A stretch of DNA of 64,000 nucleotides. Origin: Lachnospiraceae bacterium. Its GTDB lineage: Bacteria; Bacillota; Clostridia; Lachnospirales; Lachnospiraceae. The notes beneath the pieces were generated by a model that was given only the letters and a program-made list of their open reading frames with translations, made no database searches and had not been told where the DNA came from. Every line of letters begins with the position of its first letter. Position 1 is the stretch's first letter. Location: positions 126,502 through 190,501 of the forward strand of contig JAAUZK010000010.1 of the NCBI GenBank assembly GCA_014804655.1, given 5' to 3'. Shown here one piece after another: positions 1 through 64,000 of this stretch. The translations under genes and the position numbers were made by a program.

Positions 1-2
1 AA

Positions 3-1430
3 ATTTGTGATCAAATAAAGTATGGTAAAGTTGTTGTTCTTTATGATTCCGTAAAAGAAGCACAGAGGGTAGTAAAAAAGTTGCAAGAGTACAATGCCAA
101 TCTTGTGGGGACTTGCGCGCTAGGAAATGGAAATGATACACAAATTTTGTCAGAGAAATCATTCGCATTAGAAGAGGTATTAGCGAGAGAAAATCAATAC
201 AATATTGTTTTGGCATCTTCAAAAGGATATTATGAAAAAAGCATATTGGATTTGCCTAATATGAATATTGACATTTTTGTTCCATCTGAGGATATATTTT
301 ATTCTTCCTTTCTTGTAATTACGATAGGATATTTGGGATTATATTTGAATAAAGCATTACGTAAGGGTAAAAAAATTATATTGTATGGAACCGAATCCTA
401 CTTTACAAATGCGTGGATGAATTTTTTGCATACTTTGGGAGTAAATTTGGACAAACTGGTAGATAACTGTGAGAATATGCAGAATATGGTTTACAGTGTG
501 TATGAGCTTGCTTATGAGAATCCAAAAGACACATATATAATTATAAACAAGGAGGTAAATAAGTGGTCGGAAGCCTGTGAACTTATAGAAAGTTTAGGTT
601 TTTCAGATTTTAATGAAATGTATACAGGGTTATATGCAGTTTCGTATCGACATCTTCCATATATAACAGATATATCACTTGGATACGTTACATCAGAACT
701 TTTGAAAAATACAGAATGTGAAGGGTTTCGTATATATGGAGAAGTGGGAGAGGAAAAATACAAAATAGTTACATTGGGTGGGTCCACGACTACGTCGGAG
801 GCCTTTAGAGTCCCGTGTTGGCCCGAATTATTGTTTAAGAAATTAATAGAAGAAGGTCATGAAATTGTTATTTATAATGGAGGTGTAGATGGATATACAG
901 CGGCTGATGAGCTACATAAACTAATACGCGACGTAAGCTGTATAAAACCTGATCTGGTCATCAGTTTTTCAGGAATAAATAACCGCAGAAGGTCAGTATA
1001 TCCATATGTATCATCACATTTAATCAATGTTTTTGAGGAAATATGTCATGATGGATTATGTAAGGGACTAAAAAATGAAGTTATGAGCACGGCACAAATT
1101 TGGATACAACAAGAGCAAATGATGCGCGAGATCAGTGAGAATGTCTATAACGCAAAATTTATTTGTTTTGTACAACCTGTATATATCTCTAAGGAGAAAT
1201 TGTTGCCATGGGAACGATTGCAATTTGTAAATGTTGATGGAAATAGGGAGTTTTCCTTAAAATTTAGGAAAGAGGTATCGGAGTTGGCAAAACAATTTGC
1301 TTGGATGGTAGATATGCAGGATTTTTTTGATGAATATCCGGATGTTTTTTTTGACAGTATGCATGTGTATGAAAAAGGCAATCAAATGATAGCGGATGAA
1401 ATATATAATTATATAAAAGAAGGGTTGTAA
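3..1430 (+). CDS. SGNH/GDSL-family hydrolase or acyltransferase with N-terminal Rossmann-like domains (5' partial)
   Basis: The reading frame is open from the first base of the window, so the true start lies upstream; the TTG at 81 is not a convincing start. The C-terminal half (from about position 765) carries the SGNH blocks: block I GGST in VTLGGSTTT, block II NGGVDGYTA, block III SGINN, and the terminal D-x-x-H as DSMH near 1353. Such enzymes remove or transfer O-acyl groups on carbohydrates. The N-terminal part looks like two Rossmann-like segments: one beginning KVVVLYDSVKEA at the window edge and a second beginning KKIILYGTE near 370, the latter resembling the module repeated across this locus. 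The stop lies 7 bases before the carbamoyltransferase start, so the two are probably co-transcribed. Likely role: O-acetylation or deacetylation of the surface glycan. The fold assignment is solid; substrate and direction are inferred. Confidence 0.75.
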   Translation: MCDQIKYGKVVVLYDSVKEAQRVVKKLQEYNANLVGTCALGNGNDTQILSEKSFALEEVLARENQYNIVLASSKGYYEKSILDLPNMNIDIFVPSEDIFYSSFLVITIGYLGLYLNKALRKGKKIILYGTESYFTNAWMNFLHTLGVNLDKLVDNCENMQNMVYSVYELAYENPKDTYIIINKEVNKWSEACELIESLGFSDFNEMYTGLYAVSYRHLPYITDISLGYVTSELLKNTECEGFRIYGEVGEEKYKIVTLGGSTTTSEAFRVPCWPELLFKKLIEEGHEIVIYNGGVDGYTAADELHKLIRDVSCIKPDLVISFSGINNRRRSVYPYVSSHLINVFEEICHDGLCKGLKNEVMSTAQIWIQQEQMMREISENVYNAKFICFVQPVYISKEKLLPWERLQFVNVDGNREFSLKFRKEVSELAKQFAWMVDMQDFFDEYPDVFFDSMHVYEKGNQMIADEIYNYIKEGL

Positions 1431-1437
1431 AATACAA

Positions 1438-3285
1438 ATGTATATTTTGGGAATTTCAGCATTATACCATGATTCGGCAGCGGCATTGATTAAAGATGGT
1501 AATATTATTGCAGCAGTACAAGAAGAGCGATTTACAAGGAAAAAGCATGATATGGGGATTCCATTCCATGCAATTAAATATTGTATGGAATATGCCGGAA
1601 TTACATCGGAAGATTTGGAATGTGTTGTGTATTATGACAATCCTATAATGACCTTGGATCGTTTTGCGAAAAATGCACTGGCACTGGGAGAAAAAAGCGA
1701 TAGGTTAATTGCACGAACCTTTGAATCAATGCATTCTAAAAAAATATGGATACATAAAGAAATTGAAAAAGCGATTGGCGGTTTGGGAAAACGAGGGAAA
1801 CTATTAGTAACAGAGCACCACATTTCCCACGCTGCTTCCGCTTTTTATCCATCTCCGTTTACCGATGCAATCATTCTTACAGTTGATGGTGTGGGAGAAT
1901 GGGCAACTACTACTATAGGTGTCGGGCATGGGAGGGAAATATCTTTATTTGAGCAAATATCATATCCGCATTCTTTGGGTCTCTTATATAGCGCATTTAC
2001 TTACTTTTGCGGGTTTAAAGTGAATTCGGGAGATTACAAATTTATGGGTTTAGCGCCCTATGGTAAGCCAATTTATTATGAAGTCTTAAAAAAGGAAATT
2101 ATTGATGTAAAAGCTGATGGCTCTTATCGCTTGAATTTGGATTATTTTGATTTTCAAAATGGCGGAACTATGATTCAAGAAGACAAATTCGCGCAGTTGT
2201 TTGGTGGTGGAAGAAGAAAGCCGGAGGAACAGATTACCAGAAGAGAAATGGATATTGCGGCATCTGTACAGAAATTAACCGAAGAGATTATACTTCAGCT
2301 TGCCAGCCACGCAAAGAAAGTATATGGGTGCGATATTCCTAACATAGTACTTGCTGGCGGATGTGCATTGAACTGTGTGGCAAATGGAAAACTCTTGAGA
2401 GAAAAGATTTTCGATAATATTTGGATACAACCTGCTGCGGGGGATGCCGGTGGAGCGTTAGGAGCAGCATTGTATGCATATTATATGATATACCAAAAGG
2501 AACGTCATGTGAAACTGCCAGACAAGCAGGATGGCAGTTATTTAGGACCGGCATATTCTGTAAAAGAAATTAAAGAATATTTAGATGAAAAACAATATGT
2601 ATACCATGAGATTATAGAAATGAAAGATTTTTATAAAAGGGCTGCGCATGAGTTGGCTTTGGGCAAAGTGGTCGGTTTATTTCACGGAAGAATGGAATAT
2701 GGACCGCGTGCCTTAGGGAATCGTAGTATTGTGGCGGATCCTCGCTCACAGAAGATGCAGTCCAAATTAAATCTAAAGATAAAGTATAGAGAATCGTTTC
2801 GGCCATTTGCACCTGCTGTATTAGAAGAACGCTTAGAGGACTATTTTGAACTGCATTCTCCCAGTCCATATATGCTGTTGGTAGATCAGGTGAAAAAGGA
2901 AAGACAAGAAGCATTTGATTTGGATAGATTATTTGAGGCATCAGGTGATAATATGCTTCCGATCGTAAATGAGATGCGGTCGGATATTCCGGCAGTTACA
3001 CATGTGGATTATAGTGCCAGAATTCAGACTGTAAACAGGGAGTGTAATGAACATTTCTATAATCTCATAAAGTCTTTTGAAGAAGAAACAGGATGTGGGG
3101 TTGTTGTAAACACCTCTTTTAATGTGCGTGGAGAGCCTATTGTTTGCACTCCTGAAGAAGCTTGTACCTGTTTTATGAGGACACAGATGGATGTACTGCT
3201 TTTAGAGAATATTATTCTTTATAAGGAAGAACAAAATGAATGGGAAGAGGGTGAAGACTGGAGGAATGAATATGAACTTGACTAG
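1438..3285 (+). CDS. Carbamoyltransferase, NodU/CmcH family
   Basis: This 615-residue protein has the full NodU/CmcH length. The N-terminal ASKHA-type domain opens with MYILGISALYHDSAAAL, and a His-rich stretch (EHHISHAASAFYPS, near residue 126) matches the metal/ATP site of the family. The C-terminal YrdC-like part shows GRMEYGPRALGNRSI (near 415) and NTSFNVRGEPIV (near 558), both family signatures. The enzyme makes carbamoyl-adenylate from carbamoyl phosphate and ATP and transfers the carbamoyl group to a hydroxyl, here probably of a glycan sugar, in the cytoplasm. It sits between an SGNH protein and a small unknown gene whose start overlaps its end, within one long operon-like array. It is a decorating enzyme; which sugar it modifies cannot be read from the sequence. 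Confidence 0.9.
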   Translation: MYILGISALYHDSAAALIKDGNIIAAVQEERFTRKKHDMGIPFHAIKYCMEYAGITSEDLECVVYYDNPIMTLDRFAKNALALGEKSDRLIARTFESMHSKKIWIHKEIEKAIGGLGKRGKLLVTEHHISHAASAFYPSPFTDAIILTVDGVGEWATTTIGVGHGREISLFEQISYPHSLGLLYSAFTYFCGFKVNSGDYKFMGLAPYGKPIYYEVLKKEIIDVKADGSYRLNLDYFDFQNGGTMIQEDKFAQLFGGGRRKPEEQITRREMDIAASVQKLTEEIILQLASHAKKVYGCDIPNIVLAGGCALNCVANGKLLREKIFDNIWIQPAAGDAGGALGAALYAYYMIYQKERHVKLPDKQDGSYLGPAYSVKEIKEYLDEKQYVYHEIIEMKDFYKRAAHELALGKVVGLFHGRMEYGPRALGNRSIVADPRSQKMQSKLNLKIKYRESFRPFAPAVLEERLEDYFELHSPSPYMLLVDQVKKERQEAFDLDRLFEASGDNMLPIVNEMRSDIPAVTHVDYSARIQTVNRECNEHFYNLIKSFEEETGCGVVVNTSFNVRGEPIVCTPEEACTCFMRTQMDVLLLENIILYKEEQNEWEEGEDWRNEYELD

Positions 3286-3628
3286 TGATGAAGAAAGAAT
3301 GTATGCATGGGCGGTCAGACAGTATAATCAACAGGCAGAAGATAGAGTGTTTTCTAAATTTGATTCCGAGGCAGAAAGTTATTATGAAAAGCGTAAGGAG
3401 AAAAGAGGAGCTGTTGAATATAGTTTTGAAACCTTTGCCGAGTTAAAAGATATGTTTAGCGGTGTATGGGGAGAAGAGAACTTGATGCAGGAGATGATAT
3501 TGATATCCGCTGTGACTGCAATGAAATATAAACCGAAGCTAGTTGAAGAGGAAGGGGCAACTATAAGGATAGCAAAGGATAGGATATCGGATTCAACGGA
3601 GATACCGGAGTATGTATATGTGTTTTGA
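3272..3628 (+). CDS. Small uncharacterised protein (118 aa), glycan locus
   Basis: I do not recognise this family. I prefer the ATG at 3272 because GGAGG at 3260-3264 sits 7 bases upstream; in-frame starts at 3236 and 3266 have poorer spacing. This gives a 14-bp overlap with the carbamoyltransferase, suggesting translational coupling. The protein is soluble, highly charged and apparently mostly helical (DEERMYAWAVRQYNQQ, then a Glu/Lys-rich central segment), with no signal peptide, membrane segment or cysteine pattern. It ends in a short beta-like stretch EYVYVF. The coupling suggests a partner or accessory of the carbamoyltransferase, but that is inference. Confidence 0.65.
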   Translation: MNLTSDEERMYAWAVRQYNQQAEDRVFSKFDSEAESYYEKRKEKRGAVEYSFETFAELKDMFSGVWGEENLMQEMILISAVTAMKYKPKLVEEEGATIRIAKDRISDSTEIPEYVYVF

Positions 3629-3661
3629 TATTATGGGAATTGATAGAAGGAAAGGAATAGT

Positions 3662-4573
3662 ATGAATGAGAAAAAAATCTTGCGCTGTCAAAGTAAGAAA
3701 AAAGCATTGGTAGATATCATGGTTCTTACTTATAACCATGAAAGGTATATAGGACAAGCTCTTGATAGCATATTAATGCAACAGACAGATTTCCCTTATA
3801 GAATAGTAGTTGGCGAAGATTGTTCTACAGATAATACAAGGGAAATTGTATTAGATTATTATGAAAGATTTTCAGATAAAATGGAGGTTGTTTTATGGGA
3901 GAAGAATGTTGGTGTTCTTCAGAATGATTTGGAAATTATGAGAAAATGTGATGCAAAATATATTGCAAGTCTGGAAGGTGATGATTATTGGACAGATAAA
4001 CATAAGTTACAAAAACAGGTCTTTTTTTTAGAGTCGCATCAGAACTATATTGGAACAGCGCATAATGTTCGATGTGTTGATCAATGGGGAGAACTATTGC
4101 ACAGAGATTTCCGGTTTTATCCTGTCTGTGAAGAACATATTTACGGAAAGAAACAGGCGTTAAAGCATGAGCTGATTTCTCAGACGGCAAGTCTTGTTTA
4201 TAGAAATGTATATAAAGAATGGAAGGATAGTCAATGGGAATTTTATCTTAAAAGTAATATAAATGGGGATTTGGTTGGACAGACTTTTTTGGGTATGCAG
4301 GGAGATGTGTATTTCTTTAGAGAAATAATGGCAGATCATCGAAGGAGTTTCGAGGGCGATAGTTGGACTAGCAAAACTAGTGGCAGAAATATGCTATTTT
4401 ATAATTATGTGGTTTGGAAAAAATTGGATCAATATTTGGCAGCGCAATATGGGGTAGGCATAAATACAGAAAATATGTGGGATTTTTTGTGGAGCGAGGG
4501 TAAGAGAAGACTGTTATGTGATTTTAATATAAAAAATTTGAAAGTTTGTTGTCAACTATTGTTTAATAAGTGA
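3662..4573 (+). CDS. Glycosyltransferase family 2
   Basis: This is a GT-A fold glycosyltransferase of 303 residues. It starts with the classical GT2 nucleotide-binding strand (VDIMVLTYNHERYIGQALDSI), followed by GEDCSTDNTREIV and the acidic metal/nucleotide motif in SLEGDDYW near residue 105. There is no membrane segment, so it is a cytoplasmic or peripheral enzyme adding a sugar from an NDP-sugar donor. An AAAGGAA ribosome binding site precedes the ATG. The stop overlaps the GTG that opens the next reading frame. Donor and acceptor sugars cannot be told from sequence. Unlike most of its neighbours it lacks the repeated Rossmann-like module. Confidence 0.88.
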   Translation: MNEKKILRCQSKKKALVDIMVLTYNHERYIGQALDSILMQQTDFPYRIVVGEDCSTDNTREIVLDYYERFSDKMEVVLWEKNVGVLQNDLEIMRKCDAKYIASLEGDDYWTDKHKLQKQVFFLESHQNYIGTAHNVRCVDQWGELLHRDFRFYPVCEEHIYGKKQALKHELISQTASLVYRNVYKEWKDSQWEFYLKSNINGDLVGQTFLGMQGDVYFFREIMADHRRSFEGDSWTSKTSGRNMLFYNYVVWKKLDQYLAAQYGVGINTENMWDFLWSEGKRRLLCDFNIKNLKVCCQLLFNK

Positions 4574-4599
4574 TAGGGAGAGGGGCAGAAGTTAATATA

Positions 4600-5751
4600 A
4601 TGCGAGGAAAATATCTTAGTAGTTATGATGCTGTTTTAGTAAATAATGAATTACTTCTTTTTAATAGCGCATGTGGTCTTTTAATGAAGTACAATGTAGA
4701 AGATTTTTCGTACAAAGTGGAAGCTCAGATTAAGTATGATAAGGCATGTGTGAAAAGACTGATTAAGGCAGGTCGGGATATTTTTTTAGTTTTTCTTAAC
4801 AAAAAAGGTATTATTAAATATAATTTGGATACACATATAACTGAGATTTATGGAGGAGATGATACGCTTTTGGAAAAGCATCAAAAAATATGGGGTGCTT
4901 TTATTAATGATTGCAATATTTGGTTATTTCCAACATATATTTCCGGAAAAATAGCTTTTTTTAATATTCGGACAAAAAAACAAGAAGAATATATGTCGAT
5001 TAAAAATCTTTTTAAATTAAAAGGTATCGCACTAAAAGAAGAAGATTATGTTTCAAATCTACATCAACTTGGAAATAAAATTTGGGCGGCTGTTTGTGGA
5101 ACGACATATGTTTTTTCATTTAGTCTTGTTGACAAAAAGATGCAAATTTTTGATACAAAGTGTGATGATATTACGAGTTTTCATTATGATGGTAAAGATT
5201 TTTGGATATATACTGCCAAGGAAAGATGTATAATAAATTGGAACCCAGAATACGGGCAATGTGAAGAATATTATATAGACTCGGAAGTGAATATTGGGGA
5301 AGATGAATGTTTTTGGTTTATATGTAGTGCATATAATAAAATTTTTATGATTCCCTATCTTGATTACAATATCTTAGTTATAGAAAGAAATTCTGGAATA
5401 TGTTCCTCGTTGGGGTTTGCAGAACATTTCTTTCGGGTGGATAACAAGTTATCGTTAAGCCTTTTTGGAGGCTGTCTAATGCAAAAAAATAAATTAATAT
5501 TATTGCCTAATGCAGTGAATCAGATAGTTATATGTAATTTGATTAATAATAAGATTGAGTTTTGTGAAGGCAAATTATATCAAAAAGATTATGAGAGATA
5601 TTATTTGCTGGAAGTGTTTGGTGCGGAGATTTATATGGAGGTAGCTGAGTATCCCCTGGAACAGTTTATAGGAGTATTAAAAATGTATAATAATAGTACA
5701 CAATGTAATTCAAAAGAAAATGTTGGAAAGAAAATTTATAAAAACATGTAA
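4600..5751 (+). CDS. Beta-propeller-like protein of unknown function
   Basis: A protein of 383 residues if it starts at the ATG at 4600; a GTG at 4570 overlapping the preceding stop is possible, but the purine-rich GGGAGAGGGG at 4577-4586 lies inside that longer version. The chain is a series of short hydrophobic beta strands with recurring units such as DIFLVFLNKKGIIKYNL, NIWLFPTYISGKIAFFN, KIWAAVCGTTYVFSF and KIFMIPYLDYNILVIE. This is the spacing of a 6- or 7-bladed propeller (NHL/Kelch-like) without a named repeat signature. No signal peptide is present, so it appears cytoplasmic. Its place between a GT2 and a membrane-anchored Rossmann-like protein suggests a scaffold or glycan-binding role; function unknown. 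Confidence 0.7.
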   Translation: MRGKYLSSYDAVLVNNELLLFNSACGLLMKYNVEDFSYKVEAQIKYDKACVKRLIKAGRDIFLVFLNKKGIIKYNLDTHITEIYGGDDTLLEKHQKIWGAFINDCNIWLFPTYISGKIAFFNIRTKKQEEYMSIKNLFKLKGIALKEEDYVSNLHQLGNKIWAAVCGTTYVFSFSLVDKKMQIFDTKCDDITSFHYDGKDFWIYTAKERCIINWNPEYGQCEEYYIDSEVNIGEDECFWFICSAYNKIFMIPYLDYNILVIERNSGICSSLGFAEHFFRVDNKLSLSLFGGCLMQKNKLILLPNAVNQIVICNLINNKIEFCEGKLYQKDYERYYLLEVFGAEIYMEVAEYPLEQFIGVLKMYNNSTQCNSKENVGKKIYKNM

Positions 5752-5774
5752 ATTTGTATAAAAGAGGGGAATTT

Positions 5775-6284
5775 ATGCCAAAGATTTTTTTAATAGGTTG
5801 TATTACGCTTGGTGGTTTGGGTATAGGGGCCTTTTTAGGATGGTATTTCACTGGACATAGATATTGCGTACAAATCAAGCATTTGAGAGAATTATCCGAA
5901 AAGTATCTTATGTGGGTACGATTATATGATATATGGATGATGGATGACGAACGAGGAAGAACAATCGAGGATTATTTAATTGCAAGAGGAAGCAGAAATA
6001 TTGCAATATATGGAATGTCGTACTTAGGGATTCGTCTATGCAGGCGGTTGAAGCAAAGAGGTATCATCAATGTCGAATATGCAATGGACAGCAATCCGCA
6101 GATTGAATTGCCCGATATAGTGATATATTATCCGGGAAGCGAGAAAAGAAATGTGGATTCAGTTATTGTAACTGCAATATATTCTTTTGATGCAATCAGA
6201 GAACGCTTACTTCAAAGAGGATATAAGCATGTATATGCAATAGATGAGATTTTATATGATTTGCTTAAAGATAATGCTGACTGA
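5775..6284 (+). CDS. Membrane-anchored Rossmann-like protein, copy 1
   Basis: I take the ATG at 5775, preceded by AGAGGGG at 5763-5769, rather than an upstream TTG. The 169-residue protein opens with one hydrophobic helix (about residues 3-22, glycine-rich, followed by positive and polar residues), then a helical linker with WVRLYDIWMMDDERGRTIEDYL. A Rossmann-like domain starts at about residue 74 with NIAIYGMSYLG and has an Asp in YAMDSNPQ; it ends with VTAIYSFDAI and AIDEILYDLL. No catalytic domain is attached. Closely similar proteins are at 18178 and 30712, and the nearest relative of its domain is the C-terminus of the adjacent GT4 (6373). I infer a membrane-attached docking or substrate-handling factor for the glycan enzymes. 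Confidence 0.72.
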   Translation: MPKIFLIGCITLGGLGIGAFLGWYFTGHRYCVQIKHLRELSEKYLMWVRLYDIWMMDDERGRTIEDYLIARGSRNIAIYGMSYLGIRLCRRLKQRGIINVEYAMDSNPQIELPDIVIYYPGSEKRNVDSVIVTAIYSFDAIRERLLQRGYKHVYAIDEILYDLLKDNAD

Positions 6285-6372
6285 TATTCTGCGCAATATA
6301 TAAAAGAGTAATAATAAAAGAATAAAAATATAGGATTGTACTTTATATGTAAAGCGAAAAGGGGCATTATAT

Positions 6373-7974
6373 ATGGATGAATTAAATGTTATGTATATAT
6401 GGAATGATACAACGATGGGGGGCGCATCGCAATCCTTATTGGATATGGTAAAAGGTATTCGGAACAAAGTGCAGCCTGTTGTAATTATGAAGGAAAAGAA
6501 TGTAATGGAAGAGTATCTGTCTGCCTTGGGAATTAAATATTATATTGTTCCATTTCCAAGAGATCAATGTCTAATTAATACGGCGACTGTAGGAAGGGCC
6601 GAACAAAATTTTGCAGATGATTATGAAGCAGCCTTAAAACTTATAGAAATTATACATAAAGAAAATATAAGGTTAATCCATATAAATTCCAGTACTGGCA
6701 ATGTGGGGGCTATTACGGCATTGATGATGAAAATACCATATGTATGGCATATAAGGGAATTTTTAGAGGAAGATTTTGGATGTGAATTTTTGGACAAGAA
6801 ATTGAAAGGTGAATTGTTTTCCAGAGCAAGTACACTTGTGGCCATATCAGATTGCGTTCAGCAGTCTTACATAAGAAAATATCAAGTAACCCCAGTTCGG
6901 ATATATAATGGGATAGATATAAATAAATTTAAGAAAGAGCTAAAGAGTACTATAATTTCAAAGTCAATTTTTTTGTTTGCAGGAATGATCACACCTGAAA
7001 AGGGGCAGTTTGATGCAATTAAAGCAGTTGAACTTATGATTAATAGGGGATATAGAGACATTAGGTTGAATATTGTAGGAGATGGTAGAGAAAATTATGT
7101 TGCAAGTTTAAAAAAGTATGTTTTAGAAAGAAGATTGGAGAATAATATTCGATTTTTTCCATTTCAAAAAGATTTAGCCAATTTTAGGGAAGAAGCAACC
7201 TATTCTATTACAGGGTCAAAATATGAAGCGCTTGGCAGAACCACGATAGAAGCAATGTTGGCCGGAAACATAGTAATAGGGGCCGATACAGGAGGAACAA
7301 GAGAAATCATAGGAGAAGCGCAGGAAAGAGGGTATTTATACAGGCAAGGTGATTACAAAAATTTAGCTGAAATAATGCAGAAAGCAATGGAGGAGCCGAT
7401 TGATAGTAAGATGAAGCGGCGAATGTATGCTCAGGAATATGCAACAGTTACTTTTGATTTACAGAATTACTGCGCAGAAATAATTACATTGTATGAAAAC
7501 ATTCTAAATAAAAAAAGCAATTTGAGTAGTGATCTGTTTTTATTTCAATTGCAGAAACGCTATACAGAGATAGAGAATAAACGTTATAAAAGATTAGAAG
7601 CGACATTCGGGCAGACCTCACAATGGTTACATATCAGACAGAGCGGTTATTCTCTTTCATCTTACTTTGAGAATCATAATATAAAGGAAATAGCTATTTA
7701 TGGAATGGCATATTTAGGATGGAGTTTATACAATGAACTAAAAAACAGTTCTATAAAAATAAGCTATGTAATGGACAGAAATTCTGGTGCAGTTGGAGAT
7801 TCGCTTATGTTGATTAATCCGGATGACGAGCTACTTCCTAAAGTGGACGCAATAGTAGTGACAGTGGTATCACAGCAGGAAGAATTGGTTCGATGGCTGA
7901 AAACCAGATGTTCGTATTGTGTGATTGGTCTGATAGAGATCCTGAATTCTGTTTATGCAGCTATAGAAGATTGA
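6373..7974 (+). CDS. Glycosyltransferase family 4 with C-terminal Rossmann-like domain
   Basis: A 533-residue protein with two parts. Residues 1 to about 385 are a GT-B fold GT4 enzyme: GGASQSLLDMV near the N-terminus, the IRIYNGIDINKF-type donor-domain opening, FAGMITPEKGQ, and the E-x7-E donor motif in YEALGRTTIEAM near residue 284. A helical linker (QWLHIRQSGYSLSSYFENH) then leads into a Rossmann-like domain from about residue 438 (EIAIYGMAYLG ... YVMDRNSG ... VDAIVVTVVS). Linker and domain closely resemble those of the membrane-anchored proteins at 5775 and 30712. The enzyme probably transfers a sugar to a lipid-linked acceptor at the inner membrane face; the extra domain may recruit it there. 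GT assignment is firm, the role of the tail is inference. Confidence 0.88.
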   Translation: MDELNVMYIWNDTTMGGASQSLLDMVKGIRNKVQPVVIMKEKNVMEEYLSALGIKYYIVPFPRDQCLINTATVGRAEQNFADDYEAALKLIEIIHKENIRLIHINSSTGNVGAITALMMKIPYVWHIREFLEEDFGCEFLDKKLKGELFSRASTLVAISDCVQQSYIRKYQVTPVRIYNGIDINKFKKELKSTIISKSIFLFAGMITPEKGQFDAIKAVELMINRGYRDIRLNIVGDGRENYVASLKKYVLERRLENNIRFFPFQKDLANFREEATYSITGSKYEALGRTTIEAMLAGNIVIGADTGGTREIIGEAQERGYLYRQGDYKNLAEIMQKAMEEPIDSKMKRRMYAQEYATVTFDLQNYCAEIITLYENILNKKSNLSSDLFLFQLQKRYTEIENKRYKRLEATFGQTSQWLHIRQSGYSLSSYFENHNIKEIAIYGMAYLGWSLYNELKNSSIKISYVMDRNSGAVGDSLMLINPDDELLPKVDAIVVTVVSQQEELVRWLKTRCSYCVIGLIEILNSVYAAIED

Positions 7975-7997
7975 GACATTGTGATAGGAGATAAAAA

Positions 7998-9188
7998 ATG
8001 GTTAAAGATTTGGAATTAATGAAGAATATTACGCCTCTGTTTGAAAAGCGGCTTGTTATTTGGGGAGCAGGTTATATGGGGCATTTAATTATAGAGGATA
8101 TTGTGGCTATGGGAGCAGGCTCGCAAGGAATTTATCTTTGTGACTCAGACAGCAGATTGTGGGGGAAGACAATCTTGGGGAATGAGATTTCATCACCTGA
8201 TAATGTTCAGCAGGAGATGGAAAAAGAAGGGTTAGAGAAATGTGTAATATTAGTAACTGTCTTATCAATAGATGCACAAAATGAAATTTTAGAAAATATT
8301 GAGAGACTATATGGAGACGATGTGGATGTTTATACTAAGTATGCAATTGAGTGGGGCATATATATGAATATAAAAAATCCATATATAAAAAAAGATTTTA
8401 GGGATAAAATGTTAATTGAACATGAAAAAAACAAATTACTTCGCGAAGAACATTCGTTGCAAAAGGATATAGCATTAAAATATTTTGCTCTTTTGCCATT
8501 GCATAACGATGAAATCATATTGATATATCAAAAAGGAAAAGTTGGTTCATCGTCGGTATATAGGAGCCTAAGAAATTATAATCGGAATGTATTGCATTGT
8601 CATACATTGGCAGATATAGGTGAAAAGGAAGACGATTTATGCAAATTATTGAATTTGAAATCTGGAAAAATAATTACTTTAGTACGAGATCCAATTGCAA
8701 GACGAATCTCTGAAATGTGGGAGAATATTGCAAGTATGGAGCGTTATAGTACAAATGTAGATTTCTCTGAAATTGAGAGCTACTATTTTAAGAAAGGTTT
8801 TTGGCATGGAGATGCAGAATGGTTTGATGAGCAAATAAAAACTTTTTTTAATATAGATATATTTGAATATCCGTTTGATACAGAAAAAGGATACACCATT
8901 ATAAAACAGGGGAATATAGAAGTATTATTATTGACATTGGAAAAACTAAATAATTTGGAGGAGGTAATAGGAAATTTTTTAGGGATTAAGAGTTTTCAGC
9001 TGTCAAGAAATAATGTAGGAAAAGAAAAATTATATCGTTTCGCATTTCAATCTTTTAAGAGAAATTTTACAATTTCTGAGGAAGAGATAGAAGAATTGTA
9101 TAGGAAGAGTAAATATATGAAATATTTTTATTCAGAACAGGAGAGGGAAGAATTTTATGCAAAATGGGTGAGTCATGTAAAGAAATAG
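7998..9188 (+). CDS. Rossmann-like domain fused to a sulfotransferase-like P-loop domain
   Basis: The N-terminal ~115 residues are the repeated Rossmann-like module (RLVIWGAGYMGHLI ... YLCDSDSRLWG). The C-terminal part resembles capsular-polysaccharide sulfotransferase-like proteins (similar to PF10364): a P-loop-type QKGKVGSSSVYRS near residue 178, fitting a 5'-phosphosulfate site, and a 3'-phosphate-type VRDPIARRISEMW near 229. If active it would transfer sulfate from PAPS to a glycan hydroxyl, which is uncommon in Firmicutes surface glycans. No PAPS biosynthesis genes occur in this window. TAGGAG precedes the ATG. A broken paralogue of its N-terminus lies at 26364. Fold assignment is fair; sulfation as the reaction is inference. 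Confidence 0.72.
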   Translation: MVKDLELMKNITPLFEKRLVIWGAGYMGHLIIEDIVAMGAGSQGIYLCDSDSRLWGKTILGNEISSPDNVQQEMEKEGLEKCVILVTVLSIDAQNEILENIERLYGDDVDVYTKYAIEWGIYMNIKNPYIKKDFRDKMLIEHEKNKLLREEHSLQKDIALKYFALLPLHNDEIILIYQKGKVGSSSVYRSLRNYNRNVLHCHTLADIGEKEDDLCKLLNLKSGKIITLVRDPIARRISEMWENIASMERYSTNVDFSEIESYYFKKGFWHGDAEWFDEQIKTFFNIDIFEYPFDTEKGYTIIKQGNIEVLLLTLEKLNNLEEVIGNFLGIKSFQLSRNNVGKEKLYRFAFQSFKRNFTISEEEIEELYRKSKYMKYFYSEQEREEFYAKWVSHVKK

Positions 9189-9261
9189 AATTTATTTTTT
9201 GAAATACACGGAACGAATGACCAGAAAGAGCTTATGTCGAACTGGGGGAGGGGTTAAGGAA

Positions 9262-10404
9262 ATGAATCAAATTATTATATACGGAGCGGGAATGATCGGA
9301 AGACGATACTATGATTTTTTTAAATCACTCCATATGGAAGACATTATATATGCCTATTGTGATAGAAATTATAAAGAAATAAAATCTATAGGTGAAGTTC
9401 CGGTATATTCATATGATGATTTGAAGAATGTGGGATATCCTTTTGTAATCGCTCTGATAGAACAAGAAGAGGTTTGTGTACAACTCCAGAATGATGCACA
9501 GACATATTATGACAGCGTTGAAAGCTGGATTAAGAATTATCAAGGGAATGATAATGATCCAATAAGGATGTGCGCGGTCTATCGTAATATGGAACGGAAA
9601 GTAAATGGTGGTATAGAAAATGAAAATAGATTGGATAATCTAGATAAAGAAATATATGCGTCAATACCTGACTTGAATTTGGATAAAGCAGTAAAAATAT
9701 ATGGCGGGATTTGTCCCTGTTGCAAAGAGAAGACACTTTTTATAGCATACGACCACTGGTTAAGAGATTATTATAAGTGCTTATTTTGTGGAAGCATTCC
9801 AAGGCAAAGGGCGCTTATGAAGGTACTAGAGAGGGAAATGCCAAATTGGAAAGATATGAAAATACATGAAAGTTCACCAAGCGGAAATATTTTGCGTATT
9901 TTTAAGAAACAGTGTGCACAATATACATATTCTTATTGGTATGAGAATGAAGCATTAGGTGTAGAATTACAAAATGGTGGTATAAACGAGAATTTGGAAA
10001 ATTTAACATTTGAAAATGAAACGTTTGATATTTTCATCACACAGGATGTTTTAGAACATGTAAACCATCCGGAAAAAGTTTTGACGGAGATAGCCCGGAC
10101 CCTTAAAAAGGGTGGCAAACATATTTTTACTACACCGTTATATCCGTTTAAAAAGACAATTCCCAGAATAAAAATGGAAGGAGATAAAAGAGAGCTTATT
10201 TTGCCGCCGATTTATCATGGGAATCCAATTAGTGGAGAGGGATCATTAGTAACATATGAATGGGGCGGATATGATTTTCTTGAAATGATTGATGAGAGCA
10301 CGGGCATGGAATCTAAGATAGTAGAATTTCCAAATAGTAAAGAAAATTTCGAAAATGGACTGGAGGGAGATTTCCTGCAAGTTATTGTCTCCACGAAGGT
10401 ATAA
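9262..10404 (+). CDS. Rossmann-like domain fused to a zinc-ribbon class I methyltransferase
   Basis: The ATG at 9262 is chosen because GGGGGAGGGG at 9244-9253 is well placed; an in-frame TTG at 9199 would overlap the previous gene's tail. The 380-residue protein starts with the repeated module (QIIIYGAGMIGRRYYDFF ... YAYCDRNYKE). Next is a four-cysteine zinc-ribbon-like segment (CPCC near residue 151, CLFCG near 172), then a Methyltransf_11-type SAM domain with FDIFITQDVLEHV near 260 and LKKGGKHIFTTPL. A sister gene with the same three-part order, now frameshifted, is at 25232. It probably methylates a nucleotide- or lipid-linked sugar. The stop at 10402-10404 falls directly at the edge of an IS110 remnant. 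Confidence 0.82.
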   Translation: MNQIIIYGAGMIGRRYYDFFKSLHMEDIIYAYCDRNYKEIKSIGEVPVYSYDDLKNVGYPFVIALIEQEEVCVQLQNDAQTYYDSVESWIKNYQGNDNDPIRMCAVYRNMERKVNGGIENENRLDNLDKEIYASIPDLNLDKAVKIYGGICPCCKEKTLFIAYDHWLRDYYKCLFCGSIPRQRALMKVLEREMPNWKDMKIHESSPSGNILRIFKKQCAQYTYSYWYENEALGVELQNGGINENLENLTFENETFDIFITQDVLEHVNHPEKVLTEIARTLKKGGKHIFTTPLYPFKKTIPRIKMEGDKRELILPPIYHGNPISGEGSLVTYEWGGYDFLEMIDESTGMESKIVEFPNSKENFENGLEGDFLQVIVSTKV

Positions 10405-11138
10405 GAAATGCAGGTGCCCAAGAAGATGTATTAAGGAGGATGGTGCTGAAGGAGGCGCCGCTACCGGAGGATATCCAGAAGCTTGGTGTGGAAGGCGTGA
10501 ACAGGATATGGAGGGACGCAAAGCTGAGGGGCGCCGGAATGAAGAGGGCAAAGACCCTGGTATCGGCTGCGGAGCACAGCGTAGGAAGCAAAGAAGCACC
10601 GGGAGCAGCAAGGCTTGAGCTGAGGAACCTGCTGGATGACATGGATGTATATGCGTCAAGGCTGGAGGAGATTCTCCGGAACATAGAGGAAAAGCTGAAA
10701 GAGATCCCATATGTTGACAAGCTGATGGAGATCAAGGGGATTGGGCTGGTGACAGTCAGCGGATTCATTGCGGAGGTGGGTGACATTGGACATTTTGATA
10801 ACCCAAAGCAGCTGCAGAAGCTGGCAGGATATGCGATCGTAGCAAATGATTCCGGAAAGCATAACGGCGAAAGCCGGATCAGTCACAGGGGAAGGAAACG
10901 CCTGAGATATGTGCTGTATGAAGCGGCAATATCGCTGATCGGGAAGAATGCAGAGTTCAGGGAGATACATGAGTATTACAGAACCCGCAGGGATAATCCG
11001 TTAAAGAAAATGCAGTCTGTAGTAGTGGTAGCATGTAAGATACTGAGGGTATTCTACACGATACTGACAAAAGGCGTGGACTATGATGCGGGGAAACTGA
11101 TGGGTGACATCAGGAGGCCTCAGATCCAGGCAGCGTAA
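10405..11138 (+). pseudogene. IS110-family transposase, 5'-truncated remnant
   Basis: From the ATG at 10440 a frame of 232 residues matches the C-terminal half of IS110 transposases (Transposase_20 region): IKGIGLVTVSGFIAEVGDI, FDNPKQLQKLAGY, HRGRKRLRYVLYEAA and the Ser-containing SRISH context expected of the serine active site. Family members are about 400 residues; the N-terminal RuvC-like DEDD domain is missing. The same frame stays open back to about 10405, immediately after the methyltransferase stop, marking the truncation junction. Base composition is visibly more GC-rich than the flanking AT-rich glycan genes, consistent with later acquisition. It cannot transpose by itself. Confidence 0.88.
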
Positions 11139-11640
11139 TAAACGGACAAAAAACACAGGCAACACCCTGTCATAGCTGGGTTGAGCTTTCAAATGTATTG
11201 GTTGAGAGCTGAATCCAGCTGTGACAGGAAGGCTGGAAGGCATGAGGAACGGTCCGGGAAAACGTCCACCGGAAGGTGCCGGAGAGGGAATCATACAGAA
11301 AAGGTCAGTAATACTTAAAAACAAAGAATGAGCCGGCAGTCGGCAGGAATATTTTCCATAGGGCATGCCCCTGCAAAGGAGCTGAGCTGACACCCTGGTT
11401 ATGGACAGGCGGGACGAAGGAAGTTAGGACCCGGCAGAGATGCAGGTGATCCTGGTAGACACGGGAGGTACGCTGCCGTAGAAGGAGAGGCATACACAAG
11501 GCCATGTAGAGCGGAAAGTGAAGACGTTCTACTTCGTATACCCCAACACCTCTATTTTCGTACCAGATACAGAGAAATGTCCATCATCGTGGCTCATTCA
11601 TCTGAGATATGTAACTAAAAATTCCTTGAAAAATAGGGGA
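11139..11640 (+). other. IS110 3' non-coding end with long hairpin; bridge-RNA-like candidate
   Basis: About 530 bases between the transposase stop and the next gene hold no convincing gene. The segment keeps the GC-rich composition of the element up to roughly 11600. It opens with a strong imperfect hairpin: arm 11166-11182 pairs with 11212-11228 (17 positions, two of them G-U), continued inside by 11184-11190 with 11204-11210, leaving a 13-base loop. Smaller hairpins follow, such as CACC-GGAA-GGTG. IS110 elements of the IS1111 type are known to encode their guide (bridge) RNA in the non-coding end downstream of the transposase, so this is a plausible remnant of one. The folding is seen; the RNA identity is inference. 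Confidence 0.45.
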
Positions 11641-11671
11641 AAAAGACTTGACTAAATAGGGAGAGGAAACT

Positions 11672-12565
11672 ATGGTTGTTGTTCGAATATATGAGGGTTT
11701 GGGAAATCAGATGTTTGAATACGCGTATGCATATGCTCTCAGTAAAAGGTTGGAAAGCAGAGGGATAAAAGTATATATTGATGTGCGGGATAAAACTGTT
11801 ACTGAATTTGATAAGGAAAGATATGGTCGAGCATTAGATATTTTGCAATTTAATATAAAATTACCAAGGGCTGAAGAGTCGATATTAAGGCATTGGACAT
11901 ATATTAATGATAAAAAAATGTTGCATAGAATAAAGTTTTTTTTGGCGGAACATCAATTGTGGAAATACAAAGTTTTTAAGGAATTAAAATATAACTATAC
12001 AAGGGATTATTTGCAAGTAGAAGATAATACTTATGTTGTTGGTTGGTTTCAGCATTATCAGTATTTTGAAAAATATAGAAATGTATTATTGAAGGAGTTT
12101 ACTTATGCAGAAGAATGGTGCATGCCTGAACAGCTGAAAAAAATTATGAGAGATTATCAAGTTGCGTCAGTGCATGTTCGCAGAGGTGATTATATAAAGA
12201 ATTCTAAAGTCAGAAAATTAATGTGTGAATTGGGAGAAAAATATTATCAGGCAGCAGTTGTCCGTCTACAATCGGAATTAACGGCTCCATACCTTTTTAT
12301 ATTTACAGATGATGAAGAATGGGTAGAGAAAAATCTGGAATTTGAAATTCCCAATTTGGTAGTAAGTAATCATTACAATTTGTCGGCTCTACAAGAAATG
12401 GTACTTATGAGCCAGTGTAACCATAATATTATTGCTAATTCGACATTTAGTTGGTGGGGGGCATGGCTAAATATGCATGAAGATAAGATTGTGATTGCAC
12501 CTAAAAAATGGTTTGTAGATAAAAAGCGAAATAATATTGCTATGAAAAACTGGATATTAGTGTAA
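11672..12565 (+). CDS. Alpha-1,2-fucosyltransferase-like, GT11
   Basis: This 297-residue protein has the GT11 landmarks: N-terminal EGLGNQMFEYAYAYALSKR, the GDP-fucose-binding VHVRRGDYI near residue 166, FIFTDDEEW, and the C-terminal NSTFSWWGAWLN near 255. GT11 enzymes transfer fucose from GDP-fucose in alpha-1,2 linkage to galactose-type acceptors in O antigens, capsules and host-like glycans. It is soluble and cytoplasmic. GGGAGAGGA precedes the ATG. It stands just downstream of the IS110 tail, which may now separate it transcriptionally from the genes before it. GDP-fucose synthesis genes are not in the window. Family assignment is strong; linkage and acceptor are by analogy. Confidence 0.9.
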   Translation: MVVVRIYEGLGNQMFEYAYAYALSKRLESRGIKVYIDVRDKTVTEFDKERYGRALDILQFNIKLPRAEESILRHWTYINDKKMLHRIKFFLAEHQLWKYKVFKELKYNYTRDYLQVEDNTYVVGWFQHYQYFEKYRNVLLKEFTYAEEWCMPEQLKKIMRDYQVASVHVRRGDYIKNSKVRKLMCELGEKYYQAAVVRLQSELTAPYLFIFTDDEEWVEKNLEFEIPNLVVSNHYNLSALQEMVLMSQCNHNIIANSTFSWWGAWLNMHEDKIVIAPKKWFVDKKRNNIAMKNWILV

Positions 12566-12596
12566 AATGATTAGTAAATGAGAAGGAAAAGATTAT

Positions 12597-13820
12597 ATGA
12601 TGAGAAAGAAAATATTGATATGGGGAGCGGGTCGTCGTGGGGAAAATGTATATCAGATACTCAAAACACACAAAAGATATGAGATAGTTGCTTTTGGTGA
12701 TAATAATAAGGAAATATGGGGGCAGGAGAAATTTCACTTGCCTATTGTGGGCATAGAGAGTATAATAAATTTTCACGATTTGGAATGTATTATAATTGCA
12801 TCTGTGGAGGCAAATAAGATTGAAGAACAGTTAAAGCAAATAACAGATATTCCGGTTTACAAGAGTATTGATGATTTAGTGATTCAAAGAATTTCAATAG
12901 ATATTTCAGGCTTTTGTAATGCCAAATGTAAATGGTGTGTTACAGGACAAAAAAACAGACAGAACGGGTATTTTGACATTCGATATATGTCATATGCTAA
13001 ATTTACAGATATTTATGCACATTTATATCAAAATGGGATTATTGCGAAGGATACGGAGATAATGTTGTTTAGTTGGGGAGAACCGTTATTGAATAGGGAT
13101 TATCTCCAAATTATAGATTTTCTGGCCGAACAGAAGCAGAAGTTTTCTGTGAGTACAAATGCCTCAAAGGTACAATTGGTGCAGAGAAAGGATGCATATA
13201 AGAATTGTTGTACATTTATATTTTCGATGTCAGGATTTTCACAAGCATCTTATGATCGAATACATGGGTTTTCATTCGAAAGGATTAAGAAAAATATTAT
13301 CATGCTAAATGAAAATATAAAAGAGCATGGTTTTAGCGGAGACGGAAGCGTATCATTTCATGTTTATCAATTTAATCATGACGAAATTTCAAATGCAAAA
13401 AAATTTTCGCAGGATTTAGGATTAAGATTTAATCCTTATTATCCTTATTTTAATGGTAATAGTATGACAGAAGAATTTTTAGAAAATCGGATGGATGCAG
13501 AGGTTCTCAAGGAAGCTATGGAGGAATTACATATTACACATGTAAGAGAACTTTTGAAGAAAAGACCGGAAGATTATAGATGTTTTCTGGAAAATATTAT
13601 CTCTATAGACTGCGAGGGAAATCTGGTTTTATGTTGTGCGGCTGATTCAAAATTGGTTGACTATAGTTGGGGAAGTATATTTCAAGTGTCGTCTTTCGAA
13701 CAGATGAAAACGAAGAGAAAAGAAATGCTTCAAAGTCAGTCTTGTCAAAGGTGCAGAAGGCTTGGAATTGACTATTGGATGGGGAATAATCCGGTTTATC
13801 AAGAAAGAGACTTGGGTTAA
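12597..13820 (+). CDS. Rossmann-like domain fused to a radical SAM/SPASM enzyme
   Basis: Residues 1 to about 100 form the repeated module (KILIWGAGRRGENV ... VAFGDNNKEIWG). A radical SAM domain follows with the CxxxCxxC cluster-binding motif at residues 107, 111 and 114 (GFCNAKCKWC), the LFSWGEPLLN glycine-rich strand, and a C-terminal SPASM-like set of cysteines (IDCEG, LCCAAD, CQRCRR near residues 338-386) for auxiliary iron-sulfur clusters. Such enzymes start radical chemistry on sugars, peptides or cofactors; in a glycan locus a dehydration, epimerisation or C-C/C-N modification of a sugar is possible. I have not seen a radical SAM enzyme with this N-terminal module described. Radical SAM call firm, substrate unknown. 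Confidence 0.85.
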   Translation: MMRKKILIWGAGRRGENVYQILKTHKRYEIVAFGDNNKEIWGQEKFHLPIVGIESIINFHDLECIIIASVEANKIEEQLKQITDIPVYKSIDDLVIQRISIDISGFCNAKCKWCVTGQKNRQNGYFDIRYMSYAKFTDIYAHLYQNGIIAKDTEIMLFSWGEPLLNRDYLQIIDFLAEQKQKFSVSTNASKVQLVQRKDAYKNCCTFIFSMSGFSQASYDRIHGFSFERIKKNIIMLNENIKEHGFSGDGSVSFHVYQFNHDEISNAKKFSQDLGLRFNPYYPYFNGNSMTEEFLENRMDAEVLKEAMEELHITHVRELLKKRPEDYRCFLENIISIDCEGNLVLCCAADSKLVDYSWGSIFQVSSFEQMKTKRKEMLQSQSCQRCRRLGIDYWMGNNPVYQERDLG

Positions 13821-13881
13821 ACATAGGCGGAAAAGGGATTAGCCCCAGATTGATTGGAAGTATTAGATCGGGAGAAAAATT

Positions 13882-14994
13882 ATGAAAAGTAAAATTTTGT
13901 GTATTTATTTTCCACAGTTTCATGCTATCCCGGAAAACGATGAATGGTGGGGGAAAGGTTTTACAGAGTGGGAGAATGTAAAAAGCGGTAGGCCTTTTTA
14001 TCCTGGGCATTATCAGCCAAGAGAGCCACTACATGATGATTATTATGATTTGTCAGATTTGAAAGTTTTAGAGAGACATGTTCGGTTGGCACAGAAAGCA
14101 GGAATTAAAGGATTTTGTTTTTATCATTATTATTTTAAGGGCAAAAAATTGTTAGAAAGACCAATTGAAGAGTATAGAGATAATTCTAAAGAGAAATTTC
14201 CGTATTGCTTGATTTGGGCAAACCAATCTTGGATACGTACATGGCACCAAACATCTCCCCAAAATGAAATACTACTACAACAAAAATATGGTGGGAAAGC
14301 AGATTGGGAGAAACATTTCTATTATTTATTAGATTTTTTTAAAGATGAACGGTATATCAAAATAGGCAATAAACCAGTGTATATTATTTATATTCCTCAA
14401 GATATAAAATCAAGACGGCAAATGTTTATGATGTGGGATAAGTTAGCAAAGGAGGAAGGTTTTAATGGAATATATTTAATTGCAATGAGTACGTCCTATG
14501 GAGTGGATGCCAAGAGCGAATTTTATGACGCGTTTATGGATTTTGAGCCACTCAGCCTTTTTAATAATGAAAAAACATGGAGAAGTTATTTGGAGTGTTG
14601 GAAAGTTAATCATATAAATAACATGAAAGAACAGTGTAGGTTATCAAATTGGATATGGACAAGAAATGTTTACTCATACGCTTATTTATGTGAGCGAATA
14701 GAAAAGATGGCAAAGATCAATGCCCCTAAAATTTATTCGGGAATTTTTGCAGGATGGGATAATACTGCCAGAAAAGATGAAGCAGGAATTGTTGTGACGG
14801 GGAGTACTCCGAGAAAATTTCAGAAGCACGTTGCAGAAATGTTAAGACTGTCTGAAAGGAATAAAAAGGAATTTATTTTTTTAAATGCATGGAATGAATG
14901 GTCGGAAGGGGCGTATATTGAGCCGGACAAAAAAAATGGTTACGCTTATTTAAGTGCTTTGAGGAATGCAGTTGATAAGTATGAGCAGGAATAG
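13882..14994 (+). CDS. WbsX-like glycosyltransferase (GH99-like fold)
   Basis: The 370-residue protein matches the WbsX family found in O-antigen and rhamnan-type loci. It has the opening ILCIYFPQFHAIPENDEWWG, FTEWENVKSGRPFYPGHYQPR, YYDLSDL, GFCFYHYYFKGKKLLERP, the WANQSWIRTW motif, and near the C-terminus FLNAWNEWSEGAYIEP. These proteins have a TIM-barrel (GH99-like) architecture and occur in polysaccharide loci, where they are annotated as glycosyltransferases; the chemistry is not well established. No membrane segment or signal peptide is visible. GGGAGA precedes the ATG. It lacks the repeated Rossmann-like module. Confidence 0.85.
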   Translation: MKSKILCIYFPQFHAIPENDEWWGKGFTEWENVKSGRPFYPGHYQPREPLHDDYYDLSDLKVLERHVRLAQKAGIKGFCFYHYYFKGKKLLERPIEEYRDNSKEKFPYCLIWANQSWIRTWHQTSPQNEILLQQKYGGKADWEKHFYYLLDFFKDERYIKIGNKPVYIIYIPQDIKSRRQMFMMWDKLAKEEGFNGIYLIAMSTSYGVDAKSEFYDAFMDFEPLSLFNNEKTWRSYLECWKVNHINNMKEQCRLSNWIWTRNVYSYAYLCERIEKMAKINAPKIYSGIFAGWDNTARKDEAGIVVTGSTPRKFQKHVAEMLRLSERNKKEFIFLNAWNEWSEGAYIEPDKKNGYAYLSALRNAVDKYEQE

Positions 14995-15034
14995 AAAGTG
15001 CTTTGGAGAAAAAGGGGAAGGTTTGAGATAAGTT

Positions 15035-16165
15035 ATGAAAGAAGACAGAAAATATTATATATATGGTGCCGGACGTAATGGTTTGCTGCTATTATCAATT
15101 ATGCGGAAACTGACATTGGGAGTAGAGGCATTTATTGATCGGGATATAAATAAGCGGGGGAGATTTTGCGGCATCAAATGTATTTCCTTAGAAGATGCAT
15201 CTGCGCAATTGCAGTCGGTGATTATTCTAATTTCTGTTGATCAAAGCGAGGGAATTGAGGAAGAACTAAGAAGTTATAATTTTGAAACTATATATAATCT
15301 TGGAAAAATTCTCTCTAAGCTACACTTTTTTTTCCCTTTGACTACGTGCGATGAGGATTATAAAAGAGTAGCCCCCTTTAATTACTATGAGTCACCATAT
15401 CCAGATATAATAGAAGTACATAAGAATGAAGAAAAGATATTTGAGAATAAAGAGGTAAAAGAAATTGATTTTAATTTGGATCGGCAATTTGAGTTACTGG
15501 ATGCTTTTGCTTCTATACCGCTTTTGAAATGGGATAAAAATCCCATAGAAAAATTAAGATATTATTCTGATAATAATTATTTCACGATAGGGTGCGCACA
15601 CATATTACAGTGCATGATGTGTACCGTAAGGCCAAAAAGAATTATAGAAGTCGGTTCAGGATTTTCAACGGCAGTTATGCTTGATACCAATGAGCATTGC
15701 TTAAATAATAATATACATATTTCTTCAGTTGAGCCCTATCCGGATCGATTGAAGAGTTTGCTACGTCCGACGGACAAAATATGTATATATGAAAAACGGC
15801 TGGAAGATATGCCGCTAGATTACTTTGAATGTCTGGATGAAAATGATATTTTGTTTATAGATTCATCCCATATATCGAAAATTAATTCGGATGTTAACTA
15901 TATTTTTTTTGAAATATTACCAAGATTGAAAAGAGGTGTATACATTCACTTCCATGATATTTTTTACCCGTTTATTTATCCGAAATCGTGGATATATGAA
16001 GGACGGGCTTATAATGAAATGTATATGCTTAGGACATTTCTTATGAACAATAAAAAGTATAAAATACAATTATTTCCGGACATGTTGGTTAAAGAGAATT
16101 ATAGGAAAGGGTGTGGGATGTTGAATAGTAGTAGAATTAATAGTATATATTTAAGAAAAGAATAG
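15035..16165 (+). CDS. Rossmann-like domain fused to a class I SAM methyltransferase
   Basis: A 376-residue protein. The first ~110 residues are the repeated module (YIYGAGRNGLLLL ... EAFIDRDINKRG ... VIILISVDQ). After a spacer the SAM-binding domain begins near residue 204 with IIEVGSGFSTAVM, then SVEPYPDR, an acidic ILFIDSSH near 276 and HFHDIFYPF near 305. The arrangement resembles Methyltransf_24-type enzymes, several of which depend on a metal ion held by the Asp and His residues. It probably O-methylates a glycan sugar or precursor. AAGGGGAAGG lies upstream of the ATG. The domain assignment is good, the substrate is not known. Confidence 0.8.
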   Translation: MKEDRKYYIYGAGRNGLLLLSIMRKLTLGVEAFIDRDINKRGRFCGIKCISLEDASAQLQSVIILISVDQSEGIEEELRSYNFETIYNLGKILSKLHFFFPLTTCDEDYKRVAPFNYYESPYPDIIEVHKNEEKIFENKEVKEIDFNLDRQFELLDAFASIPLLKWDKNPIEKLRYYSDNNYFTIGCAHILQCMMCTVRPKRIIEVGSGFSTAVMLDTNEHCLNNNIHISSVEPYPDRLKSLLRPTDKICIYEKRLEDMPLDYFECLDENDILFIDSSHISKINSDVNYIFFEILPRLKRGVYIHFHDIFYPFIYPKSWIYEGRAYNEMYMLRTFLMNNKKYKIQLFPDMLVKENYRKGCGMLNSSRINSIYLRKE

Positions 16166-16209
16166 AAATAGAAATAATAAAGTTGCATGTGTAATAGATT
16201 GGAGTATGG

Positions 16210-17088
16210 ATGGGCAGAAAAGTAGGTATTGTGCTAATAAATTATAATGGAGAAAAGTACATTTCAGACTGTTTGAATAGTTTACAGGCACAAACTTATG
16301 CAAATATTGAGATTTTATTTTGGGATAATCATTCAAGCGATACTTCCGTAGAAATTGTAAAGCGGTTATATCCGCAAGTGCGTTTGGTGGAGAGTCAATA
16401 TAATTATGGATTTGCAAAAGCTAATAATCTGGCTGTTAAACAGATGTTAAAAATGGGAGCAGAATATATATTGCTGCTTAATGTGGATACAGTGGCAGAT
16501 CTTTTTTTGGTAGAACGGCTGTTGGAAAAGGCTGATGCCAATACCGTTACAACCGCACGGATTTGCATGGGAAAGTATGGTGGAGCAAACTGGTATGCTG
16601 GTGGGGAGCTGCAATTGGATATTGGAAATGCAAGGCATTTATATATTAGAAATTACAAAAAGGAATCACCGGTAACATTTATTAGCGGTTGTTGCATGAT
16701 GATTCATAAGGATATAATTAAGAAGTATGGATTATTTAATGCTGAATATTATCTTTACTATGAGGATACAGATTTATGTATGAGGTGGTATTTGGCAGGC
16801 GTGCGTATGCTGTATATTCCTAGTGTTAAAGTGTGGCATAAGGTTGGTGGGAGCATAGGAGGATATAAATCTCCCTTGAAAGAATATTATTTGATTAGAA
16901 ACAGGCTTTATTTTGTGAATAGATATAGAAAATATATAAAAGCAAATACGAAAGATGTTTTATGTAACATAATTATTAGTAAGATCGTGTGTCCAACTGA
17001 ATATAATGGGAAAATGTTAAGGGCGGCATGTTATGGGATTTTAGATTATTATCTTGGGAAGATGGGAAAGATTGATCATAAAATATGA
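16210..17088 (+). CDS. Glycosyltransferase family 2 (rhamnosyltransferase-like)
   Basis: This 292-residue GT-A protein has GIVLINYNGEKYISDCLNSL, WDNHSSDTSVEIV, the NVDT acidic motif near residue 91, a GCCMMIHKDII acceptor-side segment and YYEDTDLCMRW, the ED-containing catalytic-base region typical of the WbbL-like branch of GT2. Such enzymes often transfer rhamnose or similar deoxysugars to a growing polysaccharide. The ATG at 16210 follows GGAG at 16201-16204. Its end overlaps the longest version of the next frame, whose better start lies after the stop. Donor assignment is by family resemblance only. Confidence 0.88.
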   Translation: MGRKVGIVLINYNGEKYISDCLNSLQAQTYANIEILFWDNHSSDTSVEIVKRLYPQVRLVESQYNYGFAKANNLAVKQMLKMGAEYILLLNVDTVADLFLVERLLEKADANTVTTARICMGKYGGANWYAGGELQLDIGNARHLYIRNYKKESPVTFISGCCMMIHKDIIKKYGLFNAEYYLYYEDTDLCMRWYLAGVRMLYIPSVKVWHKVGGSIGGYKSPLKEYYLIRNRLYFVNRYRKYIKANTKDVLCNIIISKIVCPTEYNGKMLRAACYGILDYYLGKMGKIDHKI

Positions 17089-17137
17089 GGTTGAAAGGTT
17101 GTTGTTAAGGAAACAAAAAGATTGGGAGATAATAAAA

Positions 17138-18166
17138 ATGAGAAGACAAGAAAGAAATATGGTGGCATTTTTTCCTTATTCCTTGTGCCAGACATCATAT
17201 ATTCACACTATGCAGGGATTTCTTGAAGGCGAATATAAAGTAATAGATTATTTTGATTTGTTGGATGGGTTATATGATATATGGGAGATTAGAACTATAT
17301 ATTTAAATTGGCCTGAAAGTATAATTAAGGATAAAGATGTCAGGCTGATAAAAAAGGCAAAACTCTGTGGAGTAAAGATTGTATGGGTTTATCATAATAA
17401 AATTCCACATGATTCTGATAAAACAAATATGGTAATAGAAAATACAAGATTTCTAATCAAAATAAGCGATGTTATAATTATACATTCTCATCAAAGTGTT
17501 GAAATTTTAAAACAATTTGAACCCAAATTGAAATATGAAAAAGTTAAATTTTTGGCACATCCGGAATTTGTGGGCGATTACTTTGGATACGGGCAACCAG
17601 ATGAAACGCCGAGAAATAAAGATCGTTTTCTTTTTGCATTTTATAGTCTAATTAGACCATACAAAAATATTGAGGTTCTAATTAACGCTTTTAACAGGCT
17701 TGATAAATCATATGAATGTGAGCTGGTTATTATGGGACAGGCTCCATCGAAAGAATATTTTAATTTATTGAAGGAGATGGCGCAGGCTAATGACAAGATT
17801 ACTCTTACTGCTCGATATATAAATTCGCTGGAGATGGCTGCTTATTTGGAACAGGCAGATATACTGGTTTTACCGTATAGTTATAAAAGTGCAATGAATT
17901 CAGGAACAATGATTATGGCTTTTTCATACAAAAGGACGGTTATTGTACCGGATATTTGTATGGCAAATGATTATGATGATTATTTAATTTATAAATATAC
18001 TTATGGAGACGAGGAGAATCATATTCAAGAGTTACATAAAAAAATGGAGATGGCATATAAAGACGGAAAAGAAAGATGCCGCGAAAAAGGAGAAAAGTTA
18101 TATAATATAGTAATGCAGGATAATGCAAAAAATAAAGTAAAGAAGGACTTGATTAGTATAGTATAG
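17138..18166 (+). CDS. Glycosyltransferase family 4-like
   Basis: The ATG at 17138 has GGGAG 9 bases upstream and avoids the 35-bp overlap of an upstream ATG at 17054, giving 342 residues. The GT-B signature is recognisable though divergent: an N-terminal acceptor domain (MVAFFPYSLCQTSYIHTM), IWVYHNKIPHDSD-type region, then the donor domain FYSLIRPYKNIEVLINAF, ELVIMGQAP and ADILVLPYSYKSAMNSGTMIMAF. The usual E-x7-E is weak here, and SAMNSGTMIMAF occupies its place. It probably adds one sugar of the repeat unit at the membrane face. It directly precedes the membrane-anchored Rossmann-like protein at 18178. Confidence 0.78.
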   Translation: MRRQERNMVAFFPYSLCQTSYIHTMQGFLEGEYKVIDYFDLLDGLYDIWEIRTIYLNWPESIIKDKDVRLIKKAKLCGVKIVWVYHNKIPHDSDKTNMVIENTRFLIKISDVIIIHSHQSVEILKQFEPKLKYEKVKFLAHPEFVGDYFGYGQPDETPRNKDRFLFAFYSLIRPYKNIEVLINAFNRLDKSYECELVIMGQAPSKEYFNLLKEMAQANDKITLTARYINSLEMAAYLEQADILVLPYSYKSAMNSGTMIMAFSYKRTVIVPDICMANDYDDYLIYKYTYGDEENHIQELHKKMEMAYKDGKERCREKGEKLYNIVMQDNAKNKVKKDLISIV

Positions 18167-18177
18167 GGATTTGAGGT

Positions 18178-18687
18178 ATGATTCTATTTTTATGGGTAGC
18201 TAGTTGCATTGTATGTGTACTTCTGGGGCACTATTTGGGGGATAGGAAGATAAAGAAAAAAGTGAGATCAATACTTAGCAAAAAAACTGAGCGACAAGTG
18301 GCATCTGATTATAGAGCGGATTTATTAAATAAATGGCTTGTTGCTGAAAAAAAGAACATAAATATTTTATCCATTTTCAATAATATAGAAACAGAGAATA
18401 TAGGAATATATGGCTATGGGATTGCGGGAAAACAGTTGGTCAATGATATGAAAGATGCCCAAATTAAGATCACATGCATTATTGATAGAAATGCACATAA
18501 TTTAGGATGCGATTATCCGATTTATACATTGGATGATGAATTGCCGGAATTAGATATGATTATTGTTACCAGTGTGAATTTGAATGAAGTAAAAAATCAT
18601 ATTAAACAAGAAAATTGTAAAATAATTTTATTGAGAGACATTTTAGAATTAGCTATAGAACGAGAACAGAGGAGTGGGGGAAAATGA
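18178..18687 (+). CDS. Membrane-anchored Rossmann-like protein, copy 2
   Basis: A 169-residue protein with an N-terminal hydrophobic helix (about residues 1-18, ILFLWVASCIVCVLLG) followed by a strongly basic stretch (DRKIKKKVRSILSKK), as expected for an N-out/C-in anchor. A helical linker with NKWLVAEKKNINILSIF precedes the Rossmann-like domain from about residue 74 (NIGIYGYGIAGKQL, CIIDRNAHNLG, LDDELPELDMIIVTS, ILLRDILEL). There is no catalytic extension. It is the second of three such anchors (also 5775 and 30712), and each lies beside a GT4 gene. Function inferred as for copy 1. Confidence 0.72.
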   Translation: MILFLWVASCIVCVLLGHYLGDRKIKKKVRSILSKKTERQVASDYRADLLNKWLVAEKKNINILSIFNNIETENIGIYGYGIAGKQLVNDMKDAQIKITCIIDRNAHNLGCDYPIYTLDDELPELDMIIVTSVNLNEVKNHIKQENCKIILLRDILELAIEREQRSGGK

Positions 18688-18688
18688 T

Positions 18689-19441
18689 ATGCTGGTATAC
18701 GGAGATAATGTTTGGACATTAGAAAATATAGAAAGAGAAATTGAGGAATTTAAAGAAATATATGATAATAGACCGATTATTGACAATAGAGGAGGTATGT
18801 CAAGTACACGTTTATTTTGGTCTTGGTATGCTATGAAAACTCTAAACCCACAGTATATTATTGAAAGTGGTGTTTGGAAAGGGCAAGGTACATGGTTATT
18901 TGAGAAGGCATGTCCTGATGCACAGATTTTTTCCATAGACATTAATCTGGATAATAGAAAATATATATCAGAACGAGTGAAATATTTTTCGGAAGATTTT
19001 TTCTGTATTGATTGGTCTTTTATTAAAGACAAAGAAAAAGCCGTTATTTTTTTTGATGATCATCAGAATGCATATAATCGATTGATGCAGATGAAATTTA
19101 TGGGATTTAAACAGGCGCTATTTGAAGATAATTATCCTGAAACAGAGGGCGATTGCTATTCTTTAAAAAAAGTTCTGCTTGGAGTTGGGTTTGAGGAAAC
19201 GGATAAAATAATTATTCCGCCAAACCATGCACATTCTGTGTACTTCAAAGAGAATGTCGAAACATATTTTGAGTTTCCGCCTATTTATAAGACTGATTAT
19301 GTCAGGTGGGGAAGAGCGTGGGACGATGTACATTATCCAACCCGTAAACCTATTTTTGATAAGGTCGATACAGAAATGCAAAAAATATTGTATGCAGAAG
19401 CAAACGATTATACATGGATATGTTTTTGCAAGTTGAGGTAA
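18689..19441 (+). CDS. Methyltransferase-fold protein, possibly CmcI-like
   Basis: The ATG at 18689 is used because GGAGTGGGGG ends 8 bases upstream; this places it just after the preceding stop. The 250-residue protein has a Rossmann-type SAM-binding strand IIESGVWKGQGTWLF near residue 58, FSIDINLDNRKYIS, and FFDDHQNAYNR with a potential metal-binding DDH. This pattern resembles the cephalosporin-hydroxylase (CmcI)-like group, which are methyltransferases in spite of the name. The repeated ~100-residue module is absent. It is likely an O-methyltransferase of the glycan pathway, but the family placement is tentative. Confidence 0.6.
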   Translation: MLVYGDNVWTLENIEREIEEFKEIYDNRPIIDNRGGMSSTRLFWSWYAMKTLNPQYIIESGVWKGQGTWLFEKACPDAQIFSIDINLDNRKYISERVKYFSEDFFCIDWSFIKDKEKAVIFFDDHQNAYNRLMQMKFMGFKQALFEDNYPETEGDCYSLKKVLLGVGFEETDKIIIPPNHAHSVYFKENVETYFEFPPIYKTDYVRWGRAWDDVHYPTRKPIFDKVDTEMQKILYAEANDYTWICFCKLR

Positions 19442-19446
19442 GGCTT

Positions 19447-20121
19447 ATGGAGAAAAAGGTAAATTGTATTGTAAAATTTATATTAAGAGTTCAGTGTAAA
19501 GTACCTCGTGTTGTTTGGGCGGGGTCTTCTTATGGCGGGTTTTATGTTGTGCCCCTTAAATCAATGTATAATGGAAAGGCATTTTCATTTGGTATAGGGG
19601 CTGACATTACATTCGATAAATATTTGATGGATAAATGGGGCATGAAGGTTTACGGATTTGATCCAACACCAAAATCTTGTAATTGGGTAAAGCAGTGCTG
19701 TGCTGATATAACAAATTTTCACTTTTATGAGTATGGGATTTCAAACGAGGATGGAATAAAAAATTTTTATTTGCCCAAAAATCCGAGAGATATTTCAGGG
19801 TCTCTTATTAAGAATGTTACTACGAATAGAAAAATTCAGATTCCTTTTAAGTCCATGGGGACAATTATGAAAGAACTTAGCATAGACGAAGTAGATATTC
19901 TCAAATTGGATATTGAAGGATCTGAACTGGAGGCTGTACCAGATATTCTACAAAGCGGGCTGAAGTTTAAGCAGTTGTGTGTCGAAATACATTATAGATT
20001 TTGGGAAAAACACAAATACCGGCATTTGTTTAAATTTATCAGATTATTAAACAAAGCAAATTATTATATAGTTGCAGTGTCATCGTCTTATGAAGAAATA
20101 ACACTATTAAAAAAAGAATAA
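19447..20121 (+). CDS. FkbM-family methyltransferase
   Basis: The ATG at 19447 has GAGG 8 bases before it; an in-frame ATG at 19414 would overlap the previous gene. The 224-residue protein shows the FkbM/Methyltransf_21 pattern: FSFGIGADITFDKYL as SAM-binding loop, VYGFDPTPKSCNWV, and DILKLDIEGSELEAV near residue 153, the hallmark of the family. FkbM enzymes methylate hydroxyls of sugars and polyketides. It is a cytoplasmic tailoring enzyme for the surface glycan. It is one of seven or so methyltransferase-like genes in the locus, implying an unusually heavily methylated product. Confidence 0.85.
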   Translation: MEKKVNCIVKFILRVQCKVPRVVWAGSSYGGFYVVPLKSMYNGKAFSFGIGADITFDKYLMDKWGMKVYGFDPTPKSCNWVKQCCADITNFHFYEYGISNEDGIKNFYLPKNPRDISGSLIKNVTTNRKIQIPFKSMGTIMKELSIDEVDILKLDIEGSELEAVPDILQSGLKFKQLCVEIHYRFWEKHKYRHLFKFIRLLNKANYYIVAVSSSYEEITLLKKE

Positions 20122-20150
20122 ACAACATTATAATGGGAGGCGTATGAGTA

Positions 20151-21107
20151 ATGTATATAAATAATGACATTGATTACTTAAAATTTTTAAAAGATAAAAA
20201 GGTGATTATATTTGGCGCGGGAAGACAGGGGCAAAAAGTTCTTTGGGATTTGAGCAAGCATGATATTGTAACGGTTGCTTTTTGTGATAATGATGTTAAA
20301 AAACAAAATCAGTTGATAAGAGGTGTTAAGATAATATCATTTGACGAACTTTTGAAAGTAAATGATGTAGATACAATGATTATAATTAGTACTTTTGAGC
20401 GGGAATTGAAAAAACAGTTGTTAATGAACAAAGTATATAATTTTATTTTGGCAACGCAGATTGACTTTGGCGGTGGTGAAGAGTATTACGATGAACAGTA
20501 TTTCAAGTGGCAGCAAAGTATGGGTGAATTTGGATCCCAAATTAAAGTAAACATGTTTAAGCCATATATTAAGAAAGATATGACTGTTGTTGAATTTGGA
20601 AGTGGAGGTGGGTATCTGCTTGCTTTAATCGATGCAAAAGAGAAAATCGGGATAGAAATTAATGATTCAGCTCGTGAGGCAGCGAAAGAAATTGGAATTA
20701 AAAGTGTGAAAAATATAAAGGATTTACCTGACAATTTTGCGGATGTCATAATATCGACAAGTGTATTAGAACATGTAGAAAATCCACTGGGAGCTTTGCG
20801 GGAATTACATAATAAGTTAAAAAAAGATGGAAAAATAATCTTTCATGTCCCCAATGAGTCTTGTGATACAGAATATACAAGGAGTGATGTGAACAATCAC
20901 TTTTATACGTGGAATTGCCTAAATATTGGTAATCTTTTTAAGGCGGCGGGATATTTTGTGCAGTCTGTTCAAAAGATACAGGAAATATGGCCGGAGAATT
21001 GTTTTGAAGTTGCGAAGGAAGTAAGTCCAGTATTGTTTGATTCGCTTTGTAGTATAGGAGGTAAGGCGTTTGATGCGAATAGGTGTTTAATAGTAGCATG
21101 CAAATGA
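20151..21107 (+). CDS. Rossmann-like domain fused to a class I methyltransferase (type 11)
   Basis: A 318-residue protein starting at the ATG at 20151, with GGGAGG ten bases upstream (an ATG at 20144 hits a stop within six codons). Residues 17 to about 115 are the repeated module (KVIIFGAGRQGQKVL ... VAFCDNDVKKQ ... MIIISTF). The SAM domain starts near residue 146 with VVEFGSGGGYLLALI, then GIEINDSAREAA, ADVIISTSVLEHV near 204 and LKKDGKIIFHVP. A sugar or lipid-linked sugar is the likely substrate. Confidence 0.83.
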   Translation: MYINNDIDYLKFLKDKKVIIFGAGRQGQKVLWDLSKHDIVTVAFCDNDVKKQNQLIRGVKIISFDELLKVNDVDTMIIISTFERELKKQLLMNKVYNFILATQIDFGGGEEYYDEQYFKWQQSMGEFGSQIKVNMFKPYIKKDMTVVEFGSGGGYLLALIDAKEKIGIEINDSAREAAKEIGIKSVKNIKDLPDNFADVIISTSVLEHVENPLGALRELHNKLKKDGKIIFHVPNESCDTEYTRSDVNNHFYTWNCLNIGNLFKAAGYFVQSVQKIQEIWPENCFEVAKEVSPVLFDSLCSIGGKAFDANRCLIVACK

Positions 21108-21172
21108 ATAATCCGCATAATACAGTCCATAGAGACAATTGAAGAAATACCACTGTTAAAGAAGGAATATGC

Positions 21173-22399
21173 ATGAATATATTATATTTGAATCTTTACG
21201 ATGAATTTGGCGGGGCAGAAAAAATATGTAATTTATTATATAATCAGTTTTCGCAAGAAGATAAGCATTACCGTTTTGTATTAGCGGGAGACAAGGATAG
21301 TGATAAAAATTCATATAGCTTATTTTCAAAACATACTTTTAAGGAAATAGAAGAATATTTGATAGAATATGATTTTCTAAAAAGAATAGTAAGGATATTG
21401 GCATTGGTATGTATTGTGCGAATCATATTAGTGAAACGGATAGACGTGGTACATTTGCATAATACACATGATTATTTAATTAGTTGCAGAGGGATAAAAG
21501 TACTTTTGAAGTTTGTTCCTGTCGTGTGGACTCTTCATGATATGTGGTCTATGACCGGGTACTGTACGTATTCGGCCAAATGTGTCAGATGGAAAGATAG
21601 GTGTAGAAACTGTAAAGATTTATCGGCAAATCGAGTCTTACGTAAGGATTTGCCAGAAAGGTTCTTTTTACAAAAGAAAGCGTTATTTACGGAAAATCAT
21701 TTATATCGAGTATGTCCGTCAAAATGGCTTTATGACATGATAAAGGACAGTGGGATAGGGGTAAAAAATTTGCTCTGTATACCAAATGGTGTTGATATAG
21801 AAACTTTTCGAAGAATTGATAAAAAAACAGCGCGAAGAAAAAATCACTTGAACAACAATAAAAAGTATTTGTTATTTGTTGCTGCATCAACAAATAATAA
21901 AAAGAAAGGCATGGATTACTTATTAGATGCAGTTAAGATGCTTAACGATGTGAAGGATTTGGAGATTTTGGTTATAGGGAAGACGGATCATAAAATTTCA
22001 GGAAACGGTATACCTGTTCATAGGTTGGGGTATATCTCGGAGGAAAAAGTATTAAATGAAATATATGCAGCAGCCGATTTATTTATTCTTCCAAGTATAG
22101 AAGACAATTTTCCATGTACAACTTTAGAGGCTATGGCGTCGGGAACACCAGTTATTGCATTCAGGGTTGGAGGTATTATTGAACAATTAGATGAAGAATC
22201 GGGATTTTTGGTAGATGAGATTTTGCCGGGGGAATTAGCAATGAAGATTAGAATGGCATTATCAGATCAGGAAAAGTTAAGTGATATTTCGGAAAAAGCT
22301 TATAGAAGGAGTGTGAATTTATTCTCAGCTAATAGCATGAATGACAAGTATAGAATATTGTATAAAAAAGCTATAAAGAGATATAGGAGTTTCAAATGA
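21173..22399 (+). CDS. Glycosyltransferase family 4
   Basis: A 408-residue GT-B enzyme with the GT4 start NLYDEFGGAEKI, a WTLHDMWSMTGYC segment seen in GT4 enzymes of O-antigen and colanic-acid type, a cluster of cysteines (YCTYSAKC ... RCRNCK), a donor domain LCIPNGVDIETF ... LLFVAASTNNKKKGMDYLLDA and the donor-binding E-x7-E in EDNFPCTTLEAMASG near residue 309. It has no added Rossmann-like module. Its stop overlaps the start of the next GT4 gene by 4 bases (ATGA), indicating translational coupling. Confidence 0.9.
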   Translation: MNILYLNLYDEFGGAEKICNLLYNQFSQEDKHYRFVLAGDKDSDKNSYSLFSKHTFKEIEEYLIEYDFLKRIVRILALVCIVRIILVKRIDVVHLHNTHDYLISCRGIKVLLKFVPVVWTLHDMWSMTGYCTYSAKCVRWKDRCRNCKDLSANRVLRKDLPERFFLQKKALFTENHLYRVCPSKWLYDMIKDSGIGVKNLLCIPNGVDIETFRRIDKKTARRKNHLNNNKKYLLFVAASTNNKKKGMDYLLDAVKMLNDVKDLEILVIGKTDHKISGNGIPVHRLGYISEEKVLNEIYAAADLFILPSIEDNFPCTTLEAMASGTPVIAFRVGGIIEQLDEESGFLVDEILPGELAMKIRMALSDQEKLSDISEKAYRRSVNLFSANSMNDKYRILYKKAIKRYRSFK

Positions 22400-23502
22400 A
22401 AAAACTACTGTTGGTCAGACCATTTGCTAGGGTCATGAATATAAGCACCTATAATTCGCAGGAAATAGGTTTGTGTAAAGCTTTGTGCCGATTGGGCTTT
22501 GACTGTGATATTGTTTATTTTTCAAAGACGAATCATGAAGAGATAGTATTTCGTGACAAAAAAAACAGAGTAAAAATAATATGGAGAAGAGGTGTTGTAT
22601 TCGGAATAAGGGCAATTTATCTTGACTTTTTGAATCCCTTTAAGTTATGGAAATATAATATTATTATTTCCAATGAGTACGATCAAATTATGAGTATCCT
22701 TCTGGCATTGCTTCATAGAAATGTATATATATATAATGGACCTTATTTTAATGCGTTTGAAAATGAAAAAAAAATGAAAGCTTACGATTTAATATCTGTA
22801 CCGGTATGCAATGCATTTGTAAAATGTATTTTTTCAAAAACAGATGATGCCACAACATTTTTGAAAAATAAAGGTTTGAAAAAAGTAGTAACTGTAGGAG
22901 TTGGACTGGATATTTCTAAGCTTTACAAAAAGGCAAATGCTTGTGATCAGGTGATGATGAATGATCATGAGGGAAAGCACAATATTCTTTATGTGGGAAC
23001 TGCGGAAAAAAGAAAACGTGTTGAGTTTATCATGAAGGTGTTCGGGGGTTTATGCAATGAAAGGGATGATGTACAACTTGTCATTGTAGGTATAAAAGAT
23101 AAAAGAGAAATAGATCGTCTTTTAAGATTAATCGATGTTGTTTACAGAGACCGTGTTTCTTTTTTGGGACAAGTAGATAATCAGCGGATGGCGGATATAT
23201 ATCAACGTGCAGATTGTCTTGTTTTGGCATCAGATGAGGAAATATTCGGAATGGTGCTTCTTGAAGCTATGTATTTCAAAACGCCATGTATTGCAAAGAA
23301 TGTAGCTGGACCCAAAACCGTTATTGATCACAAGATAAATGGGATTTTGGAGATAGACTATAATGTTGGGAAGTGGAAAGATGATATTGAATATTTGTTA
23401 GACAATCCTGATGTAAGAGAGAGTATGGGGAAGAATGCTTATAATAAAGTGATGTCTGAGTTTACTTGGGGTAAAATAGTATATAAAATGTTTAAGAATT
23501 GA
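22396..23502 (+). CDS. Glycosyltransferase family 4
   Basis: This 368-residue protein begins inside the stop of the previous GT4 gene, with AGGAG upstream. The donor domain contains ILYVGTAEKRKRVEFIMKVF, FLGQVDNQRMADIY, and EEIFGMVLLEAMYF (E-x7-E) near residue 281. Residue content in the acceptor half (VRPFARVMNISTYNSQEIG) is unusual, with no typical GG-loop, so the acceptor may differ from the preceding GT4. The tight coupling suggests consecutive sugar additions, which is inference. Confidence 0.87.
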   Translation: MKKLLLVRPFARVMNISTYNSQEIGLCKALCRLGFDCDIVYFSKTNHEEIVFRDKKNRVKIIWRRGVVFGIRAIYLDFLNPFKLWKYNIIISNEYDQIMSILLALLHRNVYIYNGPYFNAFENEKKMKAYDLISVPVCNAFVKCIFSKTDDATTFLKNKGLKKVVTVGVGLDISKLYKKANACDQVMMNDHEGKHNILYVGTAEKRKRVEFIMKVFGGLCNERDDVQLVIVGIKDKREIDRLLRLIDVVYRDRVSFLGQVDNQRMADIYQRADCLVLASDEEIFGMVLLEAMYFKTPCIAKNVAGPKTVIDHKINGILEIDYNVGKWKDDIEYLLDNPDVRESMGKNAYNKVMSEFTWGKIVYKMFKN

Positions 23503-23579
23503 ACATGCAGAAGTGATGTTATAATAAATAAATTTTGCCAATAAGTTTTTTATGGTAATAAAGGCGAGAGGGGCAATAA

Positions 23580-24632
23580 ATGAAAACAATTTTAATTTGG
23601 GGAACAGGGAAGCTTGCGAAACAGTTCGTTGAAAATCAATGTCATGGCGATATTATAGGGTTTATAGAAACAGTCAGGACAAAAGATTTTTTTATGCAGA
23701 AACCGGTCTATGGAAGCCATGAAATACCAAGTGGATATGACTATATTGTTATAGCAAATTCATATGTGAGTGAAATTTATAATTTATGTCTTAATTTGAG
23801 AATTGATGTTTCCAAGATTATATTTTTATATAAGGTTAATAACAGAGTGGGGTGCACGGATCAAGCAGTTATAAAGGAGATATTGCTTGAAAGAAATTAT
23901 ATTAACTATTGTATGGAATTTGGATTACAGGATAGCGCATTAATTGAAAAAGATATTATGGAATACCAAAAATTGAATAAGAGAGTTAATTTTGATATTA
24001 ATGAGCAAAACATGTGGCCAATCATAAGGGATAAATATGATGTTGCAGGTACTATTAATAATTACTTTTTGCAGGATTTATGGGCTGCCAGACATATTAT
24101 AGGGAGTGGGATAAAAAAACATTTTGATATTGGAAGCAGACTTGATGGATTTATAGCGCATCTTTTAGCAGCGGACATTGAAGTTACAATGATTGATGTT
24201 CGTGAATTTCCGGGAGAAGTTGAGCATCTTTATACGATTGTGGATGATGCTACTTATCTACATCAAGTTATAGATGAAAGTGTTGAGAGTATGTCTGCGC
24301 TATGTTCCTTGGAGCATTTTGGTTTAGGAAGATATGGCGATTCAATTGACCCTGAATCTTGCTTTAAGTGCTTCGATAATATTCAAAAAAAATTAAAAAA
24401 AGATGGAGAGCTTTATATTTCTGTTCCTGTTGGAAAGGAGAGAGTGGAATTTAATGCTCACAGAATTTTTTATGCCAGTACAGTAGTAGAAAGTTTTTCA
24501 TCATTACAATTAGTGGAATATTCATGTGTTGCGGAAAAGAAAATTGAATATAGTGTGGATATTCATAAATATGATAATGATATGCATAATGGAGAATATC
24601 GATACGGATTATTTCACTTTGTCAAAAAATGA
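23580..24632 (+). CDS. Rossmann-like domain fused to a DUF268 (methyltransferase-like) domain
   Basis: A 350-residue protein; GAGAGGGG stands before the ATG at 23580. Residues 1 to about 95 are a divergent copy of the repeated module (ILIWGTGKLAKQF ... IGFIETVRT), where the second glycine position is Ala and the usual Asp at the end of the second strand is Glu. Further on, DLWAARHIIGSGIKKHFDIGSRLDG, IDVREFPGEVE and CSLEHFGLGRYGD match the DUF268 family, a SAM-methyltransferase-like group of unknown activity common in polysaccharide loci. The C-terminal part KKDGELYISVPVG agrees. A sugar-modifying role is likely. Confidence 0.78.
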   Translation: MKTILIWGTGKLAKQFVENQCHGDIIGFIETVRTKDFFMQKPVYGSHEIPSGYDYIVIANSYVSEIYNLCLNLRIDVSKIIFLYKVNNRVGCTDQAVIKEILLERNYINYCMEFGLQDSALIEKDIMEYQKLNKRVNFDINEQNMWPIIRDKYDVAGTINNYFLQDLWAARHIIGSGIKKHFDIGSRLDGFIAHLLAADIEVTMIDVREFPGEVEHLYTIVDDATYLHQVIDESVESMSALCSLEHFGLGRYGDSIDPESCFKCFDNIQKKLKKDGELYISVPVGKERVEFNAHRIFYASTVVESFSSLQLVEYSCVAEKKIEYSVDIHKYDNDMHNGEYRYGLFHFVKK

Positions 24633-24734
24633 TGCAAGATGGATATAAATCTACCCAAAACGCTATACTAGGATGATGTTTTGGGAGATAATGGCATAGA
24701 TTAATGAAATGATTATAGCATACAATACGTTAGA

Positions 24735-25190
24735 TGATTCCGATCTGGGCAGTGGCGGGGAAACATCTGACGGATCATCAGGGTGAGGAATCTGGGAATA
24801 GTGGGACGATTATTCTGGATGCCACCTGCGCTCCCCCAGAACATCAGTTATCCGCCGGATGTAAATTTCCTGAATGAGACAAGGGAAAACCTTGAAAGAG
24901 TGATCGACAGGGGAAAGGATGTAGCACCCGTGGAGTTTGGGATGAAACTTGACTTGAGCATCGGTGAAAACGGAATGGTACGTCTGGAAAGACTTTCGTT
25001 TGCTACCTACAATGAATCCGATGTATTGGTCGGCACCATAGAAAGATATAAGGAACGGATCGGTCATTATTCGCAGAGGGTACTTGTGGACAAGAGCTAT
25101 CGGAACAGGGAGAATATGGTGTTCTGTAGACAGCATGGATTTATGCTGACATTTATGCAAAATAACCACTGTGAAGTTTTGTCTGTTTAA
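24735..25190 (+). pseudogene. IS5-type DDE transposase remnant
   Basis: Around 24790-24830 the frame reading SGTIILDATCAP carries the first catalytic Asp of IS5-type transposases. One extra C in the run near 24832-24836 shifts into the frame NISYPPDVNFLNETRENLE, the expected continuation. Then VEFGMKLDLSIGENG, LVGTIERYKERIGHY and VLVDKSYRNRENMVFC follow, but the segment that should lie between NLERVIDR and VEFGMKL is deleted, and the C-terminus ends early. The element is dead. It lies between two modular glycan genes and contrasts with them in its higher GC content. No clear terminal inverted repeats were found. Confidence 0.75.
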
Positions 25191-25231
25191 TGAGCAAACA
25201 TTAAATTATATATTTATGGAGGTAATCAAAG

Positions 25232-26264
25232 ATGAGCAATAAGGCCTTGAGCTTTATCTATGGAGCTGGTAAATATGGGAAATTATTACTTCAGTGTTTT
25301 AGGGACTTAATGGAAATAGATTATTTTGTTCAGACTGAAGAACCAGTTGTGAAAGAAATAGAAAAAATTCCTGTGATTTCATTTGAAAGAATGATAAAAA
25401 TGAAGGGGCTAAAAATTGTTCTTATTGCAATGGGTAACAAAAAAATAGCCTACGAAGTCGGAATGAATATTTATAATGCTGACAGTGCGAATATTAAAGT
25501 TTATTATTGTGGCAATTTTATTGAGGATAATTTGCTGATGGAAAGTAAAATTCATTTGACCGGTGATAAATATTGCATTGTATGCGGAAACAGTTTTAAA
25601 GAATTTTTGCCCGCAGGAATAAGTGAGAAGATATTTAATAAGTACCATATTATTGGGGGGGCATAGAAACAATTGCATATGTCCATGTTGTGGAGCTTGG
25701 GATAGAGAGAGATGGCTTTATTATGTTTTACAAAATAAGACAGACATTTCCCAAATGTCTGGCAGAATACTTCATTTTGCACCGGAAAAAGGTATTATAA
25801 ATTATATAAAGAAAAATGAGCGGATTGATTATTATACAGCGGATATCGTTTCAGGACGGGCTATGCATGTGACAGATATTACGGACATTCAATATAGAGA
25901 AGGCACTTTTGATTATGTTATTAGTAATCATGTTTTGGAACATATAGTTGATGAAAAGAAAGCTGTGAATGAAATTAAGCGAGTGTTGAAGAAAAATGGT
26001 AAATGGATTTTCTCTTTTCCAATCTGTACCGATATAACAACATATGAGGATCCAGCAATTGTTTCATATGAAGCCAGATTAGCGGCATATGGACAGAGTG
26101 ATCATGTGCGATTATATGGATATGATTATAAAACCAGATTTGAGAAATATGGATTTGAATTACAAGTTTTTAGTCCTGAGAAGGAGATTGATACAATATG
26201 TATCAAAAAATATGGATTTATTAAAGATGATGTAATTATTGTGGCAACTAAAATGTCCAAATAA
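25232..26264 (+). pseudogene. Rossmann-like/zinc-ribbon/methyltransferase fusion gene, frameshifted at a G7 tract
   Basis: Two adjoining frames, 25232-25666 and the tail to 26264, form one broken gene. The first encodes the repeated module (SFIYGAGKYGKLLL) and the first zinc-ribbon pair (CIVCG, near 25577). The second continues with CPCCGAWDRERWLYYVL, FAPEKGI, FDYVISNHVLEHI and LKKNGKWIFSFPI. Removing one G from the seven at 25655-25661 restores a continuous frame (IIGGHRNNCICPCC). The intact design is that of the gene at 9262, where the same domains are continuous. GGAGG precedes the ATG. The indel may be decay, sequencing error, or a slippage switch. Confidence 0.82.
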
Positions 26265-26363
26265 AAGAATATAGAAAATATTAGCTTTTTGCTTTTGTAG
26301 ATATAAGCTTTGCGGAATTGGACAAAGAGTGTTGAAAGTTTGAAGTTAGATCGGATGAAATAA

Positions 26364-26612
26364 ATGATTAAAGATTCGGAACTAATGAAAGAGAATACGC
26401 CATTATTTGAAAATAAACTTGTAATATGGGGAGTGGGCGAACAGGGATGCATATTATATAATGATATTATTCATATGGGGAGGCAAGAAAGGTGTTTTTG
26501 TGTGTGACTCAAACATTCTTTTGCAAGGTAAAGAAATTATAAAAGCATTTTTCATTACTTGCTTGTGTCTTGAGCGAAGGAATGGTAACAATTATGAACA
26601 GTCAAGCCTAAA
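26364..26612 (+). pseudogene. Truncated, frameshifted duplicate of the gene at 7998 (N-terminal module only)
   Basis: The ATG at 26364 starts IKDSELMKENTPLFENKLVIWG, nearly a copy of the beginning of the sulfotransferase-like gene at 7998 (VKDLELMKNITPLFEKRLVIWG). After HMGRQERCFCV the frame stops, but in a shifted frame KKGVFVCDSNILLQGKEI continues the similarity, and a further shift gives VLSEG. Nothing of the sulfotransferase domain remains before the IS110 copy starts at about 26650. The piece is best explained as a locus duplication destroyed by an IS-linked rearrangement. Confidence 0.72.
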
Positions 26613-26655
26613 TTAGCAAAAAAATCTTTTTCGTATCGTGGTAAAAAGGGTAACT

Positions 26656-27632
26656 TTAACAAAGCTCTCTATGGGTGCATTTGGCGCTATAATTACCAGA
26701 CTGGTAAACAGAAGGGTCCAAACCGGCAAAAGCAAGCAGCATTGAGGGGCATTGGAAGCGGTAGATATCACCGATCTCTCCAAGTATCATTCCACCGTTG
26801 ATGTAACCGATACCCGGAATGGTCATGATAACGGAGTCATTGAATTTCATGATTTCTGTCATTTCAGCCTCAACACGTTCTAACTGGCTGTCCAGTAACT
26901 CAATCTGTGCAATGGTATGAGTTACCTGAATAGATAAGGCACTGTCAGATGTGCCGACAGACTTCTGTGCAAGAGCCCTTAAATCTTTCGCCTGCTCTTT
27001 GGTGAAGTGTCCGTGGGAGGATTTCACAAGCAGGCTGGAAAGATGGGTCATATGCATGGAAGCAATGCCCTGAGGCGTGGGAGCCTCTGTCAAAAGTGCG
27101 TAGACAGCTTTCTGATGTAGTCCGGATTTGAAGAAATACTGCAGTTCCGGAAAGACCTGGTCAACATAGGAAGTCAGCTGGATCTTTAAACGTGTCCGCT
27201 GCTTGATGGTCTTCTGCCGAAAGCGGCCAAGTTGTTTCAGATCCATCAGGTCAAGGTCATAAAAAGAGACAAACCTGTAAGAATCCTGCATCATGAGTGT
27301 TTGGCAATGATGTATGTGTCAACTTTGTCCGTCTTGGTCTTGCGGATGTTATTTTTGCGCATGACCGAGGTTTTGATGGGATTCAACACACACACGTTGT
27401 AATTACAGGCAACAAGGTATCTTACAAGGTTGTCACCGTAGTGTGCCGTCGATTCAAGACCGATGATGATGCTGTCGTCCTCGTAAGAAAGTCCGACGAG
27501 ACGGGGATTCAGCAGTTGGAAGCCGTCACCGTCATTTGTGAATTTGAACGGCTTCATGAGTTCAGTGCCATCAGAAGATATGGCTGATGCAAAATGGTTG
27601 AGTTTGGCAATGTCAATGCCTACGTAAATCAT
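26656..27632 (-). pseudogene. IS110-family transposase, frameshifted and C-terminally truncated
   Basis: The minus-strand gene starts at the ATG at 27632-27630 (GGGAGG upstream) with MIYVGIDIAKLNHFASA, the RuvC-like DEDD start of IS110 transposases, and proceeds through GLESTAHYGDNLVRYL and [14 protein letters not shown]. There it hits a TGA (27293-27291). A shift by one base at the short A run near 27301 continues with LMMQDSYRF and the rest, including the Transposase_20 part ([39 protein letters not shown]). The normal C-terminal ~70 residues after that are gone. It is not a copy of the 10405 element: the two sequences differ throughout. Confidence 0.86.
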
Positions 27633-27689
27633 GAGGTGGTACCTCCCTTTCATAAAGTCTGATACCGTGATGTCCACCATCGATTATCA

Positions 27690-27850
27690 TTGTAGACTTG
27701 ATTGAAATAAGAACTTAAGGAGCAGACACTCCGGCTCATCCAGCAGATAAACAATTCAGATAAAGGCAGCGGCAATACACTCCAGTTGAGTAGTCAGGCT
27801 ATAGGTAAAAATCAAAAGTCCACAGTATCTGAATTGCATTGAACCACGAT
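27690..27850 (-). ncRNA. Upstream non-coding end of the minus-strand IS110 copy; bridge-RNA-like candidate
   Basis: Upstream of the transposase (in its own direction) about 230 bases carry no gene. An 11-bp perfect inverted repeat pairs 27752-27762 with 27826-27836 and closes a fold of 85 bases. IS110-group elements encode the bridge RNA between the left end and the transposase on the same strand, which is the position seen here. The pairing is visible; that it is a functional RNA, and its exact ends, are inferred from the family. Confidence 0.35.
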
Positions 27851-27912
27851 ACAAACTAAAAAGAAAGGAAAGTTGGTGTTTTTGCTTCTGGAAACATCAT
27901 ACAAGGTATAAA

Positions 27913-29016
27913 ATGAAACAAATAACGGAAGGTAAAGTATATAAAAGCATAGAAAAGTATGTTGGGAATGAAAAGAAATTGTTTATTATTTATCCCTATG
28001 GAAACAGGGGGAAGATGGTGGAGCAGATATTGCGAGAAACCTATAATATTCAGAATTGTGTGCTTGCAGACAATCAGCCGACAAAAGAAAATATTTTATC
28101 GGTAAACCAACTGAGCGATTTGCAAGGAGATTATGTTTTATTGCTTTGCTCAGATAACCCAAGGATCTATCAGGAAATTCGAGTAAACCTGAAAGATAAA
28201 TTTTATGGTGAGATATGTGATCTTGCAGAAGTGGATGATGATGAAGTTGTATACGAACCATTTTATTTTAAGAATTATAAAATGCAGATAGAAGAAGTAA
28301 ATTCAGAACAGATTAAGCAGGTTTTCGCACGGACGAAAAGAGCATGGGAGAAACTTGGCAAAGAAGAACCTTATTTTTCTGTGATAACACATGATGAAAT
28401 GAAAACAGAAAATTTGACAGAAGAGGTAATTTCAAGGTTTTTCCAGAGCGGTAATCTAAAAACAATTGAGATTATAAGTTCCCTGAAAAGAAATGGAGTG
28501 AGTAACCTTGAAAGGTTGAGCGTTTTGGAATTAGGATGTGGATGTGGACGCATTACCAAGAGTCTTGCCCGGAATTTTGGACATGTTGATGCGGTGGACA
28601 TTTCGGAGGGTAATCTGAGAATTGCCAGGGAGCATATTAAAGACACGAATGTGGATTTCTTTTTAATGAAAGAGGTTGAAGATTATTTGAAACTCCCTCA
28701 GGCGGATATCATATATTCGTTTATTGTATTACAGCATAATTGCCCTCCTGTTATAGAATATATATTGAACGTTATGATGAATAAGGTAAATCCCAATGGC
28801 ATTCTTATGTTCCAGGTTCCGACTTATTATTGGGGGTATACTTTCTGTTACGAAGAGTATATGAGTCAGCCAGAGGGGATGGAGATGCATTGTTTCCCAC
28901 AAAACAGGATATTTGAACTTGCATATGAGAATCAGTGTATTCCATTAGAAGTATATCCTTATTTATGTACTGGACGACAAGATCATTCAATGATGTTTAT
29001 TTTCAGGAAAAAATAG
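27913..29016 (+). CDS. Divergent Rossmann-like domain fused to a class I SAM methyltransferase
   Basis: A 367-residue protein. Residues about 15-115 look like a divergent copy of the repeated module, with FIIYPYGNRGKMVEQIL in place of the usual glycine loop and CVLADNQPTKEN at the second strand. The catalytic part begins near residue 205 with VLELGCGCGRITKSLA, then VDAVDISEGNLRIA, ADIIYSFIVLQHN and VNPNGILMFQVPTYYWG, a Methyltransf_12/25-like SAM domain. It is the first intact gene after the IS110 scar; its promoter may now lie in or near the element. Substrate unknown. Confidence 0.8.
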   Translation: MKQITEGKVYKSIEKYVGNEKKLFIIYPYGNRGKMVEQILRETYNIQNCVLADNQPTKENILSVNQLSDLQGDYVLLLCSDNPRIYQEIRVNLKDKFYGEICDLAEVDDDEVVYEPFYFKNYKMQIEEVNSEQIKQVFARTKRAWEKLGKEEPYFSVITHDEMKTENLTEEVISRFFQSGNLKTIEIISSLKRNGVSNLERLSVLELGCGCGRITKSLARNFGHVDAVDISEGNLRIAREHIKDTNVDFFLMKEVEDYLKLPQADIIYSFIVLQHNCPPVIEYILNVMMNKVNPNGILMFQVPTYYWGYTFCYEEYMSQPEGMEMHCFPQNRIFELAYENQCIPLEVYPYLCTGRQDHSMMFIFRKK

Positions 29017-29032
29017 ATGGAGAGATGTGATT

Positions 29033-29473
29033 ATGTCAAAGAAATTTTATACTGAGGATGTTATGGCATCTATAAAAAAGCAAATAAAGGATGAGAATAT
29101 TCCAGTTAGGGAGCAGTATTTAGCCAGTGGGTATTATGAAAGGAAAATGACGGAATATCGAAAACAAAAAGAAATTGTGATATTTGGCTCTGGAAATTAC
29201 GGAAGAGATTTATATAAAATGTTAAAAATTGAAGGTATTCGTTCTGTGAAATGTTTTTGTGATAACGGAGGGGCAAGGCAGGGGAGAGAATTTGGCGGAC
29301 TTGATATTCTGTCACCACAGGAGGCTGTTGAAAGGTTTCCAGAAGCCATGTATATTATTACTCCGAGGGGGTGGGGAGATGAAATATTAAGGCAGTTAGT
29401 GGATATAGGGATTAATGTGCTGCAAATATCGGTTTTTGTTTTAGAATTGGCAGAATTAACAGAGCGATTATGA
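29033..29473 (+). CDS. Stand-alone Rossmann-like protein (soluble)
   Basis: The ATG at 29033 has GGAGAG 8 bases upstream and is preferred to the GTG at 29027. The 146-residue protein has a charged helical N-terminus of about 42 residues and then the repeated module alone (EIVIFGSGNYGRDLY, KCFCDNGGARQG, LDILSPQEAV, MYIITPRGWGDEI). It has no membrane anchor and no catalytic domain, unlike the three anchored forms. It may compete with or bridge the fused modules, or serve a neighbouring enzyme in trans. Function unknown. Confidence 0.72.
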   Translation: MSKKFYTEDVMASIKKQIKDENIPVREQYLASGYYERKMTEYRKQKEIVIFGSGNYGRDLYKMLKIEGIRSVKCFCDNGGARQGREFGGLDILSPQEAVERFPEAMYIITPRGWGDEILRQLVDIGINVLQISVFVLELAELTERL

Positions 29474-29525
29474 TAAACTCTTTTATGTATTGATGTTTGG
29501 GCGAAGGAATGGTGGATAAATATAT

Positions 29526-30710
29526 ATGAAAGAAAATAAGATTGTGTTTGTGGTGCAAAGATATGGAATGGAGGTGAACGGTGGGGCAGAATATCATTGT
29601 CGTGTTTTGGCGGAACACTTGACGGAGAGATATGATGTGGATGTTTTTACAAGCTGTGCAAGGGATTATATGCCATGGGATAACCATTATTCGGCCGGCT
29701 CATATATGCTAAATGGTGTTACGGTATACAGATTTCCCGTTGAAAGAACAAAGGATGAAGGACGTGTGCTTGAATTGTCAGCTAGAGTAAACCATGGGGA
29801 TCAGGATGCGGAGAAGGAATGGATTGATGAAGTAGGACCTTATTGTCCCCAATTGATTGCTGCTTTAAAAGATAGAGCGGCCCTATATAAAGCGGTCATC
29901 TTTTTCGGATATAATTTTTATCCCGCCGTAGTTGGACTGCAGTTAGGATTGGAGCATACGATACTTATTCCCACGGCTCATGATGAATCAAATATTTACA
30001 AAGACATATGCCGCAGGACTTTCCATGCCGCAAAGGCTTTTTTATATAACAGCGTGGAGGAGAGGCAGTTTTTAATTGATAAGTTTGATACCGGAACCAG
30101 GCCTGGGCGGCTGACTTGTGTAGGGATTGATTTGCCGGATGTAAGTCAGGCGGAAATGCCAAGGGGATACGAACATTGTCATGATTATGTTATTTATGTT
30201 GGTAGAGTTGCCAGAGGGAAGAACTTCAGACAGTTAAACAGGTATTTTATCCAATATAAGAGGGAACATAATACGGACTTAAAATTGTTGGTGGTAGGGC
30301 GAGTGGATAATGAAGAGAAGCTTGCCTATCATGATGACATTATTTATGCAGGGTATGTTTCGGAAGATGATAAGACGCTTTTTATGAAAAATGCTAAACT
30401 TTTAATTATGCCTTCCATGTATGAAAGCCTGTCACTGGTCATTCTTGAAAGTATGGCATTAGGAAGACCCGTATTGGTGAATGAAGACTGTGCAGTCTTG
30501 AAGGGACAGTGTATTAGGAGCAATGCAGGGCTTTATTATTCAAACTATACAGAATTTGAGAGAGCCTTGGACTATATGCTTACAGATAAGGAAGTTTATT
30601 CCCAGATGGCAGAGAATGGGGTGGAATTTGTGAGAAATAATTATAGCTGGCAGTATGTTGTTGAAAACGTAAGTTCATTAATCGAAGAAATAGGAAAGGA
30701 GAATGAGTAA
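29526..30710 (+). CDS. Glycosyltransferase family 4
   Basis: A 394-residue GT-B enzyme with VVQRYGMEVNGGAEYHCR at the N-terminus (GGAE acceptor loop), PTAHDESNIY, donor-domain DYVIYVGRVARGKNF, LLVVGRVDNEEKLAY and YESLSLVILESMALG (E-x7-E) near residue 299. It is of the mannosyl/galactosyltransferase-like GT4 type, but the donor cannot be read. Its stop overlaps the first possible ATG of the next gene, which encodes the third membrane-anchored Rossmann-like protein, repeating the pairing of GT4 with anchor seen elsewhere in the locus. Confidence 0.9.
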   Translation: MKENKIVFVVQRYGMEVNGGAEYHCRVLAEHLTERYDVDVFTSCARDYMPWDNHYSAGSYMLNGVTVYRFPVERTKDEGRVLELSARVNHGDQDAEKEWIDEVGPYCPQLIAALKDRAALYKAVIFFGYNFYPAVVGLQLGLEHTILIPTAHDESNIYKDICRRTFHAAKAFLYNSVEERQFLIDKFDTGTRPGRLTCVGIDLPDVSQAEMPRGYEHCHDYVIYVGRVARGKNFRQLNRYFIQYKREHNTDLKLLVVGRVDNEEKLAYHDDIIYAGYVSEDDKTLFMKNAKLLIMPSMYESLSLVILESMALGRPVLVNEDCAVLKGQCIRSNAGLYYSNYTEFERALDYMLTDKEVYSQMAENGVEFVRNNYSWQYVVENVSSLIEEIGKENE

Positions 30711-30711
30711 T

Positions 30712-31188
30712 ATGAAAAAAGGAGTAGTTGCTGCATTATTCGCTGTAGGAGGAGCGGTTTTAGGAGCCGCAGGAGTAGGCAAAACTATGAAGGAGAAGGT
30801 TGATTATAAGTCAAAAATGTCTGAAAAGCATTTGTCTTTATATCTCTTGATGAACCAATGGGTAAAAGTTAAACAAGAGAATAAATCAATTGCTGATTAC
30901 CTAGAAGGGAATGGCTACAAAGAGATCGCTATTTATGGAATGAATTATGTCGGTGAGACCTTGCTGGATGAACTGACCAATTCAAATGTAAAAGTAAAAT
31001 ATGCGATTGATAAAAATGCTAATACCATTTATTCAGATGTCGATATTGTAACACCGGATGATGAGTTGGCGGAAGTTGATGCAGTTATTGTTACTGCAAT
31101 AACATTTTTTGATGAAATTGAAGAAAATTTATTGGAAAAGATGGATTGTCCCATCTTATCAATGGAAGATATTTTATATGAGGTATAA
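30712..31188 (+). CDS. Membrane-anchored Rossmann-like protein, copy 3
   Basis: Two ATGs are possible, 30703 and 30712; GGAG at 30698-30701 has workable spacing only for 30712, giving 158 residues. An N-terminal Ala/Gly-rich hydrophobic helix (VVAALFAVGGAVLGAAG) is followed by KTMKEKVDYK, a helical linker LLMNQWVKVKQENKSIADYL and the Rossmann-like module from about residue 69 (EIAIYGMNYVGETL, YAIDKNANTI, PDDELAEVDAVIVTAI, SMEDILYEV). Linker and module are close to those of copy 1 and of the GT4 C-terminus at 6373. It probably tethers partner enzymes to the membrane; that is inference. Confidence 0.73.
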   Translation: MKKGVVAALFAVGGAVLGAAGVGKTMKEKVDYKSKMSEKHLSLYLLMNQWVKVKQENKSIADYLEGNGYKEIAIYGMNYVGETLLDELTNSNVKVKYAIDKNANTIYSDVDIVTPDDELAEVDAVIVTAITFFDEIEENLLEKMDCPILSMEDILYEV

Positions 31189-31341
31189 GAGATTAGTTTA
31201 GGGCTGCGTTAACGAGTTAGAGGTGGATTTATTCCTATGGAAAATGAACTCAGGCAAGTTGGATGTCCGTCAGTTTGTGGCGGACATTTGATTAAGGTGA
31301 TAAAGTAAGAATATGATCAAATAAAACGGCGGATAATTTTA

Positions 31342-32481
31342 ATGATAACACATAATGCATCGGTTGATAATTTTATAGAATATATTAAAGATAAAGATAT
31401 CTATATATACGGCGTGGGAGATTTCTATCGGAGACTGTCCAGAAAAGTAATTTATCAGGATATCCATAAAAGAGTTGTAGGTTATATTGATAATGGAAAA
31501 AAAGGGGAAATAATTCATATTTTAGGACAGGAATATAATATTCATGGAGTGGATTTTTTAAAGTCGGTTATAAGTGGTGTAGTCCTGCTGTGCGGGACGA
31601 CATATCTTGATGAAATGTACAGACAGCTTATTTCACAAAATCTGCAAGATGAAATAGAATGTTTTATTATGCCGTTAATTTGGCTTGTTTCAGATGGTAA
31701 AGACGATCCGGAAATAGCGAGTTGTCTGAATCGGAAAAGCCATTCACAATCAATTATGCATAATATAATAGAAAAGAAAATTCATTGTTTTTGGTTTAGT
31801 GGGGAAAAAAAACCGGAGAAATATCAGAAGTGTATTGACACATGGAAAGGTGTATGTCCGGATTATGAGATTATTGAATGGAATGCAGATTCTTATGATT
31901 GTGGAAAGAATCTATTTGTTAAACAGGCATACGAAAAAAAGAAATGGGCATTTGTATCGGATTATGCACGACTTGACGTGATTTATCATTATGGCGGGAT
32001 ATATTTAGATATGGATGTTGAGTTGCTTAGGGATTTTGCACCTTTTCTTCAATTCGACGCTTTTTTTAATTATGGAATGCGGCATATGATTGAACTTGGT
32101 TCAGGATTTGGAAGTGTGAAAAATAATCCTTTTATTGGATCTCTGCTGGAACTATATGAGGATACAGCATTTTTGGATAAGGATGGGCAACCACAAATTA
32201 CAAAGTTTGTCCAACCGGTATGGATAAATGATAGATTTAGCAAAGAAGGGTTTTGGATGAATGGCGATATGCAGCTTGTAAATAATATGCTTATACTTCC
32301 GCGCAGGTTTTATACACCCAAAGACGATTTCTTTTTATATAATTATTTACAGTGTGAAGAAACCAGAGGAATTCATCATTTTAATTCTGAGTGGCAGCCA
32401 CATAAATATTTTGAGCAGAGGAAAAGTGCGGCAAAGTGGATAAACATTGTAGAAAAGCAGTGGTTGGAAAAATATCGGTAG
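31342..32481 (+). CDS. Rossmann-like domain fused to a GT32-type glycosyltransferase
   Basis: A 379-residue protein. The first ~110 residues are a variant of the module (DIYIYGVGDFYRRLS, VGYIDNGKKG, VVLLCGTTYLDEM). The second part is a DXD glycosyltransferase of the Gly_transf_sug/OCH1 type: KKIHCFWFSGEKKPEKY, CIDTWKGVCPDYEIIEWN, FVSDYARLDVIYHYGGIYLDMDVEL with the DMD metal motif near residue 222, and NPFIGSLLELY. Such enzymes add hexoses in capsule and teichoic-type glycans and are cytoplasmic here. The Shine-Dalgarno is weak (GGCGGA). Family call is strong. Confidence 0.87.
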   Translation: MITHNASVDNFIEYIKDKDIYIYGVGDFYRRLSRKVIYQDIHKRVVGYIDNGKKGEIIHILGQEYNIHGVDFLKSVISGVVLLCGTTYLDEMYRQLISQNLQDEIECFIMPLIWLVSDGKDDPEIASCLNRKSHSQSIMHNIIEKKIHCFWFSGEKKPEKYQKCIDTWKGVCPDYEIIEWNADSYDCGKNLFVKQAYEKKKWAFVSDYARLDVIYHYGGIYLDMDVELLRDFAPFLQFDAFFNYGMRHMIELGSGFGSVKNNPFIGSLLELYEDTAFLDKDGQPQITKFVQPVWINDRFSKEGFWMNGDMQLVNNMLILPRRFYTPKDDFFLYNYLQCEETRGIHHFNSEWQPHKYFEQRKSAAKWINIVEKQWLEKYR

Positions 32482-32646
32482 AAAAAAGACGGTTTTTCTA
32501 TTCAAGGTATTTAGACTCTGGCATAATATAAAAATAATGATTCGCTGCTTGTAGGAATCTATCCAAATATTGAAAATGAGATTCTGCCGCAGATATCGGA
32601 GCTTTTACTGAAGGCTGATACTAGGTCTTTTAACAAAATTGTAACT

Positions 32647-34218
32647 GTGCGGGAATTGGATTATATGATATTAAAAAAAATAACAAGGGAGAATATCACA
32701 GATCTATCTGATAAGCAAATTTGTATTTTTGAAAAGTCGGTTGCTTATTTAGAGGAATTATGCGTTCAATATAATGTCTTAGAAATGGTTTCTTTTATAG
32801 TGGACACTAATGAACGTAATATAGGGGAATTTGTATTTCGTGATAGACTATTAGAAGTATTTAGGCTGGACAAACTATTGAGTATTGATCCACAACAAAC
32901 TGTTATAGTAATTACCAGCGACTACTATAAAGAAGCATATGAGAAAATTATACATATCCTTGAAGCGAAGAGATGTGATATAAATGTATATTATTTTGCC
33001 AATCAAGAGACAGAATATGAAGAAGAATATCGTATACATTATAAGAGAACAGAATTGGAAAACATCATTGTATTCCGAAGCGGCCCCCATGCATCTTCTT
33101 ATGTGCGGGGTATGGACTTCGCAGATAATGCGAGAGCTTTATTTGAATATGCACTGCAAATAGGATTGAATTATACATATGAATTAGTATGGATTGTGAA
33201 GAATCCGGAAGAATATAAACGATATGATTCCGTAGATAATGTGAGCTTTGTATCTTTTGACTGGTCAGTTTCTGAAGATCAGACGGAACGTGCCGCATAT
33301 TATCGGGTCTTATGTCTTGCTAAATATCTGTTTTTTACAGATGCTTATGGTTTTGCCAGAAATTGCAGGAAAGATCAGATTAGGGTGCAGTTATGGCATG
33401 GTTGTGGTTTCAAGACAAGAGTGAATTTTGTACGTTGTGAAAAGCGGTATGAGTATACGACCGTTATTAGTGATTTGTATGCAGATATTCATGCAGATAT
33501 TTATGGGCTCAGAAGAGATCAGGTTCTTGTGACAGGATATGCGAAGGAAGACTGGCTTTTTCATCCGGACGGAACGGACAAACAGAAGCTACGTTTACCA
33601 CAGGCAGAACAATATATTTTTTGGCTACCCACTTTTCGGTCTACAGAACAGAAACTAGCGCAATTAAATGAGTATGAGCTGGAATCTGAAACCGGTCTGC
33701 CGATTGTGGACACACTGTATAAACTGAAAAGACTGGACGATATTTTAAAGCAGAACGATATTGTTCTTATTGTGAAACTGCACCCTTTTCAGAATAGGGA
33801 TGGTATAGATTGTGGGAAGTGCAGTCATATACAATTGCTCGAAAATGCCGAACTGGCTGAACAGGATATTCCGATTAATCGGTTGCTTGGAATGGCGGAC
33901 GCTCTGATCAGTGATTATTCTTCGGCAGCGGTGGATTATATGTTATTGGACAGACCGATTGCATTTATGTTGGAAGATGTAGAAGAATATAAACAGAGCC
34001 GTGGATTTGTTTTTGACAATATTAGGGAATGGCTTCCGGGAAAAGAGATATTTACATTTGAGGATCTATGTACTTTTGTGGAAGAAGTTGCGAATCGGTG
34101 TGATATAACGGCGGAGAAAAGACGTGGCTTGAGAAAGCGGATGCATAAGTATTGTGATGATCATAACTGCCAGAGAATATTGGAGATGGTTAATATCCTG
34201 CCAAGGGAGAATTCTTGA
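32647..34218 (+). CDS. CDP-glycerol/CDP-polyol phosphotransferase (TagF/TagB family) with degenerate N-terminal module
   Basis: The C-terminal ~380 residues match the Glyphos_transf family: RVQLWHGCGFKTR near residue 250, VTGYAKEDWLF, FWLPTFRS, IVKLHPFQN near 378 and ALISDYSSAAVDYMLLDRP near 422. These enzymes move glycerol phosphate or ribitol phosphate from the CDP form onto a membrane-linked acceptor. The N-terminal ~110 residues (KQICIFEKSVAYLEEL ... VIVITSDY) look like an eroded copy of the module with its glycine loop lost. The start is uncertain: GTG 32647 or ATG 32665. The CDP-pentitol genes downstream (36131, 36849) could supply its substrate. Activity call good, polyol type inferred. 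Confidence 0.85.
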   Translation: MRELDYMILKKITRENITDLSDKQICIFEKSVAYLEELCVQYNVLEMVSFIVDTNERNIGEFVFRDRLLEVFRLDKLLSIDPQQTVIVITSDYYKEAYEKIIHILEAKRCDINVYYFANQETEYEEEYRIHYKRTELENIIVFRSGPHASSYVRGMDFADNARALFEYALQIGLNYTYELVWIVKNPEEYKRYDSVDNVSFVSFDWSVSEDQTERAAYYRVLCLAKYLFFTDAYGFARNCRKDQIRVQLWHGCGFKTRVNFVRCEKRYEYTTVISDLYADIHADIYGLRRDQVLVTGYAKEDWLFHPDGTDKQKLRLPQAEQYIFWLPTFRSTEQKLAQLNEYELESETGLPIVDTLYKLKRLDDILKQNDIVLIVKLHPFQNRDGIDCGKCSHIQLLENAELAEQDIPINRLLGMADALISDYSSAAVDYMLLDRPIAFMLEDVEEYKQSRGFVFDNIREWLPGKEIFTFEDLCTFVEEVANRCDITAEKRRGLRKRMHKYCDDHNCQRILEMVNILPRENS

Positions 34219-34265
34219 ATGAAGGTCATCAATACTATGCAGAGGTTTTGTAGTCTGGGAGTGGG

Positions 34266-35330
34266 GTGGCAGGCTTGGAAAAGAAATATGATAATTGTAT
34301 ATCGCTTGGTTGGTTTTGCGGTACAGCCTCTTCCATGGGACGTTGTGGGTTGCGCAAACATTCAGGACCTTTTGATTGGTATTTTTCTGATCTTGAATCT
34401 GTTTTAAAAGTGATGGAGAAGGATTTTACTGATTTTATGAAAAAAGAAAATCTTTTGGTCGATAAAAATGATAATACAGTGTTTTATGACACAAAATATG
34501 GATTTTGCTGCAACCACGATATTAGTTTTGATTTTGAAAAGGAATATCCATTGATTTATGAAAAATATATGCGAAGGTCAGAACGATTTCTTCATGATGT
34601 GCAATTTCCAACCTGTTTCATACGAGCAGTAAGGTCGGAAAAGGAGATTCAGTTTATAGAGGAAAATGAAAGTTATATTTATAGAATAGTAAAGAGGGGA
34701 AATTCTGATAATGAAATCATATTTTTGTTGTTAAAGGGTATGCGGAACTTATCAGATAAATGTAAGTTTCAATGGTTTCGATTGGGTATAACAAGATATG
34801 TTGGAAATATTTATGAAATGCGAACTATGTTTGAATCCTCTGAATCTTTTTTAAAATATTGTAGGGAAAGTATTCTAACAGAAGAGGTTATCAAACGTAA
34901 TATAGAATTTGATAAAGAACACTTGTATATAAGCGACAAGTTTAATGTTTTTATAAATAGATTGGCTAAGGAAAATTATAATATAATACCTATATTAAAG
35001 GATTATTATCCGGGTATTGATCGCGAGGGAGTGTTTCTTTGGGGAATGGGAACATATGGAACATTGATGGTGCAGTATCTATTAAAAAATACGATAAAGG
35101 TAAATGGAATCATTGATAATAATCCCAATAAAATAGGAACTTGTTTTGCGGGCATCCCAATTGTTGCGTTTTCGGAAATAGAGTCAGACAGACCCAATAT
35201 TTTTATTTCAATCAAATCGGAACAGTCAATAGATGAGATTATAGAGCAAATTTCTGCGAGATATTTGGATGCCAGAGTATATAAAATGGCAGATTTGTTT
35301 GAGCATCCAATAATATCGCAAATGTTATAG
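34266..35330 (+). CDS. DUF1796 putative cysteine peptidase fused to a C-terminal Rossmann-like domain
   Basis: The N-terminal ~230 residues match DUF1796, a papain-like family: NCISLGWFCGTASSMGR, GPFDWYFSDLESVLKVM, FCCNHDISFDF, FIRAVRSEKEI. From about residue 257 the repeated module follows (VFLWGMGTYGTLMVQYL, NGIIDNNPNKIG, NIFISIKSEQS, KMADLFEHP). DUF1796 proteins occur in bacterial surface polysaccharide loci and their real activity is not settled. The start is a GTG at 34266 (a TTG at 34275 is an alternative) behind GGGAGTGGGG. It is the last gene of the island, followed by a strong palindrome. Confidence 0.8.
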   Translation: MAGLEKKYDNCISLGWFCGTASSMGRCGLRKHSGPFDWYFSDLESVLKVMEKDFTDFMKKENLLVDKNDNTVFYDTKYGFCCNHDISFDFEKEYPLIYEKYMRRSERFLHDVQFPTCFIRAVRSEKEIQFIEENESYIYRIVKRGNSDNEIIFLLLKGMRNLSDKCKFQWFRLGITRYVGNIYEMRTMFESSESFLKYCRESILTEEVIKRNIEFDKEHLYISDKFNVFINRLAKENYNIIPILKDYYPGIDREGVFLWGMGTYGTLMVQYLLKNTIKVNGIIDNNPNKIGTCFAGIPIVAFSEIESDRPNIFISIKSEQSIDEIIEQISARYLDARVYKMADLFEHPIISQML

Positions 35331-35363
35331 TTTTGCATTAAAGAGATAAACATTGTCTAAATT

Positions 35364-35415
35364 ACAAAAATCCATTATACTAATGATGAATAAAAGCAGT
35401 ATAATGGATTTTTGT
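35364..35415 (+). terminator. Perfect 18-bp palindrome, probable terminator at the end of the glycan island
   Basis: Arms 35364-35381 and 35398-35415 are perfect inverted repeats of 18 bp around a 16-base loop. The right arm ends in a T-rich run and the left starts with an A run, so it can work as an intrinsic terminator in either direction. It lies 33 bases after the DUF1796 stop and 21 bases before the epimerase start. Both arms contain a TATAAT-like core, so a promoter role cannot be excluded. Confidence 0.7.
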
Positions 35416-35436
35416 ACAAAGGTAAAGGTGTAACTA

Positions 35437-36099
35437 ATGAACTTCGAACTAATGGCTTCCATGATGTGTGCCAATTACGGCAATCTGGAAAAAGAAGTAC
35501 GAGACTTGGAGAAAGGCGGAATCGACTCCTTCCACATTGATATTATGGATGGACGATATGTGCCTAATTTTGCTATGTCATTAAATGATATGGCATATAT
35601 TGCATCGGCAACGAAGAAACCGCTTGATGTACATTTAATGGTGGAACATCCCAACCACACGGTAGAGTTATTTACAAACCGCCTTCGCAAAGGTGATACG
35701 ATCTACATTCATCCGGAGGCGGAATATCATCCATCCACTACGTTACAGAAGATTATTAATGCCGGGATGATCCCGGGGATTGCGATTAATCCGGGCACCA
35801 GCGTAGAGACGGTCATGGAAATGCTGCGGATTGTAAAGAAAGTATTAGTAATGACGGTCAATCCGGGCAATGCGGGACAGATGTTTATGCCCTATGTAGG
35901 GGAGAAAATCAATAAGCTTCTGACATTGAAGGAGCGGATGGATTTTAAGATTTACTGGGACGGTGCCTGTGGGGCGGACAAGATTATGACATATGCGCCG
36001 AAAGGAATCGACGGATTTGTGTTGGGGACGACGCTTCTGTTTGGTAAAGAGAAGCCGTATGGGGAAACGTTAGCGGATATTAGGAAAATGCAGTTTTAG
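35437..36099 (+). CDS. Ribulose-phosphate 3-epimerase family protein
   Basis: A 220-residue TIM-barrel protein with the Rpe metal ligands: His and Asp in FHIDIMDGRYVPNF, His in DVHLMVEHP, and Asp in the C-terminal WDGACG (normally VDGG). The phosphate-loop motif is MTVNPGNAGQMF against the usual SVNPGFGGQ. The enzyme interconverts ribulose-5-phosphate and xylulose-5-phosphate or a related pair. It is followed after 31 bases by a TarI-like and then a TarJ-like gene, so it is probably a pathway-specific copy feeding CDP-pentitol synthesis rather than the housekeeping enzyme. The altered loops hint at a different ketose-phosphate substrate. Confidence 0.82.
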   Translation: MNFELMASMMCANYGNLEKEVRDLEKGGIDSFHIDIMDGRYVPNFAMSLNDMAYIASATKKPLDVHLMVEHPNHTVELFTNRLRKGDTIYIHPEAEYHPSTTLQKIINAGMIPGIAINPGTSVETVMEMLRIVKKVLVMTVNPGNAGQMFMPYVGEKINKLLTLKERMDFKIYWDGACGADKIMTYAPKGIDGFVLGTTLLFGKEKPYGETLADIRKMQF

Positions 36100-36130
36100 G
36101 CAGAATGCGTGAAAGGTAAAGGATGATGAC

Positions 36131-36817
36131 ATGAACATAGCACTAATACTTGCTGGAGGAACTGGAACGAGACTTGGCTCCGACATCCCGAAGCAGTATG
36201 TGTCCGTAAAAGGAAAAATGGTTATTACCCATTGTCTTCAAGTATTTGGCATTCACCCGCAGATCGATGCGATACAGATTGTCGCGCATGAGCAGTGGCA
36301 TGGTGGGATATGTCGTCAGATACCGGAAAAAGCCGGTAAGAAGTTCAGGGGATTCTCTGAACCGGGAACGAACCGACAGCGTTCGATCTATCACGGGCTT
36401 CAGGATATTATGCGGTATGCGCGGAAGTCAGATGTGGTCATCGTGCATGACGCAGCGAGGCCGTTGGTTTCTGCAGATATGCTTTCAGCCTGTGTGGGAG
36501 CGTGCAAAGAGCATGACGGTGTTGTTCCGGTATTGCCTATGAAGGATACTGTATATTTGGGAGACGGCGGGAAGATCACCTCTCTTTTGGATCGCAGTCA
36601 GGTTTATGCGGGGCAGGCGCCGGAAGCGTTTTTATTGGGAAAATATTTTGAAGCTAATCGGTGCCTTATGCCGGATCGAATAGACCGGATTAACGGTTCC
36701 ACGGAACCGGCAGTCATGGCAGGATTGGATATTGCAATGATTCCGGGGGACGAGGGGAATTTTAAGATTACAACACAGATGGATTTGAGTCGATTTAAGA
36801 TTTTGCTGGATACATAG
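36131..36817 (+). CDS. tarI: IspD/TarI family cytidylyltransferase, probably pentitol-phosphate-specific
   Basis: A 228-residue nucleotidyltransferase with ALILAGGTGTRLGSDIPKQYV at the N-terminus, VHDAARPLV, PVLPMKDTVY and GNFKITTQMDLSRF at the end, all typical of the IspD/TarI group. IspD and TarI are hard to separate by sequence. The dehydrogenase next door and the missing MEP-pathway neighbours favour TarI, which joins CTP and ribitol-5-phosphate to CDP-ribitol. The polyol phosphotransferase at 32647 would be the consumer. The gene sits 31 bases after the epimerase and 31 before the dehydrogenase, in one operon. Confidence 0.8.
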   Translation: MNIALILAGGTGTRLGSDIPKQYVSVKGKMVITHCLQVFGIHPQIDAIQIVAHEQWHGGICRQIPEKAGKKFRGFSEPGTNRQRSIYHGLQDIMRYARKSDVVIVHDAARPLVSADMLSACVGACKEHDGVVPVLPMKDTVYLGDGGKITSLLDRSQVYAGQAPEAFLLGKYFEANRCLMPDRIDRINGSTEPAVMAGLDIAMIPGDEGNFKITTQMDLSRFKILLDT

Positions 36818-36848
36818 GGGATATGGGTTGGAATGGAGCGTTAAAAAT

Positions 36849-37904
36849 ATGAAAGCATACGTATTAGAAGGTATAAATCAATTAGCATATAAGGATGTTC
36901 CGACGCCACAGCTTCGCGAGGATGAAGCACTGGTTGAAGTAATGAATGCGGGGATCTGTGGTTCAGATATCCCGCGTATTTTTCATACGGGCACCTATCA
37001 TTTCCCGACGATTCCCGGACATGAATTCGCAGGAATTGTTCGTCAGACGGGTGCAGAGGCGAATAACCATTTGGTGGGCAGGCGTGTGGGCGTGTTCCCG
37101 CTGATTCCCTGCATGCAGTGTGAGCAGTGTCGGAAGAAAGCTTATGAAATGTGTCAGGCCTATAATTATCTGGGTTCCAGAACAGACGGCGGCTTTGCTG
37201 AGTATGTGGCAGCCCCGGTATGGAATCTGATTGAGCTTCCGGATGATGTAAGCATGGAGGATGCTGCAATGCTGGAACCGACATGTGTCGCACTGCATGC
37301 TATCAGGCAGGCTAATATGACGAATGTTACTTCTGCGGCGGTATACGGGTGCGGAACGATTGGTATGTTGGTGATTCAATGGCTTGCCGCTATGGGAGTC
37401 AAGAATCTGTATGCGATTGGGACAAGGAAAGAGCAGCAGGAGTTATTGTCTGGCGTTGTAAATTGTATTTTCAGCAATTGCCGTGAGCAGGATCCGGTTG
37501 GCTTTGTCGGGCAGCAGACGGGCGGAGCGGGTGCGGATATTGTTTTTGAGTGTGTGGGCGTTGTGGATAGCATAAACAACTCGATCGCTTCTGCAAAGGC
37601 GGGCGGGCAGATCGTGTTTGTGGGCAATCCGGCGGGGGATATAGAGTTCGATAAACAGATTTACTGGAAGATTTTACGGCGGCAGCTTACCATATACGGC
37701 ACATGGAATTCTTCGTTCACGAAAGCGGAGGATGATGATTGGCACATGGCGCTTCAGGCAATACAGGAAAGGAAAATACAGCCATCCAAGCAGATTACGC
37801 ATAGATTTTCTTTTGACGCATTGCCGGACGGACTTTCGGTTATGCAGGATAGGGATGTCTTTACGAATAAGGTGATGTTGGAGAAACCCTTGGACATAAG
37901 TTAG
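36849..37904 (+). CDS. tarJ: Zinc-dependent medium-chain dehydrogenase, TarJ/polyol-phosphate type
   Basis: Start at ATG 36849, with GGAG 8-10 bases upstream; an in-frame TTG at 36828 is unlikely. The 351-residue MDR enzyme has the catalytic zinc ligands in GICGSD and GHEFAG and a structural zinc site CMQCEQCRKKAYEMC. The coenzyme loop is YGCGTIGMLVIQW, followed by AIGTRKEQQ, a sequence without the usual acidic residue, compatible with NADPH. Together with TarI the likely reaction is reduction of ribulose-5-phosphate to ribitol-5-phosphate. Galactitol-phosphate dehydrogenases share this architecture, so another pentitol or hexitol phosphate remains possible. Confidence 0.75.
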   Translation: MKAYVLEGINQLAYKDVPTPQLREDEALVEVMNAGICGSDIPRIFHTGTYHFPTIPGHEFAGIVRQTGAEANNHLVGRRVGVFPLIPCMQCEQCRKKAYEMCQAYNYLGSRTDGGFAEYVAAPVWNLIELPDDVSMEDAAMLEPTCVALHAIRQANMTNVTSAAVYGCGTIGMLVIQWLAAMGVKNLYAIGTRKEQQELLSGVVNCIFSNCREQDPVGFVGQQTGGAGADIVFECVGVVDSINNSIASAKAGGQIVFVGNPAGDIEFDKQIYWKILRRQLTIYGTWNSSFTKAEDDDWHMALQAIQERKIQPSKQITHRFSFDALPDGLSVMQDRDVFTNKVMLEKPLDIS

Positions 37905-37929
37905 AGAAAATAGAAATGATTTATATTTA

Positions 37930-38523
37930 AGCGCAATCCCTGTACTGAGGATGCACTGATCGAACTTTATAAGGCAAAATTCACAAGCGATGCAACAGGC
38001 ATTCCGGAGAAGGAATTTTCTTTTCTTCAAAAGCGGTAGATGAATTTGCAATCTGGTCAGGAGCAAAGATTTATAAGTGTGGATATGGAAAGAATATTGA
38101 TGTGATAGAACATCGATTGCTGTCATATGCGTCACGCATAAAGAAGATTGGTACATTAGTTATGATGACACTGGAAAATGAGACATCCAAAAAGCTTTCA
38201 GAGGTATTTAATATGTATACCAGCGTAGAAGAAGGATTCATACGTACAAGAATCCCTGTAAAAGAGGCATGTCTTACCGGAGAGCCTGTGGCCCGTTCAC
38301 AGGCAAGGCGGATCTGCAATCGGCTGGATGAGTTCAAGGAAATTATTCTGGACTTTGACAGGGTAGAGGTGATGGGCAGGGGTTCGCGGATGAACTTTTC
38401 CGGGGATACGCGTTGGCACATCCTCAGGTCACATTATGTCCGGTCAATATGCTTCCGGAAGTGGAACAGATGATCAGGCATGTCAGCAGGGGGCAATTGC
38501 CGGAGAATGTGCGGATGCCATGA
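37930..38523 (+). pseudogene. GHKL-ATPase/DUF4325 (STAS-like) gene, multiply frameshifted remnant
   Basis: The 730-base gap between tarJ and the next gene holds this relic. DALIELYKAKFTSDA near 37951 leads, after a one-base loss, into RHSGEGIFFSSKAVDEF, the ATP-lid motif of GHKL ATPases. The frame then runs through CGYGKNIDVIEHRLLSYA and EGFIRTRIPVKEACL to VARSQARRICNRLDEFKEIILDF, the DUF4325 STAS-like domain. Near 38375 another base is missing; in the next frame GFADELFRGYALAHPQVTL and PVNMLPEVEQMI complete the domain. Intact relatives are soluble signalling-type proteins of about 300 residues with an N-terminal helix-turn-helix, which is absent here. Confidence 0.7.
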
Positions 38524-38551
38524 GCAAGCTTGAAATAACGAAAAGTCCACA

Positions 38552-38580
38552 TTGTGTTTCGGTAGTTCAACGACTATAAT
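38552..38580 (+). promoter_or_regulatory. Possible sigma-A promoter for the AAA-ATPase gene at 38638
   Basis: TTGTGT at 38552-38557 and a perfect TATAAT at 38575-38580 are 17 bases apart, 57 bases before the ATG. The -35 box is weak. Confidence 0.5.
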
Positions 38581-38637
38581 ATATAAATAACAGCAGCCAA
38601 ACGATAGATTGACGAAATATCCGGAAAGGCGGACAGA

Positions 38638-40230
38638 ATGAAGCGCAGGTTTAATATAACAGGAGCATGCAACCCACAAAAGCATTATATGGTTCGTCTG
38701 GATAACCTTTTAAAAAAAATTAAGGAAGGCTATATAGACGAAGGCAGTTATTTTGTGATTAATAAAGGACGGCAGTATGGCAAGACTACAATGCTCAGGG
38801 CATTGACAGAGTATTTGGAAGCAGATTATATTGTTCTTTTTCTTGATTTTCAGAAGATATCTGCTCAAAAGTTCACAGATGAACATATGTTTACAAAGGC
38901 GTTTACAGATAAGCTGCTACAGTCATTGCGTAGTGTAGAGGTAGAAGTTAAACATAAATTACAGGAATCTTTAGAAGATTTTAAGAAGAATTATTCTGAT
39001 GCAGGATTGGATGAGCTATTTGAGTGTTTGAGTTGTCTGTGCGAGATTGGTCCGCGACCGATTGTACTGATTATAGATGAGGTTGACAGCGCCAGCAACA
39101 ATCAGGTATTTCTTGATTTTCTTGCGCAGCTTAGGGGGTATTATCTGGAGCGCGATGATATACCGATTTTCCAGTCCGTAATTCTGGCAGGCGTTTATGA
39201 TATTAAAAATCTGAAGCTGAAATTACGTCCTGATGCAGAACATAAGTATAACAGCCCATGGAATATTGCAGCGAAGTTTGATGTCGATATGAGTTTTTCT
39301 GCAGATCAGATTGCTTCCATGTTGGAAGAATACGAAACAGACAGTCATACAGGAATGGATATCCGGGCAATAGCCGGAGAAATCTATCAATATACATCTG
39401 GATATCCGTATCTGGTTTCGGCCATATGTAAAATTCTCGATGAAGAACTTGTGGGGAAGCCTGGGTTTGACAGCTATACGGATGTATGGACAAGGGAAGG
39501 GGTCATACAGGCTGTGAAGATTATTCTGAACGAAAAGAGTGCGCTTTTCGAGAGCATGCGGGGGCATATCAGAGATAATCCAGAAATGAAACGGATGCTA
39601 TATGCAATCCTGTTTCAGGGAGAACCTATATCATACAATGCCGATAATGAAGTGATAGATCTGGCATATATGTTCGGGTATATTGTTGAGAAGAATAGTT
39701 GCGTACAGATAGCGAACCGCATTTTTGAGACGCGCCTTTATAATTTTTTCCTTTCGGAGGAGGAACTTACAAGTGTGATAGGGAACGTGGCAAAGCGTGA
39801 TAAAGGTTGTTTCATCCGTGATGGGCACCTGGATATGGATATTGTGCTAGAGAAATTCGTACAGTCTTTCACAGACATTTATAGTGATAATGACGATAAG
39901 TTTATTGAAGATTATGGACGGAAATTCTTTCTGCTGTTTTTAAAGCCAATAATCAACGGTACCGGAAATTATTATATCGAGGCTCAGACAAGGGATGCAA
40001 GGCGTACAGATGTAATTGTAGATTATCTGGGAGAGCAGTTCGTTATAGAACTTAAGATATGGCATGGAAACGAATACAACGAAAGAGGCGAGAGGCAGCT
40101 TGCGGATTATCTGGACTATTACCATAAAGATAAAGGATACATGATAAGCTTTAATTTTAATAAAAATAAGATGAGAGGTATCCATAAGGTTGAGATGGGA
40201 AACAAGACACTTGTTGAGGCTGTTGTCTGA
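38638..40230 (+). CDS. AAA-family ATPase with C-terminal PD-(D/E)XK nuclease-like domain
   Basis: A 530-residue protein. The P-loop is GRQYGKTTML at about residue 43, Walker B is VLIIDEVD near 145, and a conserved SGYPYLVSAICK segment (near 260) corresponds to the sensor/winged-helix part of AAA-like NTPases related to STAND/AAA_14 proteins. The C-terminus has the PD-(D/E)XK signature DVIVDYLGEQFVIELKIW (residues about 457-473), with Asp, Glu and Lys in place. Such proteins are numerous in Clostridia and Bacteroides and have no settled role; defence, DNA handling or cell-surface sensing have all been proposed. A paralogue of a different subfamily follows 140 bases downstream. Confidence 0.78.
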   Translation: MKRRFNITGACNPQKHYMVRLDNLLKKIKEGYIDEGSYFVINKGRQYGKTTMLRALTEYLEADYIVLFLDFQKISAQKFTDEHMFTKAFTDKLLQSLRSVEVEVKHKLQESLEDFKKNYSDAGLDELFECLSCLCEIGPRPIVLIIDEVDSASNNQVFLDFLAQLRGYYLERDDIPIFQSVILAGVYDIKNLKLKLRPDAEHKYNSPWNIAAKFDVDMSFSADQIASMLEEYETDSHTGMDIRAIAGEIYQYTSGYPYLVSAICKILDEELVGKPGFDSYTDVWTREGVIQAVKIILNEKSALFESMRGHIRDNPEMKRMLYAILFQGEPISYNADNEVIDLAYMFGYIVEKNSCVQIANRIFETRLYNFFLSEEELTSVIGNVAKRDKGCFIRDGHLDMDIVLEKFVQSFTDIYSDNDDKFIEDYGRKFFLLFLKPIINGTGNYYIEAQTRDARRTDVIVDYLGEQFVIELKIWHGNEYNERGERQLADYLDYYHKDKGYMISFNFNKNKMRGIHKVEMGNKTLVEAVV

Positions 40231-40298
40231 GAAAATAAGCGGAATATCATTCAACCGCGACAAAACAGGAGTTTATCAATGCGGAATGGTTTCGGGGA

Positions 40299-40328
40299 TT
40301 GTGATGATGGAGAATTAAAAATCATAAT
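40299..40328 (+). promoter_or_regulatory. Weak promoter candidate for the gene at 40374
   Basis: TTGTGA at 40299-40304 and CATAAT at 40323-40328 are 18 bases apart, ending 45 bases before the ATG. Both boxes deviate from consensus. Confidence 0.3.
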
Positions 40329-40373
40329 GATCATTAGCGATTCTCATAAAAGTTCGGAAGGCGGTATGATAAT

Positions 40374-42065
40374 ATGGCAAGGACAATAGGGATCGGAATA
40401 CAGGATTTCGGGAAAATAATTGAGAATGACTATTTCTATATAGATAAGACAGACTTTATAAAAGAGTGGTGGAACAGTGGAGATGAGGTGACATTGATCG
40501 CCCGCCCGCGTCGATTCGGAAAAACCTTGACAATGAGCATGGTAGAACAGTTCTTTTCGCTAAAATACGCGGGAAGAAGCGATTTGTTTGAAGACCTTTC
40601 TATCTGGCAGGAGGAAGAATTCCGCGCATTGCAGGGGACATATCCTGTGATCAGCCTTTCTTTTGCAAATATCAAGGAGAAGACATATGAGACGACACGC
40701 CGGAAAATATGCCAGCTTCTTGTCAATCTGTATGCCCATCATTCTTTTTTGCTGGAATCTGATAAGATGACAGACAAGGACAGGGACTTTTTTAATCGTG
40801 TATCTGTGGATATGGATGACTGTGATGCAACGCTTGCGCTGTATCAATTATCCGATTATCTTTTCAGATATTACGGTAAGAAGGTAATTATTTTATTAGA
40901 TGAATATGATACACCCATGCAGGAAGCGTATGTGCATGGATACTGGGAAGAACTGGTTTCGTTTACCAGAAGTCTCTTTAACTCGGCATTTAAGACCAAC
41001 CCATGGCTTGAACGGGCAATTATGACGGGGATAACCAGAGTGAGTAAAGAGTCTATTTTTTCTGATTTAAATAATCTGAAAGTGGTAACTACTACTTCAA
41101 ATGAATACGGGAATGCCTTTGGGTTTACGGAAAACGAAGTTTTCACTGCAATGGACGAATATGGTTTTGAAGAGAAGAATGAGGTAAAGCGTTGGTACGA
41201 TGGTTTTATATTCGGAGATTGGAAGGATATCTATAATCCGTGGTCCATACTAAATTATCTGGATACCGGAAATCTCACAGCATACTGGGCCAACACCAGT
41301 TCCAACAGTCTCGTAGGCAAGCTGTTGCGTGAGGGAAACAGGACAGTGAAAGAGGCTTTTGAGCATTTACTGCAGGGCGGACATTTATCTGTTCCTATTG
41401 ATGAACAGATTGTCTATAGCCAGTTGAATGATAATGAATATGCAATCTGGAGCCTCCTCGTGGCAAGCGGTTATCTGAAAGTGCTGGATTATGAGAAATA
41501 TGAGTCGGAAGGGGTAACAGACGCGCCCAAATATGAGCTGGTGCTGACGAATTATGAGGTGAGTCTCATGTTTCGGAACATGGTGCGTGGTTGGTTTTCC
41601 GTGAATGTTTCTGATTATAATGATTTTGTGAAGGCTCTGCTGTTAGGCGATGTGGATGCTATGAATGAATATATGAACCGCGTTACCAGCGAGACATTCA
41701 GTTATTTTGATACCGGGAAACGCGCATCCGGTAAAGCGGAGCCGGAACGGTTTTATCATGGATTTGTACTGGGACTGATCGTAGAATTGGAAGGCAGATA
41801 TCATATTACATCCAATCGGGAGAGCGGTTTCGGTCGATATGATATTATGTTAGAACCGAAGAAAGAGGGACAGGATGCATATATTATAGAATTCAAAGTG
41901 TATAATCCCAGAAGAGACAAAAACTTGGAGGATGCTGTAGAGGCGGCGCTTGCGCAGATAGAGGAGAAGCAATATGAAACACATTTGCGGCAAAAAGGAA
42001 TTCCGGCAGAGAGAATTAAAAAGTATGGGTTTGCGTTTGAAGGGAAAAATGTTTTAATTGGTTAG
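40374..42065 (+). CDS. AAA-ATPase-like (PF09820) protein with PD-(D/E)XK (PF08011) domain
   Basis: The 563-residue protein has the fixed architecture of this widespread family. Its N-terminal signature is GIQDFGKIIENDYFYIDKTDFI, the P-loop region LIARPRRFGKTL (near residue 44), Walker B KVIILLDEYDTPMQEAY (near 172) and RAIMTGITRVSKESIFSDLNN. KRWYDGFIFGDWKDIYNPWSI follows, and the nuclease part is GFGRYDIMLEP ... YIIEFKVYN near residues 490-512. The family is strongly expanded in gut anaerobes. It may act as a DNA- or damage-responsive ATPase/nuclease, but no function is proven. It is not homologous end-to-end with the preceding AAA protein. Confidence 0.88.
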   Translation: MARTIGIGIQDFGKIIENDYFYIDKTDFIKEWWNSGDEVTLIARPRRFGKTLTMSMVEQFFSLKYAGRSDLFEDLSIWQEEEFRALQGTYPVISLSFANIKEKTYETTRRKICQLLVNLYAHHSFLLESDKMTDKDRDFFNRVSVDMDDCDATLALYQLSDYLFRYYGKKVIILLDEYDTPMQEAYVHGYWEELVSFTRSLFNSAFKTNPWLERAIMTGITRVSKESIFSDLNNLKVVTTTSNEYGNAFGFTENEVFTAMDEYGFEEKNEVKRWYDGFIFGDWKDIYNPWSILNYLDTGNLTAYWANTSSNSLVGKLLREGNRTVKEAFEHLLQGGHLSVPIDEQIVYSQLNDNEYAIWSLLVASGYLKVLDYEKYESEGVTDAPKYELVLTNYEVSLMFRNMVRGWFSVNVSDYNDFVKALLLGDVDAMNEYMNRVTSETFSYFDTGKRASGKAEPERFYHGFVLGLIVELEGRYHITSNRESGFGRYDIMLEPKKEGQDAYIIEFKVYNPRRDKNLEDAVEAALAQIEEKQYETHLRQKGIPAERIKKYGFAFEGKNVLIG

Positions 42066-42153
42066 CTTCAGCGGGCAAGGCATGTTGAGTGAAGATCTGT
42101 TGATAGAATATACAAATCCCCCAAATTGTATTCCTCCATACTTCTCCAAATCG

Positions 42154-42182
42154 TTGTCAACAATATGACAAAATGATATAAT
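42154..42182 (+). promoter_or_regulatory. Sigma-A promoter of the MMPL/GLUG operon
   Basis: TTGTCA at 42154-42159 and perfect TATAAT at 42177-42182 are separated by 17 bases, and a TGA just before the -10 box fits an extended -10. The site ends 33 bases before the ATG at 42216. Confidence 0.8.
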
Positions 42183-42215
42183 TTCCCTCGAACGGTGTAG
42201 GGAGGCGCTTGTACG

Positions 42216-44720
42216 ATGGAGAACGAATTAAATACGAAAAAAAACAGTAATCAGGCGATGGTGAAGATATGCGGCTTTATTGTGGATAAGAGAAATCTCT
42301 TTTTCCTAATCTTCGGTCTCCTGATTATTTTTTCTGCCATATCGAGGAACTGGGTCGAGGTGGAGAATTCCATGGCACATTACCTGCCGGGGACAACGGA
42401 GACGAAGCAGGGTCTTGATCTCATGGAAGAAGAATTTATTACATACGGAACTTGTAACGTGATGATTGCGAATGTATCTTATGAACAGGCGGAGCGTATC
42501 TGCGAGCGTCTGGAACGGTCGCCGGGTGTTTTCTCCGTGGACTTCGACGATACGGAGGAGCATTACACGAATGGTTCCGCTTATTATAATGTTACGTTCG
42601 ATTATGACGAGAAGGACGATGCCTGTCTGGAAGCCTTAGACGCGTTGAAGGAGAAGCTGGACGGTTATGATTATTATCTGACTACGGGGCTAGGAGATAC
42701 GCAGTCGGAGCTGATCGGACAAGAGATGAATACGATTACCGTGCTGGTAGCGATTATTGTTGTGTCGGTGCTTTTGCTGACGACGCAGGCGTATGCGGAG
42801 ATTCCGGTGCTGTTGATCACATTTCTGTCGGCGGCGATTCTCAATATGGGAACAAACTTCCTGTTAGGGACGATCTCCTTTGTATCCGATTCCGTAACGA
42901 TTGTGTTGCAGCTTGCGTTGTCGGTAGATTATGCGGTTATCCTTTTGAATAGATATAAAGAAGAGCACGCCTCGCTTCCTGCCAGAGAAGCGATCATCAT
43001 TGCGCTCAGCAAGGCGATTCCGGAGATCGCGGGCAGTTCTTTGACTACGATTGGCGGTCTGATCGCCATGACTTTCATGCAGTACAAGATGGGACCGGAT
43101 ATGGGTGTCGTACTGATTAAGGCGATTCTCTTAAGTTTATGTGCGGTATTCTTATTGATGCCCGGCGTCATTATGCTGTTTTCCAATTTGATGGAAAAGA
43201 CGCAGCATAAGAACTTCATTCCGGAGATTCCGATTGTAGGAAAGTTTGCGTACTTCTCGCGGTATATTGTAGCGCCGCTTTTTATCGTAGTGATTGCGGT
43301 CGCTTACAAGATTTCTGGCAGCTGTCCTTATGTGTTCGGATACAGCACGGTGACACCGCCGCTGCAGAACAGTGTGCAGAAGGCGGAAGAGATGCAGGGA
43401 GAGAATTTCGGCGAATCCAACATGGTCGCGCTTCTTGTTCCTGCGGGGAGTTATGAGGATGAAAAGGCGCTTCTGCGGGATCTTGATGCATGTCCGGAAG
43501 TGGATTATACGATGGGGCTTGCGAACATTGAGGCGATGGACGGTTACAATTTGACGGATAAGCTGACACCACGCCAATTTTCGGAATTGATCGATCTGGA
43601 TTATGAAGTGGCTGAGCTAATCTATGCGGCTTATGCGGTGAACGACGAGGACTATGCGAAGGTAGTCAACGGGCTGTCTGATTATCAGGTGCCTCTGATC
43701 GAGATGTTTATGTTTGTCTATGACGAGGTGGAAGAAGGTTATGTGACGCTGGAGGATGATCTGCAGGAAACGCTGGATGACGCTTACAGGCAGATGAACT
43801 TCGCAAAGAATCAGCTTCAGGGAGAGAATTACAGTCGTATGCTGGTGTATCTCACGCTGCCTGAGGAGAGCGAGGAGACTTTCGCTTTTCTGGATGAGAT
43901 GCATGAGATTGTCGGAAAATATTACAGCGGCAAGGTGCTTGTCTGCGGTGAGTCGGTGAGTCAGTATGATTTACAGAAAACTTTCTCAAGGGACAATATC
44001 GTGGTAAATGTGGTGTCCATCCTGGTGGTGCTGGTAGTACTGTTGTTTACCTTTAAATCGGCCGGTATGCCGGTGCTTCTGATTGCAGTTATTCAGGGAA
44101 GTATATGGATCAATTTCTCGGTGCCTGCGCTGCAGAACGATAATTTGTTCTTCATGGGCTATCTGATCGTTAGTTCCATACAGATGGGTGCTAACATCGA
44201 CTATGCCATTGTCATTGCCAGCCGGTATACGGAGCTGCGTAAGGAGATGGGCAGGAAGCAGTCCATTATAGATACGATGAATCAGTCCTTCCCGACGATC
44301 GTTACTTCCGGTACAATGCTTGCGATATCGGGGATACTGATCGGCAAGATGACATCGGATGTGGCGATCTTCGGTATCGGTAAATGTCTGGGGCGGGGAA
44401 CACTGATCTCCATTTTCATTACGATGTTTGTGCTCCCGCAGATCCTGCTGGTGGGAGATAAGATTATAGAGAAGACGGCGTTTGTCATGAACATGCCGAT
44501 CCGTACAAAGAATGCTTCCGGTCTCGTGAAGGTGGACGGTCTGGTACGAGGCAGGATCGAGGGTACGGTTACCGGTACGATGAATGCGATTGTCAGAGGT
44601 AATGTGAGCGCCTACGTAGAGGCAGGAGATGTGACGGAGCTTACGGAGGAAGAATATAGGAATCTGACAGAGGCGGTGTCGGAAGAGATGGGAAGCAGGG
44701 AGGTGAAGACGCATGCGTAA
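42216..44720 (+). CDS. MMPL/RND-superfamily transporter
   Basis: An 834-residue membrane protein with the pseudo-twofold RND plan. TM1 (LFFLIFGLLIIFSAI) leads to an extracytoplasmic domain, then a block of helices including VSVLLLTTQAYAEIPVLLITF and LQLALSVDYAVILLNRYKEE, the GxxxDY-type motif with the transmembrane Asp of MMPL proteins. The second half repeats this: large outer loop, then VLVVLLFTFKSAG and IQMGANIDYAIVIASRYTELR. Both halves keep the Asp-Tyr pair, so proton-driven transport is likely. Actinobacterial MMPLs export lipids. The cytoplasmic tail (SGLVKVDGLVRGRIEGTV) is glycine/valine-rich. It overlaps the GLUG gene by 8 bases, implying a functional pair. Confidence 0.9.
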   Translation: MENELNTKKNSNQAMVKICGFIVDKRNLFFLIFGLLIIFSAISRNWVEVENSMAHYLPGTTETKQGLDLMEEEFITYGTCNVMIANVSYEQAERICERLERSPGVFSVDFDDTEEHYTNGSAYYNVTFDYDEKDDACLEALDALKEKLDGYDYYLTTGLGDTQSELIGQEMNTITVLVAIIVVSVLLLTTQAYAEIPVLLITFLSAAILNMGTNFLLGTISFVSDSVTIVLQLALSVDYAVILLNRYKEEHASLPAREAIIIALSKAIPEIAGSSLTTIGGLIAMTFMQYKMGPDMGVVLIKAILLSLCAVFLLMPGVIMLFSNLMEKTQHKNFIPEIPIVGKFAYFSRYIVAPLFIVVIAVAYKISGSCPYVFGYSTVTPPLQNSVQKAEEMQGENFGESNMVALLVPAGSYEDEKALLRDLDACPEVDYTMGLANIEAMDGYNLTDKLTPRQFSELIDLDYEVAELIYAAYAVNDEDYAKVVNGLSDYQVPLIEMFMFVYDEVEEGYVTLEDDLQETLDDAYRQMNFAKNQLQGENYSRMLVYLTLPEESEETFAFLDEMHEIVGKYYSGKVLVCGESVSQYDLQKTFSRDNIVVNVVSILVVLVVLLFTFKSAGMPVLLIAVIQGSIWINFSVPALQNDNLFFMGYLIVSSIQMGANIDYAIVIASRYTELRKEMGRKQSIIDTMNQSFPTIVTSGTMLAISGILIGKMTSDVAIFGIGKCLGRGTLISIFITMFVLPQILLVGDKIIEKTAFVMNMPIRTKNASGLVKVDGLVRGRIEGTVTGTMNAIVRGNVSAYVEAGDVTELTEEEYRNLTEAVSEEMGSREVKTHA

Positions 44721-47700
44721 GGAAAGTAGGTTATCATCTCCGATCAATGAGTTACAATGTAGTCGGAACCGGATTTTGAATATAAAAGGTGCGAAAAGTG
44801 GATTTGCCCTTATTCTGGCGGCGCTGCTTGCTATAGCGCCCGCGGTGGATGTTCTGGCTGTGGAAGAGGGACAGAGCGTATCGAACCATGGGACGGCAGA
44901 GCGTATGGAGGATAGCACAGGATCGAGAACCACAGACGGCAATAGTGCCAGGCAGACAGATACAGGAGAGGTGGCGGACGATAGCACGAAAGAGATCACC
45001 AGCGTCGAGGATGCAAATGAAACGCTGGCTTCCTATAAAGATGAAGAGACCGAGTGGGAAGAGATATACATAGACTCCGTGGAAGAGCTGAAGGCCTTTT
45101 CCCGGAAATGTTGGCTGGATACATGGTCGCAGAACAAGAAGGTATATCTGCGGGATGACTTAAATCTGGCGGGCAGTGAGTTTATATCCATACCGACTTT
45201 CGGCGGATATTTCGACGGTCAGGGACATACGATCAGTGGTCTGACAATCAGGGACTGCGTATCGTATACGGGATTGTTCTGCTATACGCAGAAATCAGCT
45301 GTCATAGCGAATCTGAACGTGCAGGGGGCGGTGCGTCCTTCCGGCAATCAGATGGTAGTCGGCGGCATCGTGGGAGACAACAGCGGTATTATAATCAACT
45401 GTAATTATGAAGGAACGGTTGAGGGGAATGATTACGTCGGCGGTATCACGGGCTTCAATGAGCTCAGCGGTATCCTGATGGACTGTAAAAACAGCGGTAA
45501 GATCACGGGAGCACATTACACAGGCGGCATTGCGGGTGAAAACATCGGAAATATAGTGGGCTGTACGAATGCAGCGCAGATCAATACCTCCAATGAAGAT
45601 AAGGGCAAGTCGCTTGAGGATATTAATCTTACGCAGTATACGACCGGATTTCTGGATAACGGTGAAGGAAGCGAGGCGGAAAAAGAGGCGGCAGTTATCA
45701 GCAATACCATTGACTCCGGCGGCATTGCGGGGCTGTCAACGGGTATTATACAGTTTTGCAGTAACAGTGGAGAAGTCGGCTATGAGCATGTGGGATATAA
45801 TATCGGCGGTATCGTGGGAAGGCAGTCCGGTTATGTGTATGCGTGTGAGAATACGGGGACTGTCTATGGACGTAAGGATGTAGGCGGTATCGCGGGACAG
45901 ACGGAGCCGTATATTGCAGTTGATCTTTCCGAAGATATCGCATACCAGCTCATGGATAATATTGACAAGATGCACGATCTGACCGGACAGATGCTAGACG
46001 ATGCAGGGGCGGAATCTGACACGGTATCGGCGCGGTTAAGCATTGTGCAGGACTTTGTAGATAAGGCGTTGGAGGATACTTCTTTTCTGGCCGACAGAAC
46101 AGTGGGATGGACGGACGAGATGATCGGTTCCGTCAACGAGGCGGTCAACCGGCTTGATTATATCATGGATGAATCCACGAAGGACGACGGAGTCATCGAT
46201 TATGCGCACGATGCGGCGGGCAATGTGAAGGATGCCGCAGAGAAATTGGGCGATATGGTAGATTCACTGGATATCTATCAGTATATGACGCCGGCAGAAA
46301 AAGAGCGTTACGATAATGCAAAGGAAAATATGGAGCGTGCAACGAAACAGCATGCGGAAGATTATGCCGAAGCGATGGAGGCGTATAAGAATTATTATAT
46401 CGACCGTGTACGCTCCACGGAAGATAAGTATAAACAGTCAGATCAGATCAACGAGAATGACTTGAAACCGCGGTTTGAAAGCGGCGTGGATTCCGGGTGG
46501 TCATGGAGCGGAAGCAATACTTATGAGAATTATTTCGGGGTGACAGGATGGGTACACCACAATCCCGATACAGGCGAGGACAGAGACTTTCCGCAATCGG
46601 AAGGGGATCTGGGTACACTGGATCATGACCTGCTGGATGATGCTGACAAACAGATGGCAGAAGATATCGTTAGAGTGCAGAAAGATGCTTCCGACTACGC
46701 GGATAAACAGTACAGCGGCGGAGATATCACGAAGGACTATGATCGGGATATGCGGGAATACTTGGAGATCATGTCGGATATCGTGATGGCGCACCAAGAC
46801 GAGATGACGGAGGAAGCCGCTAAGCAGCTTAAGAGCGCGATGGGATATGTGGAAGATGCTGCGGGTAACATGCAGTCCGCCGGTAGTGAGGCGAGACATA
46901 TGCTGGATACGTTGAACGGTATGCCGGATATTGCGTTGCCACAGCTGGGCGGTGATTACCGATCCAGAACGAACAGTCTGACGGCTAATCTGCAAGGGCT
47001 GTCAGAAAATATGGGACGGCTGAATGACGAGATGTCTTCCACGAATGATGTGTTGATAGACGATCTGTCGGATATCAACGATCAGTTCAGCACAATCATG
47101 CGGTTATATACGGACGCGATTGACGGTGTTCTGGATATGGATTATTCCAATGTTTACGAGGATACTTCCCAGGAGAATGCCGAGACCAGTACCGACGCGA
47201 CGATCGCAGACTGCAGGAACGGCGGATTGGTACAGGGCGATATCAATGTCTCCGGTATTGCCGGCACCATGGCCATCGAATATGATTTTGATCTGGAGGG
47301 TGATGTCACAGGCATTGAGAATGCTAAGATGAATTCTACCCTGCTGACTAAGTGCGTGCAGCGTGGGAATATCAATGTGGGCAAGGTTATGGCGCATAAG
47401 AGCTGTGCCGGAGGGATATCGGGTCTGCAGGAGATGGGTACTATCCTGCGATGTGAGAATTACGGACGAATCGAGACCAGTACAGGTAATTACGCGGGCG
47501 GGGTAGCCGGTCAATCCGTGTCTTATATTATGAACAGTTATGCGAAATGTACCGTGTCCGGTAAGGAGTATGTGGCAGGGATCGCGGGCTCCGGTTCGAG
47601 TATCGAGAATTGCTGTGCGATCGTGCGCATTCAGGAATCGGATGCATTTTCGGGAGCGATTGCGGGCGATACGGACAGCAGCGGAACTGTGTTGCACAAT

Positions 47701-48600
47701 TATTTCGTGTCGGATGAAATTGCGGGTATCGACCGAATCAGCTACAGCGGCAAGGCGGAGCCGATCGGCTATCAGGAAATGCTGGAGATCGAAGGGATTC
47801 CGAATAAGTTCCGCATGATGACGATTTCCTTCTATGCAGATGAAGAGGAAGTCAAGATGGTAGAGTGTCCTTACGGCGGCAGCGTTCCCATTGATCTGTA
47901 TCCGGAGATACCGGCAAAACCGGGATTTTACGCGGATTGGGATATTAAGGATCTGAACAATGTCCTGTATGACGAAGACGTGACGGTAGAATATGTCCGG
48001 TATCTGACCACACTTGCTTCGGAGCAGATGCGTCCGAACGGGCAGTCTGTTATTTTGGCAGACGGTATGTTTAAGCAGGAGGATGTGCTGAACGTGACAG
48101 GGGGAATATCTTCCGTAAACAGTACAACAGATGCGGCGCTGCCGGATGATGTGGCGGAGCGCTGGACGGTGGAGATTCCCGATGACAGTGCGGCGCGAAT
48201 GAAGACGGAAGAGACGGATGAAAACCGTGGGGCACATACACTGCGGTATCAGGCACCGGAGGGACAGACAGAAGGTGTGAGCATCTACGTGAAGCAGGAC
48301 GGCGGATGGAAGCAGGCGGACACGGAACTTATGGGAATCTATCATCTGTTTACGGTCGCGACCGCTGATGGTGCGAATGCGGAGATTGCCGTGTGCATTT
48401 ATGAGAAGGGAATCACGGACTATCTGATCTATATTATTCCGACGGCAGTCGTGCTGCTTGTGCTCCTCATTTTGATTATCAGGAAGACCGGAAAGAAGAA
48501 AAAAGCGAAGAAGGCGGCAGAAACAGAAGCGCCGAATCAGAAAGAGGCAAAGGCAGCACAAGAAGAGACAAAGACAGCTGCTAAGGAAGAGAAAAAATAG
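44713..48600 (+). CDS. Exported GLUG-repeat surface protein with coiled-coil stalk and C-terminal membrane anchor
   Basis: A 1295-residue protein. It starts within the end of the MMPL gene; GGGAGG lies 9 bases upstream. An N-terminal signal peptide is clear (basic start, FALILAALLAIAPAVDVLA, cleavage near residue 49). GLUG-type repeats occur at about residues 216-285 and 335-400 (GGIVGDNSGIIINC, VGGITGFNELSGI, GGIVGRQSGYVYAC) and again at 897-975 (GGISGLQEMGTIL). Between them about 400 residues are helical and heptad-rich (HDAAGNVKDAAEKLGDMVDSL). The C-terminus has a membrane helix at about 1235-1256 and a Lys/Glu-rich cytoplasmic tail. No LPXTG motif. It may be an extracytoplasmic partner of the transporter, reminiscent in layout of YhgE/Pip-type proteins. 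Confidence 0.87.
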   Translation: MRKESRLSSPINELQCSRNRILNIKGAKSGFALILAALLAIAPAVDVLAVEEGQSVSNHGTAERMEDSTGSRTTDGNSARQTDTGEVADDSTKEITSVEDANETLASYKDEETEWEEIYIDSVEELKAFSRKCWLDTWSQNKKVYLRDDLNLAGSEFISIPTFGGYFDGQGHTISGLTIRDCVSYTGLFCYTQKSAVIANLNVQGAVRPSGNQMVVGGIVGDNSGIIINCNYEGTVEGNDYVGGITGFNELSGILMDCKNSGKITGAHYTGGIAGENIGNIVGCTNAAQINTSNEDKGKSLEDINLTQYTTGFLDNGEGSEAEKEAAVISNTIDSGGIAGLSTGIIQFCSNSGEVGYEHVGYNIGGIVGRQSGYVYACENTGTVYGRKDVGGIAGQTEPYIAVDLSEDIAYQLMDNIDKMHDLTGQMLDDAGAESDTVSARLSIVQDFVDKALEDTSFLADRTVGWTDEMIGSVNEAVNRLDYIMDESTKDDGVIDYAHDAAGNVKDAAEKLGDMVDSLDIYQYMTPAEKERYDNAKENMERATKQHAEDYAEAMEAYKNYYIDRVRSTEDKYKQSDQINENDLKPRFESGVDSGWSWSGSNTYENYFGVTGWVHHNPDTGEDRDFPQSEGDLGTLDHDLLDDADKQMAEDIVRVQKDASDYADKQYSGGDITKDYDRDMREYLEIMSDIVMAHQDEMTEEAAKQLKSAMGYVEDAAGNMQSAGSEARHMLDTLNGMPDIALPQLGGDYRSRTNSLTANLQGLSENMGRLNDEMSSTNDVLIDDLSDINDQFSTIMRLYTDAIDGVLDMDYSNVYEDTSQENAETSTDATIADCRNGGLVQGDINVSGIAGTMAIEYDFDLEGDVTGIENAKMNSTLLTKCVQRGNINVGKVMAHKSCAGGISGLQEMGTILRCENYGRIETSTGNYAGGVAGQSVSYIMNSYAKCTVSGKEYVAGIAGSGSSIENCCAIVRIQESDAFSGAIAGDTDSSGTVLHNYFVSDEIAGIDRISYSGKAEPIGYQEMLEIEGIPNKFRMMTISFYADEEEVKMVECPYGGSVPIDLYPEIPAKPGFYADWDIKDLNNVLYDEDVTVEYVRYLTTLASEQMRPNGQSVILADGMFKQEDVLNVTGGISSVNSTTDAALPDDVAERWTVEIPDDSAARMKTEETDENRGAHTLRYQAPEGQTEGVSIYVKQDGGWKQADTELMGIYHLFTVATADGANAEIAVCIYEKGITDYLIYIIPTAVVLLVLLILIIRKTGKKKKAKKAAETEAPNQKEAKAAQEETKTAAKEEKK

Positions 48601-48613
48601 AAAAGGACAGAAT

Positions 48614-48641
48614 GAACCGCTCCGGAATATCGGGGCGGTTC
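48614..48641. terminator. Hairpin between convergent genes
   Basis: Arms 48614-48624 and 48631-48641 pair over 11 bp (one G-U) with a 6-base loop. It lies between the convergent GLUG gene and the last antiporter gene. On the minus strand a T-rich stretch follows, so it probably ends the antiporter operon and may serve both strands. Confidence 0.65.
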
Positions 48642-48699
48642 ACTTCGTATCTTCATCGGTTCTTTTATGGTGACTCAGTGCTGTACGGTAAGCGTCGGG

Positions 48700-50949
48700 C
48701 TAGAATACATCCATCACAAACAAATACCCAATCATCACGATCAATCCCACACAGAACAGTAACAGTCCGAAGGACATGCTTCGCGCGATCAACGTATTGT
48801 TCTCGGACCATTCTTCATACATCATCGCAAACTTATGCTCGAAGTCTGTTTCCTTTCTGTCCTTGCGGAAGAAGATCCTGTTACCCAGCGTCTGGAAAAA
48901 TGATGCGATGCAGGCAAGCATGTGGGTAAAGGGCGTTCCTTCGGGAAGCTCGTGCGGAAGCTTGCTGTCCCGATATACCGTCTTACGCAGGAATACGACG
49001 ATTCCGTCTACCAGACTGTCCAGTATGCGGCAGATTACGCCGAACAGGAAAGGCAGGATCTTGAGCAGAATCGGGCGGTAGATCAGATTTTCTAAGTCTA
49101 AGTAATGATGCCAGCGGTTAACGTATTCTCTGGCCGCTTTCTTCTTACGTACGACGAAAACCGACGAGCCGGCGACGGAACGGTTTGTGACATCATAGTT
49201 ATCACTCATTTTTCCCTTAATCGGAGCTGGTTTCATCATCCATAACCTTACGACCACAAAGTAAACAAACAGGCCGATCACAAGCGAAATTAAGGCGCCC
49301 TGCAGATTTGTGAGGGAGAAGTAATTGACCGGCTCTGCAACAGCCTCTTGTATCGGCACGAGCGTGCGCACGATACTGTCGTCCGGCAGCATGAAACCTT
49401 GTCCGATATCAGCCAGTCTGTCCAGTACGACATGCGGCAGGAAACCCATGATCGGTAGCAGGGTCGCACTTACGGTCAGGGCTGCGGCGCTGATTTTATT
49501 CATATATTTGCCTTTCAGCGCGTCATAATCTGCCTGCACTTTTGCATCTGTATTTTTTTCAACGAAAAGAGCCACATAGAGTTTCGTCATATAGGCAACG
49601 GTCAATCCGCCGCTGATCAGGAAAGCCCATTCTATGGCGTGCAGTGTGCCGACGTTCAATATACCGGAAATCTGTCCGCCACGGAGGAGCTCGGTATACT
49701 CCACAATACTCTCATGGATCAGCGTCTTACTGATATAACCGTTCCATAGAGGCACGCCGCCGATACCGAGGGCACCCATCAGGAAGATATAGTTGAGCAG
49801 CGGTTTCTTACGCCCGAATCCGCGTATTGCATTTAGATCCAGTTTATGCACGTTCATATAGACCACGCCCGCGGCCATAAAGAGAGCCAGCTTGATCAGG
49901 GAGTGGTTTACCATGTGGAGCATGCTGCCCCGCACTGCCAACAAGTTATCTCCTTCGGAAGTAAGAAGCCCGGACATACCGACACCCACCAGAATAAATC
50001 CGATCTGGGAGACGGAGGAGCAAGCAAGGGTCCGCTTAAGATCAATGGAAAAGAGAGCCAGCACAGCGCCGATTACCATGGTGCACACGCCTGCAATCAG
50101 AATAAGGCATCCCCATGTCGTATCGCCGAGGAAAATGTATGCTGTCAGGATCAGTATGCCGTACATACCGGCTTTCGTCAGAATACCGGACAACAGAGCC
50201 GATGCCGGAGCCGGAGCTACGGGATGGGCTTTCGGAAGCCAGATGTGCAGCGGGAACGCGCCCGCCTTAGCACCGAAACCGAACAGCAGGCACAGACCGG
50301 CGATCCGGAGCTGAATCGGAGTCGTATGCCGGGAACTGAGCATGCCGTATATGGTATATGCACCTGTAAGATCGTTGAAAAACAGCGATCCTGTCACATC
50401 ATATAACAGGAAGATACCCATCAGCATCACCAGACCGCCGATTACCGCCACAGCAAGATAGGTAGCCGCTGCACGCAGTGCTTCTTTGTTTTCATCATGC
50501 GCCACCCACACGTAGGAAGTGAAGGACATGATTTCGAAGAAAATGAAGGTCGTAAAGAAGTCGGCGGAGAGGAAGACACCTTCCGTTGCGCCTAAGGTGA
50601 GCAGCAGAAACAGGTAGTAACGGTTGCGATTGCGGTAATGTGCGAGATATTCTTTAGAAAAAAGTGTGCTCATAAACCACATAAACGCCGCAACCATGCA
50701 GTATAATGCACGGAATCCGTCCAGTGTAAAATGCAGCCCCATGCCGCAGACATAAGGAATCTCAAAGAGAGTTTCCGGAGTGCCCTGTGCCTGTATCTGT
50801 AGATAAAGATACAAGGTGCAAACGAATATAACACCTGTTACGATATCGGCGAAATAACTGCGGGCATCCTTCTGAAACCGTCCTATGATGTAGCCGATCA
50901 GCGCCGCAGCCATCGGCAGAAATATAATTGAGTATATTAGTATATTCAT
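48700..50949 (-). CDS. NuoL/HyfB-like antiporter-type subunit, 749 aa
   Basis: The last gene of the operon. It is an antiporter-type (NuoL/MrpA-like) membrane protein with the conserved Glu in FIFFEIMSFTSYVW and the Lys and Pro pattern PLHIWLPKAHPVAPAPASALLSG ... ILTKAG, residues needed for proton translocation in complex I and Mrp. The helical core covers about 520 residues. The C-terminal ~230 residues are an extra part with two or three additional helices and charged loops (KGKMSDNYDVTNRS, FRKDRKETDF). It resembles the long subunit of hydrogenase-4-type complexes, yet no hydrogenase genes occur here. GAGG precedes the ATG. Confidence 0.87.
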   Translation of the reverse strand: MNILIYSIIFLPMAAALIGYIIGRFQKDARSYFADIVTGVIFVCTLYLYLQIQAQGTPETLFEIPYVCGMGLHFTLDGFRALYCMVAAFMWFMSTLFSKEYLAHYRNRNRYYLFLLLTLGATEGVFLSADFFTTFIFFEIMSFTSYVWVAHDENKEALRAAATYLAVAVIGGLVMLMGIFLLYDVTGSLFFNDLTGAYTIYGMLSSRHTTPIQLRIAGLCLLFGFGAKAGAFPLHIWLPKAHPVAPAPASALLSGILTKAGMYGILILTAYIFLGDTTWGCLILIAGVCTMVIGAVLALFSIDLKRTLACSSVSQIGFILVGVGMSGLLTSEGDNLLAVRGSMLHMVNHSLIKLALFMAAGVVYMNVHKLDLNAIRGFGRKKPLLNYIFLMGALGIGGVPLWNGYISKTLIHESIVEYTELLRGGQISGILNVGTLHAIEWAFLISGGLTVAYMTKLYVALFVEKNTDAKVQADYDALKGKYMNKISAAALTVSATLLPIMGFLPHVVLDRLADIGQGFMLPDDSIVRTLVPIQEAVAEPVNYFSLTNLQGALISLVIGLFVYFVVVRLWMMKPAPIKGKMSDNYDVTNRSVAGSSVFVVRKKKAAREYVNRWHHYLDLENLIYRPILLKILPFLFGVICRILDSLVDGIVVFLRKTVYRDSKLPHELPEGTPFTHMLACIASFFQTLGNRIFFRKDRKETDFEHKFAMMYEEWSENNTLIARSMSFGLLLFCVGLIVMIGYLFVMDVF

Positions 50950-50980
50950 AATACAAACCTCACTATTTGATATAATACAT

Positions 50981-52438
50981 TCATATACCCGCCACCGTAC
51001 AGAAGAAATCAGTGAGCGGCTGGGAGTAAATGCCGAATGCTATCATAAAGAAAGTAAATACAAACAGCGGCAGCAGCATTTTCCAGTTCGGGTCTTTGAT
51101 TCCCTGTAAAGTACTGTAGTCAAAGCCCTTGACGGGGAAAAAGGCGCGCGCCACTATGGTAAGCATATAGATCGCAGTCAGCAGAGCGGAAAGCAGCAGA
51201 CAGGCGATGCCGAAGTAGGCGACCACATTACCGCTCTCCACGGCAGCCGAAGCCAGATTCCATTTACTGATAAACCCAGCAAGTCCGGGAACGCCCATCA
51301 GGGAGAGGGCGGATACGGTAAAAATGCCGAAGACGCAGGGCATCCGATAGCCCATACCGTCCAGCTCATGGACATAATTCCGCTCGGTCTGATGTATGAT
51401 GGCTCCCGCGCAGAAGAAAGAGGATATCTTGATCACGGCGTGGAATACCAGATGGGACAATGCGCCCACCATTCCGAGCGGTGTCATCAGCGCCGCACCA
51501 AAGAGGATGTAGGAAAGGTTACTGATGGTTGAGTAAGCAAGTCTTCTCTTGAGATGCGTTTCTTTGATTGCGCGGCTGCAGCCGTACACGATCGTAAACA
51601 TAGTCAGCAGCAGAACGACGGTCTGCGCCCATGTGCCGCGCAGGAAGTCAGTGCCGAAGCAGTAGTAAGTCAGCCGCAGGATCGCGAAAGCGCCGGCTTT
51701 CACGACGGCCACCGCATGAAGGAGAGCCGTGACCGGGGTGGGTGCCACACCTGCTTGCGGAAGCCATGAATTAAAAGGGCATAGAGCGGCTTTCACGCCG
51801 AAGCCCATAAATGCCATCACATAGACGAATAACAGGACGTTGGTCCGCGAACCGATCTTGGCAGGGTCCAGAATACCGCCGAGTACAAATTCGGTGGTGC
51901 TTCCGTAGACGATGATCATGATCATGCCAATGAAGGCAAACGCCGCGCCCCCCAGAGAGTAGTACAGGTATTTCCGGCTGGCGAGGATCGCTTCTCTGGT
52001 CAGTGTATGCATGACAAGGGGAACGGTGACAAGCGTCAGCAGCTCGTAGAAGAAATACATGGTCAGCAGATTGGCGGCAAGGGCGATGCCCAGCGTAATG
52101 CCGTAAGTTACCGTATAAAACAAGAAGAAGATCTTTTCGTGCTCTTCTTTCGTCATATATTCGAAAGCGTACAGCGTGGCGAAGGGCCACAGCGCGGAAA
52201 CCAGTCCGGCGAAGACCATGCCCATGCCGTCCACCTTAAAACTGATGGACAGATCGCCCGTAAAGTGTGCCAGCAGGAAGGTACTGCTCGAGTGGTGCAG
52301 CAACAGATACCAGACCAGAATACTGTTCAGGATAACGGCGCACTCCAGGAAAATCTCCCAGTGAGTTCTCTTACGGAAAGGAAGCAGCGTTGAGAGAATC
52401 CCCGCAACAGAGGGAATCAGGATCACTAATATTATCAT
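50981..52438 (-). CDS. NuoN/MrpD-like antiporter-type subunit, 485 aa
   Basis: A polytopic membrane protein of about 14 helices. The conserved Glu (MYFFYELLTLVTVPLV) and the helix-break motif PFNSWLPQAGVAPTPVTALLHAVAVVKAG with its Lys are present, as is RRLAYSTISNLSYILFG, characteristic of the NuoM/N/MrpD group. It follows the 513-residue homologue with 15 bases between and a GGAGG site 7 bases before the ATG. It probably forms one of the ion channels of the antiporter. This gene, the one before and the one after are paralogues, so the operon has four such channels. Confidence 0.88.
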   Translation of the reverse strand: MIILVILIPSVAGILSTLLPFRKRTHWEIFLECAVILNSILVWYLLLHHSSSTFLLAHFTGDLSISFKVDGMGMVFAGLVSALWPFATLYAFEYMTKEEHEKIFFLFYTVTYGITLGIALAANLLTMYFFYELLTLVTVPLVMHTLTREAILASRKYLYYSLGGAAFAFIGMIMIIVYGSTTEFVLGGILDPAKIGSRTNVLLFVYVMAFMGFGVKAALCPFNSWLPQAGVAPTPVTALLHAVAVVKAGAFAILRLTYYCFGTDFLRGTWAQTVVLLLTMFTIVYGCSRAIKETHLKRRLAYSTISNLSYILFGAALMTPLGMVGALSHLVFHAVIKISSFFCAGAIIHQTERNYVHELDGMGYRMPCVFGIFTVSALSLMGVPGLAGFISKWNLASAAVESGNVVAYFGIACLLLSALLTAIYMLTIVARAFFPVKGFDYSTLQGIKDPNWKMLLPLFVFTFFMIAFGIYSQPLTDFFCTVAGI

Positions 52439-52453
52439 AATCGCGCCTCCTTT

Positions 52454-53965
52454 CTAAACAAGCAGACTGACAAAGCGTGTCAGAGAGTCAATAAGCTGTG
52501 TGGGGAACAAACCGATCAAAACTGACAAGACCGTCATAATACAGATCGGTATCGTCATATAAAGCGACGGTTCCCGTTTCTTGAGATTCGTATAATCGTA
52601 ATCATTACCGGGCAGGAAAGCGTAAATCGTAAGCGGCAGCAGATAGCCAGCAGTCAGCAGCGCGCTGATCAGTAAGACAGCAGGCCCCAGCCAGCGAAAC
52701 CATGGCATCCCGCTCGACAGGCTTCCCATCGCCAGATACCATTTGCTGACGAAACCGCCTGTGGGCGGAATACCGATCAGACCCAGCGATACGATCGTGT
52801 AACACCACATAGTGAACGGCATTTCCTTGCCGATTCCGCGCAGTTCTTCCACTCGTGTTTTACCGGTCATGTAAATGATGGCGCCGGCGCAGAGGAAGAG
52901 CGTCGCTTTGATCAGACCGTGTGCCAGCACATGCAGGAGCGAACCGTTTATCGCCTGCACGTCCATGACCGCCAGTCCGAACAGGATATAAGATAGCTGA
53001 CTTACGGTGGAGTAAGCCAGTCTTTTCTTAAGCACGGGCTCTCTGTAGGCCAGCATGGAACCCATGAAGACAGTAATCAGCGAAAGCGTAAGCCAGACTG
53101 TCTGCACCCATGTGTCCCGCAGGAAGGAAGCGCCGAAGATATAGTAGACCGTGCGTATGAGCGCCAGCACACCGGCTTTGACAATGACTGCGGAGAGTAC
53201 CGCGGAGGCTGGAGCAGGAGCAACGGGATGCGCTGCTGGAAGCCATGCATGCAATGGGAACATGCCCGCCTTGACTCCAAAGCCGATGATCATAATCATC
53301 GCCATGATGAGCAGAAGACCCTTGGAGGGTGCGTCCGCCACTTGTAATACGCCGCCGGCAGTAAAACTTAGCGTGTCACTGTACCTGCAGACGAAGTATA
53401 TGCCAAACAGCGCCATATAGGCCCCGCATAAGGAGTAAAACAAGTATTTCAATCCCGCCATAATCGCTTCTCTGCTGCCGTTATGCAGTACCAGCGGCAC
53501 GGAAGATAAGGTCAGTACTTCAAAGAACAGATAGAAGGTGATCAGGTTGCCGGCAAAACAAAGCGCATTCAGGACACCGAATACGATCAGATAGAAACCG
53601 TAGTAGCGCTTCTCATTTTCTTCATGTTTCATATATTCAAAAGAGAAAAATCCTGCGCAGATCATGACCACCAGCGCGAGTGCCGCGAACAGAACGCTGA
53701 GTTCGTCCACCGCAAACACGAGGGACAGGTTGCTTGTCAGGTTGAACAGTGTAAAGGATGTCCCGTAAGCGGTAAGGAGTGTAGCGATGACCAAGGCACC
53801 TGTCAGAAGAAAAGCTGCACCGGCAATCAAGTTTATTCCGACGTTTTGTTTATTCGAGTTTGTGGAATGAATCCCGCAATCGTGCGGAGCGCATTTTGTT
53901 CTCCATGTCAGAAGGAACAATCCGATCAGGATCGGTATAAATATGGATAAAAGAATGAGATACAT
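52454..53965 (-). CDS. NuoM/MrpD-like antiporter-type subunit, 503 aa
   Basis: The start at 53965 is preferred: GAGGGGG is 7 bases upstream, and the longer frame from 53995 overlaps the preceding gene. Conserved features are FYLFFEVLTLSSVPLV (Glu), PLHAWLPAAHPVAPAPASAVLSAVIVKAG (Lys) and RLAYSTVSQLSYILFG. It has about 14 predicted helices. A loop near residues 25-45 (TKCAPHDCGIHSTNSNK) with two cysteines and a histidine is odd for this family. It is likely to translocate protons or Na+ in the Mrp/Mbh-like complex. Confidence 0.88.
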   Translation of the reverse strand: MYLILLSIFIPILIGLFLLTWRTKCAPHDCGIHSTNSNKQNVGINLIAGAAFLLTGALVIATLLTAYGTSFTLFNLTSNLSLVFAVDELSVLFAALALVVMICAGFFSFEYMKHEENEKRYYGFYLIVFGVLNALCFAGNLITFYLFFEVLTLSSVPLVLHNGSREAIMAGLKYLFYSLCGAYMALFGIYFVCRYSDTLSFTAGGVLQVADAPSKGLLLIMAMIMIIGFGVKAGMFPLHAWLPAAHPVAPAPASAVLSAVIVKAGVLALIRTVYYIFGASFLRDTWVQTVWLTLSLITVFMGSMLAYREPVLKKRLAYSTVSQLSYILFGLAVMDVQAINGSLLHVLAHGLIKATLFLCAGAIIYMTGKTRVEELRGIGKEMPFTMWCYTIVSLGLIGIPPTGGFVSKWYLAMGSLSSGMPWFRWLGPAVLLISALLTAGYLLPLTIYAFLPGNDYDYTNLKKREPSLYMTIPICIMTVLSVLIGLFPTQLIDSLTRFVSLLV

Positions 53966-53978
53966 ATGGAATCCCCCT

Positions 53979-55472
53979 CTACGCAAACATGGCAAGTCCC
54001 TGCTGTATCATATCGACAACGGGCTGGGAACTGATGCCAAGCATCACATTTAATACGATGAATGCCACTAAAACCATGGCATATAACGAAATATCCTTAA
54101 AAGTAACACTGGTGTAGGCACAGTTATTTAAAGGTGTGTAGATCCGAATTACCGTCTTCATGAAATAGATCGCGTTCAGAATCGTACTGATTCCGAGGAC
54201 GATCAGCGCCGGCAGCATCTTCGTGTGATTTAGGACAGCCGCCTGCGAGAACAGCAGTTTGCTGATAAATCCGGAGAAAAGCGGCACACCTACCATGGAG
54301 AGAGAGCCTACCGTAAAGGCGACGCCGGCCCACTTGTTGCGGTAACCCGAGCCGGTCAGTTCGATAAACTTGCGGCTCCCGCCGGATACGTCAGTCAGCC
54401 CGATGGCGGCGATAAACAGCAGTGATTTCGTGGCCGCATGGGACAGGATATGGAAAATACTGGCCGTCATACCTTCCTGGGTGCCCATGCCGAATCCCAT
54501 ATAAATATAACCGATCTGTGCGACCGAAGAAAAAGCGATCATTCTGCGGACATCATTTTCTTTAATAGCGCTTAATGAGCCGAAGATCATACCCATCAGA
54601 CCGAACAGGAAGAGGATATCGATGATCCTGCTGTCATGGTAGATCCTGAAACCGATTACACGGTAGATGATCTTAATGAGCAGGAAGATATATCCTTTGG
54701 ACACCAGTGAGGATAAGATGGCGGCCGAGGAGACGGTAGAGTATCCGTAGGCATCCGGCAGCCATGCATGGAACGGGAAAAGCGCACTTTTGATACACAG
54801 ACCTACGGACATCAGCACGATGGCGACGATCAGAGGAACGTTATACTCACCGTTTGCCGTAAGAAGCGCCACGGATTCTTTGATATTGCTCATCAGCAGA
54901 TGGCCGGTCAGGTCGTAGAGCATACACAGACCGAGAAGCAGCAGGCCGGATCCTAACAGACTCATGATCATATATCTGACAGCGGCCTCGATGGTGCGGC
55001 CGTTCTGGCGAATCATGATCAGACCGCACGCTGATATGGTATTGATCTCTACAAACACGTATGCCGTAAACATATCATTTGTGTAGACCAGCGCCAGCAG
55101 AGAGCTGAGCAACAGATCGGACAATACATAGTAGAGATACGTCTTGTCTTCTTCGACTTCATCCGGCAGCTTATGTCTGCCGCCGAAGAGGGAGAGCAGC
55201 ATGATCACACAGAAAAAGAATGCCAGCAGCGCTTCAAGTATGCCGGCGCGGATCTCATTGCCCCACGGCGCGGGAAATTTGCCCATGACATAGACGAAGG
55301 GTTCGCCGATGAAAAGAGTATATGCCAGCGTGCAAGCACTCAGCGCGATATTGATCGTGAGCAGGATCGTGCTGATCCACATGGCCGCCTTATCGCGCAG
55401 CCCCGAGCTGATAATGCCCGCGAACAGACACAGCATAATAGAGATACAAGGAAAGTTCCGTATGATATCCAT
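53979..55472 (-). CDS. mrpD: MrpD/MbhH-like antiporter-type subunit, 497 aa
   Basis: It starts within the stop codon of mrpC (TAATG), a sign of tight coupling, and is therefore the true positional equivalent of MrpD or MbhH. Family features: AYVFVEINTISACGL (Glu), PFHAWLPDAYGYSTVSSAAILSSLVSKG (Lys), RRMIAFSSVAQIGYIYMG. MrpD and MrpC together with MrpA are the ion-translocating core of the Mrp antiporter. The three further homologues behind it (53965, 52438, 50949) extend the usual set. Confidence 0.88.
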   Translation of the reverse strand: MDIIRNFPCISIMLCLFAGIISSGLRDKAAMWISTILLTINIALSACTLAYTLFIGEPFVYVMGKFPAPWGNEIRAGILEALLAFFFCVIMLLSLFGGRHKLPDEVEEDKTYLYYVLSDLLLSSLLALVYTNDMFTAYVFVEINTISACGLIMIRQNGRTIEAAVRYMIMSLLGSGLLLLGLCMLYDLTGHLLMSNIKESVALLTANGEYNVPLIVAIVLMSVGLCIKSALFPFHAWLPDAYGYSTVSSAAILSSLVSKGYIFLLIKIIYRVIGFRIYHDSRIIDILFLFGLMGMIFGSLSAIKENDVRRMIAFSSVAQIGYIYMGFGMGTQEGMTASIFHILSHAATKSLLFIAAIGLTDVSGGSRKFIELTGSGYRNKWAGVAFTVGSLSMVGVPLFSGFISKLLFSQAAVLNHTKMLPALIVLGISTILNAIYFMKTVIRIYTPLNNCAYTSVTFKDISLYAMVLVAFIVLNVMLGISSQPVVDMIQQGLAMFA

Positions 55473-55846
55473 TACAGCCCCTCCTTTTTCAGCCGGCTGG
55501 ATATCTCATCGAGATCCAGCGTCTGATAGCGTTTATAGAGTCTTATGGTGAGTGCCAGCATCAGGGCTGACACGGAGACGGACACCACGATACCGGTCAG
55601 CACGAGACCGCTGGGAATCGGGTTGATATAGGCTTCCATACTCTGTACGCCGTCCACGACGATGGGCGCCACACGTCCCCTGATATATCCTTTTTCCGCA
55701 AGGAAAAGGTAGATCGCCGTATCCATGATGTTCAGACCGATGATCTTCTTGATCAGATTGGGCTGTAAGAGCAGATTTCCGAATCCGATGCCGAAGAGGA
55801 TCATGGCGACAGCTTCACCGTAGTTTATGAATAAATTTGCCCCCAT
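55472..55846 (-). CDS. mrpC: MrpC/NuoK-like subunit
   Basis: The start at 55846 follows AGGAGG and the stop of the MrpB gene; an upstream start at 55900 is unlikely. The 124-residue protein has three membrane helices with the NuoK-like spacing (YGEAVAMILFGIGFGNLLL, KIIGLNIMDTAIYLFL, PSGLVLTGIVVSVSVSALMLALTIRL). The conserved Glu of NuoK helix 2 is not seen, as in MrpC. The C-terminus (QTLDLDEISSRLKKEGL) is cytoplasmic. Confidence 0.87.
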   Translation of the reverse strand: MGANLFINYGEAVAMILFGIGFGNLLLQPNLIKKIIGLNIMDTAIYLFLAEKGYIRGRVAPIVVDGVQSMEAYINPIPSGLVLTGIVVSVSVSALMLALTIRLYKRYQTLDLDEISSRLKKEGL

Positions 55847-55847
55847 T

Positions 55848-56810
55848 TTACAGACCTCCTCTTCTGAATAGTGCGTAGAATGCGTACATAGTGCACGCAA
55901 CTTCCAGTCCCACGCAGATATTGATCGGCAGGATGATACCGCTGCTCAGGATATGTCCGGGGATGCCGAGCGGGATGTGATTCTCGATTCCGTTTGCACC
56001 GGTCATGTAGAAGTATGTGCCAATCAGCCCGTACATGCATAGGGCGGTGATCTTTGCGATCTTATATATGTGTTCGTTGAAGAAGCGCTGTGTCTTCTTG
56101 AAGCCGAAAGCGCTGACATACAGAATCAGTCCCGCACCCATAATGGCGCCGCCGGAGAAGCCGCCGCCCGGTGACAGATGACCGTTCAATATGATATAAA
56201 TACCGAATATAAAAATAATAGGACACAGAACGAAGGCAGTTCCCTGCAGGATCGCATCGTTCTTCGGTTCAAAACGGCGGTCATTGATTGCCTCCTGTTT
56301 CTTGAGGATCGCATCGTCTACCATGAGCAGGATCATGACACAGCATGTCGCGATGAACAGCACGTTAGTCTCTCCGAAGGTATCAAAAGCCCTGTAGGTC
56401 AGGATCATGCCGGACACGATGTTGAGTGCGCCGGTCTCCTGCAATCCCTGTTCAATGTAACGCTCGGAGACAACATTGTTGATCGGATTCGACGGATCGC
56501 CGCTGGGCGGCAGATACGATACGGTCATCAACAGGACAGCCACTAGGACGCAACAGAACAGGATCGCTGTCGTGACATATATTTTATGGAAAGTGCGTGT
56601 TGTTTTGTTCAGCTCCTTATCATAGATTCTATCGCGGATCATTTCTGACTCGCGCATGCGTTCAATAATCGTCTCTTCCGGCACTACGGGTGTCTGCTGC
56701 ACCTGCATTTCCACCTCTCCGACATAAGGGTCCTTGCTGCCGGACAGCCAGCGGAAGAAACGGAAAGCATGGGTCTTCTCATATTCTTCTCTCGGTCTTA
56801 ACTTACTCAT
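55848..56810 (-). CDS. mrpB: MbhE-MrpB fusion subunit
   Basis: A 320-residue protein about twice as long as MrpB. A charged N-terminus of ~75 residues is followed by helix VTTAILFCCVLVAVLLM and GALNIVSGMILTYRAFDTFGETNVLFIA, which is the MbhE-type segment (equivalent to part of the C-terminal domain of long MrpA). Then the MrpB domain follows: ILNGHLSPGGGFSGGAIMGAGLILYVSAFG and a GIPGHILSSGIILPINICVGLEV helix pair. It starts within the end of the MbhD-like gene. The fusion keeps two neighbouring parts of the complex in one chain. Confidence 0.84.
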   Translation of the reverse strand: MSKLRPREEYEKTHAFRFFRWLSGSKDPYVGEVEMQVQQTPVVPEETIIERMRESEMIRDRIYDKELNKTTRTFHKIYVTTAILFCCVLVAVLLMTVSYLPPSGDPSNPINNVVSERYIEQGLQETGALNIVSGMILTYRAFDTFGETNVLFIATCCVMILLMVDDAILKKQEAINDRRFEPKNDAILQGTAFVLCPIIFIFGIYIILNGHLSPGGGFSGGAIMGAGLILYVSAFGFKKTQRFFNEHIYKIAKITALCMYGLIGTYFYMTGANGIENHIPLGIPGHILSSGIILPINICVGLEVACTMYAFYALFRRGGL

Positions 56811-57081
56811 TCTCAGGCTCCTCCTTTTCGGTCTTATCCTTTTCGATGCGGATCGCCTGTATCTTCTTCAGTGTGGCGAAGAACAGGACACTGGTCACAC
56901 CTGCGCCGACGGCAGCCTCCGTGATCGCAAGATCGGGAGATTCCAGACACACCCACAGGATAGACATAATCAGGCTGTAGGACATATAGATGAGGATGGA
57001 ATTGAGCAGGTTTCTGGAGAAACTGACAGAGACCGCACATACGATCAGAAATCCCATCAGAATACATTGAAAAGTCGTCAT
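56803..57081 (-). CDS. MbhD/DUF4040-like subunit (MrpA C-terminal-type segment)
   Basis: A 92-residue protein with three short helices. ESPDLAITEAAVGAGVTSVLFFATLKK is the signature of the MbhD/DUF4040 domain that forms part of the MrpA C-terminus in Mrp and is a separate protein in Mbh. The stop overlaps the next start, and its own start overlaps the MrpG stop (ATGA), so translation is coupled. AGGAGG lies 9 bases before the ATG. The split form indicates an Mbh-like rather than a Bacillus-type Mrp layout. Confidence 0.86.
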   Translation of the reverse strand: MTTFQCILMGFLIVCAVSVSFSRNLLNSILIYMSYSLIMSILWVCLESPDLAITEAAVGAGVTSVLFFATLKKIQAIRIEKDKTEKEEPENE

Positions 57082-57491
57082 AGCTCTTTGCCTCCTGTCT
57101 CGGATTGCTGTGCGGTTTCGGATACGGTAGCGGTATCGGCCAGTTCTTTCTCTAATGCTTCGAGATCCGTATAAACCTTACAGCGGCTTTCCAGATTCTC
57201 GTTCGTCGCTACTTCCAGACGCGCCAGCACATGTGAAGACACCGGGGAAGCGAACCAAAGGAAAACCACAATCAGCAACAGCTTTACGGATGTCATATTG
57301 AATCCTGAAAAGATCACCAAACCCAACATGCAGGAAGCGATACCGAGAGTATCCCCCATCGCAGTAGCATGCATACGATTCAATACATATTGAAAGTGGA
57401 ATACTCCGAATATTTCAGTGAAAAAGATCACAAGACCGCAGATGATAAACGCGCAGCCCAGGATCAGCCTGATCCAGTCAAAAGTTCCCAT
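57078..57491 (-). CDS. mrpG: MrpG-like subunit
   Basis: The start at 57491 is chosen because GGAGG stands 8 bases upstream; the longer frame from 57551 runs inside mrpF. The 137-residue protein has three helices with FGVFHFQYVLNRMHATAMGDTLGIASCMLG, the canonical MrpG/MbhC region, and FLWFASPVSSHVLAR. A hydrophilic C-terminal tail of about 45 residues (KVYTDLEALEKELADTA) is longer than usual. Confidence 0.88.
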   Translation of the reverse strand: MGTFDWIRLILGCAFIICGLVIFFTEIFGVFHFQYVLNRMHATAMGDTLGIASCMLGLVIFSGFNMTSVKLLLIVVFLWFASPVSSHVLARLEVATNENLESRCKVYTDLEALEKELADTATVSETAQQSETGGKEL

Positions 57492-57810
57492 CGGACATAC
57501 CTCCTTCTTCCGTAGATTCCTGATCGTCAGGTGCCTGCCTTTTTTCTTCATAAATACCGATATACACCTTCGTCAGTACGACCACTGCAAGGAAGCTGAT
57601 CATGGCATAGACCAGACAGACATCCACCAGATAGCCCTCATCCAAAAGCAGGGCGAGTATGGCGATCATGACCATGACCATTGTGCCCATCATGTTCACC
57701 GACACAAGACGGTCTGCGATGCGGGGCCCTTTGATCGCGCGAATCAGACAGGGAAACAGCATCAGTGCCAGAATAATAAGAACTGCGATGTAAATGTAAT
57801 GATAGATCAT
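57478..57810 (-). CDS. mrpF: MrpF-like subunit
   Basis: Start at the ATG at 57810, GAGGG 8 bases upstream; the in-frame TTG at 57816 is less likely. The 110-residue protein has three helices and the MrpF motif IRAIKGPRIADRLVSVNMMGTM with the conserved Gly-Pro and Asp-Arg. The C-terminus is acidic and overlaps the mrpG start by 14 bases. Confidence 0.87.
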   Translation of the reverse strand: MIYHYIYIAVLIILALMLFPCLIRAIKGPRIADRLVSVNMMGTMVMVMIAILALLLDEGYLVDVCLVYAMISFLAVVVLTKVYIGIYEEKRQAPDDQESTEEGGMSDGNF

Positions 57811-57824
57811 TGTCAATACCCTCT

Positions 57825-58289
57825 TTATTTTACGTTTTCGATTCGCTCCAACAGTTTGACGAATATGGAGGAGTCAATACCCTGCGCAAGTTCCTTATCC
57901 AGACAGTGGACTACATATTCATTGTCCTTCAGGCTGACTGTGATGGTGCCGGGAGTCAGCGTGATGGAATTAGCCAGAAGCACTCTCGCGAAGGTGGTAT
58001 GGAGCGTCGTTTTGAAATGAACCACCGCCGGTTCGAGGCAGTATTTTTCGGAATAAATCATTTTGAAAACCGCGCCGTTTGCCTTGAGGATCTCGATCAA
58101 CAGCACAAATACATAGTGGAGCATCAGAAAGAACCTTTTACATAGGATGATGTCATTGGCAGGTTTATAACCTAGGAACTTACAGATAAACCAATAGACC
58201 GCGCCGGATATCACCAGTCCGAACAGGGCGATTTCCAGAGTAAACTGGCCGTTGAAGATGATCCATATGAGAAAAAATATGACAAACAT
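57825..58289 (-). CDS. mrpE: MrpE-like subunit
   Basis: The first gene of the operon. The 154-residue protein begins with two helices (IFFLIWIIFNGQFTLEIALFGLVISG) and has the MrpE signature LLANSITLTPGTITVSL followed by the soluble domain YVVHCLDKELAQGI. GGAGG is 10 bases before the ATG. MrpE is needed for assembly of the antiporter complex. It is preceded by a strong promoter at 58350-58377. Confidence 0.88.
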   Translation of the reverse strand: MFVIFFLIWIIFNGQFTLEIALFGLVISGAVYWFICKFLGYKPANDIILCKRFFLMLHYVFVLLIEILKANGAVFKMIYSEKYCLEPAVVHFKTTLHTTFARVLLANSITLTPGTITVSLKDNEYVVHCLDKELAQGIDSSIFVKLLERIENVK

Positions 58290-58349
58290 GTGAGGCTTTC
58301 CTCCGTATAGTTTCTTCTTATTAAAAAGTAAAATTTATTAACGGTTGAA

Positions 58350-58377
58350 ATTATATACCTTTCTTTTAAAATGTCAA
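58350..58377 (-). promoter_or_regulatory. Strong sigma-A promoter of the Mrp-like operon
   Basis: On the minus strand TTGACA (58377-58372) and TATAAT (58355-58350) are both perfect, with a 16-base spacer. Transcription would begin near 58343, leaving an AT-rich leader of about 54 bases before mrpE. No riboswitch-like fold was seen. Confidence 0.85.
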
Positions 58378-58458
58378 GTCCACGGAGTGATAAGAAAATG
58401 TAAAGAATCCCGATATTTGTTGAGAAAAATTTTTTAAAAAAGATTCCGGTAAAAGGGG

Positions 58459-58486
58459 TTGACAATCGCATAGAAAATGTTATCAT
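58459..58486 (+). promoter_or_regulatory. Sigma-A promoter of the trans-sulfuration gene at 58570
   Basis: TTGACA at 58459-58464 and TATCAT at 58481-58486 with a 16-base spacer; TGT directly before the -10 box gives an extended -10. It is divergent from the antiporter promoter, and the 80 bases between them are AT-rich with an A/T tract that could hold a regulator. The leader is about 75 bases and shows no SAM riboswitch or T-box features. Confidence 0.78.
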
Positions 58487-58569
58487 ATTTATAATTCCTA
58501 TATGATTAGTATGAAATATAAAACGGGCGGACATATTCATAGGAGTCAGTCACTTGGAGGAGGATTCAG

Positions 58570-59715
58570 ATGAGTTATCGGACAGATACCGTGTGTATTC
58601 ACGGGCAGGGCAGCAGAGAGGCGATTGAGAGCACGGGAGCGATCAGTTTCCCGATTTATCAGACGGCGGCATATGCACATCCGGCAGTAGGACAAAGCAC
58701 GGGATATGATTATAACAGAGTGCAGAATCCTACCAGGAAAGAGCTGGAACGGATAGTGACGGACTTAGAGCATGGACTGGATACCATTGCTTTTGCCACC
58801 GGTATGGCGGCGGTCAACGCTTTTATGGAACTGTTTGCTCCAGGCGATCATGTGGTAGCGACGGATGATTTGTATGGCGGTGTGATCCGGCAGTTTAGAA
58901 AAGTGAATGAGAAGAACGGAATGGAGTTCACCTACGTGGATACGTCAGACCTTGACGCGGTGGAGGCGGCGATACGGGAGAACACGAAGCTGATCTACAT
59001 AGAGACCCCTACGAATCCGATGATGCTGGTGACGGACCTTGGCGCTGTCAGTGAGATTGCCGCGCGGCATAACTGTCTGCTTGCGGTGGACAATACTTTC
59101 CTGACGCCTTATTTCCAGAATCCTTTGGATCTGGGGGCGGATGTGGTCATTCACAGTGCGACGAAATATTTGGGAGGACATAACGATACACTGGGTGGAT
59201 TTCTGGTGACGAATCATGCGGAGATTGCCGATAAAATAAGAGAGATGGTAAAGACCACGGGAGCTTGTCTTGCACCTTTTGATGCATGGTTGATTCTGCG
59301 GGGGATCAAGACACTGTCCGTGCGGATGGAGAAACATCAGGAAAATGCGCTGGCGATTGCAAAATGGCTTAAGGGCCATCCGAAGGTGGAGGAAGTGTTC
59401 TATGTAGGGCTGGAAGATCACACAGGGCATGATATAGTGCAGAGACAGTGCCGGGGTTATGGCGGTATGTTGACGTTCCATGTAGACTCGCAGGAAACTG
59501 CATACAGCGTATTGGAGCGGGTGAAGCTGATTCAGTTTGCGGAGAGTCTGGGCGGTACGGAAAGCCTGATGACATATCCTTTTACACAGACCCATGCGGA
59601 TGTGCCGGATGAGAAGAGACGGGCTAACGGGATTGATGAGAGGACGCTGCGGATGTCGGTTGGGATCGAGAATGTGAGGGACTTAATTGCAGATTTAGAA
59701 CAGGCGCTTGGGTGA
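58570..59715 (+). CDS. Cystathionine gamma-synthase/gamma-lyase family PLP enzyme
   Basis: A 381-residue Cys/Met-metabolism PLP enzyme. FATGMAAVNAFMELF, SDLYGG-type DDLYGGVIRQF, ETPTNPMMLVTDL, AVDNTFLTPYFQNPL and SATKYLGGHND, with the PLP-binding Lys at residue 199, define the family. The C-terminal ESLGGTESLMTYPFTQTHADV matches gamma-synthase and gamma-lyase proteins. It catalyses gamma-replacement or elimination on homoserine esters or cystathionine. GGAGGAGG precedes the ATG. The PatB-like enzyme downstream would complete a trans-sulfuration pair. Synthase versus lyase cannot be decided by sequence reading. Confidence 0.88.
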   Translation: MSYRTDTVCIHGQGSREAIESTGAISFPIYQTAAYAHPAVGQSTGYDYNRVQNPTRKELERIVTDLEHGLDTIAFATGMAAVNAFMELFAPGDHVVATDDLYGGVIRQFRKVNEKNGMEFTYVDTSDLDAVEAAIRENTKLIYIETPTNPMMLVTDLGAVSEIAARHNCLLAVDNTFLTPYFQNPLDLGADVVIHSATKYLGGHNDTLGGFLVTNHAEIADKIREMVKTTGACLAPFDAWLILRGIKTLSVRMEKHQENALAIAKWLKGHPKVEEVFYVGLEDHTGHDIVQRQCRGYGGMLTFHVDSQETAYSVLERVKLIQFAESLGGTESLMTYPFTQTHADVPDEKRRANGIDERTLRMSVGIENVRDLIADLEQALG

Positions 59716-59842
59716 ATGGGATTGCAGGTCATTGCAGTTCATATTGCGCCGATGTGGGATGAATGCAGAGGATAGTTTTTAGTGTAATCGGAGATAAGAT
59801 ATGATATTGTAGATACAGATAAGAGTAATAAGGGAGATGGCA

Positions 59843-61021
59843 ATGAAGTACAATTTTGACGAAATAGTTGATAGGAGAAATACAGACTGCTTAAAGTATG
59901 ATTTCGCGGCGGAGAGAGGGATGCCGGAGGATGTGCTGCCGCTCTGGGTGGCGGATATGGATTTCCGAACGGCACCGGGAATTATTGAGAGGGCGGTGGC
60001 GGATGCAACGCTCGGAATCTACGGGTATACGGAGAGCAGAGACGATTATTTCCAAGCGGTGGCCGCGTGGTATCGGAATTATTACGATTGGAATGTGGAG
60101 AAGAAGTGGCTGGTGAAGACGCCGGGGATCGTGTTCGCCATCGGTATTGCGATACAGGCTCTGACGGAGGCGGGCGATGCCGTAATGATCCAGCAACCCG
60201 TCTATTATCCTTTCAGCGCGGTGATCCGCGATAACGACAGAACGTTAGTCAATAGTGAACTGATCCTGCGAAACGGACACTATGAGATAGATTATGATGA
60301 CTTCGAGGAGAAGATTATTCAGAATCATGTGAAGCTGTTCATTCTATGCAGTCCGCATAATCCGGTGGGCAGAGTCTGGACGGCGGAGGAGTTGCGCAGG
60401 GTGGGAGAAATCTGTCTGCGGCATGGCGTGAAGGTTGTGAGTGATGAGATCCACAGCGATTTTGTCTATGAAGGCGCAAAGCATCATGTATTTACGACGG
60501 TAGATCCTGCGTTTGAACAGATCAGCATCATCTGTACGGCGCCGAGTAAGACTTTTAATCTGGCAGGACTGCAGGTTTCCAATATTTTTATTCCGAACGT
60601 TCAGATTCGAAAGGCGTTCCTAAAACAGATGTCCGCAGTAGGTTACAGCCAGGTCAATATGATCGGACTGCATGCCTGTCAGGCAGCATATGAGACGGGC
60701 AGAGAGTGGCTGGAAGAATTAAAGGTTTATCTGCGGGATAATCTGGATTTTGCCAGAGATTTCCTGGAGAAAAATCTGCCGCAGATCAAGTTGATTGAAC
60801 CGGAAGGAACTTATCTGATCTGGCTGGACTGCCGTGAATTAGGGCTTACGGAGGAGAAGCTGGAGCATCTGATCGTCCACGAAGCGAAGCTGTGGCTGGA
60901 TGCCGGAGCGATCTTCGGCAAAGCGGGTGAAGGGTTTGAACGGATCAATATTGCCTGTCCGCGGGCAGTGCTGAAGGAGGCACTTGAGAGGCTGCGGGGA
61001 GCGGTGGAGAAATTGATATAA
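59843..61021 (+). CDS. MalY/PatB-type cystathionine beta-lyase (class I/II aminotransferase fold)
   Basis: Start at ATG 59843, six bases after AGGGAG; ATG 59837 overlaps that site. The 392-residue protein shows WVADMDFRTAPGI, IYGYTESRDDYFQAVA, PGIVFAIGIAIQALTE, CSPHNPVGRVW, DEIHSDFVY and PSKTFNLAGLQ with the PLP Lys at residue 236, all characteristic of PatB/MalY. It cleaves cystathionine (or cysteine) to homocysteine, pyruvate and ammonia. It lies 127 bases after the gamma-synthase-type gene on the same strand, fitting methionine synthesis from cysteine. A terminator follows at 61034. Confidence 0.88.
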   Translation: MKYNFDEIVDRRNTDCLKYDFAAERGMPEDVLPLWVADMDFRTAPGIIERAVADATLGIYGYTESRDDYFQAVAAWYRNYYDWNVEKKWLVKTPGIVFAIGIAIQALTEAGDAVMIQQPVYYPFSAVIRDNDRTLVNSELILRNGHYEIDYDDFEEKIIQNHVKLFILCSPHNPVGRVWTAEELRRVGEICLRHGVKVVSDEIHSDFVYEGAKHHVFTTVDPAFEQISIICTAPSKTFNLAGLQVSNIFIPNVQIRKAFLKQMSAVGYSQVNMIGLHACQAAYETGREWLEELKVYLRDNLDFARDFLEKNLPQIKLIEPEGTYLIWLDCRELGLTEEKLEHLIVHEAKLWLDAGAIFGKAGEGFERINIACPRAVLKEALERLRGAVEKLI

Positions 61022-61033
61022 TTGATTATGTGG

Positions 61034-61064
61034 GCGGTGTTAGCAGAAAGCTAATGCCGCTTTT
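61034..61064 (+). terminator. Intrinsic terminator after the PatB-like gene
   Basis: Arms 61034-61044 and 61050-61060 pair over 11 bp, two of them G-U, with a 5-base loop and TTTT immediately behind. It begins 13 bases after the stop. Confidence 0.8.
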
Positions 61065-61162
61065 GCTGTCTGAGGAAGTGGAAAAAAGCATCTGCATATG
61101 ATAAAATGGAAAGCGAATATGGGATCGGAAATACTGCTAAATGATTTAAGGAGGTACGTAGA

Positions 61163-62083
61163 ATGAAATACTTAGTGATCGGTGCAGGAGGCACGGGAGG
61201 CAGTATAGGCGCTTATATGACGGAGGCGGGTAAGGATGTGACGCTCATTGCGCGGGGAGAACACCTGCGGCAGATGCAAGAGCATGGTCTGCGTATGGAG
61301 ACGACGAAGAAAGGGAATTATACCGTACAGCCTGTTAAGGCCACGGATATGGAACATTACGATGAACAGCCGGATGTTATTTTTGTCTGTGTAAAAGGAT
61401 ACTCTCTGGAGGACACGATTCCTTTTATTAAGCGTGTGGCAAAAGATGACACGATTGTCATTCCGATATTAAATATATATGGGACGGGCAGCAGAATGCA
61501 GGAGAAGCTGCCGGGACTGCTGGTGACGGACGGGTGTATTTACATTGCGGGGGAGATCAAGGAACCCGGCGTGATCCTGCTTCGCGGAGATATTTTCAGA
61601 ATCGTCTATGGCGTGCGTGATCCGCAGGAACTCCGACCGGAGCTTTTCGAGGTGGCAAAAGATTTAAAGGACAGCGGAATCGAGGGTGTGTTGTCGGATA
61701 ATATCAGACGGGATGCACTGCAGAAGTTTGCTTATGTGTCACCGATGGCGGCATGCGGATTGTACTATCATGTGTCAGCGGGTGAAGTGCAGAAAACCGG
61801 AGACGCGAGAGATACTTTTGTGAAGTTAATGCGGGAGATCGACGCGCTGGCGACGGCGATGGGAGTACCTTTTCTTGTGGATATCGTGACCACCAATCTG
61901 CAGATTCTCGACACCCTGAATCCTGAGGCGAGCACCTCCATGCAGCGTGATGTCTATGCGGGCAAGGCTTCCGAGATTGACGGGCTGATCTATGAGGTTG
62001 TGCGGATGGGGCAGCGTTACGGCGTGCCCACACCCACCTATGAGATGGTGGCGGACAGGGCAAGAGCGGACGGGCTTGCGTGA
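61163..62083 (+). CDS. Ketopantoate reductase (PanE/ApbA) family protein
   Basis: A 306-residue protein with the N-terminal NADP-binding loop VIGAGGTGGSIGAYM, LIARGEHLRQM, FVCVKGYSLEDTIPFI and the catalytic Lys region DALQKFAYVSPMAA. The C-terminal helical domain has STSMQRDVYAGKASEIDGL, where family members have SSMxQDxxxGRxTEId. AAGGAGG precedes the ATG. It lies alone, without panB or panC, and several residues of the active-site region differ from true PanE (for example NIYGTG in place of QNG), so it may reduce another 2-oxo acid. Family call strong, substrate open. Confidence 0.85.
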   Translation: MKYLVIGAGGTGGSIGAYMTEAGKDVTLIARGEHLRQMQEHGLRMETTKKGNYTVQPVKATDMEHYDEQPDVIFVCVKGYSLEDTIPFIKRVAKDDTIVIPILNIYGTGSRMQEKLPGLLVTDGCIYIAGEIKEPGVILLRGDIFRIVYGVRDPQELRPELFEVAKDLKDSGIEGVLSDNIRRDALQKFAYVSPMAACGLYYHVSAGEVQKTGDARDTFVKLMREIDALATAMGVPFLVDIVTTNLQILDTLNPEASTSMQRDVYAGKASEIDGLIYEVVRMGQRYGVPTPTYEMVADRARADGLA

Positions 62084-62111
62084 GAAATCGAATTTAAGTA
62101 TACTAATCCGG

Positions 62112-62140
62112 TTGATAAAAGATTAACATTTGAATATAAT
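62112..62140 (+). promoter_or_regulatory. Sigma-A promoter of the toxin-antitoxin pair
   Basis: TTGATA at 62112-62117 and perfect TATAAT at 62135-62140 with a 17-base spacer, 44 bases before the antitoxin ATG. Autoregulation by the AbrB-type antitoxin at or near this site is usual for such modules, but no operator palindrome was evident. Confidence 0.78.
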
Positions 62141-62184
62141 AAAGGTAAGGAAAGTAAGGAATTGTTAGCAGGAGGTTATAGGCT

Positions 62185-62454
62185 ATGGAATTAGCGAAAG
62201 TAACATCAAAGGGTCAGGTTACGATACCTGTTGCAATCAGAAAAATGCTTGGAATACGTGAAGGCGATAAACTCCTTTTTGTAGAGGAGGGTAAGAAAGT
62301 TGTTCTGATGAATGCTTCAACGGACGCTCTACTAAAAGCACAAGAAGCTTTTGATGGCGTGGCGGAGGAGTTAGGCATTAAAAATGAGCAGGATGTTGTA
62401 AACCTTGTAAAAGAGATTCGCGCGGAAAAAGGAGAGCAATATAAATGCGAGTAA
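62185..62454 (+). CDS. AbrB/MazE-type antitoxin (VapB-like)
   Basis: An 89-residue protein. The first ~45 residues are a SpoVT/AbrB swapped-hairpin DNA-binding domain (LAKVTSKGQVTIPVAIRKMLGI, EGDKLLFVEEG). The C-terminal helix (AQEAFDGVAEELGIKNEQDV) should wrap the toxin. GGAGG lies upstream, and the gene overlaps the PIN toxin by 10 bases. It neutralises the RNase and represses the promoter at 62112. Confidence 0.88.
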   Translation: MELAKVTSKGQVTIPVAIRKMLGIREGDKLLFVEEGKKVVLMNASTDALLKAQEAFDGVAEELGIKNEQDVVNLVKEIRAEKGEQYKCE

Positions 62455-62849
62455 TGTTAGATACAAACATTTTAATTTCAATGTTGTTCTTTCCGAGTGA
62501 GCAGTTTAGGCGGATTTTGGATTATATTACAAGGAATCATAGGCTGGTTCTGTCCTCGTTTGTGATAGATGAATTATTTGCTATTGCTGACCGCAAGTTT
62601 CCGGCAAAAAGGCATGCAGTTGATACTTTCTTGTCGGACTTAGCATATGAACTTGTTTATACTCCCTATAATATGCAAGGAAATCTCTTTGAAATTAGAG
62701 ATAAAAACGATTATCCGGTTCTCTATACGGCGATCATTGAAAATATAGATATTTTTATTACAGGCGATAGGGATTTTTTAGACGTAGATGTCGAAATGCC
62801 AGAGATTATGACACCTGCAGATTTTGTTGAGAGATATATAGAAGCATAG
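62445..62849 (+). CDS. PIN-domain RNase toxin (VapC-like)
   Basis: A 134-residue PIN-domain protein with the expected acidic quartet: Asp6 (MLDTNILIS), Glu43 (IDELFAI), Asp89 (DKNDYPVLYTAI) and Asp108/110 (FITGDRDFL). It belongs to the branch annotated as putative toxin PIN family (COG1569-like). It would cleave RNA with Mg2+ and is held in check by the antitoxin upstream, with which it overlaps by 10 bases; AAAGGAGAG precedes the ATG. Confidence 0.88.
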   Translation: MRVMLDTNILISMLFFPSEQFRRILDYITRNHRLVLSSFVIDELFAIADRKFPAKRHAVDTFLSDLAYELVYTPYNMQGNLFEIRDKNDYPVLYTAIIENIDIFITGDRDFLDVDVEMPEIMTPADFVERYIEA

Positions 62850-62890
62850 CCAATGTATATTCCTTGGGATCGGGAAAGGACAAACGATAT

Positions 62891-63106
62891 ATGGAAACTA
62901 CACAAAAGAAATTCAAAGAGAAATATTTGGCAGGAGAAATCGAGTTTGAGGAAATCGATGATTACAGTCAGGATTGGGGATTCAGTGATGAACCGATCAC
63001 GCTGCGGGAGTATCTTGGACTGAACGCAGAGGAAGAGGATGCGTGGGTCAGCATTGGTGACGAGGCGCTTAAGGAGTTGCTGGATCAACAGAGGTATAAT
63101 AGTTAA
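62891..63106 (+). CDS. Small acidic protein of unknown function (71 aa)
   Basis: Starting at ATG 62891 (GGAAAGGA upstream), the product is METTQKKFKEKYLAGEIE and continues with EEIDDY, WGFSDEPITLREYLGL, EEEDAWVSIGDEALKELL. It is strongly acidic and helical, without cysteines or a membrane segment. I do not recognise a named family, though similar short proteins are common next to toxin-antitoxin and regulatory genes in Clostridia. It is 41 bases after the PIN gene and may share its transcript. A terminator follows. Confidence 0.65.
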   Translation: METTQKKFKEKYLAGEIEFEEIDDYSQDWGFSDEPITLREYLGLNAEEEDAWVSIGDEALKELLDQQRYNS

Positions 63107-63138
63107 AAGCAAACTTGCCTGCATTCTATAAGGTATGT

Positions 63139-63170
63139 AACAGCCGGGGACAATCTCTCCGGCTGTTCGT
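63139..63170 (+). terminator. Terminator after the toxin-antitoxin/small protein genes
   Basis: Perfect 9-bp arms 63139-63147 and 63159-63167 with an 11-base loop, followed by a short T-rich stretch. It lies 32 bases after the small gene's stop. Confidence 0.65.
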
Positions 63171-63198
63171 TTATGCTGTAGAAAACTCCACGGCAAAC

Positions 63199-63241
63199 TT
63201 CGAGTTCGCGAAGCGAAGCTCGCAATCGAGCGTAGCTCGAT
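63199..63241. repeat. Double-hairpin palindromic element (REP-like)
   Basis: Two adjoining GC-rich palindromes: one bulged hairpin at about 63201-63222 and a perfect 7-bp hairpin (63225-63231 with 63235-63241, 3-base loop). It sits directly before the stop of the minus-strand permease gene. There is no T-run, so it looks more like an interspersed repeat or processing site than a classical terminator. Only one copy was noticed in the window. Confidence 0.5.
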
Positions 63242-63244
63242 TTG

Positions 63245-63973
63245 TTACTGCTCCCGTCTGCGCAGCCCCCACACCGACAGCAGAGAGAAAAGCAGTATAT
63301 AAACAATGCATCCAATCACAAAAGTACCTGTTTCGAGTTCCATATACGGATTGTTGGCGCGCATTCCCATGCAATAGAGCGAGTATGGGTAGTATAATCC
63401 CCATCCTTTGTTGGTCACCATAAGACCGCCGATGCCGCCGATGAGCCCGATGCCGATCGGAACCGCGAAGGAGCGGATAATCATGGATACGGTAAGTTGT
63501 ATACAGCCGACCACGATGCCGCCGAGGATGCCGGCGGCGAGCCATCCGATGGAAGCCTTCGGCGGGAGACCGGGCAGGCCGCAGAGCTTACCGCACAGAC
63601 AGTACAGGAAGAAGACCCACGCGTTACCGGCTATAACCATTATGATCGCCTGTACCAATTTACCCACATACAGGGAAAGGCAGGAGACAGGCACAGTCAA
63701 AAAGCCGTTCCAGTTGTTTCTCATATGTTCCAGCCGCCACAGATAGGAACAGTAGGTGCCGATCAAAGCGGGCATAAAGACATAACACAGGAAAAGAGTG
63801 TGCTGGGACCACAGGCTGTACCACTCGCTTTTCAGCAGCCCCAGATTTGCCGAGTAATTGACAGTGCCGAAAAAGGCGGATATAATCGGCAGAATGAAGA
63901 AGGCGAGCCAGACAGGGCTCCTTTTCAGTTTCAGCCGTTCTGCTTTAATAGATTTCATAAATGATAGTGTCAT
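63245..63973 (-). CDS. ABC-2 type permease, lantibiotic immunity/multidrug type
   Basis: Start at 63973, ten bases after GGAGG; a GTG at 63982 would overlap the site. The 242-residue membrane protein begins with FMKSIKAERLKLKRSPVWLAFFILPIISAFFGTVNY, the typical opening of SpaE/MutE/EpiG-like permeases, and has six membrane helices (YVFMPALIGTYCSYLW, IIMVIAGNAWVFFLYCL, GWLAAGILGGIVVG, GIGLIGGIGGLM, GCIVYILLFSLLSVWG). With an ATP-binding partner, presumably upstream outside the window, it would remove antimicrobial peptides from the membrane. Immunity versus general resistance cannot be separated. Confidence 0.82.
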   Translation of the reverse strand: MTLSFMKSIKAERLKLKRSPVWLAFFILPIISAFFGTVNYSANLGLLKSEWYSLWSQHTLFLCYVFMPALIGTYCSYLWRLEHMRNNWNGFLTVPVSCLSLYVGKLVQAIIMVIAGNAWVFFLYCLCGKLCGLPGLPPKASIGWLAAGILGGIVVGCIQLTVSMIIRSFAVPIGIGLIGGIGGLMVTNKGWGLYYPYSLYCMGMRANNPYMELETGTFVIGCIVYILLFSLLSVWGLRRREQ

Positions 63974-64000
63974 AAGTGTCACACCTCCCTACGTGTAAAT

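Follow-up and report, generated by a model that had tools for sequence, protein, structure and literature searches.

A recurrent Rossmann module on diverse enzymes of probable flagellin-glycosylation islands in Lachnospiraceae

How does a bacterium make many enzymes act in sequence on a protein that is soon to be exported? This question is touched by an island of 32 genes in a member of the Lachnospiraceae, whose enzymes repeatedly carry one and the same small domain. The window, by which we mean the whole stretch of 64,000 nucleotides that was analysed (contig JAAUZK010000010.1, positions 126,502 to 190,501), had been given a first-pass annotation in which this module was said to be repeated about seventeen times, to be fused to nearly every enzyme class, and to be a common adapter.

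Copies of the module in the island

The 15 copies named in the first-pass annotation were cut out and aligned, and each was held out in turn and searched with a model of the other 14. The results showed that 13 of the 15 held-out copies were recovered at E ≤ 0.0022 (1,000 sequences), above the best of 300 shuffles, while those of the genes at 23580 and 31342 were missed by the window copies alone. A second model was built from copies at loci elsewhere, in part within the same genome, and every window sequence was excluded. This window-free model recovered all 15 copies, including those at 23580 (E 7.6e-13) and 31342 (E 3.6e-7), together with an eroded copy at 32647 (E 8.5e-4), which had been recognised as such earlier, and an unlisted copy in a GDSL-like protein (E 4.9e-5). 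The module was thus recognisable in 17 of the 32 island genes. The view that the copies are unrelated Rossmann folds that resemble one another by chance draws on the two leave-one-out failures with window copies; it is exceedingly improbable and was rejected, since all 17 copies were matched by the window-free model and no reversed decoy scored at E < 1 (0 of 2,215; 126-copy model). The profile comparison, which had been set beforehand as a possible refutation, therefore found the segments to be related.

All copies are on the + strand, and the E values given here are those of the window-free model. N-terminal modules were located in an NKWYS-family protein (7998-9188; PF10364, sulfotransferase-like according to the first-pass annotation) at 8046..8348 (E 4.6e-11), in a methyltransferase (9199/9262-10404; Methyltransf_11) at 9256..9495 (E 1.3e-14), in a radical SAM protein (12597-13820; PF04055) at 12603..12878 (E 2.2e-17), and in proteins assigned by Pfam to Methyltransf_24 (15035-16165) at 15035..15313 (E 3.7e-18) and Methyltransf_23 (20151-21107) at 20190..20459 (E 6.4e-19). 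Further N-terminal copies were carried by a DUF268 protein (23580-24632; PF03269) at 23580..23831, a methyltransferase (27913-29016) at 27970..28221 (E 3.2e-6), in which proline replaces the first loop glycine, a Gly_transf_sug protein of GT32 type (31342-32481; PF04488) at 31387..31659 and, in eroded form, a CDP-glycerol transferase-like protein (32647-34218; PF04464) at 32770..32988. The module was C-terminal in a GT4 glycosyltransferase assigned by Pfam (6373-7974; module 7669..7917, E 5.5e-14) and in a DUF1796 protein (34266-35330; PF08795; module 35031..35270, E 5.8e-17). The predicted model of the GT4 fusion placed the glycosyltransferase part, a 37-residue helix and the module in succession (mean pLDDT 85.8, low at 470-480). 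The copy in the GDSL-like protein lies at 357..611 of an ORF (3-1430) that starts upstream of the window.

Solo copies were encoded by three membrane-type proteins, namely 5754/5775-6284 (module 5985..6257, E 6.7e-16), which has a hydrophobic N terminus, 18178-18687 (module 18388..18645, E 2.2e-14) and 30703-31188 (module 30910..31182, E 1.8e-21), which is kept in relatives. A fourth solo protein (29027/29033-29473; module 29159..29428, E 1.5e-22) was read as having no hydrophobic N terminus. The module at 25253..25501 (E 3.8e-11) belongs to the ORF 25232-25666, split by a frameshift from its methyltransferase half (25623-26264); the whole unit, 25232-26264, is a paralogue of the gene at 9262 with the two halves in different frames, reflecting a frameshift or an assembly error. 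The broken copy reported at 26364 proved, by three-frame reading, to be the start of a 7998-like module gene in shifted frames (26364..26580) adjoining transposase pieces of an IS110-type insertion. Two IS110-type transposase remnants were present in the island, at 10440-11138 and, as two ORFs beside this broken gene, at 26656-27680. An orphan 135-residue ORF with no Pfam match lies inside the island at 24783-25190.

The 15 island genes without a module include both GT2 genes, four of the five GT4 genes, and those for GT11, WbsX, FkbM and a carbamoyltransferase. The partners are diverse, as claimed; to say that almost all enzyme classes are fused to the module goes too far for the island in the window. 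Pfam scans of the 32 island genes, several of which had no Pfam match, found no flagellin, FliS or Maf, and no family of flippases, polymerases, exporters or phosphoglycosyl transferases. A capsule or exopolysaccharide locus of Wzx/Wzy or ABC type was rejected, the scans having shown no exporter, polymerase or initiating transferase family in the island. Beyond the last module gene, a ribulose-phosphate epimerase, an IspD-type cytidylyltransferase and a zinc alcohol dehydrogenase are encoded consecutively at 35437-37904, a candidate gene set for a CDP-pentitol route. Upstream of the window (L014:8112-11771, L015:7067-7573), an inositol-monophosphatase-type gene, a PAPS-reductase-domain gene, a GTPase/APS kinase fusion and a second APS kinase were found; such sulfate activation genes near an island with sulfotransferase-like genes suggest a sulfated glycan.

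Fold and portability of the module

The module is predicted to be a Rossmann domain (model pLDDT 94.6) of roughly 90 residues, of the kind found in PglD/PerB, CapD/PglF and the WbaP regulatory domain. By fold comparison, the structures nearest to the model were the CapD-type 3nkl, WeeI/PerB, Rex and the WbaP regulatory domain, and the closest folds also took in VioB and PerB, both solved with nucleotide sugars. Foldseek alone gave no match below E 0.001, and when the anchored solo family was used as the profile query, no relative of solved structure was found (best E 0.045). The first two loop glycines and the Asp, the acidic residue that follows strand 2, were mostly retained across 680 divergent copies, which points to a nucleotide or nucleotide sugar as ligand; only 5 of 41 anchored solo copies have the second loop glycine.

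The Rossmann fold with a glycine loop and an acidic residue, which characterises PglD_N (PF17836), was present in the module by model, fold comparison and conservation. The curated Pfam cut-off for PglD_N (23.4 bits) was passed by one of the 17 module proteins (12597, 23.6 bits), with 9262 and 25232 below it and the other 14 without a PglD_N row at E ≤ 1. The Pfam scan found no fusion to a left-handed beta-helix acetyltransferase, a PglD_N feature, among the module proteins of the window. Similarly, the curated cut-off for CoA_binding (PF02629; 22.3 bits) was passed by two of the 17 (12597, 26.7 bits; 20151, 23.3 bits), and 34266 fell below it. The WbaP-type regulatory domain (PF13727) shares its fold with the module; the profile search brought up WbaP entries only at E 0.11-0.12, and none of the 17 proteins had a PF13727 row at E ≤ 1 in the Pfam tables. 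Weak profile matches of PglD_N and NeuD type were also seen.

The module is reused across a wide variety of enzymes, N-terminally as well as C-terminally. With the module set aside, the partner parts of 582 proteins fell into 90 clusters, 35 of them singletons; these are BLAST components at E < 1e-6, and separate clusters may still be distant kin. Among 123 module proteins, the commonest Pfam partners within the 25 listed of 49 families (E ≤ 1e-5) were GT2 (19), FkbM (9), Methyltransf_11 (8) and radical SAM (7), followed by GT4 (6), RgpF (5) and DUF268 (5). One GT4 cluster alone had the module at the C terminus in 16 members and at the N terminus in 14. On a module tree of 673 copies, with the partner known for 584, partner identity changed at least 158 times (minimum 30, shuffled mean 372); the tree is built on about 88 columns with many poorly supported branches, so that these figures are rough and the 158 changes are likely an over-count. 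Collapsing the weak branches gave the same counts, a result to which no weight is attached. Locus identity on the same tree was near random, with 614 changes compared to a shuffled mean of 621.5 (615-629 in 60 shuffles). Recent tandem duplication within the island was unsupported, same-locus copies being hardly closer than chance. The shared-adapter part of the earlier proposal fits the 90 partner clusters, the placement at either end and the frequent change of partner on this weak tree. Attachment at either end, together with the solo copies, points to a ligand or partner that is common to the pathway, as opposed to a private enzyme substrate.

Distribution and association with flagellin

The genome of the window held 24 module matches at E ≤ 0.001, including a second cluster on another contig (C4). 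Among 18 other genomes of the genus, 17 had a match and 15 had at least five. A draw from the family (298 genomes, 280 genera) gave at least 254 genomes with one or more matches at E ≤ 1e-6 and at least 61 with five or more; up to 17 candidates were scored per genome, making these counts lower bounds, and single matches and some of the counted ones may be other Rossmann proteins (Rex or CapD types). Many copies occur together in other genomes, contrary to the second refuting condition set beforehand, that fusions are random and never occur together elsewhere. In a draw from the phylum (299 genomes, the same family included), 90 genomes reached E ≤ 1e-8 at least once, 60 with a single match, and at least five matches were found in 8 genomes of other families. 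Loci encoding the anchored solo form (best 80 of 89) were mostly titled Lachnospiraceae, including Acetatifactor muris DSM 23669, and anchored solo copies were conserved among relatives of the window. At least three module copies were present in 79 of these 80 loci, a figure that is biased because the loci were baited with the anchored solo form. The loci L080 and L104, titled Muribaculaceae and Bacteroides, also carry the anchored module and are perhaps wrongly binned Lachnospiraceae contigs. In other genera, two module-bearing neighbours recur: one resembles TIM-barrel isomerases, and the other, of 749-811 residues, has a cytidylyltransferase-like terminal part (L036:6315-9853, by Pfam; L042:4935-8676 and L044:9323-12962, by reading).

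Flagellin was encoded by 153 of the 298 family genomes. Under the same limit of 17 scored candidates, 68 genomes reached at least four module matches; all of these encode flagellin, and 0 of 145 flagellin-less genomes came to that number (Fisher P = 1.6e-24, a value that treats genomes of shared ancestry as independent); nine flagellin-less genomes had exactly three matches. Among GT2-rich genomes (at least 20 candidates, by first-look candidate numbers, as scored candidates were capped at 11), four or more matches were reached by 61 of the 108 with flagellin and by 0 of the 50 without it, so a shortage of glycan genes is not the explanation. The genome of the window itself had 6 flagellin matches. 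All 8 genomes of other families with at least five matches were flagellin-positive, but so were 248 of the 299 genomes in the phylum draw, a base rate at which this observation says little.

The position of the modules relative to flagellin was then compared with a null in which flagellin genes were taken as independent places and genome sizes were rounded. Among 13 low-contig genomes, flagellin was no more than 15 kb from the module cluster in 4 (against a null mean of 0.98; P = 0.012) and no more than 50 kb away in 6 (against 2.21; P = 0.011); 4 had no flagellin on the module contig, and 3 had it at a distance of 91 to 445 kb. One genome (G318) showed the order FliD, FliS, flagellin, PF01973 (Maf-type), NeuB and cytidylyltransferase, followed by a TagF-like gene and module enzymes. 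Among the genomes of other families, those with flagellin positions among the matches listed were G511, G621, G411 and G487 (G615, G354, G418, G447 and G496 being outside that list); these four, from three other families, had modules, PF01973 and flagellin in line, with about 10 to 16 kb between modules and flagellin. No flagellin was found by BLAST in the 80 anchored-solo loci, which reach at most 10 kb per side. A PF01973 match was present in 9 of 18 genomes tested, with zero in the genome of the window. A Maf-based island in the genus of the window was rejected, G000, G005, G006, G007, G008 and G012 having no PF01973 match and G013 one partial match.

A second marker, a TagF-like family, recurs in module islands, either as a stand-alone protein of about 425-460 residues or fused to a further part, with about 820-850 residues in all. 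It was found in 60 of the 298 family genomes (E ≤ 1e-30), all 60 flagellin-positive, and in 41 of the 61 genomes with at least five modules. The TagF-like gene of the window's genome (C10:103187-104536; L014:6665-8038) is located some 22 kb upstream of the window, and in G046, G059 and G271 such a gene is at most about 5 kb from one for flagellin.

Since the many-copy genomes are all flagellated and some clusters stand beside flagellin or Maf genes, the shared acceptor is probably flagellin, and the module-rich islands are most likely flagellin-glycosylation islands. The island in the window, which has no flagellar gene and whose genome has no PF01973 match, is assigned to this type by association only.

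Candidate functions and comparison with known systems

We tentatively propose, at a confidence slightly short of an even balance, that in Lachnospiraceae and some other Clostridia the module has repeatedly been joined to enzymes whose islands most likely serve flagellin glycosylation, with putative roles in nucleotide binding and pairing. Each copy would bind a nucleotide or nucleotide sugar and would pair with other copies through the module; this pairing would hold successive flagellin-modifying enzymes together, in the lineage of the window partly at the membrane through the anchored solo copies, and the paired enzymes would share one nucleotide signal. With the WbaP domain as the nearest model, pairing and nucleotide response are favoured, and docking alone and donor binding become the rivals. 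The best reading is a portable nucleotide-binding module like that of WbaP, which may pair the enzymes of a pathway or place them under one signal. A related version is possible though doubtful: a homotypic docking domain, comparable to cohesin/dockerin or polyketide docking domains, by which any enzyme carrying it would join a flagellin-decorating assembly partly anchored to the membrane by solo copies, with the glycan diversifying by enzyme swapping and the nucleotide setting assembly or activity.

If the module were purely a docking plug between enzymes, flagellin or its chaperone, with nucleotide binding vestigial, then its independence of position, its 90 partner clusters and the anchored solo copies kept in the window's relatives would all be accommodated, as would the predicted helix, in place of a floppy linker, between the two parts of the GT4 fusion. 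FlmG, a flagellin glycosyltransferase with a separate flagellin-binding domain, may serve as a precedent (described in the available part of PMC7591256). This explanation is nevertheless unlikely, because the first two glycines and the Asp, needless for a mere plug, are retained in most of the 680 divergent copies. That the module holds a nucleotide-linked sugar, donor or acceptor, for the enzyme fused to it, as in PglD and PerB, is rather improbable: VioB and PerB are among the closest folds, with nucleotide sugars in their structures, and the weak PglD_N and NeuD-type profile matches point the same way, but solo copies have no enzyme to serve, and members of a single GT4 cluster differ in which end carries the module. 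Glycosyltransferases, moreover, already possess a donor site.

We consider it quite improbable that the module belongs to surface-polysaccharide islands generally and that its link to flagellin reflects lineage or genome richness only. The island without a flagellar gene, the 80 related loci in which no flagellin was found, the shared ancestry of the genomes and the linkage to flagellin in only part of them are consistent with it. Against it stand the GT2-rich genomes, in which no flagellin-less member reached four matches, the proximity to flagellin and Maf genes seen in several families, and the 32 scanned island genes with no flippase, polymerase or phosphoglycosyl transferase family.

A portable domain common to a whole pathway would offer a direct way into the question of how many enzymes are made to act in sequence on one protein, and its presence would predict which proteins take part. 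It would also help to recognise probable flagellin-glycosylation islands in gut commensals, bacteria whose flagellins are met by the host immune system. Should it be a plug, it could be used as a part for building glycan pathways.

The first-pass annotation knew of no description of such a system, and none was found in the open-licence literature; as far as that literature goes, the fold and the type of island are known and a portable module common to a pathway is undescribed. The N-terminal domain of CapD/PglF (3nkl) has a similar fold, but it is part of a dehydratase, whereas the module is a portable unit. The N-terminal domain of PglD, PerB and VioB (PF17836) and CoA_binding (PF02629) are also among the nearest known domains; the partner of PglD_N is a left-handed beta-helix acetyltransferase, whereas the partners here are glycosyltransferases, methyltransferases, radical SAM proteins, DUF268 proteins and others. 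In its available part, PMC10714395 describes CD0244, from the type A locus of Clostridioides difficile, and one portion of Pseudomonas aeruginosa FgtA as acting on the flagellin glycan and as being TagF-like or phosphotransferases. By that description they resemble the TagF-like gene of the module islands, alone or as a two-part protein of about 850 residues; a common Rossmann module is not mentioned in the same part of that source. FlmG of Caulobacter crescentus is a cytoplasmic enzyme, and its targeting domain, unlike the module, is a TPR domain on a single enzyme (PMC7591256, same part). WbaP is one of the large phosphoglycosyl transferases, and its domain belongs to their domain of unknown function. 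According to the available part of PMC10942596, the WbaP domain makes most of the dimer contacts; UMP, UDP and UTP are named there as the ligands that probably stabilise it, and nucleotide-sensing regulation is proposed. That domain (PF13727) occurs on one enzyme type, together with a predicted four-helix membrane bundle, whereas the module described here is carried by many enzyme types.
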